From Megaustenia siamemsis (taxonomy: Eukaryota > Mollusca > Gastropoda > Stylommatophora > Ariophantidae): DNA of 64,000 nt. Made by a program: the position numbers and the translations under genes. Under the pieces are notes generated by a model. It was not told where the DNA came from. It ran no database searches and saw only the letters and a list, made by a program, of their open reading frames with translations. Of this stretch, positions 1-64,000 are shown in pieces. Position 1 is the first letter of the stretch. Every line of letters begins with the position of its first letter. Where the stretch lies: the NCBI GenBank assembly GCA_032433765.1, contig JAVIAB010000101.1, positions 62,646,092 to 62,710,091 of the forward strand, written 5' to 3'.

Positions 1-110
1 GATGATGACACGCAAATAACTCAATAACTCAATTCGTTGATGTTGTCTGTCCATCTTACTCACGGTTTGGCTCTTGAACTTCTGACTTGTCCTATTTTAA
101 TATATAACGT
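1..110 (+). mobile_element. LINE-N 3' end (RNase H-type LINE), truncated by window edge
   Basis: The first bases read as Asp-Asp-Asp-Thr-Gln-Ile-Thr-Gln followed by a stop. This matches the C-terminus DDDPHITQ-stop of the minus-strand LINE-N copy at 5.84-6.94 kb, and the bases just after the stop are similar in both copies. It is therefore the last codons and 3' UTR of a copy that starts outside the window. The right boundary is approximate. Confidence 0.6.
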
Positions 111-352
111 GTATGGTATTGAACCACACTGCTATGTTTCTAGATGATCAAACTAATGCATTTCATTGCTTTCGTATTTAACTTAGGATTGGCTCCATGA
201 ATATAATTTAATATCATTAATTGTTTTTCATGTATTTTTAGTTACTTTTATCATTATTCAATTTATTTACCTCATCAATATAAGAATCACTTACTATAGA
301 TGTTTACACTATTATATTATGCCAGTTATTAATTTGAACATCTGTTAACTTA

Positions 353-963
353 CAATATTAAAATAGGTAAATGAATTTAAATACTTTGGAACTTTGTTAA
401 TCTCAGACGGAAGATGTACAAAAGAAGTGAGATGCAGAATGACTCAGGCTAAAGCAGCTTTCCAAAAAATGAGGAACATACTATGCAATCCATTTTTGAC
501 TATAGAAACAAGAAAAAGAGTTTTTAAATGTTATGTAGAGCCAGTCTTAACATATGGATGCGAATCATGGACAATGGGACAACAGACAAGAAAATCACTG
601 GAGTCTGTAGAAATGTGGTTTTACAGAAGAATGTTGAGAGTACCATGGACAGCTAAGAAGAGTAATGAAAATGTTCCGAAAGAGGTCAAAGCAAAAAGAG
701 AACTAATTTCCAATATTAGGAAGAGACATTCATCATTTTTTTGGCCATGTAATGAGAAGAGAACAACTGGAATATATTGTAACAATTGGAAAAAAATTAA
801 GGGACGAAGAGATAGAGGGAAGCAAAGAGAAAAAATAACAGACAGCTTTAGAGAATGGCTTGGCAGAAGGTCAACAAGAGAAATGATAAATAGCTGCCGA
901 GATCGAAAATTGTGGAGAGACATGATCACCTACGCCAGTAGGCACGGTACTTGATGATGATGA
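353..963 (+). mobile_element. RTE-1 LINE, 5'-truncated 3' copy with target-site duplication
   Basis: This copy encodes the C-terminal part of an RTE/BovB-like polyprotein: the region after the RT catalytic core (NEFKYFG, TSDGRCTKEVRCRM), the YGCESWT motif, the RRMLRVPWTAKKSN block and the terminal RKLWRDMITYASRHGT. A frameshift lies near 740. The ORF from 394 to 954 is a pseudogene fragment. The stop codon is the first unit of a (TGA)n tail. The direct repeat TGTTAACTTA at 343-352 and 964-973 is the target-site duplication, so the insertion is 5'-truncated and complete at its 3' end. Confidence 0.9.
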
Positions 964-1041
964 TGTTAACTTAGATGAACAATTTGTATTTAACACAAGT
1001 GCTAATTAATGTATGGAGCCGACATTTCTGTGTATTCACAG

Positions 1042-1077
1042 GCAGGAAACAACTTGTATTTAAAAAAAATGGCAGTG
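1042..1077 (+). CDS. Micro-exon 1, 36 bp (AGNNLYLKKMAV)
   Basis: The acceptor is ...gtattcacAG and the donor GTAAGT at 1078. It reads AGNNLYLKKMAV in phase 0. It is the most upstream micro-exon I can see; no initiator or signal-peptide exon is visible before it. A second AG six bases in would give 32 bp and break the phase. Exon 2 follows after a 175-bp intron. Confidence 0.6.
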
Positions 1078-1252
1078 GTAAGTTATGCGAACCATCGAAT
1101 AAGTGTAGTCTATTTAAATAAGTGTATATATGTTTCTTACAATTATCGTATAATAACATTTAGTTATATGTTCACGTTACCCATAAAACCGTAACAAAGT
1201 GTTACAACACTTGTTAAAAGCTACAATAAGGATTATAACCAATCCATACAAG

Positions 1253-1285
1253 CTCTTAAGTGAACATGATAAACGTTACGTTGCG
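1253..1285 (+). CDS. Micro-exon 2, 33 bp (LLSEHDKRYVA)
   Basis: It ends at GTAAGT (1286). The acceptor AG at 1251-1252 follows a mixed CA-rich tract (ataaccaatccatacaAG) and is weaker than the others. It reads LLSEHDKRYVA. A second AG at 1259-1260 would leave 25 bp, out of phase. It is called mainly for its strong donor, its phase and its position between exons 1 and 3. Confidence 0.5.
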
Positions 1286-1399
1286 GTAAGTAATTATTCT
1301 AAAAAAATATAAACAAATATCACATAGATAATTCAGATAGTTTAAATAATGATAGATGTGATATAGTTGTTGGCATTGAAATATAATGTTACACTTCAG

Positions 1400-1420
1400 A
1401 TATCGGCATATGCCAAGAAG
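1400..1420 (+). CDS. Micro-exon 3, 21 bp (ISAYAKK)
   Basis: The acceptor is ttacacttcAG and the donor GTAAGT at 1421. It reads ISAYAKK. It closely resembles exon 5 (ISNFVLK): both start Ile-Ser, have an aromatic at residue 4 and end in Lys. It pairs with the 30-bp exon 4 to form the first 17-residue module. Confidence 0.7.
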
Positions 1421-1685
1421 GTAAGTATTGCGATTTAAGAGTGACACAATGCGTTGTCATAGAAACAATTACGTTTTTATTATAATTAGATTTATTAAGA
1501 CACATCATATTTTACTATACTTTACTGAGATTAGGAAAGTGAATACAAAAGAAGGTGACATTTAGTTGATATGGCCACAAATGGCATTCATGAGAAGATA
1601 CAACTTTCTATTGTTGATTAAAGAGGTCGATGGCTTTTAGTTGAGTGACTGCCGACCTGATGGTTCTGCATTTAAATATCAGCTG

Positions 1686-2140
1686 ATCATCATCATCAAG
1701 TACCGGGTCTGCTGGCGTAGGTGATCATGTCTCTCCACAACTTTCGGCCACGACAGTTATTGATCATTTCTGTTGTTAACCTTCTGTCAAGCCATTCTCA
1801 TAAGCTGTCTGGTATCTTTTCTTTTTGCTTCCCTCTATCTCTTCTTCCCTCAAGTTTCCCAGTTGTTACAATATATTCTAGCTGTTTTCTTCGCATTACA
1901 TGGCCAAATAATGATAATTGTTTCTTCATAATATCGGAAATTAGCTCTCTTTTTGCGTTGGCCTCTTTCAGAACGTTTTCATAACTCTTTTTAGCTTTCC
2001 ATGGTATTCTCAAAATTCTTCTGTAAAATCACATTTCGACAGACTCCAGTGATTTTCTTATCTGTTGTCATATTGTCCAGGATTCACAACCATATGTTAA
2101 AACTGGTTCTACATAAAATGTAAGAACTCTTTTTTTCAAT
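1686..2140 (-). mobile_element. RTE-1 LINE, 5'-truncated 3' copy
   Basis: On the minus strand this encodes MRIPWKAKKSYENVLKEANAK, GHVMRRKQLEYIVTTGKLEG, GRRDRGKQKEKIPDSL and a C-terminus ending at the (TGA)n tail near 1690. It matches the plus-strand RTE-1 copy at 353-963 and is broken by stops and frameshifts. The inner (5') end is near the run of T at 2133. Confidence 0.88.
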
Positions 2141-2540
2141 TGATACCCTCAGCTAAATATATATCGCCTTGCAAAACACCGCTTGACATTAGTCCAATAG
2201 CTATGTGTATGGTCTTTGCCGTCTTGACGGGCTGTTGACTTCAAACAATCATGATAAGTAAGAAGTTAGGTAAAAATGTTAGTGCCTATGTGGGATGCTA
2301 TTTATGTTGAACGTAACTGAATCTGCCAATAACTGGATAAACAATTCCCTCTGCTGAATGAACAAGATGTATCTGTGGTACCTGGCCTCGTTTCCTATCG
2401 CGTTCGCCATTAGTCTTTTGAATTTGATACCAACGCTGCCTTAATTGTGCCTTATTTTTAAAAGTTATGATTGCCATGTGCCACCATCTGTAGCCAGATT
2501 TTGCTAATATCTTTCAGTGAAATAGAATTCACTCATGTAT

Positions 2541-2562
2541 ATATATATATATATACATATAT
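2541..2562. repeat. (TA)n microsatellite
   Basis: A TA dinucleotide run lies directly 5' of the repeat F copy that begins at 2563. Confidence 0.85.
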
Positions 2563-2820
2563 TTCCCGTGTGTTAACGGGGACCTCGTTATGAGGGAAGT
2601 AAAGAATAGTGACACTGTGACCTTCCATGCATGTCGCAAGAGGCGACTAAGGAGATTGATCGATGGCTTGACAAGCTGTCATTGTAAAAGGTATTGTTAT
2701 GGAAACAGACCATAGATTTTAGAGCAGTGATCTCTGCAATATATGTCATTTTGGCACGCAAGGTTTCTGTTTTAGAGATTGTGGTTCTGCCCTATGTGCC
2801 GTCTTTGGCTCGAAATGACA
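2563..2820 (+). mobile_element. Repeat F, SINE-like element with conserved central module
   Basis: It begins TTCCCGTGTGTTA and contains a block around 2625-2665 with CATGTCGCAAGAGGCGACTA. It ends with CTCGAAATGACAATATA and a TA tail. A second, about 90 percent similar copy is at 63,481-63,750 with its own target-site duplication, so this is a discrete mobile unit of roughly 260-270 bp. The GTCGYAAGAGGCGACTAA core resembles central domains of mollusc SINEs as I remember them. No tRNA-like A and B boxes are clear. Confidence 0.75.
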
Positions 2821-2823
2821 ATA

Positions 2824-2891
<68 letters not shown>
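2821..2891. repeat. (TA)n(GA)n(G)n microsatellite
   Basis: A compound simple repeat: TA units, then about ten GA units, then a run of nine to ten G. It is the tail of the repeat F copy, extended by slippage. Confidence 0.9.
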
Positions 2892-2893
<2 letters not shown>

Positions 2894-2904
2894 CAACACA
2901 GAAA

Positions 2905-3163
2905 TGGAGCACCTAAACAAAAACATCAGGAAGAATAAAAAGGCATTTTTTTCGGGCACACCATGAGAAGAGGAAAGTTTGGTTACAACTGGCTAAATGC
3001 AGATAAAGAGAAATGGCGTACGAAAACAAGAGAAGATACTAGATAGCTTGGTGACATGGCAAGGACAACAGTAAACTATATAATTGATCTGATGCAATTT
3101 TCATAAAATTGTGGAAGGACATGATCATCTACGCCAACTTGTATGGCACATGATGATGATAGT
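2905..3163 (+). mobile_element. RTE-2 LINE 3' fragment
   Basis: It aligns with the RTE-2 C-terminal coding stretch (LKNIRKNKKAFFSGT, a MRRGKFGYNWLN-like block, IVEGHDHLRQLVWHMM in a shifted frame) and ends at a (GATGAT)n tail near 3157. Several single-base indels break the frame. Confidence 0.8.
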
Positions 3164-3229
3164 GATATATATATATGGATACGATTGAGGGTAAAGAGAC
3201 GTCATTTGTCTAGCTTCTATAGTTATAAT

Positions 3230-3447
3230 ACAGCCAACTAAAGATTTACTAAGGCACGCTGGCAGAAAAGAAAACCGTAAAACCCGACCAACTAGAATGA
3301 CTTAATCAACTATAGGAGCTATAGGCGGGTGAATTTCATGTTACTCACAATTTCCCTGCTCGCAAAGCTGAAAACGTCACGATAGTTACAGATTTTCCGG
3401 ACATTTCTTCTCAGCATGCAGGCCTAATATCATCTATAGTTGGCTGT
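3230..3447. mobile_element. MITE-like element copy 1, 218 bp
   Basis: The left end ACAGCCAACTAAAGAT is inverted at the right end as ATCTATAGTTGGCTGT, giving a terminal inverted repeat of at least 16 bp with one mismatch; similarity continues inward (TTACTAAGGC versus GCAGGCCTAATATC). It is about 75 percent similar along its length to the 217-bp copy at 52,999-53,215. There is no coding capacity, which suits a non-autonomous DNA transposon. No clear target-site duplication flanks this copy. Confidence 0.8.
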
Positions 3448-3619
3448 GGCCATAAAGCCGCGCCAGTTGGAGAGTTTTCGGGTTTCATTGTCTGCCACCG
3501 AGCCTTTGTAAATCTATAAGTGGCTATGGCGAGTTTATCTAAAGTAGGTCATGAGTGGAAACATATTTGTGTGACCTATTTTTCTGTTTGTGTTCGATTT
3601 TCTAATAACCATTTTCATC

Positions 3620-4260
3620 GTTCATCATTGAGTGCTGTCTCCGCATCGAAGGTTGGCTAACATGGACCGCTGTTCCGGTCTTAATTCTATAGTGCAGGTT
3701 TGTCATAGGGTGACATCCATCTTTTGATGTTACTCGACCATGGTAGTTTTGGTCTGCCTCTGCCTCTTTTACGTTGTATTTTCCCTTCCAATATTACTTT
3801 TAGTAGGCTGCTGTGTCTTTTAACATGTCCCGAAAATATCATTTGTCTTGTTTGAATTGTGTTTAGTAGTTCTCTTATCATTGTTAGTTGCTTTAAGACG
3901 AGTCTGAGGTTATAATTTCTCTCCATGGCTTTCTGTGGAACAGTAAAGGGTGAGGCTCTCTATCACGGCGGTCAGCCATATTCATCTTTCGTGTCCTGAA
4001 TATGCCTCTTACGTACCCCACACTTTGTTGTTTTCGCTTTCTGCGCAGTTGACCATTTCTGATTCTTCCGTCCCATCTTCTGTCACAGATTCAATTTCGG
4101 ATGTCGTTAAATGCGTTACATAAAAGTCAGAGACATTTTGTCTTTGTTTTCTCTTAATATCAACGGAAAAGACGGTTTGTGTAGAATCATATAGATCAAA
4201 GCGAAATGTATAACTCAAATGACGACGGAACCGGAAATACGTATGTGGAAAACCACCCGG
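3620..4260 (-). mobile_element. RTE-3 deletion derivative joining 5' and 3' ends
   Basis: On the minus strand, 4,218 to about 3,930 matches the RTE-3 N-terminal ORF (EDGTEESEMVNCAESENNKV here; DGADESAIINGPESKNSKV in the copy at 36.4 kb). It then runs straight into the C-terminal region (LKQLTMIRELLNTIQTRQM, GHVKRHSSLLKVILEGKIQ), ending at a short CATCATT tail. The endonuclease and reverse transcriptase in between, about 2.5 kb in the long copy, are missing. This is either a one-off internal deletion or a short non-autonomous form. Confidence 0.8.
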
Positions 4261-4443
4261 TCAATATTACTGATAAATAAATGATCGAATAAAGCAACTC
4301 AAGAGGTCAGAAGACATAACTTTTGAAATGTGGTTTTCAAATAACTAAACTCACATACACACATCCGTGAACTAAATAGAATGATTTTATAAATCACAAG
4401 ATAATTATGGCATATCAAGTGTATAAATGTAGAATGATGTAGT

Positions 4444-4698
4444 TCGTTCGTTCGCTTTCGTCAGCTTTGACCTCTGACGAAGTCCCACCCACTCAATTTT
4501 GTGGGACTGAATTTTTGCGTGTCAAGTCTGTTTTATCCCATTACAGGATGCCCCTCGCCATTTAGGCAGATTTACTCCGACTTCAGAGGTACTAATTTTT
4601 AGGGAATTAGTAAAACCCAGGTGTCCTCGCCAGGGTACGAACCCCGGCTGTTGCCGTGGTAAGCCAACCGCCTATCGATTGCGCTAACCGGACACCCC
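4444..4698 (-). mobile_element. SINE-B, tRNA-derived, with perfect target-site duplication
   Basis: Read on the minus strand, the head (GGGGTGTCCGGTTAGCGCAA...) has a Pol III A-box-like TTAGCGCAATCGATAGG and a B-box GGGTTCGTACCC about 45 bases later, as in a tRNA. The body carries GGCGAGGGGCATCCTGTAATG and the 3' end is a (CGAA)n tail. The 13-bp duplication AGAATGATGTAGT at 4431-4443 and 4699-4711 fixes both ends. The head differs from SINE-A. Confidence 0.9.
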
Positions 4699-4919
4699 AG
4701 AATGATGTAGTGATGAAAGTAGTACCAGATTATGGTGACGTGACAAAGAAAAAAAAATGGTACAGAAACTTATCTTATCATGGCACACGTTGAATCAGCA
4801 AAATCGACGATAACCAGATTTATGTAATTGTTTCAACATCAGAAAATGTCCAGTTAAATGTAGCTGTTTCAACATAAAATAAAAATCTCCAATTAAATTA
4901 AATTAACAATATCTCTCTC

Positions 4920-5140
4920 TGTAATCAAGACTCAATCAGAGTAGGATTTCAGACTCTCTCATGAAGTCTGCTGTCTGTTTAAGTGATTCGTTTGCCCCAC
5001 ATAGTTTCTCTTCCAGGGAGGTGGCTGTGGACCACCTTGCTCTTCTCAAGTCTGTGTAACTTGGGGTGGGCCCCTTCTTGGCACGTGGCCCAGCATTTCA
5101 CCAGCCTGGGGAGACTCCACAGACAGAGCATCATAATTAG
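4920..5140 (-). pseudogene. GC-rich coding-like segment, possible LINE C-terminus
   Basis: This stretch is clearly richer in G+C than its surroundings. On the minus strand it reads GPTPSYTDLRRARWSTATS, then LEEKLCGANESLKQTADFM and RESEILL before a stop. That looks like the C-terminus of a LINE polyprotein, but I cannot match it to another copy in the window. A host exon is less likely, since no splice sites fit. Confidence 0.35.
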
Positions 5141-5320
5141 AGTCAATTAGATCCTTTCCGATCGAATACATGTTAAAACGTTACACTATGTTCTGTGCCA
5201 GTGGCCCAGTGCATTCGATTTCAGCCAGCATTTTCAAATATTATTTAAAGCAGAAAAAATGTACATGCAATTCTAATATATTAATTTTTTTTTCAAATAA
5301 ATTGCAATATACCTTTACAG

Positions 5321-5350
5321 ATCGACAACGTGTTACGTGGACAAGCAGGT
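5321..5350 (+). CDS. Micro-exon 4, 30 bp (IDNVLRGQAG)
   Basis: A strong acceptor (tatacctttacAG) and donor GTAAGT at 5351. It reads IDNVLRGQAG, with Gly at residue 7 like most of the 30-bp exons. With exon 3 it gives ISAYAKK-IDNVLRGQAG, which aligns with exons 5 plus 6. Confidence 0.75.
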
Positions 5351-5839
5351 GTAAGTAAAGCAATGTAGAACTCGATGGGATGTAATTCAAGAATCAAACC
5401 ATTTACTTTAGACACAACGTCTGATGGTAGCTCGAATTAATAAATTAACCGTTACCATTTTGTATCTGGTTATGATATGAGCTAACATCAGTCTTCAGAA
5501 AGTGCCGTTAATGGGGAAACATTATAATATTGTTACATCTGTAGGGAAATTAAAAAGACTTTAACGAGAGTCACACAAATTAGGTTAATGAACTAAAGTG
5601 GCTACAGATCTGCATGGTGGGACACACTTAAGGCAAACGAAGCTAATAATTTGTCACATTGTATAGTTTTTTCCGAAAAAAGAATATACCTTTTTGTAAT
5701 TAATTATTACCGGTCAATCTGATGTTATATGAAAATCTTTTTTTATACCAAAGATGATTTAGTATCTCCACATTTTTCTGGTATCTTACTTTACAATGAT
5801 TCAATATAGTTGCCCTTCCTGACAAGAATGATATCTAGT

Positions 5840-6935
5840 CGATAGTCCATTGTGTTAATGAGTTATTGAGTTATGTGCGGGTCATCATCATTGCACTCCG
5901 AACATGTCCATAGGTGCTCAGATCCCCTCCTCAGCAATTCCCTCAGTGCCCAGCGACTGACGACTCCAGTTCTATGTTGGTTGATAAGTCTTCTTACACG
6001 GCCACTAAGTGTCTCATTTCTGGCTGTGCCCAACTTAACTCCCATTTCCATCATCCGAAGAAGTGACGTGGATCTGTGTTTGCCGAAGTCCTGTGCTCTT
6101 CCCACATCTCGGAGGGCATTGATGATATCCGCCCGATCCATTGGTTGCCCGTCCTCAACAACAGCGCAGCTAGCCTACCTGTCCGCCCTTTCATTTCCCC
6201 GTACTCCCGCTTGTCCAGGGACATAGACAAAAGTGACCTTACGTATTTTGGATTTCTGTAACGACTCTACCCATTGTATGCGTACATAGCCCGCCTCCAC
6301 TTTTTTTTTATCATGCTCATCGAATCACTCAGTATACATGCGTGGGTGTAGTCTTGTGACTCTAACCATATGAATGCCTTGGTCACTGCCATCGCCTCCA
6401 TTGTCATGCTACTTGTGGTCATGACGTATGCAGCACTGTCTTCTTTGACTATTCTGCCAGTCGAGCGTGCTGTAAAAGCCCATGCACTTCTTTGGTGTCG
6501 CCTTACAGATTCGTCTGTATAGATGACTGCATCTTTCTCATCGGTGTTATCGCAGATAAGACCGTTAACCTCAGCATTAACCACGACCGGGTTCTGTTCC
6601 CTACTTTTCCTGTCAAGTGTGAAAATACACGAGAGAGTCCCCTTGAATGACGTAGGCACCGGTATCCACTCCTCACCAACGCTGATATTGGTAGCTGAAC
6701 GTTGATGCTTTGGATGGTCCAGACTCATGTGCACTTACTCAGTAGCACGGTCCAGAACCCTTTTCCACGTTATAAACTGGCCAACTCCAGTAACTACCTC
6801 TACAGCACGCGGATACACTGTGAGCCTTCGACAAATTAAATGAATTACACGTCCTTGACGACAGACCGACGATAGTCCATTTCCTTCCATAATCAACTCA
6901 ACATGTTTCTTGTAACGGGGCAACAAGGGCTTCAT
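5840..6935 (-). pseudogene. LINE-N C-terminal region with RNase H domain, degraded
   Basis: On the minus strand this codes, with an in-frame stop near 6735 and a frameshift near 6300 at a run of A, for the end of a LINE polyprotein. It contains the RNase H start AVIYTDESVRRHQRSAWAF (the Asp of YTD is the first catalytic residue), SSMTMEAMAVTKAF (Glu of MEAMA), ILSDSMSMI (Asp of SDS) and, past the frameshift, GNERADR (final Asp). A C-terminal domain follows (RRLINQHRTGV, SEHLWTCSECNDDDPHITQ). The domain order fits I/Nimb-type LINEs; the subclade is inferred from memory of mollusc genomes. It is non-functional and 5'-truncated. Confidence 0.85.
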
Positions 6936-7430
6936 TGTTCCATTCTCTCAGTTACAACCAAATCTATGTGTATGTGTACGGCTTGTTAAACAAATTAAAA
7001 TGTCTTACTTCAGATACAATCCCGTGTTTTAGACAAGTCTCTGCACCCACTGGGCATCTGGGAAAGATAATAAAGAAAAATGTTAATTCTTTTTCGGACA
7101 CACTGATGTTGAAGACACATGGATTATATCACTTTTGTGCAATGAGAGCATTAAGATGACGGAACGAGTTTTAAAGAGGAAATAGATATACAAACGTAAT
7201 GAGAGCTACAACATTTAGATTCACAGTAACGAGGTACAGCGAATAAGATATTAATATCATAAGAATAATCTGTTACAAGAGGATACTTAGAACATCTTTT
7301 GTACGGAACTGATACATTTCTTACTAAACAAGAAAACAGGCTCATTATCTGTTGGCATGGTTTCTAGAAAAAAATTGTAATCGTGAAGTGAGAATTTCAG
7401 TGAAATTCAGCAGAATGTCACATTCATTCA
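6936..7430. other. No recognisable feature
   Basis: AT-rich sequence between LINE-N and RTE-1. A candidate acceptor (cccgtgttttAG near 7036) has no usable donor after it. Confidence 0.5.
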
Positions 7431-7439
7431 TATTTATAC

Positions 7440-8058
7440 ACTCACAAGAAAATGAATTTAAATATTTGGGAGTTTTCTTAACCTCAGACGGAAGATGTAC
7501 AAAAGAGGTAGATGAAAAATGGCTCAGGCAAAAGCAGCTTTCCAAAAAAATCAGGAACATACTATGCAATCCATTTTTTGACAACAGAAACAAGAAAAAT
7601 AGTTCCTAAATGTGATGTAAAGCTAGTCTTAACATATGGATGCGAATCATGGACAATAGGACAACAAACATGAAAATCACTGGAGTCTGTAGAAATGTGG
7701 TTTTACAGAAGAATGTTGAGAATACCATGGACATCTAAGAAGAGTAATGTAAATGTTCTGAAAGAGGTCAAAGCAAAAAGAGAGCTAATTTTCAATATTA
7801 GGAAGAAATAATCATCATTATTTGGCCATGTAATGAGAAGAGAAAAACTGGGATATATCGAATATATTGTTACAACTGGAAACATTAGGGGAGAGAGATA
7901 TAGAGGGAAGCAAAGAGAAAAAATAACGGACAGCTTAATAGAATTTCTTAGCAGAAGGTCAACAACAGAAATGATAAACAGTTGTCGAGATCAAAAGTTG
8001 TGGAGAGACATGATCACCTACGTCAACAGTCTTGGTATTTGATGATGATGATGATACA
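7440..8058 (+). mobile_element. RTE-1 LINE, 5'-truncated 3' copy
   Basis: It opens at NEFKYLGVFLTSDGRCTKEV and continues through YGCESWT-, RRMLRIPWT- and KLWRDMITYVNSLGI-like blocks to a (TGATGA)n tail at 8039-8056. At least three indels or stops disrupt it. Confidence 0.88.
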
Positions 8059-8162
8059 CTCACAGTTAGTGAAGAGTTTGGAGACTAATGAATATTGAAT
8101 ATAGATGACCGACATCGATATATAAGCAGGCATGTTAGTAATTCTCTTAGTGAATATGACTG

Positions 8163-8400
8163 CAAAAATTAATGAATATGTTCTGAAAGAGATCAAAAGC
8201 AAAAAGAGTGCACATATCCAATATTATGAAGAAACAATCATTATTCTTTTTGGTAATGTAATGAGAAGCGAACAGCGGAATATAGTGTAAGAAATGAAAC
8301 AAAATTGAGGACAAGGAGATAGAGGGGAACAAAGAGAAAAACTACAAGACAGCTTAAGTGAAGGCTATACAGAAGGTCAACAACAAAGCATCAATTGAAT
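8163..8400 (+). mobile_element. RTE-1 LINE internal fragment
   Basis: The sequence from AATGAATATGTTCTGAAAGAG to GAAGGTCAACAACAAAGC matches the RTE-1 stretch encoding NENVLKEVKAKRELISNIRKK to GRRSTTEMIN. It lacks the end of the element and its tail, so it is truncated on both sides. Confidence 0.75.
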
Positions 8401-8414
8401 GGTTCTAATTTTAT

Positions 8415-8640
8415 ACTCATTATCGTTAACGCGGAAACAGCCTGTGGCACGAATGGGAGTTGATGAGGAGACCAGGGACAAGGTGATGACATACCTTGGA
8501 GTTAAGTGTGATCGCAGCCTGTGAATTCGGGACCACGTTGACTATGTAATAACATCCCGCAAAGGATTAGTAGCCCTTGGAATATTATCGAGGCTAGCAA
8601 TATCCAGCTAGGGTTACTTACTATTAACACTTATATGTTA
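8415..8640 (+). pseudogene. LINE-N-type reverse transcriptase fragment (post-catalytic)
   Basis: It reads MGVDEETRDKVMTYLGVKCDR, then RDHVDYVITSRKGLVALGIL, with a stop between. The pattern YLGVxxDRSLxxRDHVDYV is typical of the region just after the RT core in LINEs that also carry RNase H, so it probably belongs to the same group as the copy at 5.8-6.9 kb. Confidence 0.6.
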
Positions 8641-8689
8641 AGACTTCAAAAAGTATCATTTCGGAAACGAGCTTTACCTATATGCTTTT

Positions 8690-8965
8690 ATCATGTGTCC
8701 ATGACAATATTTTGTAAACAATGTCATTACCTGTTCTGGTGGCAAATGTTGATATAACAAAAGATAAGGTTATTCCCAATAACAGTAAAACAGAGCTAGA
8801 ACATTATAATGTTATCTTGTATCCATGACAATATCGTTGAAACATTGTCATTACCTGTTGAAACATAATCATTACCTGTTGAAACATTGTCATCACCTGT
8901 TCGAGTGGCAAATGTTGAGATAAACAAGTCATGCCCATTAACAGTAGAATATAGTAATACCAATA
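8690..8965. repeat. Imperfect duplication with internal 25-bp repeats
   Basis: A block containing CATGACAATAT, GTCATTACCTGTT and GTGGCAAATGTTGA occurs twice (about 8695-8800 and 8820-8950). In the second copy the segment GTTGAAACATTGTCATTACCT is repeated three times. Confidence 0.8.
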
Positions 8966-8973
8966 AAACTAGA

Positions 8974-9229
8974 GGGCGCCGCCATAGCTCAGTGGTTAGT
9001 GAACTGGATTACAAAGAACAAAAGGTCGGTTTCGATCCTGATCGACGGTTTCAGAGTCCACTCAGCCTTTAATGGGTACCGGATTTTTATTTTCTGGGAA
9101 AGTAAAGTGGCATGACCGACCACACTCACCCAAAAATCATGTGCCGAAGGTCTATAAAATTATGGTCACTAGCAAGATATACCATACACCCCACTTGGCG
9201 TGAAGGGGCTCTTTACTTGTACATTTACT
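8974..9229 (+). mobile_element. SINE-A, tRNA-derived
   Basis: The head GCCATAGCTCAGTGGTTAGTG is an A-box region and GGTTTCGATCCTG is a B-box. The body includes GGTACCGGATTTTTATTTTC and TGGTCACTAGCAAGATATACC, and the 3' end is GGCGTGAAGGGGCTCTTTACTT. AATAAAACTAGA (8962-8973) and AATATAACTAGA (9230-9241) form a 12-bp duplication with one mismatch. Confidence 0.92.
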
Positions 9230-9380
9230 AATATAACTAGAGACATGTATCATTACTTTCAAACAAAGTCATCATCAGACAATTTATTTACCAAATATTG
9301 TAGAAATAGTCCTGATGTTGATGCCTGATAGTGTTATGGGGGACGCTTCCTATCGTACAGTCAAATATCTTCTATTCCAG

Positions 9381-9401
9381 ATCAGCAATTTTGTACTTAA
9401 G
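9381..9401 (+). CDS. Micro-exon 5, 21 bp (ISNFVLK)
   Basis: A strong acceptor (atcttctattccAG) and donor GTAAGT at 9402. It reads ISNFVLK, the closest relative of exon 3 (ISAYAKK). It pairs with exon 6. Confidence 0.75.
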
Positions 9402-9606
9402 GTAAGTTATATGATTTATGATGGGGATATGAATGTTTCGTCATTAAATGTTTTTGCTTCACAAACATTTGATGAACTATTTGATGGCTCAACGATGAAC
9501 GTCATGAATGTGTGTCAAGTATTCATTAATGTTTAATTTTAAAAGTCTACTTTTATGATCTATCAATTTTGATGGAAATGCAAAACCATTCCACGACTGA
9601 CACTCA

Positions 9607-10125
9607 ATCATCATCATCATGTACCATACCGGTTGAAGTAGGCGATCATGTCCTTCCACACACTTATATCAACAGTGCATCGTATCAGTTTTTTGTTGAC
9701 TATTTTCCATGCCATGATAACCAAGTTATAGAGTATTTTATGACTTTATCGTCCACGATCTCTCTTTCCTTGTATTTTGCCACTTGTGACCAAGTATTCC
9801 AACTTTCCTCTTCTCGTGATGTGCCCGCAAAAGGTCGATTTCTTTCTTTCTGATGTTTCTTAGGAGCTCCCTTTTGTCTTGGCCTCTTCGAAAAGTTCCT
9901 AGTTGGTCTTTATAGAAGTCCAGGGAACTTTCAACATTCTTCTGAGAAATCCCATATTTGCGGGCTCTAATCGTTTTTTTTTTTTCATTTGTTTGTTTAC
10001 TGTCTATGTTTCGCTTCCATAGGTCAGAACTGGTTTTATATACCACCAATGACTTCTCTTTCTCACTTCTATTGCCATAGATGTGTTGCATAATGCATGT
10101 TTCCTTTTGTGAAACGCTATTTAGG
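9607..10125 (-). mobile_element. RTE-2 LINE, 5'-truncated 3' copy
   Basis: Minus-strand CATCATCATCAT tail at 9607, then the RTE-2 C-terminus (HEKRKVGILGHKWQNTRKE, RGQDKRELLRNIRKKEIDL and, further 5', a TSSDLWKRNIDS-like stretch). It is shifted by several indels. RTE-2 differs from RTE-1 in the C-terminal motif KQSTTELIRCTVDRRLWKD. Confidence 0.82.
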
Positions 10126-12214
10126 CCTAAGCTAGTCTTCTTTTTATTTGGCGCTCCCTAGAGTTGTCTGCTCGTGGCAATGAACTAATTTCAGCCAAAA
10201 CCAGTGTCCGCAATCTCTTAGATCCCATTGTCCATGATACCCTCCGTTAAGTGAAACTTGACTGTAGATAACATTGTAGAACTAATTGTATTTCCTATAA
10301 TTGCACATATTTTCCGCTTTGCCGTATTCTCATTTTCCCACCATCATCCTTTTAACATTGAGAGGAAATTCAGTGCTCCTTTGTTGAATTGTTTATCTTG
10401 TTACTTCATTTCTCGATAAATATCACTGGGTAAGCATCAGTCGAGTGTGCAAAATGAAGGAATGAACGGCTCTAACGTCAGTGCAGGTCTTCATGTGAAC
10501 ATCGGGTGTGGAAATAAAACAGTGAAGAGCAAACGAAACTCAGAAGAAAAACAGATAATAATAAGAGCTTAACTATGAGCTTAACAACAAAACTAGGCCG
10601 TGCTGTGAGAGTGAGTGTGGACGTGAGAGTTGTGATTCCCGTCTTATGTGTTGTCCTCTACCTGACGGGAATGGACCCTTCATGTATTAAATAGCGGGCA
10701 TTAATCCCAGTTTCAGTTTCCTTTTAGCCATAAATTGCTGATCGTATTTCTCAGGCATTATTACGTATCATTCATGAACATATTGTCCAGATCTAAAATT
10801 GCTAAATTACGTTGTGATGAAGATTGTGCTGTAGAGTGCTTGTTGCTTGTACTTTTATATTTCCCTTTAAATAACAGTTGTGGCATCTAATTAATATTGT
10901 TACACCCTTTGTTGTATATGAATTATATTTCAGCTGCTTGTGTATAGTTGCATGTCGCTGTACTTTCATGTGATTAAAATTTTTCTAGCTGTTTTGATTT
11001 TTTTCTGCTGTCAATTATTCTGTTTTAATTCTGTTTATATTCTGTTTATTTTCTGCTTATATTAAACTTTATTCATTACTGCTATTTTGCTCACGTTGAT
11101 TGCTATTTTGTTTTGGGTTCTAAGACTGGTAATTAAATGTCATGTCGTTGCATGTCTTATTTGTTGTATTGGAGCGATGATTGCTTGTAGGTGCCTGCTA
11201 CTTCGTTAATCGCTGTCTCTGGTAGACACACCTACATATGTAGCCTCAATTAAGCTTACCTATAGGGAAGACAGATAGTACACAACCCTTGTTTTATTCC
11301 TGTTTTGAATTCAGTTGTATTGCTACTCTGCCTAGGCAGCTTATTTCATTTTAGACATGTTTACATAAGTTGACTTGATTGGCTTACTTTGTATTTGTTT
11401 AATGACTTCAATAATTGTTTTATGTCAACACAAAACAATACCCACCAACAAACATCTTATATAGAACATATATATTCCCACACTCTATTCTAAATGTCAA
11501 GCTTAGTCACTCACCACTAAACATTTAAGAAAACGTGTCACCACATATATGTGCTGTCTGAGAAAAGCGCTTGGAGTGACCAGAAATGGAAAAATAATAA
11601 ACAACATTTTAATAGAAAGCATTGAGTCCTTCTTAAACTACATACAGAAACAATACATACAATGATTGCACATCTAGAAATAATAATGTTTTGATATTCC
11701 GATTGTTTACGATGAATGATGATATCGTATGATGGAGAACCTTGCGATTCCTTACCTAACAAGTAATCTATTTTAAAAAAGTAGAAGGGAATAAAGTAAA
11801 GGCAGGCCCAGAGTAAGATGGACCGATAACATAAACAGAAACGTTGCGAGAACATAAACTGGCAATAATTGACGCTGCCAGCAAGGCGAGAACCACATCT
11901 TTTTACCTCCCTGGACAAGGGTACGATTACAGGATTAAGGGAATAATGAATATCTTATCTGTTAAATTTATTGAATGATTTGTCTGTGTCATTTAACGAT
12001 GTAATTGTGGTATAACATGTTTTTGGATTAAAAAAAAAATATATATTGTTCTGCTCGTTTTTTTTTCTTTCAGTGAATTATGCACTGGTATATTCTATAT
12101 TTTTTCGAATTCCATTTGAGAGTCTCATATTTATTTGTTGTTCAATAGTAGGTCCCATTCTTTTCTCTATTTTGGAGTACACATTTCAAGCTTTGCTAAG
12201 AAGGAATGCCACTT
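10126..12214. other. Intronic stretch, no feature recognised
   Basis: About 2 kb of AT-rich, T-rich plus-strand sequence without SINE, LINE or tandem signal that I can place. Several pyrimidine-rich AG sites are present (for example tttccttttAG at 10733), but none is followed by an in-phase GTRAG donor within 60 bases. Confidence 0.5.
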
Positions 12215-12690
12215 TATTTATTCTTCAACTTCCTCTTTCTTTCAACTCCCTGTGGGGCATATGTCTTTAACAAACACTTCTCAAGCTGTTCTGTTTCTTG
12301 CTATTTTCTTGAGATCATTCCATGTTCTCCCCATCATCTTCATCTCTAACTCCACTTGTTCTCTCCAATAATATTTTGTTCTTCCTCGTTGTCTTTTCCC
12401 CTGGGGATTAAAAAAAACGGCCTGCCATGTAATACTTTCAGTTGACTTTCGCAATATGTGTCCTATCCAGCGCCATCGACTTCGTTGTATATATTTGTCA
12501 ACTGGGTTTTTGGCTAGTACTTTAAAAAAATTCCATGCTAGTGATTTTGTCCTGCCCTCCCCATAGCTTTATGTTGCTAAAGCATCCTTTAAAGCAGGTT
12601 TGTATCTTCGTGATTGTCATTTTTTTCATGTTTCTACAAGTTTCTCTACCATGTAATAGGACGGACTTAACATTGGAGCTGAACATTTTT
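12215..12690 (-). mobile_element. LINE-P 3' copy
   Basis: On the minus strand it matches the copies at 14.4 kb and 45.9 kb: CACAGGGAGTTGAAAG near the end, KTWNDLKKIAR-like and RRWRWIGHILRK-like coding, and a (GAA)n-type tail. All frames are broken. The family belongs to the non-LTR group whose proteins end in WxNPxGKRKRGRxxxTWRRxLE-like motifs. Confidence 0.75.
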
Positions 12691-12892
12691 ATAATTTCAT
12701 TTATTACAGTCTTCGATTTCCATTATTTTTTGTTCCATTTTGGTAAACTAATAAATTATAAAAACATGGATTGCATAAAATTATGGCAATATAGGCTAAA
12801 ATTTTAACATATTTAACATTTTTTTAAAAAACATTTCTAACAATTCTAATTTGACATAACATTTTTTAAACATGTTAATAGAACTGATATAG

Positions 12893-13573
12893 TAAGAAAA
12901 CAGATGCAATGGTCATATCGAAGAAACAATCATCACGAGTATGCAGCATAAAAATAAACATGACAAATTTGAAGCAAGTGCAACGCGTCAAATAACTTGG
13001 TCACAATAATAACATCGGATGGAAGATGCACCATGGAAATAAAAAGTAGAATAGCTCAGACCAAAATAGCATTTCAGAAAAGGAAAAACATCTTATGCAA
13101 CAAATCTATGTCAATAGAAATGAGAAAGATAGTTCATCGGTGCTATATATAATCAATTCTATCCTATGGAAGAGAAACATGGACAGTAGACAAACTAATG
13201 AAAAATCGATTAGAGGCCACAGAGAGGGGATTTCTCGGAAGAATGTTGAAAGTTCACTGGACAGCTAAAAAGACCAATGAGGAAATTCTCAAAGAGGCCA
13301 ACACAAAAAGGCAGCTCCTAAAAAACACCAGAAAGAAACAATCAACATTTTTCGGGCACATCATGAGAAGAGGAAAGTTGGAATACTTGGTAACAACTGG
13401 CTAAATAAAAGGAAAGAGAGATCGCGGATGACATAGAGAGAAAATACTGGATAGCTTGTTGTCATTGCATGGAAAGCAGTCAACAACAGAACTGATACGA
13501 TGCACTGTAGATAGAAGATTGTGGAAGGACATGATCGCCTACGCCAAACGGTATGGTATATGATGATGAATAG
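12893..13573 (+). mobile_element. RTE-2 LINE, 5'-truncated 3' copy
   Basis: It starts in KTDAMVISKKQSSRVCSIKIN, passes ITSDGRCTMEIKSRIAQ, ILSYGRETWTVDK, FLGRMLKVHWTAKKTNEEILK and GHIMRRGKLEYLVTTG, and ends RRLWKDMIAYAKRYGI-stop, the stop merging with a short TGATGATGA tail. It has several stops (13151, 13403). Confidence 0.9.
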
Positions 13574-13681
13574 AACTGGTAAGACTCGCAATATTGCACT
13601 TTGACAGTAGTAACATCGAATAGTGTGTCTGTTTAAAACTGTACTTGTATTAGCAATTAAATCTTCCCTTTACCTTCCAAG

Positions 13682-13711
13682 GTTAACAAAATGATTGCAG
13701 GATTGCGTGCA
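13682..13711 (+). CDS. Micro-exon 6, 30 bp (VNKMIAGLRA)
   Basis: A strong acceptor (cttccctttaccttccaAG) and donor GTAAGT at 13712. It reads VNKMIAGLRA, with Gly at residue 7. An internal AG at 13699-13700 would leave 11 bp, out of phase. With exon 5 it forms ISNFVLK-VNKMIAGLRA. Confidence 0.75.
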
Positions 13712-13969
13712 GTAAGTAAAATGATAATTTACTAGCCAGAATGTGAACACAAGCAGTTATATGATTTACACTGTTTTACTCGTCTTAATGAGTAACAGCC
13801 CATGCAAGAACACTTTTCTGCAATGTGTTTAATTATAATTAAATTGTACACTAGATGACATTTTTAATGAAATACATATTATAATAACAAGTGTACAAGA
13901 TATACATATTGAACAGAACTGGCTCATAAACCAAATATTACAGTAAAAATGGAAATACTATGAGCGCGT

Positions 13970-14240
13970 CAAAAGACATGATGGGATGAAAAAAAACAAC
14001 AATGGAAGGCATGGTGCAAGCAACAGACCAAGAACAATGTTATTTCTATATATTAAACTGGGTAAACGGTGAAGTGGAAAGTTTGGCTAGAGACATAGTT
14101 TTGTTCAGGCACGCTGTGATGACTGCAACATTCAGAAAAGTGCAAGCGACCCTGATGAATTTGACGAACAGCTTCTCTCGTGGCTGATTCTGTTAATGTC
14201 GTTTCTCACTTCTTGTTGTAGAGGAAGGATGATGATGATG
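13970..14240 (+). mobile_element. Possible LINE 3' end with (GAT)n tail
   Basis: It reads SLARDIVLFRHAVMTATFRK near 14,085, similar to ARDxxxFRxAVM ends of RTE-like proteins (compare ARDIDFIRKAIMS at 36.9 kb), and finishes at GATGATGATGATG near 14,240. The upstream part is not recognisable. Confidence 0.45.
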
Positions 14241-14394
14241 AAACTTTACGACTTACATTGGAACCATTTATGTTTAAAATATGTTATGTCTCTCTTTATT
14301 TATTCTCTCCTCCCTACACGAAATGGAAACATATTCGTCTAGATGCTTCTTTTTCCAGTTGTACAAGTCCCTAATGGGCATTTTACACACATGC

Positions 14395-14830
14395 TTGCAT
14401 CTCCTTCTTCTTCTACTATTTTTTAGCTCCCAGTAGAGCATAGGTCTTCAACAAACACTTTCCATGTCGTTCTATTTTTTGCAAATTCTTTTAAGATCAT
14501 TCCATTCTTCTCCATCATCTTCATCTCTACTTCTTTCTGCCTTCTCCAAGAATTCCTTGGTCTTCCTCTTTGTCTTTTCCCCTGGGAATTCCAAAAAGGG
14601 CATGTTGTGTCATACTCTCAGTTGGCTTCCGTAGTGTGTGTCCTATCCAGCGCATCGTCTTCGCTGTATCTCTTTATCCACTGGTGTTTGACTAGTACAT
14701 TTCCAGAATTCTATGTTAGTGATTTTGTCCTGCCATTTCCACATATTTTCATACCTAAAGTTGACTTTATTATTGTATCTTTTAAAATACTCAGCTCTAT
14801 GCACATTCACTGTCTAGTGATGGGAGTATC
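14395..14830 (-). mobile_element. LINE-P 3' copy
   Basis: Minus-strand copy with tail AGAAGAAGAAGGA at about 14,400 and the block CTCTACTGGGAGCTAAAAAA. It codes for a WNDLKRICKK-like end, RGKDKEEDQGILGEGRKK-like stretch and RCAGxDTHYGSQLRV in a broken frame. It aligns along its length with the copy at 12.2 kb. Confidence 0.8.
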
Positions 14831-14960
14831 TCATCCAACATGACCAAACGACCATGTTCCAATAATTTACGCACATGTAGATTCCATCAAATCTGATTAT
14901 ACATTTATATTTATCGTTTTGCTTTTTTTCATTTTACGCTACCATAAGATATGTGTAGAA

Positions 14961-15200
14961 CGAAAATACGCCGATTGGCGTATAGGGAATATGGTGTTAG
15001 TGACCACAATTGTTATAGACCTTCGGCACATGATTTTTGGTGTAAAATGGTCTGTATTACTCCCGTGACGCTTTACCTTCCCAGAAAACATCCGGTACCC
15101 ATTTTAGGCTTGGTGAACGTGGAAGCCTTCGATCAGGACCCAACCCTACCTCTTGTCCAGTGTAGTCCAACTCACCAACAACCAAGCTAACGCGGCTCCC
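14961..15200 (-). mobile_element. SINE-A, tRNA-derived
   Basis: The minus-strand head GGGAGCCGCGTTAGCTTGG is at 15,200 and a GGTCCTGATCGAAGG region replaces the usual B-box. The body has GGATGTTTTCTGGGAAGGTAA and the 3' end is TATACGCCAATCGGCGTATTTTCG. It is more diverged than the other copies and no duplication is visible. Confidence 0.85.
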
Positions 15201-15502
15201 TACAATAAAACAGATCATTGTATAAATCATGTGTAAAAAGGCAGCCCTCTTTATTCGTTAATCTTTTTACTATGAAACTGTGCCTCACTATCACCAGCTA
15301 TTGCGGTTGTAGGTGGGTAAATGAAAGGTCTGGTATTCCCACCAACAGTCTGAAACAATGCCACTTTCAGTAGTGGTGAAAATATCAACAGTTTGACTTC
15401 AACAACAAACTAACTTATATCCTGACAAAGTGATGGTGCTATAATGTAACTACTTTGAAATGTATGTCTTTGTTCTAAGCGAAATTATAAAATCTTCTTT
15501 TT

Positions 15503-15565
15503 CATCATCATCATCATGTGCCGTAACGGTTGGCGTAGGTGTTCATGTCCTTCCACAGGATTGTG
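15503..15565 (-). mobile_element. RTE-2 LINE, very short 3' end
   Basis: CATCATCATCATCATGTGCCG followed by the complement of the RTE-2 last codons (YANRYGT and KDMN regions). Only about 60 bp remain before the match stops. Confidence 0.75.
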
Positions 15566-15895
15566 TTTGGACATAATTCATCTAGACAATCTAAGAGGGG
15601 AGTTGGCCATTTCTTTCCTTCTTGGCAGTGACTACTAGTCGGAGATCGCAGCCATTGTCTCTATACATGAGATTCCCTGCCTGCCATCACGGAGTAGAGA
15701 CCATAACCGGTACTACATGTCGGCTGTTCCCACAACACCATCCACCACCCGCTTCAATGGCTTCACGTAACCCTGATAGGGGTGCTAAACGGGAGCTCCA
15801 CCTTGCCCAAGGGAGTCCTGAAGAGTAGCGAAGGAAAGTAGACGTCTTACTCCCTCTTTGGTAGGGCAGAACTCTACTCCACTAACCTTTCTTCT
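15566..15895. other. Unidentified GC-richer segment
   Basis: Around 15,600-15,860 the G+C content is raised (blocks such as CACCATCCACCACCCGCTTC). The 68-residue open frame at 15,622-15,828 has no recognisable motif. It may be part of an unidentified repeat. Confidence 0.35.
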
Positions 15896-15902
15896 TTTTT
15901 AG

Positions 15903-15923
15903 CTGGGACAATTTGCAATCAAT
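15903..15923 (+). CDS. Micro-exon 7, 21 bp (LGQFAIN)
   Basis: One of the strongest acceptors in the window (ctaacctttcttcttttttAG) and donor GTAAGT at 15,924. It reads LGQFAIN; the aromatic at residue 4 and Ala at 5 match exons 3 and 5. The possible terminal exon at 60.06 kb also starts LGQ. Confidence 0.78.
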
Positions 15924-16336
15924 GTAAGTAGCATGAACAGAAAGAGCATGGATGTGCATGAAATAGCATCATATTTAAAAATGTGTAATTCCCCCCCCCC
16001 CCAAAACCCCCCAAAAAATGGTTGGCTAATTAAAAAATATATATATAAAACATCGTTATTGTGTATGTGTATATGGTCAATGAATCGCAACGATGTGTCG
16101 ATGTGCAGCTTGCGCCCAAACACAATATAAGGCGTCTAGTACGATTGCTACTGTGGCAGTTTATATCTCAAAGAAACGACTGCTACTATGGTGTATAGTA
16201 TTAATGTCAATGTGTCATTCTAAAGAGAAATGTATGTTATAGTCACTGAGAGTATATGGTTATGTCATAATACTGTTGCAAATCGTGTTCGTTAACAGAT
16301 GTCACTTAGTGTTTATTCCAGTTATGTTGCATTTAT

Positions 16337-18755
16337 CATCATCAAGTACCATGCCTGCTGGCTTAGGTGATCATGTCTCTCCACAACTTTCGGTCTCGGC
16401 AGTTATTTATTATTTCTGTTGTTGACCTTCTGCCAAGCCATTCTCTTAAGATATCTGGTATCTTTTCTCTTTGCTTCCCTCTATCTCTACGTCCCTCAAT
16501 ATTTCCAGTGGTTAAAATATATTCCAGCGGCTCTCTTCTCATTACATTGCCAAAAAATGATGATTGTCTATTCCTAATACTGGAACTTTCCCTGGGCAGA
16601 TAAAAAGACCAATGAGGAAGTTCTCAAAGAGGCCAACACAAAAAGGCAGCTCTTAAAAAACATCAGAAAGAAGCAATCAACATTTTTCGGGCACATCATG
16701 AGAAGAGGAAAGTTAGAATACTTGGTTACAACTGGCAAAATAGAAGGAAAGAGAGATCGCGGACGACAAAGAGAGACAATAGTGGATATCTTGGTGTCAT
16801 AGCATGGAAAACAGTCAACAACAGAACTGATACGATGCACTGTAGATAGAAGATTGTGGAAGGACATAATCGCCTACGCCAACCGGCAGGGTACATGATG
16901 ATGATGAATACTGGAAATTAGCTCTCTTTTTGCTTTGGCCTCTTTCAGGAATTTTTGATTATTCTTCTTAGATGTCCATGGTATTCTCAGCAATCTTCTG
17001 TAACACCACATTTGAACAGACTCCAGTTAATTCCTTGTCTGTTATCCTATTGTTCATGATTCACATCCATATGTTAAGACTGGCTCTACATCACATATAA
17101 GAACTCTTTTTCTTGTTTGTTTTGCCAAAAATGGATTGCATAGTATCTTCCTCATTTTTTTGGAAAGCTGCTTTTACCTGAGCAATTCTGCATCTCACCT
17201 CTGTTGTACATCTTCCGTCTGAAGTTAACAAAGTTCCCAAATATTTAAATTCATTTACCTGTTTTAATAGTGTTCCACTTGTCTTTATTTTGCACTGAAG
17301 TGATGTCTTTTTCGTTGTTATTACCATTATTTTTGTCTTTTTGCTTTTAAGAATGTGTCCTTTATTGTTTGCTTCCTTTCACTATAATGTCTATCATTTC
17401 TTGTAACTCATTTTCACTCTTAGCCATTGAGATATATAATATGACTTCCGATTATTATTCCATGCATTTCCCTTAAATAATCGCACTATAAATATTAAAT
17501 AAATCTGGTGACAGCACACAACCTTGTCTAACACCCTGTTTTATTTGTTGAAACATTTCCAATTGGTTTCCAGTTCATATGGCCGTTGTTTGTTGCCAGT
17601 ACATGTTCTTTATTATTCTTAGATCTTTGTTGTCTACGCTTATGCTTTCTAAAATGTTGATTATTTCTTGGTGCTTTTCTTTGTCAAATGCTTTGGTATA
17701 ATCTATGAAGCATAGGTATAGATATGTTTGTGTGTTCACGTCTATGGCTCTTTCTACTAAAGATCGTATGATGCATATGACATTGCTTGTTCCTTTACCT
17801 CTAAAAAAAACCACGTTCTTCATCGCTAATTTCTGGACTGATTTTGTTTCGCACTCTTTGCATGATGATTCTTAGTAATATCTTAGTTATTTGACTTCAT
17901 AAAGCATATTGTGCGATGATCATAGCATTCAATCGCACCAGATTTCTTTGGAAGGGCTATGAATATTGATTTGATCTGCTCGTCTGTTATATATACTGTG
18001 TTGTAGATATCATTCAATTTTTAAATTATTATTTATATTCCAAAATCACCCGTGGCTTCAATCTGTTCTGTAGTTATATTATCTGGTCCACTAGCTTTTC
18101 CTGCTTTCATATTGCGTAAGGTGTCTTCCACTTCTTCTTTGAGTATTTCTGGTCCTTCTCAATTAGCCTTAATATTTACTTATGTACGTTCATTATAATC
18201 TTTAATGAGATTCTTAATGTATTCTGTCCATCGTTCCCTTATGCTTTCTTGTGCAATCAATATTTCTCAGTCCTTTGATCTTAAACATCCACTTTTTGAT
18301 TGCGTTGTTCTCGCTGTTAATTCTTCAATTTTTTTTTGTACATAGCTTTGGCATCCCCATTTTGTTGCATTTCAATCTCTTTGCATCTCTGTTTCAGCCA
18401 TGTTTCTTTTCTTTCATTGCATTTTATTACAATTTCTTTATTTAATCTCTTATACTTATCTTTTTTTTCTTTATATCTTCTTCTTGTATCCATTAGCTGC
18501 AAAATGTCATCTGTCATCCATTTCTTTCTTGATTTTTGTCCTCACTGGTGGTATTAACTATTTTGACGTTTGTTACTTTGATTCTTTAAGCATTTCCCAT
18601 TGTTCATCAATACATTTATGTTCTGTATTGCATTGTACTGGTTCTGAAATGTGATTTTGTATTTGTCCTGCAACTTCTTGTCTGATACCCCAGCCTTTGT
18701 TTTAGTTCGTTTCCTTCCATTGCTATGTCTGCTCCGTATTATTGGTATCACCTGA
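16337..18755 (-). pseudogene. RTE-1 LINE, longest RTE-1 copy, split by RTE-2
   Basis: Starting from the 5' side on the minus strand it carries the linker between endonuclease and RT (DDILQLMDTRRRYKEKKDKYK near 18.5 kb), RT fingers and palm (YLCFIDYTKAFDKEKHQEI near 17.7 kb, first catalytic Asp region), MVITTKKTSLQCKIKTS, QVNEFKYLGTLLTSDGRCT near 17.25 kb, and the C-terminus with a CATCATCA tail at 16,337. The endonuclease is missing. Many stops and frameshifts are present. It is interrupted at 16,586-16,906 by an RTE-2 fragment in the opposite direction. Confidence 0.9.
16586..16906 (+). mobile_element. RTE-2 LINE fragment nested in RTE-1
   Basis: A plus-strand RTE-2 3' end (KKTNEEVLKEANTKRQLLKNI..., LEYLVTTGKIEGKRDRGRQ, RRLWKDIIAYANRQGT) ending in ATGATGATG. 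AATACTGGAA occurs at 16,576-16,585 and 16,907-16,916 as the target-site duplication, and the host RTE-1 sequence resumes exactly after it. RTE-2 was therefore active after this RTE-1 copy inserted. Confidence 0.93.
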
Positions 18756-18829
18756 ATGAACAAAGTGACAAACGTGGAGGTTTGAACTCGCACATGCCTC
18801 CCGAATATCTACACTCTGCTCAAATAATA

Positions 18830-19070
18830 CAGGTTACTTTGCATGGTCACGCGCACCATATGAAAGACTGTCGCATACCAGAATATTTACTATTTGATCA
18901 ACTAGCATATGGGAAATGTACTAGGGGGCGCCCAAAACTTCCATTTTTTTTACGTGTGTATACGTGGCGGGAAAACACTTAACATAAACCCTGCAGCATG
19001 AGAAGAGAGAGCTGCAGACTGCAGTCTTTGGAAACGCATTATAAAGCTCCAAATCAAACAGGAAACAGAG
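18830..19070 (+). mobile_element. LINE-Q 3' fragment
   Basis: It reads HGHAHHMKDCRIPEYLLFDQ, LAYGKCTRGRPKL, then after a frameshift NINPAA-, ESCRLQSLE-like words. This is the C-terminal zinc-knuckle-like and tail region of a CR1/L2-like protein (GHVxRMxDGRIPKxLLYGxL), also seen on the minus strand at 48.0-48.3 kb. Confidence 0.75.
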
Positions 19071-19714
19071 GGATTCATAGAAAAAAAAAGAATTCACAGC
19101 GAATGAAAAGAAACAATAACATTTCCTAGGGTCCTGCAATTCCGAAGTCAGTTTTGACTGACGGAGGCTACTACTAGATCGTTTTACTTTGACACGTTCT
19201 TCATACATTGTGATATTCCTGGCTAACACTTTTTCACGTTGCAGATTCAAGTGACTAGAACACTCTTCACTGTTTATTGAACTAGAAAGTTTCTCTCTTT
19301 GTCTGAGACCACATTTCAATTTTAAATTCCCTCTTCCATCAATCAACGATCATCGATCAGACATCTTCTGTCAGGAGAACAATTGATATGTTGAGAGTAC
19401 CAATATCTTCTGATAAATGATTGGCACCTTAACGCTGGATGACATTTAAGTAAAACATATTTAATATGTCGTATTCTTCATTGCGAGGTGGACATAACTC
19501 AGGATTTCTTGACATATTCGAGTATTTAATAAACGTTTCTTTAAAATATAGAACATTGCATGTTATTACTTTGTACTCTCAATGGATATAGTACTGACTT
19601 CACACACACTCTTGTTAGCACCTTTGCGACCGTCTATTGTCATAATGAAACGATAATGTGTTACATAAAACAAGTATTACACCATATATACAAATCAATT
19701 ACACTAAAATTAAA
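19071..19714. other. No recognisable feature
   Basis: AT-rich sequence between LINE-Q and an RTE-3 fragment. The 141-residue minus-strand open frame at 18,921-19,346 overlaps LINE-Q in the wrong strand and shows no motif. Confidence 0.45.
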
Positions 19715-20130
19715 AACATAAACAAAAATAATACTCAAAACCTAATAATGAATATTAAAGTTGAAGGAATACACCAGGAGACAGTTCAGAACTACAACTA
19801 CTTTGACCTTATAACCAGTGAAGGAAACTGTAAAATTAAAATAAATCAAAAGGATGGGAATGGCAAAAAAGTAATTTTAATGCCATGAAAAATAAACTAA
19901 CATCAAAACAAATAACACCAGGGCTTCACTGAGAGTAGCGAAATTGTGTATTTTCTCAATATGCTTTATGGTGCAGAAACACGAACATTAGACAAGAAAA
20001 CATAATTAAAGCCTTTGAAATGTGAATTTATAGAAGAATATGAAGAATTGGATGGAAGGAAAAGAAAACAAACGATGACGTCTTAAAACAACTAAAAATG
20101 AAAAAGTTAACTACTAAACACATTTCAAAC
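19715..20130 (+). mobile_element. RTE-3 LINE fragment
   Basis: It reads LIMNIKVEGIHQETVQNYNY, then ITSEGNCKIKIN, with later broken matches to MLYGAETRTLDKKT and RRICRIGWKEKKTNDDVLKQ. These match RTE-3 copies at 32.3 kb and 38.3 kb (VEGIHLETVQSYNYLGHTIT). Neither the end nor a tail is present. Confidence 0.78.
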
Positions 20131-20315
20131 AAGACAAATACGATCATCTCAGTAGAGGTTGTTTTTTCTGATTGTTCTTGCATCTAGGGTCCAGGACTGG
20201 CATTGGTAGTACAACCATTAACAGTAGGTTTAATAAACGTGTTGACATGTTCATATTAATAAACGTGTTGACATGTTCACATTAATAAACACAAATAATG
20301 TATATGTCTCCGTAG

Positions 20316-20345
20316 GCTCTTCCTTTGACGAATATAAAAGTGACG
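20316..20345 (+). CDS. Micro-exon 8, 30 bp (ALPLTNIKVT)
   Basis: The acceptor is tatatgtctccgtAG and the donor GTGAGT at 20,346. It reads ALPLTNIKVT. It follows exon 7 in the 21-plus-30 order but lacks the Gly at residue 7. Closely spaced repeats of AATAAACGTGTTGACATGTTC lie just upstream. Confidence 0.65.
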
Positions 20346-20907
20346 GTGAGTAATAACCACCATCTAAACCTGGCGAGATTGTATAGACAGACTCACCTAA
20401 CGTATGTGACTAGTCCAATCGTTACCTGTTTAATATTGCATCCAGTGGTGACAATATAAATTACACGGTTTTGATAAAACAAATATATATAGAGAAAAAA
20501 ACTGTATGTTTCAAGCATTACGTAATAAATGACGACATCAATTTGAACGATGTGACCAGTCTCTTATACCATGGCGTGGCGGGGGCAACAGGTGAAGTCT
20601 GGTACGAATTGAAACACGACCTATTTGTCCAACGACGGGACAGGTCATGCGAGTAAGTGCCTCTACCAAAGCTCTATCTAAGGGGAAGGACACTCCAGAA
20701 AGAAACCAATGCTGCAGTTACGAGTGAGAAAGTAAAGGTTAAGGGAAAACACGAGACAAAAACCACGGGCAGGGTGGGCCCAACAGCGCTGTGACGGTAT
20801 TCATCCAACGAGAAAGAAAACTCCTGCGTCAAACCTAGATCCAGCTTGTAGAAAACGGAGATTGTCAGCCACAGAGCAGGTTTAGGGGAAAAATCAGGAC
20901 ACACACG

Positions 20908-21975
20908 CATATACGAGTACTGACCGTGCTACCAGCTCATTGTGTGTCATGTTGCTGTACTTACCCCATCCATATACGGGTACTGACTATACGACCAGCT
21001 CATCGTTGTGTCATGTTGCTGTACTTACCCCATCCATATACGGGTACTGACTATACGACCAGCTCATCGTTGTGTCATGTTGCTGTACTTACCCCTCCAT
21101 ATACGGGTACTGACTATACGACCAGCTCATCGTTGTGTCATGTTGCTGTACTTACCCCTCCATATACGAGTACTGACTATACGACCAGCTCATCGTTGTG
21201 TCATGTTGCTGTACTTACCCCTCCATATACGAGTACTGACTATACGACCAGCTCATCGTTGTGTCATGTTGCTGTACTTACCCCTCCATATACGAGTACT
21301 GACTATACGACCAGCTCATCGTTGTGTCATGTTGCTGTACTTACCCCTCCATATACGAGTACTGACTATACGACCAGCTCATCGTTGTGTCATGTTGCTG
21401 TACTTACCCCTCCATATACGGGTACTGACTATACGACCAGCTCATCGTTGTGTCATGTTGCTGTACTTACCCCTCCATATACGAGTACTGACTATACGAC
21501 CAGCTCATAGTGTGTCATGTTGCTGTTCTTACCCCTCCATATACGAGTACTGACTATATTACCAGCTCATCGTTGTGTCATGTTGCTGTTCTTACCCCTC
21601 CATATACGAGTACTGACTATATTACCAGCTCATCGTTGTGTCATGTTGCTGTACTTACCCCTATATATACGAGTACTGACTATACGACCAGCTCATCGTT
21701 GTGTCATGTTGCTGTACTTACCCCTATATATACGAGTACTGACTATATTACCAGCTCATCGTTGTGTCATGTTGCTGTACTTACCCCTCCATATACGAGT
21801 ACTGACTATACGACCAGCTCATCGTTGTGTCATGTTGCTGTACTTACCCCTATATATACGAGTACTGACTATATTACCAGCTCATCGTTGTGTCATGTTG
21901 CTGTACTTACCCCTCCATATACGAGTACTGACAATACGACCAGCTCATCGTGTGTCATGTTGCTGTTCTTACCAC
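20908..21975 (+). repeat. 63-bp minisatellite, about 17 units
   Basis: The unit holds CATATACGAGTACTGACTAT, ACGACCAGCTCATCGTTGTG and TCATGTTGCTGTACTTACCC. The spacing between successive AGCTCATCGT words is 63. Because 63 is divisible by three, frames of 170 to 194 residues stay open (for example CHVAVLTPPYTSTDYTTSS), but they start and end inside the array. Single-base variants (CGACC/TTACC, CTCC/CTAT) recur in later units, showing local unit spread. Confidence 0.97.
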
Positions 21976-22437
21976 CACTTCATAAAACAAGATATGAGTC
22001 AAGTTCGCTTGATCACATGATTTGAAAGCTGAAGAAGAGGAAGAATATAGTCAAACAAGTTATCATGTTATTTTTTTCATTGACAGTATGTACACATATT
22101 TTACTGAATTTATTTAGCATTTATCTGCTATGTTCTAATTGTAATGATTGTTATACAACACAATTTCCTAAATGTGTTAGATCTGTCCCTTATTGATTCG
22201 ACTAATATCCGCGATATATGGTGACCAATTCCTAGTGATATTGGTCCCATTATAATAAAACATCAGCCACAATTTCAGTCATTCATATTAAGATGAAATA
22301 ATGTATCCGCTAGTGTAGTTTAGAACACTTCACTATTTTGGAAATCCATTCGTTCTTTCCTAAATATGTTATGTAGTTTATCAATGCATTTTAACATACA
22401 GTTACTGTGGATAACCACACCATTCTGTATTTATTAG

Positions 22438-22479
22438 ATAAAAGACTCAGTTCATGGAGTGGTGGGAAACACAACAAAT
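22438..22479 (+). CDS. Micro-exon 9, 42 bp (IKDSVHGVVGNTTN)
   Basis: The acceptor is caccattctgtatttattAG and the donor GTAAGT at 22,480. It reads IKDSVHGVVGNTTN and is the longest micro-exon. Two internal AGs would give 35 or 29 bp, both out of phase, supporting the 42-bp form. Confidence 0.65.
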
Positions 22480-22794
22480 GTAAGTTATTTAAATTAGCAA
22501 TTTAGATGAAGTTAATGGACATTAGAAAGGGGGAATGTGGCGAAGTAAAAGAAAAACCATTTCTTTAAACAAACAACATGGATGCAAGTTCCGGCCAAGG
22601 AATAGTCAGAATGTATGTGTCTTTTCAGGGATGAAATAAATTTAAATTCTGACCATTATACATCAATTCAACTATACTAGGCTGCGGCCTATATTCTCCA
22701 CAAACCTGTTACCTAAAAATTATCTTTTCGACCAAAGAATTGAAAATAAGGCAATATACTCTCAATATCCAACAAATCTTTGAAACTGCGTGTT

Positions 22795-23345
22795 GGAAAG
22801 TACGCATTGTATCTTGCCAAGTAGGACCTGTATTGCATCTCGTCACACAGAATCTGCATTGTATCTTGCCAAGTAGGACCTGTATTGCATCTCGTCACAC
22901 AGAATCTGCATTGTATCTTGCCAAGTAGGACCTGTATTGCATCCCGTCACACAGACCCTGCATTGTATCTTGCCAAGTAGGACCTGTATTATATCTCGTC
23001 ACACAGAACCTGCATTGTATCTTGCCACGCACGACCTGTATTACATATCGCTACGAATTACATGCATTGTATCTCATCACACAGGACCTACATTGTATCT
23101 CTCTACGCATGACCTGTATTATATCTCGTCACTCCGGACCTACATTGCATCTCGTCACCCAGGACCTACATTGTATCTCGTCATACATGACCTACATTGT
23201 ATCTAGTCACCCATGACCTAATTGTATCTCGTCACCATGACCTACATTGTATCTCGTCACCCAGGACCTACATCGCGCCTCGTCACCAGGACTTACAATG
23301 TTACTCGTCACCCAGGACCTATATTGCATCTCGCCACACACTCCT
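22795..23345 (+). repeat. 26-bp minisatellite, about 20 units
   Basis: The unit is close to CCTACATTGTATCTCGTCAC plus CCAGGA. The first units form a 52-bp two-step form with TTGCCAAGTAGGACCTGTA. Units diverge towards the right end, where CGCGCCTCGTCACCAGG and TTACTCGTCACCCAGG variants appear. Confidence 0.93.
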
Positions 23346-23840
23346 TGGCATGTGTCTCCGCCTCGCCGAGGGAGTAGAGCATGACTGGCTTACTGTCCAG
23401 CAAGGTGTGCACGAATTATGAATGGGCTATCCAATATTTGACGTTTTGGTTTCAAGACGACGTTGTTGCATGGACACTTTTGTCAAACTTGAGGAGACGA
23501 AGACTAGGGCGATCTATTCATATCCCATCACATGTATCTACGGGCACAGCAAATGAAATGAGCGAAATGAAATGTTACATAAACACACTGGCTCCTATTA
23601 CATATGCTCATCGTTTGTTGGTGTTTGAGACAAATAAAATTGCAACATATAAACGTAATATTGATTTCAGGCGGTAATTTGGTACCCCTGTAGTGCTAGA
23701 GTGACAAACACGAGGTGTGTGATCGTTCATGGATTCAACTGTTTATCACTTCATTTAACCGCATTTAACCATGTGGATTGGAAGAAGATGACGATACGTC
23801 GATTAGTTGATTGTAAAACATAGGGTCGAGTATTTAAGAA
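23346..23840. other. No recognisable feature
   Basis: Unique-looking sequence between the 26-bp array and a SINE-A copy. The 98-residue open frame at 23,381-23,677 shows no motif and no splice signals fit it. Confidence 0.4.
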
Positions 23841-23844
23841 ATAT

Positions 23845-24185
23845 GGAGCCGAAATACCTCAGTGGTTAGTGAACTGGAATTCAAAGGACAAGCGGCACGG
23901 GTTCACCCAGCTATTAAAATGGGTACCGGATTTTTTTTCAGGGAAGAAAAAGCGGCACTGGCGTACTACCGACCACTCATCATCATCATTATTTGCCATA
24001 CCGGTTGGGGTAGGTGATCATGTCCCTCCGCAATCTTCTATCTACAGTGCATCGTACACCTACCGACCACTATACCCTAAAAATAATATGTCGAAGGTTT
24101 ATAACAACAAAATTATAGTCACTAGCACCATATTCCCTATACCGCACTTGCCGTGACTTGCCGGGATCAATCTTTTACTTTATTT
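23845..24185 (+). mobile_element. SINE-A interrupted by an RTE 3' end
   Basis: The head GGAGCCGAAATACCTCAGTGG is at 23,845, the body to CGTACTACCGACCAC at 23,976 and the remainder from 24,060, with TAGTCACTAGCACCATATTCC, to CTTTTACTT. Part of the B-box region is deleted compared with other copies. The interruption is an 82-bp RTE fragment. Confidence 0.88.
23978..24059 (-). mobile_element. 82-bp RTE-2 3' end nested in SINE-A
   Basis: CATCATCATTATTTGCCATAC followed by the complement of RTE-2's last codons. The 12-bp CTACCGACCACT at 23,966-23,977 and 24,060-24,071 is the target-site duplication. It is an extreme 5' truncation, keeping only the tail and about 70 bp. Confidence 0.9.
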
Positions 24186-24239
24186 AATAAACTGTCATAG
24201 ACTCTCAATATCGTCTACTAATTATTGTTGTCGCGTGTG

Positions 24240-24800
24240 GTAAACGTACAAGAGAGGTGGCATGCAGAATAGCTCAGGCAAAAGCAGCTTTCCCAAAAAT
24301 GAGGAAGGTATTGTGCAATCCATTTTTGATAACAGAACTAGAAAAAGAGTTATTACATGGCATGTGGCGCCAGCCTTAATGTATGGTTGTGAATCATGGA
24401 CAATATAGGACACCATACAATAAAATTGCTGAAGTATGTAGCAATGTGGTTTTACAGACATATGTTGAAAATTCCATGGACAGCTAAGAAGAGTAATGGC
24501 AAATTTCTGAAAGATGCCAAAGGAAAAATAGAGCTAATTTCCAATATTAAGAAGAATCAGTCATACTTTTTTTGGTCATGCTATGAGAAGGGAATAGTTC
24601 GATCATAATATAACAACTGGGGAAATTGAGGGACCAAGAGATAGAGGGAAGCAAAGAGAAAAGATTCAGGAGTGTTTACAGAATTGCTTTCTAGAAGGTC
24701 AACAACAGAAATGATAAATAACTGCCGAGAACGAAAGTTGTGGAGAGACATGGTCACCTACGCTAACAGACTTGGTACTTGATGATGATGATAATGATGA
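24240..24800 (+). mobile_element. RTE-1 LINE, 5'-truncated 3' copy
   Basis: It begins in the GRCTKEVRCRIAQAKAAF region, passes VAMWFYRHMLKIPWTAKKSN, and ends RKLWRDMVTYANRLGT-stop with the tail TTGATGATGATGATAATGATG. Stops and shifts are spread throughout. Confidence 0.88.
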
Positions 24801-25164
24801 CGTATTCTACTAACCAGCAAGTGTTTATTGGTATATGATTTGATGTACAGTTACATTACGGCTTGAATAGTATGCCTGTATTAATGTTATTTCAAGGGTT
24901 CATTAAAAGGAGACACGAAAAGTGTGGAAAACAGGCGAGTTTAGCGATGGTAGAGAAATCCCATATAGAGGTTTAAGTGCGAAGGGTCAAGGTAAGAGCG
25001 ATCTGGAATGTACTTGAAGCAGTGAGAATGGGGTTGCAAGTTTGGAGACAAAGGAGAGTAGAAGGTCGTAGATGATTGGTTACGCGAAGGAGCATGGGGT
25101 AGTAAGTAAGGAGAGGTATATACCCCTAGGACGAGAGAAATCTCACTCTCTCTGGCGACCAACG

Positions 25165-25765
25165 TTACGTTTATGAAGGCTGTTAGTTCAAGTGTGGGGA
25201 CGCAATGCTCTCTCTCTGGTTACCATCGTTGCTGTAATGACGATTGTTAGTTCAAGTGTGGAGACGCAATGCTCTCTCTCTTGTTACCATCGTTGCTGTA
25301 ATGACGATTGTTAGTTCAAGTGTGGGGACGCAATGCTCTCTCTCTTATTACCATCGTTGCTGTAATGACGATTGTTAGTTCAAGTGTGGGGACGCAATGC
25401 TCTCTCTCTTATTACCATCGTTGCTGTAATGATGATTGTTAGTTCAAGTGTGGAGACGCAATGCTCTCTCTCTTATTACCATCGTTGCTGTAATGACGAT
25501 TGTTAGTTCAAGTGTGGGGACGCAATGCTCTCTCTCTTGTTACCATCGTTGCTGTAATGACGATTGTTAGTTCAAGTGTGGAGACGCAATGCTCTCTCTC
25601 TTATTACCATCGTTACTGTAATGACGATTGTTAGTTCAAGTGTGGGGACGCAATGCTCTCTCTCTTGTTACCATCGTTGCTGTAATGACGATTGTTAGTT
25701 CAAGTGTGGAGACGCAATGCTCTCTCTCTTGTTACCATCGTTGCTGTAATGACGATTGTTATTAT
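25165..25765 (+). repeat. 64-bp minisatellite, about 9 units
   Basis: The unit contains GTTAGTTCAAGTGTGGGGAC, GCAATGCTCTCTCTCTTGTT and ACCATCGTTGCTGTAATGAC; GTTAG words are 64 bases apart. Alternating GTGGGGAC/GTGGAGAC variants suggest a two-unit higher-order pattern. The period is not divisible by three and there is no long frame. Confidence 0.95.
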
Positions 25766-26249
25766 CAAGTACAACGACACCAACGCATAAGTCCTTTCAG
25801 AAGATCTACATTGCTGTGTTCTGCAGACTGTTATTTTCTGAGTACAGACACCAACGCATAATTCCTTTTAGGAAATCTACATTGATATATTATGAAGAAT
25901 GTTTGTCACGTGTGGAGATAACACCAAGTCAATAAGAAGAGACAGGTGTATTAAGCTCTAGCTGTTAGAGAGTAATCTAATTGCTGTATGGTGAAGGCCG
26001 TTAATTGTTATGAGTGGAAATACGAAGCCAAACTGTAAATATTGTGCAGCGATGAATGAATGTAAAATAGGATTCAACGCAATTTTATGATGACAGATTG
26101 TCAATTCGATAAGTATGAAAGATCTTAATGTGTGGAGACACTAGTACACAGCCACGTCAATAGACAGAACGGTGTGTAATAATGGAAAGCATGCTCCTAG
26201 AAAGGAAGAATATGAATGTGATTTCAAGACAACAAAGATACATTCAACA

Positions 26250-27115
26250 TGACAGCGCACGAATTGGGATATCTGGCTAAAGACAGACGATTCTTTCAGA
26301 CAGGCTGTGTTGAATGAAAGGTTATGTGGGAGATCTGGCTAGAGACATGGGCTACTTCAGACGAGCTGTGTTGAAGGATTATATGGGGAATACTGGCTAG
26401 AGACAGAGATTCTTTCAGACGGGCTGTGTTGAATGGAATATTATGTGAGAGATCTGGCTAGAGACAAAGATTCTTTCAGACTGTGTTTGTTGAATGAAAG
26501 GTTATGTGGGAGATCTGGCTAGAGACAGGGACTATTTCAGACGAACTGTCTTGAATGAAATGTTATGTGGGAGACATGGCTAGAGTAAAAAAATAAGTAA
26601 AGTACCCCCGTCACGTCAAGTGGCGTATAAGGAAATATGGTGTTAGTGATCCTATATTTTACAGACCTTCAGCACATAACTTTCGGGGTAATGTGGTCGG
26701 TATTACACCCATGCTGCTTTACTTTCCCAGAAAAAAATCCGGTACCCATTTAAGGCTGGGTGAACCTGGAAGCCGTCGGTTGGGATCGAACCCTACCCCT
26801 TGTCCTTTGTAGTCCAGTTTACTAACCACTGAGCTATCGCGGCTCCACCTGGCTAGAGACAGGGACTAATTCAGACGAGCTGTGCTTAATGAAAGATTTT
26901 GTGGGAGATCTGGTTAGAAATGGACTAATTCAGACGAGCTGTGTTTAATGAAATGTTATGTGGGAGATCTGGCTAGAAATGGACAAATTCAGACGAGCTG
27001 TGTTGAATGAAATGTTATGTGGGAGATCTGGCTAGAAATGGACTAATTCAGACGAGCTGTGTTTAATGAAAGATTTTGTGGGAGATCTGGTTAGAGGTAG
27101 ATATTCTTGAAGATA
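26250..27115 (+). repeat. About 60-bp minisatellite, interrupted by SINE-A
   Basis: Units of 59 to 62 bp contain GGGAGATCTGGCTAGA, TTCAGACGAGCTGTGTTGAA and TGAAATGTTATGT. About ten units are visible, with a SINE-A copy inserted at 26,586-26,849. One frame reads LARDRxxFRRAVLNExLCG, which looks like an RTE/LINE C-terminus (compare ARDIDFIRKAIMS at 36.9 kb). Confidence 0.9.
26586..26849 (-). mobile_element. SINE-A inserted in the 60-bp array
   Basis: The minus-strand head GGAGCCGCGATAGCTCAGTGG is at 26,849, the B-box GGTTCGATCCC, and the 3' end GGCGTGACGGGGGTACTTTAC followed by TTATTTTTTTA. TGGCTAGAG at 26,577-26,585 and 26,850-26,858 is the duplication, taken from the array unit. This copy is nearly consensus, so it is young. 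Confidence 0.95.
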
Positions 27116-27437
27116 GGTTATGGCGAATGCAATGTTCTGCAAAATACATTATCCGTGATTATGGTGATGATGACAGTTACAATGATTGTGTCTCACATAC
27201 ACAAGTGACTGAGTTAGTGGATGAGTGATTAAGTAATTAATTGATTGAGTGATATACTTAGAGAGTGAATGATTTTGTGAATTGAAGAGTGTAGGTCACT
27301 TGTCGAATACAATGATGAGTGAATCTGTTGTTAGTAAAATGCGTTACCTTAACTTGACTTTTGTTAACACATATTACTTGACTTGATTTAGTGTGCTATA
27401 GTTATTATAATTCCTCTGTATAGCTTTATCTATATAG

Positions 27438-27473
27438 CACATTTTATTATATTGTAACGGGCGATTAACTCTG
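27438..27473 (+). CDS. Micro-exon 10, 36 bp (HILLYCNGRLTL)
   Basis: The acceptor is gctttatctatatAG and the donor GTAAGT at 27,474. It reads HILLYCNGRLTL. Its NGR-x-x-L end resembles the MNGRPL end of exon 16. Exon 11 follows after only 195 bp of intron. Confidence 0.6.
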
Positions 27474-27598
27474 GTAAGTTGTTCTTCCATTGCAAAAGTT
27501 TAATTGTATAGAAGTCATGAGAATGAAAGGAAACAAGATACACAGACCTTTGTATAATGTGAACGACTTTTATAGTGCAATTTATGTAGATATGAATT

Positions 27599-27599
<1 letters not shown>

Positions 27600-27633
<34 letters not shown>
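27600..27633. repeat. (TAA)n microsatellite
   Basis: About eleven TAA units in the short intron between micro-exons 10 and 11. Confidence 0.95.
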
Positions 27634-27635
<2 letters not shown>

Positions 27636-27668
27636 TTAATTATGAACATTATTTTTATTCTATTTTAG

Positions 27669-27698
27669 ATAAATGCTTTTCTGAAAGGAACATTGCAA
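27669..27698 (+). CDS. Micro-exon 11, 30 bp (INAFLKGTLQ)
   Basis: A strong acceptor (tttttattctattttAG) and donor GTAAGT at 27,699. It reads INAFLKGTLQ, with Gly at residue 7 and the same [IV]-[DN] start as exons 4 and 6. Confidence 0.75.
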
Positions 27699-27789
27699 GT
27701 AAGTAAGATCAAGAATTAATGTGAATATAAAATATAATCCAGTATCATAGTATGTTATATATTGTAGTACCATGTCAGTTTTGAGGGAA

Positions 27790-28470
27790 TAATTTCATTG
27801 GTTTTCTCCATTTCAGATATAGAGATATATGAATGAGGCTGGTAGCAAAACAACGTTTGTAATGTTTGGTGTTGTATCAAGCACTTAGCAACGTCGTTGT
27901 TTGCCTCGTCTCTCTTATTGTTTAGCTTCCTAAGATCGGTTTATGATAATTTTGCAAATAACCACATATTCATTAACAGGGAATTGTAATTGTTGCATCT
28001 TGTGTCTGACTCACTTTCCTCTAGGGAAGACGATTTATTTTGTTTACTGTTTACAGCCACTTGTCTGTCTTCCATAAGTGAACAAATAGAGATATAGTGC
28101 TCTATCTATTTCGTTCTAGCTCCCTCTTGTCATGTTTAAAGTATTTCAAGAGTGGGAAGAGGTCGTTTTGTTTGAAATCAGTGGCAGTTAAGCACGTTAT
28201 GTCACTTTTTATTTGAAATTGTCACACAGCAATGTAAATTCACGCCTTTGAAGATTCACATTATTTTTTTATTTTTATTTTAAGCATTTGTTATTGTAGA
28301 TTCAGTGTAGACTCGTGTGGTGTAAACGTGAAAACCATCAACAGCGGCTGCTACGCTCGATTTAATGCAAAGAGAAATAAAAATGGATATTTCATCTTTG
28401 CGAACAAGATAAGATCAAACAAATAACAAACGTTTCAATTGAATGGACCTCAACCTGGGCGAAATCAAAT
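27790..28470. other. No recognisable feature
   Basis: AT-rich intronic sequence. A good acceptor at 27,816 (ggttttctccatttcAG) is followed by ATATAG, a phase-0 stop, and by no proper donor. Confidence 0.45.
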
Positions 28471-28474
28471 AAAA

Positions 28475-28755
28475 CAATACCTTCTGACCTTCTGCTAAGT
28501 CATTCTCTTGAGCTGTTTGTTATCTTTTCTCTTTGCTCTCAATTTCTCGTTGTTAAATATATTCCACCTGTTCTCTTCTCATTACATGGCCAAAAAATGA
28601 TGATAGTTTCTTCCTAATATTGGAAATTAGCTCTTTTTTTGTTTTAGCCTCTATCAGAACGTTTTTATTACTCTTCTTAGCTGTCCATGGTATTCTCAAC
28701 AATCTTCTGTAAAATCACAATTCTACCGCATCCAGTGATTTTCTTGTCTGTTTAT
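28475..28755 (-). mobile_element. RTE-1 LINE fragment lacking its 3' end
   Basis: The minus strand codes for RKSLDAVELWFYRRLLRIPWT, AKKSNKNVLIEAKTK and ERKDNKQLKRMT-like words, matching RTE-1. The last ~110 bp and the tail are absent, unlike nearly all other RTE-1 copies here, so a later deletion is likely. Confidence 0.82.
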
Positions 28756-29173
28756 GAGAATATATATACAGTTTAAAAAATGGTTATACTGAGAAAAGAA
28801 CCGACACATAAGCGGTTGTTAAAATGCGTAAATGAAAGATTCTTGAAATGTGCAAAAACCATTTAAATAGAGTAACATGAAGTACTAATTCATTAATAAA
28901 TTAATTTATTTATTAATCAACATTAATTTAATAAAAGTGTGTAGAGAGTTAATCCAACTTACGTTTACGGAACTAAAGTGAGTTATCAGACGGTTCCCTG
29001 GAGTGAATCAGATGAGTACGTAAGAAGAGATCATGCTAGTAGCCCCCTAGTAACATTGATGTCACTACTGCCATAAGTTTGAGAGGAAGTGAAATAGTCT
29101 GCAACAGGCATACAAGCATTAAGTGAAATGCAGAAATGCTCTTGAAAAAAACATGACCTATAAGTCTAAGTGG

Positions 29174-29428
29174 GAGCCGCAATAGCTCAGTGGTTAGTGA
29201 ACTGAACAACAAAGGACAAGAGGCAGGGTTCGATCACAACCGACTGCTTCCGGGTTCACCCAGCCTTAAAAAGGTACCGGATTTTTTTCTAGGAAAGTGA
29301 AGCGGCACGGGAGTAATACCGACCACATTACCCCAAAAATCATGTGCTGAAGATCTATAAAATGTATGGTCACTAACACCAAATTCCCTATAGACCACTT
29401 GGCGTGACGGGGGCCTTTACTTTTTTCT
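29174..29428 (+). mobile_element. SINE-A, tRNA-derived
   Basis: The head is GGAGCCGCAATAGCTCAGTGG, the B-box GGGTTCGATCACA, the body has GGTACCGGATTTTTTTCTAGG, and the 3' end is GGCGTGACGGGGGCCTTTAC followed by TTTTTTC. No clear duplication. Confidence 0.92.
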
Positions 29429-29740
29429 TTATTATATGGTTTAGCATTTCACCAAAGTAGGTCTTCCATGCAGTTTTTGCAGGTCAATCTACGTTTGCTA
29501 TTTAAGCGAAACGAGTGAAGCAAAACTGTTCTTGAAACTTCCATTATTGGGGTAAAAATAGTCTTTCTAAATAAAATGAGGACATGTTTTGTAAACCGGG
29601 CTATTGCATGGGAGTGTTCCTCGCTTGTGATGCCTACATTTCTCTAGGCGACTATGAACCAACACGTCTTCAATGCTTCTACCACGTTTAACAAAAACGA
29701 TATTGTCTTTCAACTTTTGTGTAGATATATTATATATAGA

Positions 29741-30880
29741 AATGCCATATACATCATAAGATCTTTAGTAGAATGAGCCATAGAGGTGAAAACCGATCTA
29801 TACCTATGTTTCATAGATTATACCAAAGCATTTGATAAAGTAAAGCACCAAGAAATAATCAACATTTTAGAAAGCATACACGTAGACAGCAAAGATTTAA
29901 GAATATTAAAGAACATGTACTGGCAACAAACAGCGGCCATAAGAACTGGAAACCAATTGGGAATGTTTCAAGAAATAATACAGGGTGTTAGACAAGGTTG
30001 TGTGCTGTTACCAGATTTATTTAATATTTATAGTGAGATTATGTTAAGATCCATAAGGGGCATGCCTGGAATAACAATTGGATAGCATAATATATATAAT
30101 ATAATGTATGCTATTGATACAGTCTTAATCGCTAAGAGTGAAAATAAATTACAAGAAATGTTTGACATTATAGTGAAAGAAATAAAAAATAAAGGACTCA
30201 GCCTTAATAACAAAAAGACAGAAGTAATGGTAATAACAAAGAAAAAGACATCATCTCAGTGCAAAATAAAGACAAGTAGAACAATATTAAAACAGGTAAA
30301 TGAATTTAAATATTTGGAAACTTTGTTAACCTCAGACGAAAGATGTACAAAAGAGGTGAGATGCAGAATGGCTCAGGCAAAAGCAGCTTCTCAAAAAATC
30401 TGGAAGATAATATGCAATTTATTTTTGACATAGAAACAAGAAAAAAAGAGTTATTAAATGTTATGTAGAGCCCGTCTTAATATATGGATGTGAATCATGG
30501 GCACTAGGACAACAGACACGAAATTCACTGGAGTCTGTTGAAATGGTGTTTTACAGAAGAATGTTGAGAATACCATGGACAGCTAAGAAGAGTAATGAAA
30601 ATGTTCTGAAAGAGGTCAAAGCCAAAAGAGAGTGAATTTCCAACATTAAGAAGAAACAATCATCATTTTATGGCCATTTAATGTGAAGAGAACATCTGGA
30701 ATATATTGTAACAACTGGGGAAATGGAGGGACGAAGAGATAGAGGGAAGCAAAGAGAAAATACATCCGATAGCTTAAGAGAATGGCTTGGCAGAAGGTCA
30801 ACAACAGAAATGATAAATAACTGTCGAGATCGAAAGTTGTCGAGAGACATGATCACCTACGCCAACAGGCCTGGTACTTG
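29741..30880 (+). pseudogene. RTE-1 LINE copy with RT palm and C-terminus
   Basis: It starts near SLVERAIEV and reads LCFIDYTKAFDKVKHQEII (RT motif with the first catalytic Asp), QGVRQGCVLLPDLFNIYSEI, then a broken MYAIDTVLIAKSENKLQEM where the usual YADD reads YAID, so the second catalytic Asp pair is damaged. It continues KTEVMVITKKKTSSQCKIK, NEFKYLETLLTSDERCT and the C-terminus to NRPGT-stop at 30,880. The tail has decayed to TTGAAGATATATA. Stops at 30,084 and 30,431 confirm it is dead. Confidence 0.92.
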
Positions 30881-31091
30881 AAGATATATATTATTGTATC
30901 TAGTTGTTTTATATGGATGGCTGGGTTTACATATAAGCCAATCGAATTCAAGATGCATTTTGGACCTTAGTTATTCAGTTTAACTAACTTTCATTATTAC
31001 AGCGACGGAATTTTACACTTGAAGTCATAGACAAAAACACATTTGAACAACACATTATCTAATTAAAATATGAATTTCTGTATAATTCTAG

Positions 31092-31124
31092 GCTGCAATA
31101 GAGGCCCCTGTCTTGGTAACAAAT
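31092..31124 (+). CDS. Micro-exon 12, 33 bp (AAIEAPVLVTN)
   Basis: The acceptor is tctgtataattctAG and the donor GTAAGT at 31,125. It reads AAIEAPVLVTN. The 8.8-kb intron after it is the longest in the model and holds the full-length RTE-3. Confidence 0.68.
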
Positions 31125-32301
31125 GTAAGTGTGATTATAAATTATTTGAAAAAGAAAGTATACCGTATATCAGTAGAAAATAAATACTTTTTTTTACATT
31201 TCGTAAACAAATTTGGAGTAGTCTGCCTTTTAGTATTTTCTGTTGTTACCATTATAATGTTAAATTAACTTTTTATCAACTCCGTAGCTTTAAAAATGAC
31301 TTATGCGGATTAATCCAACTTGTAATCGCAGTAAGCTTCAAATGAAATACAAGAAGTTGTCTGTGACTGTAATTTGTCAATTTATGAAAGAGTGCATGGG
31401 AAGTGCCAATGCATTGTGAGATGTTAAGATGTAGTCGAGCAGGTTAGGGTTTCTGTCATGCAGTGGTGGCTATGTGTTGACAGTAAGTTCGACAGGTCTT
31501 ATCCTATCGACTATAGTTTCAAACAAATTAGGCTAGTCGTATAGTATAACATGTTGCAAATAATGCATAAAGTAACTAGAATAGGCAATATGTGACCGAC
31601 AAGTTAGCGTGACGTACTGTGCCAACTGTTGGCATGAAATTATTGCTTTTCAATTGGCAAATTATTAAAAAGATGGGCAATGGATTGTATAATTTCCGGA
31701 TAGCGACATAGGCCTGTGAGTGATGGATAATCTCAAACACAACAAAAAGGAAAATCGCTTCACTGATAACAAAATGATGCATCATCATCATCATCGAGTG
31801 CCGTCTCCACAACAAAGGTTGACTACCATGGAGTGCCATTCTGCTCTGTCTCTTGCTTTGATGGTTGATGTTGTCATAGGCTGATTTGTCTATCTTTTGA
31901 TGCTATTCTTCCATGTTAGTCTTGGTCTGCCTCTGCCTTTTTTACCTTGTATTTTCCCCTACAGGATTACTTTTAGTAGGCTGTTGTGTCTTTTAACATG
32001 GCACAAAAGTGGCATTAGTCTTGTTTGAATTGTTCTTAGTAGTTCTCATTTTATTTTTAGTTGTTTTAAAACTTTATCGTTTGTTTTCTTTTCCTTCCAT
32101 TCCAATTCTACCTACTCTACTATATATCCACATTTGAAAGGCTTCAATTCTCTTTTCTCTTTTCTTGTCTAATGTGAATTTTTCTGCACCTTATATGAAT
32201 ATTGAGAACATGTAACATTTTGCAATTCTTAGTTTTAGCCCAGGTGTTATTTGTTTTGATGTTAGTGTGATCTTCATGACATTAAAATTACTTTTTGACA
32301 T

Positions 32302-33008
32302 TCATATTCTTTTGTTTATTTCAGTTGTACATTTTCCATCACTGGTTATAGTATGCCCAAGGTAGTTGTAGTTTTGAACTGTCTCCAGGTCCTTCAATTT
32401 TGATAATCCACTTGTGGGTTTTGAGTATTTCCTTTGTTTATGATCATAGTTTGTCTTTTTGATATTCATATCTAGTCCATATTTTTTGCTTTTGTTTATT
32501 TCATTTAGTAATTGTAGATCTTTATGATTTTCTGCTAGAAGTACAGTATCATCAGCATAGCTTAGGTTATTGATTATCTTTCTATTAATGTTTTGGCCTG
32601 GCATCTCTATGATGTTTTTAAAGATTTTCTCAGTGTATAGATTGAACAAGGTTGGTGATAAGATGCATCCCTGTCTTACTCCTCTTTTTATTTCAATGGG
32701 TGTAGATTTCTCCCAGTTTGCTCCCAGTATAGATTGCATATTAGTCGTATGTCCATGTCATCTAGATGTATCTCTATTAGGCATTGTATAAGTTGTTTGT
32801 GGTGTACCCTTTCAAATGTTTTGGTGTAGTCTATGAAGCAGGCATATATTGGTTTGTTTACTTGTGTGTACTTGTTGATTAATGTTCTCATACAGAATAT
32901 TATTTCTTTTGTCCCGCTATTTTTCCTAAAACCAAATTGCTGCTCATCTAATTCAGTATTGATTTTATTCTGAATCCTTCCTTGTATAACTTGTATAGCT
33001 CGTTTCAA
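32302..33008 (-). pseudogene. RTE-3 reverse transcriptase palm and thumb
   Basis: The frame reads IQNKINTELDEQQFGFRKNS, YACFIDYTKTFERVHHKQLI (first catalytic Asp in FIDYTK), RGVRQGCILSPTLFNLYTEK, NNLSYADDTVLLAENHKDL (the YADD catalytic pair is intact) and VQNYNYLGHTITSDGKCTTE. A frameshift near 32,690 splits it into two overlapping frames (ending and starting at KRGVRQ). The RT is cut 5' by the Tc1/mariner insertion at about 33,013. It is a typical RTE-clade RT, not functional. Confidence 0.88.
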
Positions 33009-33013
33009 ATCAC

Positions 33014-34900
33014 GTGCCCAACTTCAAAACGCTATTACTCAGTAACCGTTTGTTAAAAACTGTTGAAATTTTCCAAATGTTATTAGAATGCAAAAGACCC
33101 TTTAAATGTATATTTAACAAATATCTTGCCGCTTCAGTTTTCTTAACGCGGCGAATTTCTTTGATGTTTGTCAAAATTGTAAATTGTGAACCCCTAAAGA
33201 ATAGAAATTACCATAGTTGCTGGTCTATGATTAATTTTCACTAGGTAAAGGCGTGGCCGTAATGGGGAAATAACTGAATAAGACAAAACACCAGGAGAAT
33301 TATTGTCTTCTCTGTTCGAGGACGGACGATAATATCAAGGTATACCTGTATGTCCAATTTTCATATTTGTGTGGTCCTGATAAGGACCGTTTGTTGCACT
33401 AATTTAAGGTAATATAGGGGCCAACATTGTGGGTGCTATATACTTTCATTCTGAATTAGACGAGTCTAAAAGATTAATAACTGTTTGGGGTTGAACATTC
33501 CACAAACCATCATTTTTTCAATATTTCCCTCCCTGTTTTAAGACGTGGTCTTCACATTTAGCCCAATAATCTTTGTCTATATTTAATAAAGCGAGATTAG
33601 CAAGAGTCTTTACAACGCATATTTTGAATGTTGTATTTTCATCTGCCACTTGTCCTTTTAATTTTGCCCAGATTAGTTCTATTGGATTTAAATGAGCATG
33701 GTAAGGTGGCAGCCTCAAACTTATATGACCGTGCTCTTGAATAATCTTATCTATTTTAAAAATCGTTGTCCTTTGTTTTTGCTTTACTAGAGATAGTAAT
33801 TCAGGTTTTTAAAGTACATGTTATTAAATTGTATGTGCTCCTTTGTAAGTCATATCTTAATAGCATCTTTTGTACTGGATGACGTCGGGATGTTGCCGAC
33901 TACCTGCATGAGCAATTATCAAGCGCTGTCCTTTGCTGCTAGGTATTAATCTCTTAATCTTTCCATCTGATGACTGCCATTCCCTTTGGTTAGTGTGGTG
34001 AGCATTGATCCATGTTTCATCCATGTACACAATATCATAACCTTGCTTGCGCACCTCTTTTACTTCACGTAAGTACTTGCTTCTCATGACTACTATATGT
34101 GGCTTCTCACAGATGATGTTTCGTCCATTGGAATACTTTCTGAATGTAAAGCCTTCAGCTCTCACATTCCTCCATAATGTAGACTTTATTATTTCAATAC
34201 TGTTGTTCTTTTTCATCGATACTTTTAATTTTCTTATTGTAACAGTTTCATTCATACCCAACATTTTGCGAATTTCACTTCTAATAAGTTCACTGTCGAA
34301 ATTATCCAACATTTTTGCTCTTCCTTGTGATTTTGTATATTTTGAACATTGACGGTCACGTGCTTGAATCCAGCGATTAAATGACCGTTTAGATAAATCC
34401 AAAATGTGTCTTGTCCTATTCTCAGGGTTTTCTAAAGAATGAAATAATCTTCCTCGTTTAGCCTCTTTGCAAAAATAGTCATACATTTTTATTGCGATGT
34501 TTTGTAAACTGCAGAATTTCATTTTAAGACTCATGATAAATGTTATCGTTCCACGGCTCCACCTATGAATGAACGGAAATGGAACACACCATTTTTAGTG
34601 CTTTTTACAAGTGTCTAATTGTGTCAAAAAACCACGGTAAAAGCGTGCAAACACGTCAGTTTGACCGTGTATGGATTTTTACTCGCTATTTTTAACTTAA
34701 AATACTGTAAACATTAAGTTTTTACTACATCAATGGGTCGTTATAAATTTATATAAATCAAATCAGCAACAATAATAACCAAATGTTTTTTTAATGAAAT
34801 TAATTCCATGTTGGGTTTTAATCATTATAACTTTACATGCAAATTTTGAACAACTTACAACAAGCGGTTAAAAAGCTATCGATTTTAAAAGTTGGGCACG
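33014..34900. mobile_element. Tc1/mariner/IS630-type DNA transposon nested in RTE-3
   Basis: The left end GTGCCCAACTTCAAAACG and the inverted right end GTGCCCAACTTTTAAAATCG share 11 perfect bases and looser similarity for about 40 more (AACCGTTTGTT versus AACCGCTTGTT). It encodes a DDE_3-type transposase on the minus strand. The RTE-3 RT reading frame resumes on both sides, showing insertion into an existing RTE-3. A TA duplication, normal for this superfamily, is not obvious, so the exact ends may be off by a few bases. Confidence 0.85.
33518..34534 (-). pseudogene. Tc1/mariner-like DDE_3 transposase, internally deleted
   Basis: The first frame (34,534-33,857) has an N-terminal DNA-binding part (LDLSKRSFNRWIQARDRQ) and the catalytic start DIVYMDETWINAHHTN, with the first Asp, then KRLIIAHAGSRQHPD. 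The second frame (33,718-33,518) has LRLPPYHAHLNPIELIWAKLK, with the final Glu. Between them only about 140 bp remain with fragments like TKEHIQFNNMYF and KPELLSLVKQKQ. The block that normally carries the second catalytic Asp (V-x-D-N-A-x-Y-H in this family) is missing, so the enzyme cannot be active. The family is widespread in invertebrates. Confidence 0.88.
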
Positions 34901-35631
34901 AGTTATGAAACAAGCTATAGCAAGATTTTTGTAACATGGCTCATTAGGCTTATTTTTCTAAAGTCACTACATTCAACTTCACCATTCTTTTTAGGCAACG
35001 CATTGAATGTTGGTGTTTTTAGTTCATTTGATATGTATCATGTGTGGTATATGTCGTTGCATATGTCTGTAATCACTTCAATGTCAAAATCCTCTAGTGC
35101 CTGGATAATTTCTATCTATATGCTGTCAAGTCCTGCTGCATTTCCCTTTTCATTGTTTTTTTAGCTTTTTCCAACTCAGATTTTAAGATTGTATAGCTTG
35201 ATGTATATTTTATAACTGGTTTCTTGTCCCCCTTTGATCACAGAATAGTTCTGTTACATATTCCTGACATTTATCTATAATGTCTTGATTGTCTGTCAGC
35301 ATTTTTCCTTTGTGTCTGCAATGCATCCACCTTATGTGGCTTTTTTATTAGTATTAGTCATTCTCGTTATTTCGTGTGTGCATTCCTCTTAAGTCTTGTA
35401 TCCCTTCCATAGTTTCTATTTCTTTACATTTATGGCTGAGCATCTTCTTTTTACGTATTGCACATTTTGCGTATTTCATTATCTATTTTATTGTATTGGG
35501 TAGTGTTCTTTGCTTGTCTCATTTCTTTTCATTTTTTCTAAGATAGTGTTAGTTATCCATTTTTGGTTTTTGTTCTTTTCTCTTTTGGGTAAGGTGTCGC
35601 AGGTTTCTTGTATGCTTTTCTTTATGCATTG

Positions 35632-36425
35632 TCATTTGGTTGTTACTTTTTCATCATGATTTTCTCTTCTGTATTGCTCAATTCCCTCTTCTAGTAGCTT
35701 CTGGTATGTGTTCTTTACTTGTATTGTATAGGTATATTTAATATCTTTTCGATTTAAAGCTGTTATATCTAGTGGATTTGTTGATGAATTACACTTTTGC
35801 TTGTTTTTCTTTAGTTTGATTTTTATTTTATTCATTACAGGATTGTGATCTGAATTAATATCTGATCCTGTGTATGTTTTGGTTTTCTCTACGCTGTTAC
35901 GTAACCTTTCTTTTATCATTATGTAATCTATTTTATTCCTCTTCTTATCTCCAGGTCTTTTCCATGCGTATAGTTTCCTTTTCTCTTGCTCAAAGTAGAT
36001 GTTACATATTATCAGCCTGTTTTCTTCACATAATTGTATTAATATTTCTCCTCTGTCATTTCTTTTTCCTAAACCATGATTTCCTATGATGGTTTATATC
36101 TACATTTTCCTACTTTAATTCTTTCTGCTTCTTGAATCAGATTTTCCAATTTCCCTTCTTGACATAGTACCCTAACATTCCAAGTACTTATTTTAAGATC
36201 TTTCCTCCGACATAAGTTCGAATTCCGCTCCATTGCTTCCTCTGGACTAGCACGTGATAAGGCTCCAATCTCTTTCACTTTGGTCAGCCACATTCGTCTT
36301 TTGTGTTCTGCATATGTCTCTTGTGTACCACACACTTTGCTGTTTTTGCTTTCTGGGCCGTTGATAATTGCTGACTCGTCCGCCCCATCCACCGTTGCAG
36401 TCTTTGTACAATTCGGAATGGACAT
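35632..36425 (-). pseudogene. RTE-3 N-terminus and APE endonuclease, internally deleted
   Basis: The frame from 36,425 reads DGADESAIINGPESKNSKV and AEHKRRMWLTKVKEIGALSR, then the endonuclease start LKISTWNVRVLCQEGKLENL. After ERIKV it jumps to the endonuclease end: GNHGLGKRNDRGEILIQL, RNKIDYIMIKERLR and SDINSDHNPVMNKIKIKL, which includes the Asp-His pair of SDH. The central endonuclease (metal-binding Glu and catalytic Tyr-His regions, roughly 100 residues) is deleted. The linker QVKNTYQKLLEEGIEQYRRE follows. Inactive. Confidence 0.87.
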
Positions 36426-36663
36426 TTCCGTCTGCCTGGCGCGACAGTGAAAAACTATGACCTATCACCAACAGGTCAATCTCGAATGAAAAGAAGATAA
36501 ATACCCACTTAACAACGAGAATTTCCACCATCCACCAGCCTGTCAGAAGTTAACCAACCACAACAGGCATGAGCAGAACATTAAATCCAAGAATCACACA
36601 CCGCGTGTAACCGGCATATTTCAAAACAACACACGCTGTAACTGAAAACACTGTCCACAAACG

Positions 36664-36675
36664 GGCGCCATCTTG
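36664..36675 (-). promoter_or_regulatory. YY1-like motif at the RTE-3 5' end
   Basis: The minus strand reads CAAGATGGCGCC about 5 bases from the 5' end of RTE-3. AAGATGGC is the core of the YY1 site; human L1 has a similar site (CCAAGATGGC) near its start that sets the transcription start. The match and position are seen; the function is inferred by analogy. Confidence 0.55.
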
Positions 36676-36734
36676 AACTAACACAATGATTTAAATTAAA
36701 AGGAGAAATGAACACATATTAAAATACATAAATA

Positions 36735-37000
36735 TTTAAAAGAATTGGCTCATGGTCACCATTCTAAAGAGGACATTACAATAATACTGACAGATCAAAG
36801 AAATAATTGGCTGGAAAGAAAAATAATGGAATGCAAGGTTCCAGGAAGACGAGACAGGGGCAGACCAAAAAGAATGTCATTTCTAGTCATCAAAGAGACC
36901 TTCAACTGAAGACGTGGTCACCAGGCTAGAGACATAGATTTCATCAGAAAGGCTATAATGAGTACAAATATCTTTAAAGGATATATAAACTAATGATGAT
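36735..37000 (+). mobile_element. LINE-T, short 3' copy with (TGA)n tail
   Basis: It codes, with shifts, for IMECKVPGRRDRGRPKRMSF and ARDIDFIRKAIMSTNIFKGY-IN-stop, then ATGATGATGATG. This is an RTE-like C-terminus distinct from RTE-1, 2 and 3. The stop again merges with the tail. Confidence 0.78.
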
Positions 37001-37189
37001 GATGCGGGTTGTAGTGTCAGTTTAAATAGCCTGGGAAATATCAAACATATGAATACCATACAAATCCGATGCTTAATCTAAATGAAAAATATGTTGACAA
37101 GTAACCACGAACTCAATTTCACAAAGCTGTTAATGTAAAATATTCCGGCATACTAAAGTATCGGTAGCTGGGTGTTTTCCTCATCAACA

Positions 37190-37366
37190 TGATCTAGGTT
37201 CAGTTCTCAGAAGAAGTGGATTTTTGTCGATTGGCAATGCTCCGGGTTTCATCAAAACTCTAAAAATGGGTACCAGCAATTTTTGGGGGAAGTAAAGGCT
37301 GCCTGGCCCGATACCGATCACATCACACATAAATGGGACAAACATAACCACCATATACCCCTTAAA
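37190..37366 (+). mobile_element. Diverged SINE-A relative
   Basis: AAAAATGGGTACCAGCAATTT, GGGGGAAGTAAAGGCTGCCTGG and CCCGATACCGATCACATCAC follow the SINE-A body order (GGGTACCGGATTTTT, GGGAAAGTAAAGCGGCA, TACCGACCACATTAC). The head is decayed. Probably an older copy or a sister subfamily. Confidence 0.6.
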
Positions 37367-37379
37367 AATCTGAAACAAG

Positions 37380-39146
37380 TGAAAAAGTGAAATACTTAGG
37401 CACAATATTAACATGAGATGTAAGATGCATCACAGAAATAGAAAGCAGAATAGCTCAGGCCAAAATAGCTTCAGAAAAAGGAAAACGCCTTATGTATCAA
37501 ATCAATGTCAATAGAAGTGAGAAAAAGAGTTTATCGGTGCTGTATCGAGTCAATTCTGACCTATGGAAGCGAATCAGGGACATTAAAAAAACAAATAAAA
37601 AGTCGGTTAGAGGTCACATGGATGGTATTTCTCAGAAGAATGTTGAGAGTTTCCTGGACAACTAACAAACCTATGAGGAAATTCTCAAAGAGGCCAACAC
37701 AAAAAGAGAGCTTCTAAAAACCCCCAGAAATAAACAATCAACATTTTTACGAGGACATCATGAGAATAGGAAAGTTGAGATCATCATCATCATTGGATGC
37801 CTTCTCCGCAACGTAGGTTGGCTACCATGTATCGCCATTCTACTCTGTTTCTTGCTTTGATGGTGCAGGTTGTCATAGATTGACTTGTCCATCTTTTCAT
37901 GTTACTCGCCCATGTTAGTCTTGGTCTGCCTCTGCCTCTTTTACCTTGTATTTTCCCTTCCAATATTACTTTTAGTAGGCTGTTGTGTCTTTTAACATGC
38001 CCCAAAAATTTCATTTGTCTAGTCTTAATTGTATTTAGTAGTTCTCTTTTTTTTTTTCAGTTGTTTTAAAACTTCATCGTTTGTTATCTTTTCTTTCCAT
38101 CCAATTCTACCTATTCTTCTATAAATACACATTTCAAAGGCTTCAATATTCTGTTCTGTTTTCTTGTCTAATGTCTATGTTTCTGCACCTTACAGGAATA
38201 TTGAGAAGATGCAACATTTTGCCATTCTTAGTTTCAGCCCTGTTGATATTTGTTTCGTTGTTAGTATATTTTTCATGGCATTAAAATTACTTGTTGCCAT
38301 ACCTATTCTGTTGTTTATTTCAATTTTACATTTTCCATCATTGGTTATAGTATGTCCCAGGTAGTTGTAGCTCTGGACTGTCTCCAGATGTATTCCCTCA
38401 ACAGTGATATTTAATTGTAGGTCTTGAGAATTTTCTTTGTTTATGATCATAAATCTTTTTGATATGCATTTCTAGTCCATATTTTTTTGCTTGTTATGTT
38501 TATCACATTAAGCAATTGTTCTAGATCTTTAGGATTTTCTGCTAGTAGAACAGTATTATAAGCATGTCTTATTTTATTGATTATCTTTCCATTAATGTTT
38601 AGGCCTGGCATCTCTGAGATGTTTTTTAAAGATTTGCTCAGTGTATAGATTGAACAAGCTTAGTGATAGGATGCATCCTTGTCTTACTCCTCTTTTTATG
38701 TCCATGGGTGTAGAGTTCTCCTTGTTATATCTTATTATTGCTGTTTGCTCCCAGTACAAATTACGTATTAGTCGTATGTCTGTGTCGTCTAGATTTATAT
38801 CCCTTATGCAGTCTATAATTAGTTATGGTGTATTCTATCGAAAGCTTTGGTGTAGTCTGTAAAGCAGGCATATATTAGTTTGTTTACTTCTGTGTACTTT
38901 TCAATCAATGTTCTCATGCTAAATATGGCTTCTTTTAAATATGGCAATGTTGAGATACTTGGTTACGATTGTAAAAATACAGGGAAAGAGAGATCGCGGA
39001 CGGCAAAGTGAGAAAGTTCTAGATAGCTTGGTGTCATGGCATGGAAAACAGTCAACAACCGAATTGATACGTGTACGGTGGATATAAGTTTGTGTAAGGA
39101 CATGATCGCGCCTACGCCAACGGTATGGAACATGCTGATGATGATG
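37380..39146 (+). mobile_element. RTE-2 LINE split by RTE-3
   Basis: The first part (37,380-37,781) codes VKYLGTILT, EIESRIAQAKIAS, ESILTYGSESGTLKKQIKSR and FLRRMLRVSWTTNK, ending at GKLR. The second part (38,949-39,146) resumes with LRYLVTIVKIQGKRDRGRQSE and runs to the TGCTGATGATGATG tail. The interruption is a minus-strand RTE-3. Confidence 0.9.
37782..38948 (-). mobile_element. RTE-3 LINE, 5'-truncated, nested in RTE-2
   Basis: Minus-strand tail ATGATGATGAT at 37,782, then C-terminus (RNRVEWRYMVANLRCGEGI, GHVKRHNSLLKVILEGKIQ), ITVEGIHLETVQSYNYLGHT and RT to MRTLIEKYTEV near 38,930. The YADD motif has decayed to AYNT. GTTGAGAT at 37,774-37,781 and 38,949-38,956 is the duplication. Confidence 0.9.
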
Positions 39147-39374
39147 ATTCCCCATAGGTCTAGCAAGGCCTGAAGAAATCTTTCTGCTATTTTCTATATA
39201 TAAGCGTTAGAATGTACCATAGAGCCACGTTGACAGAACCACGTAGAACTATACTATTACCAGATGAACTAAGCAAAACTAGTTAGAATATGTCAAACTC
39301 ATGAATATGTGTCAGGTCTCAACTGCACCTTTGCTGTCTACATATATTAAGGTCTAACCACAGAAAACGGGTTA

Positions 39375-39455
39375 CTGTTTTATCAGTGAAAAGGGCAGCC
39401 TAGCGTGATACTGACCACATTACCACCTATAAATGTGTGCAGAAGTCATTGATTA
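39375..39455 (+). mobile_element. SINE-A-related fragment
   Basis: GTGAAAAGGGCAGCCTAGCGTG, ATACTGACCACATTACC and TATAAATGTGTGCAGAAG follow the SINE-A body. About 80 bp, head and tail missing. Confidence 0.5.
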
Positions 39456-39902
39456 TACGGGTAATAATAGCATACTACCGGTACGCCTAAATGCATTGCT
39501 AGAACCCTTACGTTCCTCTATTTAGTTGCACCTTTGTCTCCACTATTCTATCTACTGACTTTTTGAGCCGTAGCTGGCCCATAGGGCATAGACCCAGATA
39601 CTCTTTCGCTTAACTATTTTTTTTTTATTATAGCAGTTTTCAATCATAAAATCTCCCAATTTGTCTTTGTTCTAAGCAAGCAACTCTATCTCATCGAGGG
39701 AGCCGGTTCCTGCTGCTCTTGCCTCTCTGATCATTGTTCTTCTCGACTATTGAAGTTATAATTAAAAAAAAAAACGTTACGTGTATATATGCTGCACTTC
39801 AGTAGCAGCTCAAAGAGATTACAGTGATTACAAATAATAATACATTAGTTGTGTTTTGAATTGTATATTTTTATTTTCCATCCACTTTCTTTTGCCTGAT
39901 AG

Positions 39903-39935
39903 CTACACCCAGTGGATACTACAACTCCACAGCAC
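39903..39935 (+). CDS. Micro-exon 13, 33 bp (LHPVDTTTPQH)
   Basis: A strong acceptor (tttcttttgcctgatAG) and donor GTAAGT at 39,936. It reads LHPVDTTTPQH. The LHP start recurs in exon 18 (VLHPRLG). Confidence 0.72.
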
Positions 39936-39979
39936 GTAAGTAGCTGAATAGAAAATAAGTATACAATGATTATATATCA

Positions 39980-40291
39980 TCATCATCATCATCACGTACC
40001 GGGCCTGCTGGCGTAGGTGATCATGTCTCTCCACAATTTTCGACCTCGGCAGCTATTTATCATTTCTGTTGTTGACCTTCTGCCAAGCCATTCTCTTACG
40101 CTGTCTGTTATTTTTTCTCTTTGCTTCCCTCTATCTCTTCGTCCCTCAATTTTACCAGTTGTTACAATATATTACAGTTGTTCTCTTCTCATTACATGGC
40201 CAAACTATGATGATTGTTTCTTCCTAATATTGGAAATTCGCTCTCTTTTTGCTTTGACCTCTCTCAGAACATCTTCATTACTCTTCTTAGT
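39980..40291 (-). mobile_element. RTE-1 LINE, 5'-truncated 3' copy
   Basis: The tail CATCATCATCATCATCA, then the complement of the RTE-1 C-terminus from YANRPGT back to KKSNEDVLREVKAK. One of the least damaged RTE-1 3' ends: one frame stays open for 97 codons on the opposite strand. Confidence 0.9.
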
Positions 40292-40427
40292 TGATGAATA
40301 TATAGATTAGTCTTAATGTACAAGAATCATGTAAACCCATATGGAAGCTGGAAAACATCAAAATAGATTGAGAAGAAACCCAAACGCATTGAAGACAGAT
40401 GCCGAAGATTAAATACTTTGTGTATCA

Positions 40428-40530
40428 TCATCATCATCATCAAGTACCGAGCCTGCTGGCGTAGGTGATCATAGCTCTCCCCAATTTTCTATCTCGCCAG
40501 TTATTTATCATTTATATTGTTGACTTACTC
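40428..40530 (-). mobile_element. RTE-1 LINE, short 3' end
   Basis: The tail CATCATCATCATCATCAAG and about 85 bp of the RTE-1 C-terminus (YANRLGT, SYDHLRQQARL region) before the match ends. Confidence 0.85.
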
Positions 40531-40539
40531 TGTGTGTAA

Positions 40540-40860
40540 TGGAATGCGTTCAAGACTAATATTGAAACAAGAGAAATAGCAATGCAACCAAAGATAACAT
40601 CTATAATTAGGAAGAGAAGATGGACATGTGTCGGATATGTGCACCATGAGAATTTCATCAACAAGCTCTTCTATGGAAACTTCAGGATACAGAAACTTGA
40701 AAAAGACCTAGACACACTATAAAAGAACACATTATAAGACAAGCAAAGTTGGCTAGCATAGACTCATTAGATAAGATTGAAGCTCTTGCCCACAAGTGAA
40801 ATGGGTTGCAAAGAAGACTATATTCTCTATGTGACGTCTAACAGCGCGAGAATGAGGATC
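40540..40860 (+). mobile_element. LINE-U remnant, C-terminal coding
   Basis: It reads TREIAMQPKITSIIRKRRWT, CVGYVHHENFINKLFYGNF and QDKQSWLA-like words with stops. The IRxRRWxxxGYVxR pattern is that of LINE C-termini. No tail is clear. Confidence 0.5.
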
Positions 40861-41015
40861 AAGAATCAATCATTTACACAACAGTTAATAATTGTTTTTA
40901 TTTTGTATCGAACAAGGCATTTAACTTATACGAGACTATTACCTTTTAAGAATTAAATTTGCAATGAGTGGACATTAAATCAAACATGAAGCAGCTGCGA
41001 CTGCCCCTTAATCAT

Positions 41016-41425
41016 TATCATCATCACCATCGTTATATATTAAGCCTGCTGGCGTAGTTGATCAAGTTTCCCCACAACTTTCAATGTCGACAGTTATTTA
41101 TCAACTCTGTTGCTGGCCTTCTGCCAAACCATTCTCTTAAGCTGTCTGGTATATTTTGTCTTTGCTTCCATGTATATCTTCGTCCTTCAACTTTCCTAGT
41201 TGTTACAATAAATTCCAGCTATTCCCTTCTCATTACATGGCCAAAAAATTATGATTGTTTCTTCGTAATATTGGAAAATAGCTCTCTCTTTGCTGTGGCC
41301 TCTTTCAAAACATGTGCATTACTCTTCTTAGCTGTCCGTGGTATTCTCAACATTTCTTCTGTAAAAGCACATGTCTACAGACTACAGTGATTGATTAGTC
41401 TGTTGTCATATTGCCATGATACAAG
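41016..41425 (-). mobile_element. RTE-1 LINE, 5'-truncated 3' copy
   Basis: The tail CATCATCACCATCG, then the complement of the RTE-1 end through KKSNAHVLKEATAKRELFSN to the QTNQSL-like KSLESV region near 41,400. Confidence 0.87.
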
Positions 41426-41479
41426 TAATAATTCAATAATACTTATACGTAATATGATGACTATAAAAATGGGCATTAT

Positions 41480-41670
41480 TCCGTGGAAGAAACAAGGACG
41501 TTTTGCATAAACTGAAAATGAAAAAAGAAATGACACAATTCAAACGAGATAATTGATTTTTTTTTGAACATGTGAAGAAACATAATGCCCTTCTAAAAGT
41601 CATCTTGAGTGGGAAGGTACCAGACGACAGAAGCGGTAGAGGTAGACCTTGACTAAAGTGGATTGATACC
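41480..41670 (+). mobile_element. RTE-3 LINE internal fragment
   Basis: Across frames it reads DVLHKLKMKKEMTQFKRDN, EHVKKHNALLKVILSGKVP and DDRSGRGRP, matching the RTE-3 C-terminal region. No tail. Confidence 0.7.
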
Positions 41671-41729
41671 ATCACATCTTTTTTCTTCTTCGTACATGTT
41701 ACCATAGGTTCACTAGCCCACCTTTTGGT

Positions 41730-42225
41730 TTTTCATTTATTTTACTATTTTGACTTCACTCAATTATCAATTCATTTATTTTACTATTTTGACTTCACTC
41801 ATTTATCAGTTCATTTATTTTACTATTTTATCTTCACTCATTTGTTAGTTCATTTATTTTACTATTTTGACTTCACTCATTTATCAGTTCATTTATTTTA
41901 CTATTTTGTCTTCACTCATTTGTTAGTTCATTTATTTTACTATTTTGACTTCACTCATTTATCAGTTCATTTATTTTACTATTTTGTCTTCGCTCATTTG
42001 TTAGTTCATTTATTTTACTATTTTGTCTTCGCTCATTTGTTAGTTCATTTATTTTACTATTTTGTCTTCACTCATTTGTTAGTTCATTTATTTTACTGTT
42101 TTGTTTTCATCCAAGTGTTAGTTCATTTATTTTACTGTTTTGTTTTCATCCAAGTGTTAGCTCATTTATTTTACTGTTTTGTTTTCACCCAAGTGTTAGT
42201 TCATTTATTTTACTTGTCATATGTT
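41730..42225 (+). repeat. 39-bp minisatellite with 78-bp higher-order form
   Basis: The unit codes HLFYYFDFTHLSV or HLFYYFVFTHLLV; the D-S and V-L versions alternate in the first half, giving a 78-bp higher-order unit. The last three units switch to HLFYCFVFIQVLV. The 169-residue open frame results from 39 being divisible by three; it has no splice sites or upstream start context. Confidence 0.93.
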
Positions 42226-42298
42226 TACTTCTAGATTGTATCTGAAAGCACTAGTCAACTCATGAACAGTGTATGTTACTTGGATTGGAAAATTACAG

Positions 42299-42470
42299 AG
42301 TATCACTACTAAGTATCACTACTAAGTATCACTACTAAGTATCACTACTAAGTATCACTACTAAGTATCACTACTAAGTATCACTACTAAGTATCACTAC
42401 TAAGTATCCCTACTAAGTATTACTACTAAGTATCACTAAGTATATTTACTAAGTATTATTATTAAATATC
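42299..42470 (+). repeat. 13-bp repeat (TATCACTACTAAG)n
   Basis: About nine perfect 13-bp units, then decayed AAGTATTATTACT-like units to about 42,620. Confidence 0.95.
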
Positions 42471-42626
42471 ATTACTAAGTATTTTACTAAAATAATTACT
42501 ATTAATTAGTATCATTTTAGTATTATTACTAATTATAATGTGCATGTATCATTACTACATATCATTATTAAGTATTATTACTAAGTAACATATCTAGTTA
42601 TCGCTACTAATTATCAATGCTAAATA

Positions 42627-43219
42627 TTAATCATCATTGAGTAACGTCTTATCATCGAAGGTTGGCTACCATGGAGCGCCAGTCCGCTCTTTCTTTGGCT
42701 ATGATGGTGCAGATTGTCACAGCCTGGCATGTCCATCTTTTGATGTTGCTTGCCCCAATTAGTCACAGTCTACCTCTTTTACCTTGCATTTTTCCTTCCA
42801 ATATTTCTTTTGGTATGCTGCTGTGTCTTTTAACATGCACCAAAAATCGCATTTGTCTTGCTTGAATTGTGTTTAGTAGTCCTCTTTTCATTTGTAAATG
42901 CTTTAAGACATCATCATGTGTTCTTTTATTTCCATTCTTTTGTTTCTGCACCATACAGGAATGTAGAGAAGATATAACTTTTTGCTATTTTTAGCTTTAG
43001 CCCTGTTTTGATGTTAGTATTTTATTCATGGCATTAAATTATTTTTTTGCCATTTCTTTTTGTGTGTGTTTATTTCAGTTGTACATTTTCCATCACTAGT
43101 TATAGTATGTCCAAGGTAGTTGTTGCTCTGAACTGTCTCCAGGTATATTTCTTCAACTTTGATATCCACTTATAATTGTTTAGTGTTACCTTTGTTTATG
43201 ATCATAGTTTCAATCTGAT

Positions 43220-43250
<31 letters not shown>

Positions 43251-43645
43251 AAACCCATATTTGTTCATGCCATGTTTATTTCAAGTAATTCTTGTAGATA
43301 TTTAGTATTTTCTGCTAGTAAAACAGTATCATCAGCATATCTTAGGTTATTGATTATCTTTCCAATAATGTTTAGGCCTAGCATCTCTGTGATGTTTTTA
43401 AGGATTTGCTCAGTTTTGATTACGATTGGTAATTGGAAGAATCCCTGTCTAACTCCTTTCATATAAATAGGTCTAGAGGTCTCTTTGTTATATTGTGTTA
43501 TTGCTGTTTGCTCCCAATATAAATTACATATTAGTCGTATGTCTGTGTCATTTAGATGTATATTTTTTAGGCAGACTATAAGTTGCAAATGGTGTCTATA
43601 AAGCAGGCATATATTGGTTTGTTTCAGTGTACTAGATATGATACA
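42627..43645 (-). mobile_element. RTE-3 LINE, 5'-truncated copy
   Basis: Minus strand: a decayed tail near 42,630, GHVKRHSSIPKEILEGKMQ, and at 43.3-43.6 kb CLKNIHLNDTDIRLICNLYW, then MLGLNIIGKIINNLRYADDT, where the YADD catalytic motif is intact. A (TA)n run at 43,222-43,250 interrupts it. Confidence 0.9.
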
Positions 43646-43788
43646 AATAAACTTTATGAAAATGTGAACAAACTATAAGTTGTCTGATACACTACGGTTA
43701 TCGCTTGATACTATGACCAGGTTGAAACATCTTCCACATTTCAGATCGTATGAGATAAACTTACTTAGAAGAGCTATTTTATATTGAT

Positions 43789-44235
43789 AAACATCATCAT
43801 GTGCCATACGGGTTGGAAAAAAGCGATCATGCCCTTCCACAATTTTCTGTCCACCGTGCATCGTTTCAATTCTGTTGTTGACTGTTTTCCGTGCCATGAC
43901 ACCAATCTAATCAGGATCGTCTCTATTTGCCGTCGGCGATCTCTCTTCCCCTGTATTTTGTCACTTTTAACCACGTATTTCATATTTCTCTTATCATGCT
44001 GTGCCCAACAAATGTTGATTGTTTATTTATGATGTTTTTTTGGAGTTCCTTTTGTGTGTTGACCTCTTTGAGAATTTCCGCTTTTTTTTCTTTTCAGCTG
44101 CCCCGGGAGCTCTCAGCATTCTTCTGAGAAATCACATCCCATCTCTGTGGCCTCTATTCGTTTTTATTTCAATTTTTCCACTGTCCATGATTCACTTCAA
44201 TATCCGAATTGGTTGTATATAATTGAAACCGATGA
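43789..44235 (-). mobile_element. RTE-2 LINE, 5'-truncated 3' copy
   Basis: The tail CATCATCATGTGCCATAC, then RKLWKGMIAFFQPVWHM, WHGKQSTTELKRCTVD, and further in the FLRRMLRAPGAAEKKSG block near 44.1 kb. Frames are broken. Confidence 0.88.
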
Positions 44236-44381
44236 ACTCGTTTCCTCTGTTCTAATGACATAGACTTAATATAATATTTATACATATTCATTGAACTTGT
44301 GTTTACTTCGATCATTGATAAATAACTTACTTCTATGAGAAAGCTTCTTTATTTTCTAAAATATCACAAACTTTCTTTTAG

Positions 44382-44402
44382 ATTGATAGGAAAGCACAAG
44401 AA
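44382..44402 (+). CDS. Micro-exon 14, 21 bp (IDRKAQE)
   Basis: A strong acceptor (cacaaactttcttttAG) and donor GTGAGT at 44,403. It reads IDRKAQE. Joined with exon 16 it gives IDRKAQE-IVGVMNGRPL, which fits the 17-residue module of exons 3-4 and 5-6. Confidence 0.75.
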
Positions 44403-44764
44403 GTGAGTAATATTATTTAATAACATTGTAGGTTCGTTGTCCATGTTATACCACGCGCATTTCATATTCAGATTTAATGATAATATACCAATATGAATCT
44501 ATATGAGTAGGTTAATATTTAGAATATGTCCTCAACGAACGGTGATATGGTAGCATATGGTTTCGAGCAAATAAATAGAAAAATAACAAATGTGAAGAAA
44601 CACAAATTGATTTGAAATAACAAAGTGTCCCATTCATCTGGTTCGGCTAGAAAAGGCATCTCTTGAAGTGTGAGTAGACAACAATGGAAAATACTAATCT
44701 GAAAGGCATAAATAATGAATGAACATGGCAAGCTTTGCAGTCTCACCTGGCTTGTTGGAGACAT

Positions 44765-45540
44765 ATGTCGTAATGGAGGTTCTCAAGTTTAGAGTTGTGG
44801 CGCGAGCCTCAGGACAGGAAGGACCCGGGTTAAAAGCTGACCAGAAGCGGTGGTGATGTTTCCCAAAGTAGGAGATATTAATCCGTGATGATTTTATGAC
44901 GATTCCCTCATCTGATCTTTTGGGTTGCGAGATCCGATGTCCAACCCTCTCGGATAATGCTAATAAACAGGCGATCTCGTGTGCACTCGCGCACTTAACA
45001 AATCCATCGACAGTTACATTCGAGAAAAGTTGGCCGATTTCCAGAAATAAAAAAAAATCAGCAAAAAATACTCATATCGTGGATACAGGTCGTGATATTG
45101 AGTTCGTGCACGTGGGCGAGGACTCTCCTCGGATTTTTTCAGTTTCCTGAATGGGATATCACAGCACCTATGAGTTCGTCTGGTGTGCAGTTATGAAATC
45201 CTAGCAACAATCAAACTTATAGTAAAGTGACGTCAGAGTTCTGGCAATAAAGAAGCTTTTGGTTTCAATAGTAACTCCTGCATTTCGAGATTAATAATAA
45301 CAATGTTGTATGTGTTACCATTCAAAAGCAACATTACGTGTTGCGAAGACAAACCTAGGGCATGATGAATCAGTGAAAGAGGATCAAGGATTTAGAACCG
45401 TCTAACTGTATATGTGGGTTAATTTCAACTTCATTTGTACATTAACTGACTACTCCATTTGACAAAAGAGAATATAAGAACAAATATAAACAAGTGAAAG
45501 ACAGGAGATGTATTGGACTCACCATATCAACTAGTACAAT
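44765..45540. other. Unidentified, GC-richer in part
   Basis: 44,800-45,140 has raised G+C (GATCTCGTGTGCACTCGCGC) and no match elsewhere in the window. No feature assigned. Confidence 0.35.
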
Positions 45541-45934
45541 GAAAGAAACATGATTGAAGCGAAAATCTGGAAAGAGCAAAGCAGAAGAAATTATCACCGT
45601 CTCACAATAAATAACAATTGATCTATTTCACCTCTCCACTTTACAGAATAAAGACGAGATATGTCAACTTTTTAAGATAAACACAAACATGACATGTACA
45701 AACTAGTAAATACTATAAGGGGCCTGTCTTGGTAGGGTTGGACATGGGGTTGGCTATCCTGTACTGTCAAAAGTAAGCTGCAAAAACTGTACAGACATGG
45801 ATAGCTGTAAAAAATTAACATCAAAAATGACAACCGTAAAGATACACTTTTATTAATTGGATGCTTACGCAGAAAAAAAGGATGGAATGGCAGGACAAAA
45901 CAATAACATAATTATATAAAAGTATCAAGTAGCA

Positions 45935-46210
45935 GTGGATAAAGAGATAAAGCGAAGACGATTGCACTGGATAACACACACTGCGGTAGCCAACAGAGAG
46001 TGTCACACAACATACACATTTTTTTGGAATCCGCAAGTAAAAAGACAAAGAGGAAGAACAAAATATTCTTGGAGAAGGCAGCTGGAAGCAGAGATGATGA
46101 TGATGGGGAAGGCATGGAATGATCTTAAAAGAATGGCAAGAAACATAATGACTTGGAATGTGTTGTTGAAGACATCTGCTCCACAGGGAGCTAAAATGTA
46201 GAAGAAGAAT
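45935..46210 (+). mobile_element. LINE-P 3' copy, longest open frame of the family
   Basis: DKEIKRRRLHWITHTAVANR, YTFFWNPQVKRQRGRTKYSW, RRQLEAEMMMMGKAWNDLKR and VLLKTSAPQGAKM-stop, then the tail AAGAAGAATAA. This is the C-terminus of a non-LTR protein (typical form: WxNPxGKRxRGRPxxTWRR). The open frame of 88 residues is a fragment. Confidence 0.82.
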
Positions 46211-46217
46211 AATACAG

Positions 46218-46244
46218 GCGCGAAGAAGTCTTTTTACCGGAACG
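46218..46244 (+). CDS. Weak candidate micro-exon, 27 bp (ARRSLFTGT)
   Basis: AG at 46,216-46,217 and donor GTGAGT at 46,245 enclose 27 open bases, in phase. However, the acceptor has no pyrimidine tract, because the LINE-P tail ends directly before it, and an exon here would separate exons 14 and 16 of a module. Either chance or an exon whose acceptor was altered by the insertion. Confidence 0.25.
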
Positions 46245-46549
46245 GTGAGTTTGTTTTGTTTTTCTATTAGTTTAACTGCCCCATGCCATGTCCCATTGTA
46301 TGTTTATTTTGAATATAACTGATGGGATAGGTCTCGAGTAAACATTTAGGGTTAGATCGCAGAGCATTTATTTTGTGGTTCAGATGCTCACATTAAATTA
46401 GACCTTTCGTTTTAATTGTTCCAGTTGATTCGACCAGTAATTCACTGTTTTATATAATCCCACATAATTGTGTATTTGAATTGGTTGTCATTGTCTCCGA
46501 TCCTTGTTATAACAATAATATATCTTTACGGGAATTTCCCATTTGTGAG

Positions 46550-46736
46550 TTTTGCCAGAGGGAATTGTAGGACTGGAGAACAAAGGTCACTTGCTCAGTG
46601 ATGTCGCCGCGATATGTTCGGGTGTGAGTTTGTATTTCCTCTCGAGTGAGAAAAACTATTGACTGTACCGGATCGAACCCGCGTTCTCCAGCTTTGGAGC
46701 TCGATAATCTATCGACTGACCACCCGCACTCTGACC
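46550..46736 (-). mobile_element. SINE-E, tRNA-derived element or tRNA pseudogene
   Basis: On the minus strand TGGTCAGTCGATAGATTATC is A-box-like and GCGGGTTCGATCCGG is a clear B-box, spaced as in a tRNA, followed by about 110 bp of unrelated body. The head differs from the other SINEs. No second copy is seen in the window and no duplication is found. Confidence 0.55.
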
Positions 46737-46744
46737 CTGTTAAC

Positions 46745-47160
46745 GATAATTTTTTTTTTCAAAAATATTTTTTTTTCTTTTTGTTTGAATCTTTTCCTGA
46801 TTCTTTGTGAGGCTTGATCAACCGGAAGCTAATTATGTGATGTTATATCAGACTGCATACCACCCAATATAATAAGGGAGACAATTTCCTTTCGTTCTCA
46901 TGAACGTTACATGCCTGCATCATGTGTGAGACTGTTAGGGTCATGTTGGGCTTTTATTCTTTATTTAGATACATTGTTACTTTGGCTTTGTTGATTTAAA
47001 TTATATAGTTTGTGTTAACTGCAGTTATATATATAAACACAATATATACGTGTTTTCTCCATGCTTTATTTTATAACGTTAACTTAAACTAATAGAACAG
47101 AATATAAGACACAGATGTGTCTAGAAATGATTTCCCTTTAAAATATAACTGTCGATGTCT
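46745..47160. other. No recognisable feature
   Basis: AT-rich intronic sequence ahead of micro-exon 16. Confidence 0.45.
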
Positions 47161-47166
47161 TCTAAG

Positions 47167-47196
47167 ATTGTTGGTGTGATGAACGGCCGACCGCTA
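47167..47196 (+). CDS. Micro-exon 16, 30 bp (IVGVMNGRPL)
   Basis: The acceptor is ctgtcgatgtcttctaAG and the donor GTAAGT at 47,197. It reads IVGVMNGRPL: Gly at residue 7, Pro at 9 and a large aliphatic at 10, as in exons 17 and 19. (Number 15 is reserved for the weak candidate at 46,218.). Confidence 0.75.
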
Positions 47197-47259
47197 GTAA
47201 GTAAAAGATGACCTAAAGTGGATGTAAATAGTGTTTTTATTTTGTCCATTGACACACAA

Positions 47260-47985
47260 ATTAATGTTTGCTTTGTTATGTATCTTTGTTTGTATTGATG
47301 TGTAAAAAAATTGCTGTCAGGTTTAGAATAGTGTCCATCTTCTTACAAACTTACACAACATAAATATAAGCAGCAGTATTACCAACAAAATATGATTGAT
47401 GTCTGTTACAAGAGTATTTGTATTAATGTTAGGGCGACTCATGTACAGATCATATTAACAACAACTGTGCACATACAAACAAACATAATAGAAATAAATC
47501 ATTCCGATAATATCATGAACACTGAGGAAATACAATTGTTATGAAAGGATGAACATTAAATGAAACTTTCAGGCAACAATTTCTTTCAAGAAAACTGTGA
47601 GCATGATAATATGCAAACTCATAGACCGTGCGTAGGAAAATGAATATAGAAAATGGAAGGCATTAGTTATGTCCATTGATTCTGTTATGTGAAATACATA
47701 ATTTGTAGGAGGTGTGGAGTCATAGTATGTATTAGTAATCGTATGTGTGCGTCTTGTGTTATGTGTGTGTGTATTAAAAACGTTTTTCTTTTAAAAAACT
47801 GTGAATGTTACATTCCACAATTCACTTAGAGAAATACATGCTAAAGATATAGAAATTGAAAAAGAACACTTTTTTTAATAATGACATATTTATAATCTCC
47901 GCGAAATGTAGAATAAAATAAAACAGAAAATAAGTCAACAAAAAATGGAGCACAAATAATAGCAGCCTGCCAATGATATGTAAGA
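47260..47985. other. No recognisable feature
   Basis: AT-rich intron. An acceptor near 47,708 (aatttgtAG) is followed by GTATGT after 16 bases, out of phase; not called. Confidence 0.45.
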
Positions 47986-47989
47986 AAAT

Positions 47990-49165
47990 TAATAATAGCC
48001 CTCGTCAGTCATAGTTGACTATGGATTCTACAGCACCTCTAGAAATGCTATCTTTTCTTTTCTTTCGCCGTGTATTATTTTTGTCCCCATAAACCGGTAT
48101 ATATTTTTTGTTTGAGTTGATCTTTAGAGTATGTTTCCAGAGATTGCAGTCTGCAGCTATCTCTTCTCATACTGTAGGGTTTATGTTCAGAATCTTCATG
48201 TCACGTTTGCACACATCTACACATTGAAGTTGTGGGCACTCCCCAGCTCTTTTGTCATGTGCTAGTTGTCCTTAGAGTATATCTTTTGATATGCGGCCAT
48301 CTTTCACACGGTGTACATGGCCAATCCAGCTTAACCTAATCTGTTTGAGCAGCGTGTAGATGTTTGGGAGGCCTTTGCGAATGATGACCTCCGCATTTGT
48401 CACCTTTTCCTCCCCAGGTTATACCAAGGATACGGTGAAGTCACCGCATATTGAATGCATTATGCGTTCTCTCCTGCTTTGTGTAGGTTGTCCAAGATTC
48501 GCAGCCATACAGACGGATACTAATGCAAGCCTTGCAAACTGTGGGCTTTGTTTTAGTTGTCAGTTTGTCGTTTTGCCAAACCCGCCTAGACAGGCAGCCG
48601 AAAGTGACAGCAGCTTTACTAATGCGAGTGTTAATTTCTGTATCTAAAGATAGTATGTCATCGACGATGGACCTCAGGTTGCTATACTGCACCACGACAT
48701 CAAGTTTGTAGTAAAAAAAAAAAAAAGTAAAGTACCCCCGTCACGCCAAGTGGCATATAGGGAAATATGGTGTTAGTGACCCTATATTTTACAGACCTTC
48801 AACACACGATTTTTGGGGTAATGTGGTCGGTATTACGCCCGTGCTGCTTTACTTTCCCAGAAAAAAATCCGGTACCCATTTAAGGCTGGGTGAACCCGGA
48901 AGCCGTCGGTTGGGATCGAACCCTACCCCTTGTCCTTTGTAGTCCAGTTCACTAATCACTGAGCAATCGCGGCTCCCTATCAAGTTTGTAGTTGTCGATA
49001 AAAATGACAGGTGCTGCTTTGACGGCCTCATCGAGTATATTATTTGTATCCAAACTTATTGTTAGACCAAAGTCTCTGCAGGCATGCGAAAAGTGATGAA
49101 TCATGCTCGGGAGCTCATCCTGACTTTTCGAGACAGTGCAGCATCGTCAGTATGCCACAGACCTT
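47990..49165 (-). pseudogene. LINE-Q reverse transcriptase and C-terminus, split by SINE-A
   Basis: Minus strand, from 49,165: HTDDAALSRKSQDELPSMIH (the FADD-type catalytic motif, first residue changed), HACRDFGLTISLDTNNILDE, then across the SINE SNLRSIVDDILSLDTEINTR, RLYGCESWTTYTKQERTHNA, IRKGLPNIYTLLKQIRLSWI and GHVHRVKDGRISKDIL. The order fits CR1/L2-like LINEs with ADDAAL motifs. Stops are present and the 3' end is not clear. Confidence 0.87.
48713..48978 (-). mobile_element. SINE-A, near-consensus, nested in LINE-Q
   Basis: The minus-strand head GGGAGCCGCGATTGCTCAGTG, the B-box GGGTTCGATCCCAAC, and the end GGCGTGACGGGGGTACTTTAC followed by about 13 T. ATCAAGTTTGTAGT at 48,699-48,712 and 48,979-48,992 is a perfect 14-bp duplication. 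Confidence 0.96.
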
Positions 49166-49174
49166 GATTAATGG

Positions 49175-49770
49175 ATATTAGCGCATACTAAAAGGATGGG
49201 AATGGTAGGCAAACTCACTAACGTAGAATTATAGAAAAGTATCGGGCCAATACAAGATGACAAGAGATACAGCGAAAACGACGGTACTGGATAGGACACA
49301 CACCGCGGAAGCCAACTGAGAGTATTACACGACAGGTCCTTTTCTAGAACCACCAGGGGAAAAAAAAACAAAGTGCAAGATCAAAATATTCTAGGAGAAG
49401 AAGCTGTGTCGACTATACAAATTCGATCCTGCTTCGGACTGTCTATTGTTCTTTGTTTTTATTTCCTGTCGTTGATTATTTGTGATTTTGTCCCGGTGTT
49501 ATAAACATACTTCTTCCCTGAAATGATTCACCGAACTATCCCCTTTTCCTCCATAATAATATTCATTTATTATTATTTGTTTCTATTCTTGGAAAAGACC
49601 GGTGAAAGCCAGAGAAGAAGATGATTGGCAAGGCATGGGATGAACTTAAAAGTAAAGCAAGAATCAAAAGAGCTTGAAAAGTGTTTGCTGAAGACCTATG
49701 CTCCACATGGAGCTGAAAGTGTTTGCTGAAGACCTATGCTCCACATGGAGCTGAAGCGAAGAAGAAGCAG
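49175..49770 (+). mobile_element. LINE-P 3' copy split by SINE-D
   Basis: QDDKRYSENDGTG-, GHTPRKPTESITRQVLF- and LEPPGE-like words to 49,404, then from about 49,600 KIGKAWDELKSKARIK, CLLKTYAPHGAES and a GAAGAAGAAGCAG tail. GTGTTTGCTGAAGACCTATG is duplicated in tandem near the end. Confidence 0.78.
49405..49590 (+). mobile_element. SINE-D fragment nested in LINE-P
   Basis: AAATTCGATCCTGCTTCGGAC (B-box region), CTGTCTATTGTTCTTTG, GATTATTTGTGATTTTGTCC and CATACTTCTTCCCTGAAATG match the minus-strand SINE-D at 62.3-62.5 kb almost base for base. The A-box half of the head is missing. Borders are approximate. Confidence 0.75.
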
Positions 49771-50336
49771 AATGCTGTATTTGTGACTTCGCTTTACGGA
49801 GTGTTTTGAAAGTAAATACATCGGGACATTAATCAATTCATAAAGTAAATCTGCACATTCGTCTTTGGTTCACTTTTGTTTTATTAATATGTGGCATATA
49901 CCATAGAGCTGAACAGATACATGGATACACAATCCTACTGTTTGACATACTGCCCATGCTAATCTATTGTTTTTACTTACGTGGATGTACATTAGATACA
50001 TTAATAAACAGTACTGCCCAGACATGGGATAAGCTGTGGCTGATGACTATGGACAGCACGATATCCAGACATGTTAATATTGCACTAAACGGTGTGACCA
50101 GGGATAAGAACCACTGATTTATGAATCAGCTGTTAATCAGCAATGGATACAATTAACCAACGAGTCGTACATGAAAAATAAATATATATATATATAGGCT
50201 GTGGTGTTTAAAGTCATGATAGAAGTACTGGACCCGTAGTGGAAGCAGAATCTGTAACAACAAATATGAATACATGTTAAGGAAATTGGAAATTTAACAG
50301 GTTATATAAATATACATATTTCTTTATTTTTTGTAG

Positions 50337-50366
50337 GGCAAATATACGTCCGATGGATTGCCAGTG
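50337..50366 (+). CDS. Micro-exon 17, 30 bp (GKYTSDGLPV)
   Basis: A strong acceptor (tttctttattttttgtAG) and donor GTAGGT at 50,367. It reads GKYTSDGLPV, related to exon 19 (GRDPTTGEPL): Gly 1, basic 2, Gly 7, Pro 9, aliphatic 10. Confidence 0.78.
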
Positions 50367-50709
50367 GTAGGTAGTTTCATATAAAGTTAGTGTGATTTGT
50401 CAAAAAATAATGTATTATATTTCTATGAGTTTTATCACGTTACGTGAACAGTTTAAGGTCTTCATTTTCTATCTGCTACATTAATTAGCAAATACATCAA
50501 TGTGTGCACAGAAACAGCTGTAATGAGAGGTAGGCAGATGCCTAAATGGGAAATATAGATCAAAGAAATGACAGACCTTCACATTGGTGTTACAAAAAAT
50601 GCATTAAGATAGAAAGAAATTAGGAAGGTTGACGTAGACTGTTAATAGTAACACAACAATCCAAATTGCTGTTGGATGAAGAAGAAGATGAAAGTGCTCT
50701 ATCTAATAC

Positions 50710-50951
50710 TATCTTTACGACACATAGTACCATTGCTGGTGTATGTCGGGGGGAAACGATAGAACCCGAGGGATAAAGGCCGCTTGGACAAGCAGTCGCC
50801 ACGACGTGTGAGACTCTGGATTTTTATTTCACCCCCCCCCCCCCCCCCCCGATAGAAAAAATCCGTTCTATCTACCGCGGGCTTCGAACACCGTACGCCG
50901 GCTTTTCAGCCAGCGGAACAGTGGTTTTAGCCGCACGGCCACGCGCACCTC
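50710..50951 (-). mobile_element. SINE-C, tRNA-derived, with perfect target-site duplication
   Basis: On the minus strand GTGGCCGTGCGGCTAAAACC is an A-box-like start and CGGTGTTCGAAGCCC a B-box. The body contains a run of 18 G. GCTCTATCTAATAC at 50,696-50,709 and 50,952-50,965 is a 14-bp duplication fixing the 242-bp unit. The head is unlike SINE-A, B, D and E. Confidence 0.88.
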
Positions 50952-51094
50952 GCTCTATCTAATACGCTCTATGAAAATGCATTTTTTTAAAACCAGGACA
51001 CATGCGACATATGTAGCTTGAAGTAATTAATAAACAAAACTGTCGATGACTACATGTTGCAAATAATTTCCTGTCAAATGATGGAATAAAACAT

Positions 51095-51550
51095 TATATT
51101 TCGTCAAAGAGAGTTCATTGTTGCTATATAGGGTCAATTCTTACCTATGGAAGCGAATCATGGACAGTAAATAAACAAATGAAAAGACGATTAGAGGACA
51201 CATATTTCGGATTTCTCAGAAGAATGTTGAAAATTCCTGGACAGCTAAAAAGACCAATAAGGAAATTCTCAAAGAAGCCAACACTAACAGAGCTAATAAA
51301 AAAACACCAGAAAGACAAAATCAACAACTTTTCGTCACATCATGAGAAGAGGAAAGTTGAAATGCTTGGTTATAACTGGCAAAATACAGGGAAAGAGAGA
51401 TCGCGGACTACAAAGAGGGACACTAATAAATAGCTTGTCATCATGGCATGGAAAACAGACAACAACAGAATTGATACGATGCACGGTGGATATAAGATTT
51501 ATGGAAGTATATGATCTCCTAAACCAACCAGTATGGCACATGTTGATTAT
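51095..51550 (+). mobile_element. RTE-2 LINE, 5'-truncated 3' copy
   Basis: RVHCCYIGSILTYGSESWTVN, MKRRLEDTYFGFLRRMLKIPG, KKPTLTELIKKHQKDK in a shifted frame, LKCLVITGKIQGKRDRGLQR and WHGKQTTTELIRCTVD, ending at TGTTGATTATGATATT. The tail has decayed. Confidence 0.9.
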
Positions 51551-51864
51551 GATATTATGTCAAACAGCCGGATCAAAGACAACCGAAATGCAACGAAAGA
51601 AAAAAGAATCGCAAGCGAAAAAGTACTCATTGTGATAAAAGTACGATAGACCCAATCGACATATTACATATTGTCTTCATTGTATAAGAAAAGTTAGAAT
51701 AACTCACAAGGGCATAGATTCGTTTGATTTTGTTATTAAAGAACAAGCTGTGAGATGTTCATACAAGATTGATGTTCGTTTTGATGCACGAAGTGGGACA
51801 TGTTTACGCAACATTGAATTTAAACACAATTCAAGGGATTCACAAGAGACCTGCAGGAAACTGT

Positions 51865-52165
51865 GAACTTCCTAACTGACACTGGTTAGTATATCTTCAC
51901 CATTCGTTTTATCAGTAGAAGAATAAGAGAACTTCCTAACAGACACTAGTTAGTATATCTTTACCATTCGTTATATCAGTAGAAGAATAAGAGAACTTCC
52001 TAACTGACACTAGTTAGTATATCTTCACCATTCGTTATATCAGTAGAAGAATAAGAGAACTTCCTAACAGTCACTAGTTAGTATATCTTCACCATTCGTT
52101 ATATCAGTAGAAGAATAAGAGAACTTCCTGACAGACACTGGTTAGTATATCTTCTCCATTCGTTA
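51865..52165 (+). repeat. 64-bp minisatellite, about 4.5 units
   Basis: The unit contains GAACTTCCTAACAGACACTA, GTTAGTATATCTTCACCATT and CGTTATATCAGTAGAAGAAT plus AAGA. Units are over 95 percent alike. Confidence 0.95.
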
Positions 52166-52169
52166 CATC

Positions 52170-52660
52170 AGTTAAGATGAAGAGGAACAAGTGGAAAATT
52201 GAAAAAAAAAGACCGGAATAGCTACACAAAATTAGAGAATTTAATTATGTAATGAATACAATTAATAATACACACAAACATATTTACAAATATAAACATA
52301 AAGAATATGGTTTACTGTTGTATGCACAATTCTGTGTTTATGTTACACTTAATATGGCTGGTTGTTGCTCACTCTTCTTTATTCTAGCATACATCATGAT
52401 CACGAATTGTAAGAGACTTTCGGTGAATAGACTATCCAAACTGCCCTCGTTGCCAGACAATGAACATTATCACCATGTGTGTGTGTGATGGTTTCTGGTG
52501 ACAGTGAAATTAACAATCATAATGTCATTAATGAACTTACTTTAAAATTATGTGCATATAATTATCTTTAAAAAACTGTCGAAATGGCCTTCCTGATAAA
52601 ATTAATGACAACAGATTATAACTGATTTGATTGATGTCTTTTGGAAAATATGTCTTGGGG
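52170..52660. other. No recognisable feature
   Basis: AT-rich intronic sequence. The 78-residue open frame at 52,252-52,488 has a hydrophobic stretch but no motif, homologue or splice context. Confidence 0.4.
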
Positions 52661-52672
52661 CTTACATTTTAG

Positions 52673-52693
52673 GTATTACATCCCAGATTAGGG
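52673..52693 (+). CDS. Micro-exon 18, 21 bp (VLHPRLG)
   Basis: The acceptor is ggggcttacattttAG and the donor GTAAGT at 52,694. It reads VLHPRLG. It precedes the 30-bp exon 19, repeating the 21-plus-30 order. Confidence 0.7.
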
Positions 52694-52998
52694 GTAAGTA
52701 ATATACTCTAGAAACGATATTAGTGTGAATGAAAATTGATTGAGGTGTTGCATGCCTGAAATAAAATCAGATTTAACGATGTGGGCCACATATATCTGCT
52801 ATGTATACTTTAATGCTCATAGATTGGTAACTTGTTCGAGTTTAAAGAAACTTCGATCCAGCTGTGAAGCGTACAGTCAATATTTTCACACGCTGACTTC
52901 TATGTTAGATAGATCCAAATTAATCCGCTGAGTTTAAAATGAGAGACTGCCATCTCAGCGACTTGTATATGTTGTCAGGCGACACAGACTGTTGAACC

Positions 52999-53215
52999 AC
53001 AGCCATCTATAGATATACAAAGGCCAGCAGACAGAAAATAAAACAGAAAAACACCTCAAATGGCGAGACGTGTTCAACTATAGGAGACATAGACGACTGA
53101 CTTTATTCTACGTACAACTACCTGCTTGCAAATCTGAATACGTCACACGCCAGTTGGTGATTTTTCGAGACTTCCCCCTCAGCGAGCAGGCCTAACTAAA
53201 TATATAGCTGACTGT
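52999..53215. mobile_element. MITE-like element copy 2, 217 bp
   Basis: The left end is ACAGCCATCTATAGATATAC and the inverted right end ACAGTCAGCTATATATTTAG. The core shared with copy 1 includes TCAACTATAGGAG, CCTGCTTGCAAATCTGAA and CTCAGCGAGCAGGCCTAA. GTTGAAC occurs one base outside both ends (52,991-52,997 and 53,217-53,223), suggesting a 7-bp or slightly longer duplication. Confidence 0.82.
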
Positions 53216-53223
53216 CGTTGAAC

Positions 53224-54330
53224 ACATGCTTCAAGACAATATTGAAGTTAGTTCTTTGAGGAAAATCCATTGGCACCAAGACCAAATACTAGTCACAACC
53301 ATATGGGCCACTGCAAGAACTAGAAAAACAAACAGTAACATTTATACAAGAAACGACATTGCTTACATACACAATACTCCAGACAAGCGGAAGATAGAAA
53401 GATAAATCAACTACAATTTGTGACCAATGTTAGAAATATCATGCCAGTCTGGAAATCATTTAGGTTCGCTGATCCTGTGAGAATGTTACCAAAGCTTATT
53501 GTTAATTCCATCATGTTTATGCAATACCACAAGTTGGTCTCAGACTGATTTCAAGTATTTAGTTGTTTGCATGTTTTAAAGAGGTAACGTGACAAACAAA
53601 GAAGTGTAGAATCGTGCATGCAATTGCCCATTACTTTTCTTTACAGTCATTAAGATGACGAATCACGTATAAAGATGCATATGAACACATTGTGAAATGC
53701 GTTATATTAGGAAAACGACAACCTGAAAGAAGGAGTATTTTCCCCTTGTTTTATGTAAATATGCAGTCAATGAAGAAAATACTTTGACGGCATAAGAGAG
53801 TTCACTAGGGCGGAATTTAAAAAAAAAAAGAATAAATCTAGTTCGATACAGCCATAATAAGTTTATTTCATGGAATCAGGTTCACAGCAGTCGAGAATTA
53901 CCCATGTCCGCTCCACCTCATAACACCCGTCAAAATAGCAAATTTCATTGACAATGTCGTGAACCATCAGGACATAAATTTCGGCAGAGACGACGATTCC
54001 AAATGACTTCCACCGAAAGGAGAGTGCACAATCACTTCATAACTCTAGCTTCCTTGAAAACACAAGCACAACAAATGAAGCAGCTGAAGCGGTCAAAGTG
54101 CCAATGTTGATCTCTGCAAAAACGTGCTGCAACCATTTTTCATTGTCATTTATTATATTTGTCGTTAGCAAAGTCAAATTCCAGTGCGAGCCAAGTTGGC
54201 TGCATGGGCGACAATTACAGACATCACCGAAATGAGAGTATCTACAATGACACCCTAGTCCAGTTCACTCAAGTAAATCGAAAACCATAAAAAAAACTGT
54301 CAAAAGAGAGAAAGTCAGTTTTAGTGAGAG
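53224..54330. other. Unidentified, probably decayed repeats
   Basis: 53,230-53,420 reads weakly like a LINE frame (SSLRKIHWHQDQILVTTIW) but I cannot place it. At 53,648 a good acceptor (ttacttttctttacAG) is followed by a phase-0 stop within four codons, so no exon is called. Confidence 0.35.
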
Positions 54331-54334
54331 CACT

Positions 54335-54770
54335 ATCTTCATTCCAACGTTGTGCTACCATTGCCAGACCTTGACCCCAGATGCAAAAACAATAAGAAAA
54401 AAATTACCTCTACTGAGATGAAATTGTCAGACGAATGACATTAAACAATCTGAGTGATAAGATCAGAAATGAAGAATTGAGAAAAAAGCTAGGAAAAGCA
54501 CCCGCCATAGAATATATCGATAAACAACAGATAAAATGGTTTGGCCACGTGACAAGGCAGACAGATCAAAACACAACACAACGAGCCTTCAACAAACGTT
54601 GTCAAAACACCAGACCCAGGGTCGATCACGAAAAAGATGGGTCGATGGAATATTAGAATCACTAAGAAACATAACAGCAGCAGAGGCGAACAGAAGAGCA
54701 AAAGACCACAAATTATATCTCCCCTCGAAGCTGAAAGACTAATGAGGAAGGAAAGAAGAAGCAGAACTGC
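54335..54770 (+). mobile_element. LINE-R 3' copy
   Basis: Words in order: LPDLDPRCKNNKKKITST, MTLNNLSDKIRNEELRKKLG, IEYIDKQQIKWFGHVTRQTD, RSRKRWVDGILESLRNITAA and EANRRAKDHKLYLPSKLKD-stop, then AAAGAAGAAGC. It aligns with the minus-strand copy at 62.9-63.4 kb. An RTE-like C-terminus with a GAA-rich tail. Confidence 0.85.
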
Positions 54771-54864
54771 ACAGGCAATGCAATCATTTACGCCATCTTC
54801 CCAGACGTTACAATATCTGTCAGGAAATCGGAAAATATATTCAAAGTAGTGTATTGTTGTGTCA

Positions 54865-55140
54865 GCACCTACCACCGGAGAAAGAGTATTCCAATGTTAG
54901 CATCTACCACCGGAGAAAGCGTAGTAAAAATGTCAGTATGTACTACCAGAGAAAGAGTATTCCAATGTCAGCATCTACCACCAGAGAAAGCGTAGTAAAA
55001 ATGTAAGTATGGACCACCGGAGAAAGAGTATTCCAATGTCAGCATCTACGACCGGAGAAAGAGTATTCCAAGGTCAGCATCTACCACCGGAGAAAGAGTA
55101 TTCCAATGTCAGCATCTACTACTGGAGAAAGAGTATGCCA
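54865..55140 (+). repeat. 35-bp minisatellite
   Basis: The unit contains TTCCAATGTCAGCATCTACC plus ACCGGAGAAAGAGTA. About eight units, some with AGCGTAGTAAAAATG replacing the junction. It passes directly into a 64-bp array. Confidence 0.93.
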
Positions 55141-55615
55141 ATGTTATATAATGATACACATGTACGGTGTTGTCAGAATCTATCACGTAAGAAAGAGTAT
55201 GCCAATGTTATATAATGATACACATATACGGTGTTGTCAGAATCTATCACGTAAGAAAGAGTATGCCAATGTTATATAATGATACACATGTACGGTGTTG
55301 TCAGAATCTATCACGTAAGAAAGAGTATACCAATGTTATATAATGATACACATGCACGGTGTTGTCAGAATCTATCACCTGAGAAAGAGTATACCAATGG
55401 TATGTAATGATACACATGTACGGTGTTGTCAGAATCTATCACCTGAGAAAGAGTATACCAATGTTATATAATGATACACATGTACGGTGTTGTCAGAATC
55501 TATCACCTGAGAAAGAGTATACCAATGGTATGTAATGATACACATGTACGGTGTTGTCAGAATCTATCATCTGAGAAAGAGTATGCCTATTGTATATAAC
55601 ATACACATTTGTCAG
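55125..55615 (+). repeat. 64-bp minisatellite derived from the 35-bp unit
   Basis: Each unit keeps the parts of the 35-bp unit (CCAATG..., TCAGAATCTATCAC, GAGAAAGAGTA) but has about 29 extra bases (TTATATAATGATACACATGT and ACGGTGTTG) between them. Seven to eight units; CGTAAG and CCTGAG subtypes occupy the left and right halves. Confidence 0.93.
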
Positions 55616-55797
55616 AGAGGCAAATTGGTCAGCAGGAATCAGCTCCCTCAATGAGATCGAGTTGCTTGCACTGAACAGAGACAAATGGCGATATTTGATA
55701 AACACATCTTTGCAAGGATTGAGACTAGAAAGAACATAAAAAAGAGAACGATTATCCGGGTCTGTATCTTATGGCTCGGATGGTCAATCGATAGATA
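55612..55797 (+). mobile_element. LINE-V short 3' end with (GATA)n tail
   Basis: It reads SLNEIELLALNRDKWRYLIN, a common LINE C-terminal pattern (EIExLAxDRxxWRxLI), then untranslated sequence and GATAGATAGATATG. It interrupts the end of the 64-bp array, which reappears at 55,798. Confidence 0.6.
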
Positions 55798-55885
55798 GAT
55801 ATGATATACATGTACGGTGTTGTCAGTATCTATCAACAGAGATGTAGTATTCCAACATTATATAATGATACACATACGGCTTTTT
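55798..55885 (+). repeat. Displaced unit of the 64-bp array
   Basis: ATACATGTACGGTGTTGTCAG, TATCTATCAACAGAGATGTAG and ATTCCAACATTATATAATG: one and a half units beyond the LINE-V insertion. Confidence 0.8.
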
Positions 55886-56550
55886 ATTTCGAGAATTAAA
55901 TCGACGTGTCATAATGGGTCTCTCAAACATAATTTGTTATAACTGGGTACTACAGATTAACTAAAGTTTGTATGTACATAGCAAATGTATTTTGACGATG
56001 ACACTGACTTTGGTGTTTTTTGTTTTGTGGTTTATCTAAATTCCTTAAATGCAAGCATACCAGTGGGTGCATGCACGTATCTTCACAGCAAACTACTATC
56101 CCAGCATCATCAGTGACGTCTTTGTTATAATGCGAATCAGATTGATTAATCGTATATCTCATCTTCTTTAAGAAAAGAAAATGACTCATTAAGGAAATTC
56201 ATAGATAGCATAATTGAAGTTTGCAAGAAATGTATTGTAACAAACAATCAAATAATGAATGCAGAGCATGCATGACATGAGATGCGCACAGATAATATAT
56301 TTCAAAAGTATTGGATATGTTTTTCACTAGACACAGATTTAGGTAGACACCGGACCTGGACATATTAGATCATTTGCTCAGATGATCTAGAATCAACGAC
56401 AGACACGTATTGTCATTAAAATGAAAGACTGGCGACGGCTAGGGCGATGTAGAACGAGAGACAAGGCAGAGAACAGTGGAGACAGAGATGAAGAGTGTGA
56501 GTCAGATGTGAGGTAGACTGTGATTGATGAGCAAGGGAAGCACGAGGTGG
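55886..56550. other. No recognisable feature
   Basis: AT-rich sequence between arrays; no motif, splice-flanked frame or repeat match. Confidence 0.4.
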
Positions 56551-56554
56551 CGGT

Positions 56555-56895
56555 ACTTTGATGTTGGTCTACAGAACTTGAATGATCACAGTGAAGTGAA
56601 GGCAATATATATGATACGCTACACGACATGAATGGCTTCGGCCCGCGCGAAATGAAGGCACTAAAGCGAGGCGCGACATAACGTGAAAGGCTTCGGCCCG
56701 CGCGAAGTGAAGGCACCAAAGCAAGGCGCGACATAACGTGAAACGTGAAAGGCTTCGGGCCGCGCCAAGTGAAGGCACTGTAGTGAGGCGCAAAATAACG
56801 TGAAAGGTTTCGGGCCGCGCGAAGTGAAGGCACTATAGTGAAGCGCGATATAACTTGAAAGGATTCGGGCCGCGAGAAGTGGAGATGCTTTGATG
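56555..56895 (+). repeat. 55-bp GC-rich minisatellite
   Basis: The unit contains CGCGCGAAGTGAAGGCACTA, AAGCGAGGCGCGACATAACG and TGAAAGGCTTCGGGC. About five units, much richer in G+C and CpG than the surroundings. Flanks carry CTTTGATGTTGGTCTACAG, the same words that head the 33-bp array. Confidence 0.9.
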
Positions 56896-57972
56896 TTGCT
56901 CTACATAAGATGAAAGCGCACGAGCCACCCCAAGTTGAGACACGTTGATGTTGCCTTAAGGACGTGAATGACCAATGTCATAACAAAGTAGAGGCAGGTT
57001 AATGTTGCTGGCAGAACAAAGTAGAGGCAGGTTAATGTTGCTGGCAGAACAAAGTAGAGGCAGGTTAATGTTGCTGGCAGAACAAAGTAGAGGCAGGTTA
57101 ATGTTGATGGCAGAACAAAGTAGAGGCAGGTTGGTGTTGCTGGCAGAACAAAGTAGAGGCTGGTTGATGTTGCTGGTAGCACAAAGTAGAGACAGGTTGA
57201 TGTTGCTGGTAGCACAAAGTAGAGACATGTTAATGTTGCTGGCAGCACAAAGTAGAGACATGTTAATGTTGCTGGTAGCACAAAGTAGAGACATGTTAAT
57301 GTTGCTGGCAGCACAAAGTAGAGACATGTTAATGTTGCTGGCAACACTAAGTAGAGACATGTTAATGTTGCTGGCAGCACAAAGTAGAGACAGGTTAATG
57401 TTGCTGGCAGCACAAAGTAGAGACAGGTTAATGTTGCTGGCAGCACAAAGTAGAGACAGGTTAATGTTGCTGGTAGCACAAAGTAGAGACATGTTAATGT
57501 TGCTGGTAGCACAAAGTAGAGACATGTTAATGTTGCTGGCAGCACAAAGTAGAGACATGTTAATGTTGCTGGCAACACTAAGTAGAGACATGTTAATGTT
57601 TCTGGCAGAACAAAGTAGAGACATGTTAATGTTGCTGGCAGCACAAAGTAGAGACATGTTAATGTTGCTGGCAGCACAAAGTAGAGACAGGTTAATGTTG
57701 CTGGCAGAACAAAGTAGAGACATGTTAATGTTGCTGGCAGCACAAAGTAGATACATGTTAATGTTGCTGGCAGCACAAAGTAGAGACATGTTAATGTTGC
57801 TGGCAGCACAAAGTAGAGACATGTTAATGTTGCTGGCAGCACAAAGTAGAGACATGTTAATGTTGCTGGCAGCACAAAGTAGAGACATGTTAATGTTGCT
57901 GGCAGCACAAAGTAGAGACATGTTAATGTTGCTGGCAGCACAAAGTAGAGACATGTTAATGTTTCTCTACAC
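56896..57972 (+). repeat. 33-bp minisatellite, about 30 units
   Basis: The unit is AAAGTAGAGACATGTTAATG plus TTGCTGGCAGCAC. With a period of 11 codons and no stops, three frames stay open for over 330 codons (plus: LMLLAAQSRDM; minus: LPATLTCLYFV and NINMSLLCAAS), all confined to the array. I take them as artefacts. Variants AACACTA/GCACAAA and ACAGGT/ACATGT mark duplicated blocks of several units. Confidence 0.97.
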
Positions 57973-58034
57973 GACGGCACTAGGCGAACAAACTATTATC
58001 TGATTTATTGATCTGTGGAAAAAGAAAAGCGTAA

Positions 58035-58110
58035 AGTAAAGCATTCATTCAATTCATTCGTTCATTCATTTTTTTTCATTCATTGTTTTTTATTCATTCA
58101 TTTTCTTCTC
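58035..58110 (+). repeat. (ATTC)n microsatellite
   Basis: Imperfect ATTC units with T-runs, at the 3' end of the minus-strand LINE-S copy; it may be that element's tail (GAAT)n. Confidence 0.85.
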
Positions 58111-58735
58111 GTGCCGAATACAGCACATAGGGCGAAGGTTACAGTTCTCCACGATTGACAACTTGTTGCTTGACATTGTAGTTCTTATTGTTCTCTTAGT
58201 CCTACGGCTGAGCCTTCCCTAATAATTGTTCTGCTTAGCGATTCTTCTGGTATTTCTTGTTTTCTTTTACCAGATCGTTTCCACATGAATGCCTGATGGG
58301 GAAGTCTTTCGTCATTCATTCTCAACACGTGATCGATGTATCTCCAACGACTTCTTCTTATAAAGCTCGAATATGAGGGTTGTCATATTCGACATGTCGA
58401 CACGTATTATTGTTTTCATTCGTCTCTTATATGCTCGATTGAATTGAATTCTTTCCAACTTATGCTGGAGATCCAGAGAAGATTTTTGTTTCCAATGCCA
58501 TTTAATGTCCCTATCTAAAGTCTTGGTGAAATTCCAATTTTCACATCCGTTTATAAGCATTGGTATCACATATGAGTTGAACAATCTAAGTTGTATACCG
58601 TTACTGATATTGTTGAACCTTCAGTTGATCATCAGTTTGTTGAAACCATCTGCTGTTAGTGTGATGCATGTCATTATTTCTGATGCCATTTCTCCAACTT
58701 TGCACACTTTTCTGCCCTAGTAGATAACATTTGTC
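58080..58735 (-). mobile_element. LINE-S 3' copy with (GAAT)n tail
   Basis: MFNSYVIPMLINGCENWNFT (the VIPxLxYGCExW block after RT), KTLDRDIKWHWKQKSSLDLQ, HKLERIQFNRAYKRRMKTI and KSLEIHRSRVENE-stop, then broken MNDERLPHQAFMWK-like coding to 58,110. It belongs to none of the other groups here. Confidence 0.75.
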
Positions 58736-58973
58736 ACTTGTTTATACAATTTCATTGTTAATTGTTATATAGCATCCTTTGTTGGCGATATCCAGGACAT
58801 TCAAAATAAAGCATAGTCAAGGAAAGAAATACAAAGTGAGGTTGAAGATCCTTATGTAATTTATATAACTGCGATATATGAAAAGTAAAATTAGTTATAA
58901 CAAATATAAATATACCTTATACGAATGTTTTACTAAATGTAAATTAATAAAACTAGTCCCTTATAACTTCCAG

Positions 58974-59003
58974 GGAAGAGATCCGACCACTGGAGAGCCA
59001 TTG
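58974..59003 (+). CDS. Micro-exon 19, 30 bp (GRDPTTGEPL)
   Basis: The acceptor is agtcccttataacttccAG and the donor GTAAGT at 59,004. It reads GRDPTTGEPL, related to exons 16 and 17. Confidence 0.78.
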
Positions 59004-59009
59004 GTAAGT

Positions 59010-59900
59010 ATGTTCATGTAGGATTGACGCATATCTAAATGGATTTTTTAAACACGCATTTAAACACATTCATATATACACAGACACATAATTAATATAA
59101 CATCAGCTAATGACAAATTCCCTAGATGCATACGATCAAGTCATTTAGTGTGTATTTGGTAACATAAATGTGTGAACCTTGTGTCTCGAAGCAAATCCGT
59201 TAATGCACGCGTTGTCATATGAATGCGTCACATCATCAAAGTAATACGTTTTCTATTTCATGCGAGATAAATTGCTGTATTGTAATAAAACAATTGAGAG
59301 CGAAAGGAGCATTTGATCTGGCTAAATATGTATATTCTCGAATGTATGCTAAGCCCACACACAGTACATATATACTTGGATTTTGAGTCTGACTTTGCCA
59401 CTTCTTCACTCCTGTGTCTTTTTGTCTTGTCACATGTCTAACTTCTTTTATATCGAATCTCAATATCATTCTTTTAGCAACGTGGTAAAAACGACAACTC
59501 TTATATTCTCATTACGTGGATAAAAAGTTACGATTATCTTCAAAAGAAATGTTAGTTTTGTTTCCTTTTTAGTGTAAGTGTTAGGCCTTTAACATTCATG
59601 TTTTCTGAAATTTTGGAAGTATCTTTTTTTAACATTTCTACTCGAAGTTCGTTGTCCTTTTTCCATGGTATGCCTTTCGAACGATTTGGTTTAACGTTTT
59701 TGGTTCAACATTGGCCATTGGAGAATATTTGATCTTTATTTGATAAAGGTGAAGGCTAAATGAAACAGCTTACGATAAAAATCCTGGTGAAAATGGGATA
59801 ACGTGCGCAATGTTTTTAGTGTGAGTATCATATTGTGCGATAATAATAATATATACAAATAACACAAGTAACATGTTTCTCTTCTATAAACAAAATCGAT
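59010..59900. other. Intron, no feature recognised
   Basis: AT-rich. A weak minus-strand coding-like stretch (KTLNQIVRKAYHGKRTTNFE near 59.65 kb) may be LINE residue; not called. Confidence 0.35.
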
Positions 59901-59912
59901 ACCTCATCTTAG

Positions 59913-59942
59913 TTTTACAGTGTGATGGATTGTGCAAGCCAT
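59913..59942 (+). CDS. Micro-exon 20, 30 bp (FYSVMDCASH)
   Basis: Donor GTAAGT at 59,943. Two acceptors are possible: cctcatcttAG at 59,911-59,912 gives 30 bp in phase (FYSVMDCASH), while tttacAG at 59,919-59,920 gives 22 bp and breaks phase. The 30-bp form fits the gene. It has Cys at residue 7 instead of Gly. Confidence 0.55.
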
Positions 59943-60058
59943 GTAAGTAAGATAATAGACAAAGCATGTAAATAGTAGATTTCCTATTAAAATATGAGAA
60001 AACTTGCGAGGATGTTTAATTCAGAGAGATGATTGTCATTTGTGTTTCGTGTCTACAG

Positions 60059-60070
60059 TTGGGCCAGTGA
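60059..60070 (+). CDS. Possible terminal exon (LGQ-stop)
   Basis: A strong acceptor (tttgtgtttcgtgtctacAG, 60,057-60,058) is followed in phase 0 by Leu-Gly-Gln and TGA. LGQ also opens exon 7. AATAAA sites lie 10-14 bases further on, and no micro-exons are seen after this point. If right, the coding region ends here with a very short 3' UTR. Confidence 0.4.
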   Translation: MGQ

Positions 60071-60079
60071 ATACTTGTA

Positions 60080-60089
60080 AATAAATAAA
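60080..60089 (+). promoter_or_regulatory. Polyadenylation signal candidate
   Basis: Two overlapping AATAAA hexamers (60,080-60,085 and 60,084-60,089) just after the possible terminal exon. In AT-rich DNA such hexamers also occur by chance. Confidence 0.35.
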
Positions 60090-60319
60090 ATAGTTTCCGA
60101 TCTACCAGTTGTAAAACGTGCTTGAACACAAGTTATTAGTGGGTCGACCCATCGAATGTTTAAAGCATTGGCGTCGCAGACAAGTAAAATATGCATCCAA
60201 TATTGCATCACATCATTATATAAGAATGTTCTTTAAAGAACGATGATGGTAGATTTATGTTCGAACGGTCAAATAATAACACTTTCTTTTCTTTTACTCA
60301 TTTGGAAATCACTGTACAG

Positions 60320-60840
60320 CACACACTTCCAACCAATGTTGTGAAAACAATGCCAGAAATTAACTCCAGACTCATGAGCGATAAAAAAAAAAAATGATCA
60401 CTGCTGAAATTAAATGTGTTATACGACTGACAGTAATATAACTTGAGAGATTAATTCGGAAATAATAACTGAGAAAACAACAAAGAATACGTACTTCACA
60501 CTATGACTGACTCAGACTCGTCGATTTGGGTTATACTCCTATTATTCTTTGTGTCTAATATGTTTGGTCTGCCAATATAATGTCAATGGAGACAGGTGAA
60601 ATAACAAAGAGGCACGATCACGTGATAAGACAGAAAAATTAAAACACAACACTCCTAGCCCTCAGTAAACGTTGTGAGAACACCAAGGACCCACCACGAC
60701 AAAGAATGAATGCTCAAAAATTAGAAACACTAGGAGGCATAAGAACTTGTGAAGCCAACATAAGAGCAAAGCGCAGCAAATCCCCATTCACGTTGAAAGG
60801 CAATTAAAGAGGAAACAGAATAAGTAGAAGAAGAAAGACG
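60320..60840 (+). mobile_element. LINE-R 3' copy, degraded
   Basis: TLPTNVVKTMPEINSRLM, MITAEIKCVIRLTV, then shifted matches to GHVTRQKN-, TLLALSKRCENTK- and ANIRAKRSKSPFTLKGN-stop, with a GTAGAAGAAGAAAG tail. Same order as the copies at 54.4 and 63.1 kb. Confidence 0.75.
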
Positions 60841-61139
60841 ACGGGATCTCGGTTATAGTGTGCCCTTTACGACTGTATCTCTTCACACTCTCTATTTCCA
60901 GAGACCTTTCCTTTTCCGCGTGCAGACAAGTCGATGTACCTTACTGTGTTTTTGTTTTCTTTGGAATCTTTATTTTGTTGTTGCAAGTGACAGGTTGTAA
61001 GCCTATTGTATCTTTAGTCAAATCCTTACAGGAACTATCAGTCTACATACACTTCGAGAAATATTGGGACAAGCGGAGGAGCGTATATGGTGGTGTCCCG
61101 ATTGAAACTTATTCCGTGAATAGAATGAAATAGAAAAGA

Positions 61140-61209
61140 ATAGCCTGTAAGCGTATCCTTTAACCTCCTTAGTCGTCTCTTGTGACATTCTAGATTATAA
61201 CTTTTGTTT

Positions 61210-61272
<63 letters not shown>
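61140..61272 (-). repeat. Repeat F-like fragment plus (TA)n
   Basis: Minus strand: a (TA)n run of about 28 units (61,216-61,272), then AATGTCACAAGAGACGACTA, the repeat F core, with little else. Probably a short or decayed copy of the same or a related element. Confidence 0.6.
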
Positions 61273-61274
<2 letters not shown>

Positions 61275-61278
61275 ATAG

Positions 61279-61536
61279 GGGAGCCGCAATAGCTCAGTGG
61301 TTAGTGAACTTGACTACAAAGGACAAGGGGTAGGGTTCGATCCCAACGGATGGTTTCCGGGTTCACCCTTCCTTAAATGGATACCGGATTTTTTTCTGGG
61401 AAAGTAAAGCAGCACGGGCGTAATACCGACCACATTACCCCAAAAATCATGTGCTGAAGGTATGTAAAATATAGGGTCACTAACACCATATTTCCCTATA
61501 CGCCACTTGGCGTGACGTGGGTACTTTACTGTTTAG
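61279..61536 (+). mobile_element. SINE-A, near-consensus
   Basis: The head GGGAGCCGCAATAGCTCAGTG, the B-box GGGTTCGATCCCAAC, and the end GGCGTGACGTGGGTACTTTAC. ATATTGATAG at 61,269-61,278 and 61,537-61,546 is a 10-bp duplication. Confidence 0.95.
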
Positions 61537-61559
61537 ATATTGATAGATTAGTAATATAA

Positions 61560-62165
61560 AATGTAGATGAAGTGGACAAACACTTAGAAAATATGAAACC
61601 ATCAATGCAAAATAGGGCAATAACATTGAATCTATACTGAAAGAGAAAAGTCTGGCATGCCTGTGAATAGATGGTAAAGATTAGCCATGGAAACACTTGA
61701 GAAAATTAGCCTAAAGGGATGAGAGTGTAGATAATAGTCATGAATAAGAGGTGTATGACGAGACCTCGTCCAAGACATGTGTTATATTCCAAATAAAGTG
61801 TTCTAAGGAAAGTTGATTGCTTAGAAAACATAAAACATGTAGAGCAAAAATACATTAGAATAAATCCCTAAGAGAAAACCCGCGCAACAATGTTATACCA
61901 TATATACTCAGATGAAACAATAACATTATGTATGTGTCACACATACCATCTATGTCGTTTATGCTCAGACAGTAATTTGGACAATTGCTAATTTTAAAAT
62001 GTTCTCGACAATATGCGCAGTCAAGTTCACTATAAAAACGATGATTAAACAAGAAATAATAAAAAAAAATGTGACTATTTTACGGTATAAAAAGTGAAAA
62101 AAACTTAGTGGAACAAATCTGAGATTATAAAGAATAAATTCTAGTGTAAGAATGGAGAATAAGGA
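61560..62165. other. No recognisable feature
   Basis: AT-rich sequence between SINE-A copies; no motif, frame or tandem structure that I can place. Confidence 0.4.
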
Positions 62166-62169
62166 GCTC

Positions 62170-62260
62170 AGTGACGTACAAGGTATATGGTGTTAGTGAC
62201 GCACCAATTGTTTTGTTTAGTTATTGACGTTCTAACTTAAAAATCATGACCAGACGCATC
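62170..62260 (-). mobile_element. SINE-A 3' fragment
   Basis: TGACGTACAAGGTATATGGTG and TTAGTGACGCACC match the reverse of the SINE-A 3' part; the rest is decayed. Confidence 0.5.
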
Positions 62261-62274
62261 CTTGCATTCTAAAG

Positions 62275-62485
62275 ATTAAGTAACTTCGTGAAACAGCGAT
62301 GGGGGAACCATTTCAGGGAAAGTGGTATGTTTAGAACAATTGATAACAAATCACAAATAATGAACAACAAAAAAACAATGAACAACAGACAGCCTGAAGC
62401 AGGATCGAAACAGTACACTTCAGCACAACGCCTTGTCACGAGATACAAACGCTAGAGCACACGGCCAACTAAGCTATCTATGACG
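62275..62485 (-). mobile_element. SINE-D, tRNA-derived, most complete copy
   Basis: Minus strand: TAGCTTAGTTGGCCGTGTGC (A-box region), TGTACTGTTTCGATCCTGC (B-box), then CTTCAGGCTGTCTGTTGTTC, ATTATTTGTGATTTGTTATC and CATACCACTTTCCCTGAAATG. The body matches the copies at 49.4 kb and, less closely, 62.6 kb. Confidence 0.82.
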
Positions 62486-62580
62486 CAATAATGCATGCCA
62501 GGCCATTTGTTGCAATCATGAAAATGGACTATACAATAATCTCAGTTAATGGACAATAAGACGGGTATCCACATCACTGG

Positions 62581-62743
62581 GTACAAATAATAATACATAA
62601 ATATTATTATATGGGGAACTTGTGCCACTGAGTACGGGTTCGATCCCACTTCGGACCATATATTGTTCTTCGTTTTTTTCTATTGTTGTTTGTCTGTCAA
62701 TTTTTCCGAGTGCTAACACATACTTCTTTGTTCTATTATTCCC
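62581..62743 (+). mobile_element. SINE-D variant with target-site duplication
   Basis: GTACGGGTTCGATCCCACTTC, GGACCATATATTGTTCTTCG and CACATACTTCTTTGTTCTATT follow the SINE-D body with a truncated head. TATCCACATCACTGG at 62,566-62,580 and 62,744-62,758 is a perfect 15-bp duplication. Confidence 0.87.
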
Positions 62744-62889
62744 TATCCACATCACTGGTTGACTGCACAATACAATGACGTCACGTATGCTTTAAAGATT
62801 ATTTTAAAAATGATTCACACACAATTCGATTTTAATGCAGAATTTATAATTATACTTGTTTTCTTGAAAAGATTAGTGAAAGAAAATAG

Positions 62890-63395
62890 GAAGTCTTCCT
62901 CTTTTTTCTTCTATCCTTCCTCTGTTGCCGTTGGCGTCGAGGGGAGAAACAATCTGCGATTCTTTGCTCTTCTGTTGGCATCTTCTGATGTTATTCCTCC
63001 TAGTCACTCTAGTATTCCCTTTATCCATCTCTTTATCGGTCTTCCTCTTAATCTGACGTTTTCGTAGCGTTTGTTTATGGCTCTTTGATTCATTGTTAGT
63101 TCTTTCTGTCTTGTTATGTGGCCGAACCAATTTATCTGTTGTTTCTTTATGTATTCGACGGCTGGTTCAATTTCGAGTTTCTTCCTCAGGTCAGTGTTTC
63201 TTACTCTGTCCCTTAAGCTGTTTCCTGTCATTTTTCTGACACATTTCATTTCTGTGGTCGTTATCTTCCTTATTGTTCTAGAGTCCAGCGTCCAATTATG
63301 ACACTGATAGCACAGAGTTGGTAGAAAAATTGATTTGTATATTGCCCTTTTTGCTTCCGTAGTTATTGCTATGTTTTTCAAAATAGGTAGTAGAT
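62890..63395 (-). mobile_element. LINE-R 3' copy, best preserved
   Basis: IAITTEAKRAIYKSIFLPTL, YQCHNWTLDSRTIRKITTTE, MKCVRKMTGNSLRDRVRNTD, IKKQQINWFGHITRQKELTM and RGRPIKRWIKGILE, then in a second frame TRVTRRNNIRRCQQKSKESQ and SPLDANGNRG, with a GAAGAAAAAAGAGG tail. The LCYQCxxWT block corresponds to YGCESWT in RTE-1. One frameshift, near 63,010. Confidence 0.87.
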
Positions 63396-63407
63396 GTAGT
63401 ATAAGTA

Positions 63408-63947
63408 AAAAAAAAAAAGTAAAGTACCCCCGTCACGTCAAGTGGCGTATAAGGAATATGGTGTTAGTGACCATAAATTTTCCCGTGTGTTACCGGGGCC
63501 TCATTATGTGGGAAGTAAAGAATAGTGACACTGTGACCTTCCAGGCATGTCGTAAGAGGCGACTAAGGAGATTGATAGATGGCTTGACATGCTGTCATTG
63601 TAAAAAGTATTGTTATGGAAACATAACCATAGATTTTAGGAGCAGTGATCTCTGCAATATGTGCCATTTTGGCACGAAAGGTTTCTGTTTTTGAGAATGT
63701 GGTTCTGCCCCATGTGCCGTCTTCCGCTCGAAAGGACAATAGATAGATAGACCATACATTTTACAGACCTTCGGCACAGGATTTTTGGGGTAATGTGGTC
63801 CGTATTACGCCCGACCCGCTTCACTTTTCCAGAAAAAATGCCGGTACCCATTTAAGGCTGAGCGAACCCGGAAGCCGTCGGTTGGGATCGAAACCTACCC
63901 CGTGTCATTTGTAGTCCAGTTCACTAACCACTGAGCTATTGCGGCTC
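63408..63947 (-). mobile_element. SINE-A interrupted by repeat F
   Basis: Minus-strand head GAGCCGCAATAGCTCAGTGG at 63,947, body to GGTCTGTAAAATGTATGGTC at 63,751, then after the insertion the 3' end GGCGTGACGGGGGTACTTTAC followed by about 12 T. GTAGTATAAGTA at 63,396-63,407 and 63,948-63,959 is the SINE's duplication. Confidence 0.95.
63481..63750 (+). mobile_element. Repeat F nested in SINE-A, 270 bp
   Basis: It begins TCCCGTGTGTTACCGGGGCC, carries GCATGTCGTAAGAGGCGAC and GATGGCTTGACATGCTGTC, and ends CTCGAAAGGACAATAGATAG with a (GATA)n tail. ACCATAAATTT (63,470-63,480) and ACCATACATTT (63,751-63,761) form its duplication with one mismatch. Confidence 0.92.
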
Positions 63948-64000
63948 GTAGTATAAGTAGGTTTACCTTTTTAGTAGATGTAGCATTAGTGTAGCTATTG

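What the first reader, a model, noticed from the sequence alone, without database searches (positions are those of the whole stretch)
1042..60110. A gene built almost wholly from phase-0 micro-exons of 21-42 bp, hidden among transposons
Seen: 19 plus-strand segments between a splice acceptor and a GTAAGT/GTGAGT/GTAGGT donor, all with lengths divisible by three and open in phase 0, giving about 186 codons without a stop over 59 kb. Taking the few acceptor choices into account, this regularity is hard to get by chance. None lies inside a recognised repeat. Known: schistosomes and other flatworms have micro-exon genes with symmetrical exons that allow exon skipping to make variant secreted proteins. 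Inferred: this may be an analogous gene in a mollusc-like animal. Standard ORF callers miss it because no exon exceeds 14 codons.
Basis: partly seen in the sequence, partly recalled or inferred. Interest (0 to 1): 0.93.

Follow-up and report, generated by a model that had tools for sequence, protein, structure and literature searches.

The report
Chromosome-scale family of micro-exon genes
A stretch of mollusc DNA carries dozens of tiny open reading-frame pieces, most of them exactly 21 or 30 letters long and flanked by splice-like signals that resemble each other, which would be spliced into long and probably helical proteins; the same signature recurs across about 34 million letters of this one chromosome-sized contig, so it is likely a large family of giant micro-exon genes.

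Summary
A fixed rule gives 19 in-frame, open, plus-strand segments in the window; 300 local shuffles average 1.7 (maximum 8) and the minus strand gives 6. An intron-only splice model trained on 16 window exons finds more in unseen flanks: at score 20 or above, 14 of 14 flank and 14 of 14 window segments are multiples of three and open; the minus strand has 3, none a multiple of three. Lengths are mostly 21 and 30 bp (31 of 37). The 21-bp exons encode related heptapeptides and the 30-bp exons related decapeptides, with hydrophobic residues at helix-like spacing. Intron ends share a motif beyond the splice consensus. Predicted exons span 276 kb on one strand. Genome-wide, 10 of 10 exact matches to the extended donor motif, and 31 of 39 matches to a 21-bp-exon pattern, lie on this 71-Mb contig of a 2.59-Gb molluscan genome; a 20-bp control pattern has 0 of 4 there. 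Three protein searches found no homologue. It works like schistosome MEGs and aphid megacycle genes but is not shown to belong to either. Transcription and alternative splicing are untested.

The parts
1042..1077 (+). predicted micro-exon, 36 bp, AGNNLYLKKMAV
   Evidence: score 23.4
1253..1285 (+). possible micro-exon, 33 bp, LLSEHDKRYVA
   Evidence: donor score 14.7, acceptor poor
1400..1420 (+). predicted micro-exon, 21 bp, ISAYAKK
   Evidence: score 19.8
5321..5350 (+). predicted micro-exon, 30 bp, IDNVLRGQAG
   Evidence: score 21.7
9381..9401 (+). predicted micro-exon, 21 bp, ISNFVLK
   Evidence: score 23.4
13682..13711 (+). predicted micro-exon, 30 bp, VNKMIAGLRA
   Evidence: score 26.2
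15903..15923 (+). predicted micro-exon, 21 bp, LGQFAIN
   Evidence: score 26.5
   Evidence: leave-one-out acceptor -4.5
20316..20345 (+). predicted micro-exon, 30 bp, ALPLTNIKVT
   Evidence: score 25.2
22438..22479 (+). possible micro-exon, 42 bp, IKDSVHGVVGNTTN
   Evidence: extended donor 14.2, acceptor weak
   Evidence: leave-one-out acceptor 0.4
27669..27698 (+). predicted micro-exon, 30 bp, INAFLKGTLQ
   Evidence: score 26.6
31092..31124 (+). predicted micro-exon, 33 bp, AAIEAPVLVTN
   Evidence: score 20.5
39903..39935 (+). predicted micro-exon, 33 bp, LHPVDTTTPQH
   Evidence: score 20.2
44382..44402 (+). predicted micro-exon, 21 bp, IDRKAQE
   Evidence: score 19.9
47167..47196 (+). predicted micro-exon, 30 bp, IVGVMNGRPL
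   Evidence: score 22.0
50337..50366 (+). predicted micro-exon, 30 bp, GKYTSDGLPV
   Evidence: score 21.6
52673..52693 (+). predicted micro-exon, 21 bp, VLHPRLG
   Evidence: score 20.9
58974..59003 (+). predicted micro-exon, 30 bp, GRDPTTGEPL
   Evidence: score 22.7
59913..59942 (+). predicted micro-exon, 30 bp, FYSVMDCASH (an alternative acceptor at 59921 would give 22 bp)
   Evidence: score 25.0; alternative seen
   Evidence: acceptor score only 2.7; sequence

Best explanation
This is likely part of a giant mollusc gene, or of a tandem run of such genes, predicted to be spliced from dozens of mostly 21-bp and 30-bp phase-0 micro-exons, probably built by repeated exon duplication, and likely one of a large family on the same chromosome-sized contig. 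Shown: the segments, their lengths and open frames, the likeness of the encoded peptides, the shared intron-end motif, and the concentration of the signature on one contig. Inferred: each 21-bp exon encodes about two turns and each 30-bp exon about three turns of an amphipathic helix, so an exon can be gained, lost or skipped without breaking either the reading frame or the helical register. Inferred: the long donor motif (GTAAGTAATATgATcTAGAA) helps the splicing machinery define exons that are too small for ordinary exon definition. Inferred and untested: the product is a fast-evolving, possibly secreted, helical protein that varies by exon choice.
For: Window rule: 19 observed against 1.7 in shuffles. 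Unseen flanks: at score >=20, 14 of 14 segments multiples of three and open; minus strand 0 of 3 multiples of three. No exon bases were used in that model, yet hydrophobic residues pile up at position 1 of 12 of 12 21-bp exons, and at positions 1, 4, 5 and 9 of the 19 30-bp exons (12, 12, 15 and 11); 0 of 20,000 within-exon shuffles were as uneven. Pairwise BLOSUM62: 21-bp exons -0.06 against -6.3 (sd 0.67); 30-bp exons -3.3 against -8.6 (sd 0.49) in shuffles. Within-exon hydrophobic moment at 90 and 100 degrees above all 2,000 shuffles. No two 21-bp exons adjacent among the 37 (12 of them 21 bp; p 0.005). Shared motif to about +20, not seen in the consensus of 42 other plus-strand donors; at <=3 mismatches 19 plus, 0 minus in 354 kb. 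Genome: 10 of 10 exact donor-motif matches and 31 of 39 21-bp-exon-pattern matches on this contig, which is 2.7% of the genome; 20-bp control 0 of 4, 18-bp pattern 5 of 5.
Against: No transcript was available, so splicing is untested. No homologue in three protein searches, Pfam or PDB. The eight exons between 31 and 60 kb show no helical signal (p 0.31), and the concatenated chain has no clear peak at 100 degrees (1.1, against 3.1 at 105 and 2.5 at 160), so one continuous helix is not supported. With the seven rescued exons added, two pairs of 21-bp exons do become neighbours (-69964/-64399 and 92894/96810). The purine excess of codon position 1 over position 3 is not significant (p 0.41). 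None of the 31 C100 matches lies in the fetched 354 kb, so that pattern finds relatives, not these exons, and some matches are probably copies of each other. Exons elsewhere on the contig were located by pattern only; their sequences could not be read. The 19-bp control did not complete. No signal peptide or first exon was found; the 3' end is only a candidate at 104,318.
Confidence: 0.72

Rival explanations
1. The segments are chance AG...GT intervals picked by a permissive eye.
For: AG, GT and GTAAGT are common; with no pyrimidine demand the two strands are close (28 plus, 24 minus), and three of the 19 segments probably are chance.
Against: Shuffles, minus strand, wrong lengths, unseen flanks and the genome-wide length control disagree.
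Confidence: 0.02
2. The array is a decayed or non-coding repeat family (for example a dispersed element) whose copies carry splice-like ends.
For: Intron ends share sequence, exon neighbourhoods align better than random pairs (median 26 against 19), and the signature is concentrated on one contig, as a satellite or element can be.
Against: Frames stay open at 28 of 28 top segments, the peptides are alike at residue level, the 37 exon neighbourhoods do not align to other places of the 354 kb by blastn except for 1 hit reaching the exon zone, which is a tandem copy beside the exon, and flank likeness fades within about 40-70 bases.
Confidence: 0.08
3. It is a cluster of several separate micro-exon genes rather than one 280-kb gene.
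For: Two runs of exons look like copies: the top 6-exon diagonal of 630 pairs -7452 onward with 71074 onward (72.2; next best 70.3), with introns 322/341 and 3900/3840 bp, though the other introns differ; the first exon pairs align at z 4.8; a weak terminal exon lies at 60059.
Against: The diagonal is only 3.4 sd above the mean, and internal duplication inside one gene would look the same, as in aphid megacycle genes (PMC9168663).
Confidence: 0.4
4. It is a known coiled-coil or repeat gene whose exons happen to be short, simply diverged past recognition.
For: Helix-like pattern; the only Pfam match at E<=10 is a weak Syntaxin_2 (E 0.54).
Against: No family above its cut-off, no PDB match, and known coiled-coil genes do not have runs of 7- and 10-residue exons (recalled).
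Confidence: 0.1

Closest known systems
Aphid bicycle and megacycle genes (PMC9168663; found passages and section 12 read)
   Same: Very many micro-exons of like size, internal tandem duplication with shared intron positions; the Melanaphis sacchari megacycle gene has 118 exons in about 100 kb. Bicycle internal exons are almost all of one phase.
   Different: Bicycle internal exons are phase 2, and the genes are reported from aphids and several outgroup taxa; here exons are phase 0 in a mollusc, lengths cluster at 21 and 30 bp, and there is a long shared donor motif. Salivary-gland over-expression and a secretion signal are reported there; nothing of the kind is known here.
Schistosome micro-exon genes, MEG (PMC10526429; abstract and found passages read)
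   Same: Short exons, mostly multiples of three, with long introns; hard to annotate.
   Different: MEGs have 10-20 exons of 6-81 bp, most often 15 bp, introns up to about 5 kb, an N-terminal signal peptide and proteins up to 189 residues; here 44 predicted exons, mostly 21 and 30 bp, apparent introns up to 39 kb (missed exons possible), no signal peptide found, not a flatworm.
Neuronal microexons of animals (PMC8797185; search listing and start of abstract only)
   Same: Exons of similar size (recalled).
   Different: Those are single cassette exons inside ordinary genes (recalled); here the exons found are all micro-exons.

Membership tests
Schistosome MEG | Most exons short and multiples of three | tested here: met
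   28 of 28 top plus-strand segments, as predicted exons
Schistosome MEG | N-terminal signal peptide exon | tested here: inconclusive
   5' end not reached; predicted exons continue to -179.7 kb, near the end of the fetched DNA at -190 kb
Schistosome MEG | Sequence relation to known MEGs | tested here: inconclusive
   No protein match at E<=10; whether that database holds MEGs was not checked
Schistosome MEG | Flatworm genome | tested here: not met
   Molluscan haemocyanin, 71 matches
Schistosome MEG | Exon skipping gives variant proteins | not testable with these tools
   No RNA data
Aphid bicycle/megacycle | Internal exons nearly all in phase 2 (stated for bicycle genes) | tested here: not met
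   Segments open and peptide-conserved in phase 0
Aphid bicycle/megacycle | Many micro-exons with internal tandem duplication | tested here: met
   Exon peptide families; duplicated run only suggestive
Aphid bicycle/megacycle | Salivary-gland expression and secretion | not testable with these tools
   No RNA or proteome

The most novel reading that the evidence does not exclude
About 34 Mb of one mollusc chromosome is a dedicated array of giant genes made almost only of helix-step micro-exons, each read through a private long donor motif; exon duplication and skipping in whole helical turns make it a combinatorial protein generator that standard annotation does not see.
Probability: 0.42. Interest if true: 0.96.

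Novelty: new variant of a known kind. Interest (0 to 1): 0.88.

Why it matters
If transcribed, this would be a separately evolved kind of micro-exon gene in a mollusc, spread over more DNA than the aphid megacycle gene of about 100 kb (PMC9168663), though with fewer exons found so far. It would show that annotation built on long reading frames can miss a gene family spread over much of a chromosome. It makes two questions testable: how exons of 21-30 bp are recognised (here perhaps by a motif that reaches about +20), and whether exon length can be set by protein helix geometry as well as by reading frame.

Tried and rejected
Chance was tested first and rejected. My earlier PWMs included exon bases and could have biased the first codon, so I repeated the scan with intron-only models. 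Direct homology gave nothing: three protein-database searches with concatenated peptides of 160, 337 and 442 residues (the last padded with X to change the length range), none with a hit at E<=10, plus Pfam and PDB (19, 20, 63, 64). No RNA family at the gathering score and no tRNA in the window. The extended-motif scan is not clean: of 31 new plus-strand segments at score >=20, 10 are multiples of three and 14 and 7 are not, most of them sharing one splice site with a known exon, and a tandem repeat near -164 kb adds low-scoring ones. From that list I chose seven exons by eye (open, 21, 30 or 36 bp; scores 16.4 to 26.3); the clean statistics are those of the 37. Likewise the six and three extra peptides in the 'extended' rows were picked by eye; the core rows are the test. 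The comparison of the run at 1042 with one near -10.5 kb was not significant (z 1.4), and ungapped matches of the six colinear exon pairs were unremarkable (ranks 283 to 801 of 946). At score >=17, 11 plus-strand segments did not fit the rule (6 in the window, 5 in the flanks); I left them out of the 37. Class within Mollusca was not settled; haemocyanin exons matched several solved haemocyanins. Literature: ten searches; none of the papers listed was about a molluscan micro-exon gene of this kind, but searches listed only 30 of 117 and 20 of 7,050 papers, and the library lacks most subscription journals and preprints.
Full report
OBSERVATION. On the plus strand this gives 20 segments of length 0 mod 3 (19 open), 4 of 1 mod 3 and 7 of 2 mod 3; on the minus strand 8, 6 and 3 (6 of the 8 open). 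In 300 local order-3 Markov shuffles the mean of open segments was 1.7, the maximum 8, and none reached 19. The 19 segments total 187 codons. Without the pyrimidine demand the two strands are close (28 of 53 and 24 of 56 donors), so the acceptor quality carries much of the signal.

INDEPENDENT TEST. The window is part of contig C100 (71.0 Mb) of a 2.59-Gb genome in 155 contigs. I fetched 190 kb upstream and 100 kb downstream. A splice model trained only on intron bases of 16 window exons was run over the 354 kb. At score 20 or more: window 14 of 14 and flanks 14 of 14 are multiples of three and open in phase 0; the minus strand has 3, all 1 mod 3. At 17 or more: window 16 of 22, flanks 21 of 26, minus 2 of 12 are multiples of three (1 of these 2 open). 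The 37 fitting segments have lengths 21 (12), 30 (19), 33 (2), 36 (2), 39 (1) and 42 (1). They lie on one strand from -179,693 to +92,914 in window coordinates; seven more were added with the extended motif by eye, to +96,830. An earlier model that included exon bases gave 31 of 31 at score 20 on the plus strand and none on the minus.

CODING EVIDENCE. The model used no exon base, so the peptides are a free test. All 12 heptapeptides of the 21-bp exons start with a hydrophobic residue; position 4 is hydrophobic in 9 of 12 and position 7 in 0 of 12. The 19 decapeptides have hydrophobic counts 12, 7, 2, 12, 15, 2, 1, 8, 11, 4. None of 20,000 within-exon shuffles was as uneven. Pairwise BLOSUM62 means of the core sets are far above shuffles and above random AG...GT segments (0 of 2,000 each). 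With six more exons chosen by eye the heptapeptides tend to I-[S/T]-x-[F/I/Y]-[A/V]-[Q/K]-x. Amino-acid composition of the 16 window exons is protein-like (+18.5 bits; null mean -17.6, sd 8.2) and position-1 purines are raised (67%, p 0.003); the excess of position 1 over position 3 is not significant (p 0.41).

HELIX AND EXON LENGTH. The within-exon hydrophobic moment is above all 2,000 shuffles at 90 and 100 degrees, as for an alpha helix. The signal is in exons upstream of 28 kb (24 exons, p 0.002) and downstream of 60 kb (5 exons, p 0.001), not in the eight exons at 31-60 kb (p 0.31), several of which are rich in Gly and Pro. The joined chain shows no clear peak at 100 degrees. My inference is that 7 and 10 residues are close to two and three helical turns, which would explain why no 24- or 27-bp exon is among the 37. 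That step is untested.

DUPLICATION AND MOTIF. No two 21-bp exons are neighbours among the 37 (12 of 21 bp; p 0.005); with the seven added exons two such pairs appear, perhaps from missed exons between them. Bases beyond the splice consensus are shared: downstream GTAAGTAATATgATcTAGAA to about +20, upstream to about -40, fading towards background by 70 bases. Bases +10 to +20 were not in the model. The 42 other GTAAGT[A/T] sites on the plus strand show no such consensus; the 51 on the minus strand show a different, weaker one. Scored with the extended donor model, fitted on the same exons, 27 plus-strand sites reach 15, 25 of them at predicted exons, and 0 on the minus strand. At up to 3 mismatches the motif occurs 19 times on the plus strand (16 at donors of predicted exons, counting the orphan donor at 102,338; 3 are tandem copies beside one of them) and 0 times on the minus strand of 354 kb. 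A run of exons from -7452 pairs best with the run from 71,074 (72.2, top of 630 six-exon diagonals, 3.4 sd, next 70.3; introns 322/341 and 3900/3840 bp, others unlike), which suggests an older block duplication. This is suggestive only. A donor at 102,338 that matches the motif closely (19.0) and an acceptor at 104,318 followed by 16 codons, a stop and a poly-A signal 214 bases from the acceptor mark a possible 3' end. The 5' end was not reached.

GENOME. The motif GTAAGTAATATNATNTAGAA has 10 exact matches in the genome, all on C100 (33.6-66.7 Mb, both strands; one is an exon donor of this array); C100 is 2.7% of the genome. With up to 2 mismatches there are 1,150 matches against 699 for the reversed control; the list is cut off, and part of the one-mismatch matches are a tandem repeat at 3.24 Mb and groups on C24. 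The pattern CAGAT-N19-GTAAGTAATAT, a 21-bp exon starting AT, has 39 matches (control 4), 31 of them on C100 at 33.6-67.5 Mb, 4 on C24, 3 on C116 and 1 on C1. None of the 31 lies in the 354 kb read here, and some are probably copies of one another. The same with 20 bp has 4 (control 4), 0 on C100; with 18 bp 5 (control 1), 5 on C100. The 19-bp control did not complete.

ORGANISM. The genome has 71 matches to the molluscan haemocyanin family PF14830; 0 of 14 control genomes have any. Two haemocyanin exons match solved haemocyanins, among them keyhole-limpet KLH1. The class is open.

COMPARISON. The closest likeness is the aphid megacycle gene, with more than 100 micro-exons, about 2000 residues and internal duplications (PMC9168663, section 12), whose bicycle relatives have phase-2 exons. 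Schistosome MEGs have 10-20 exons, most often 15 bp (PMC10526429, passages). Lineage, and for bicycle genes phase, speak against membership. The working likeness stands.

VERDICT. The micro-exons are in all likelihood real coding features; that they belong to giant genes of a chromosome-scale family is supported by pattern counts but not yet read; how the protein works is inference.

Noticed in passing
C100:45.81-45.93 Mb and 47.10-47.23 Mb (genome coordinates): Three donor-motif variants recur in the same order with identical letters 1.29-1.30 Mb apart on the minus strand, which suggests a recent block duplication (two of the three also).
   Followed up: no
C24:8.8-13.3 Mb and C116:45.7-45.8 Mb: Small numbers of motif or pattern matches off C100, partly in tandem; possible second clusters or unrelated repeats.
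   Followed up: no
C100:3239546-3241346: A tandem array, mostly 33-bp spaced, of a near-match to the donor motif.
   Followed up: no
window coordinates -179,622 to -179,538 (L029): Three tandem near-copies, 42 bp apart, of the donor motif just after the 30-bp exon at -179,693.
   Followed up: no
window coordinates -189,419 to -181,972 (L030): A regular tandem array with a period of about 438 bp, seen as 18 repeated identical minus-strand hits.
   Followed up: no
window 32302-32757, 35632-36093, 43265-43672 (minus): Reverse-transcriptase and endonuclease-like fragments of LINE-like elements between predicted exons; the first is above the Pfam cut-off, the other two below it.
   Followed up: partly
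window 33857-34594 (minus): A 245-codon frame with a weak, below-cut-off DDE_3 transposase match (E 0.082).
   Followed up: no
window 56983-57963: A 33-bp tandem array of about 30 copies, open in three frames; not part of the finding.
   Followed up: no
C1:79.29-81.13 Mb and C101:39.08-39.24 Mb: Dense clusters of molluscan haemocyanin domain matches, some with stops, with several look-alike copies.
   Followed up: no
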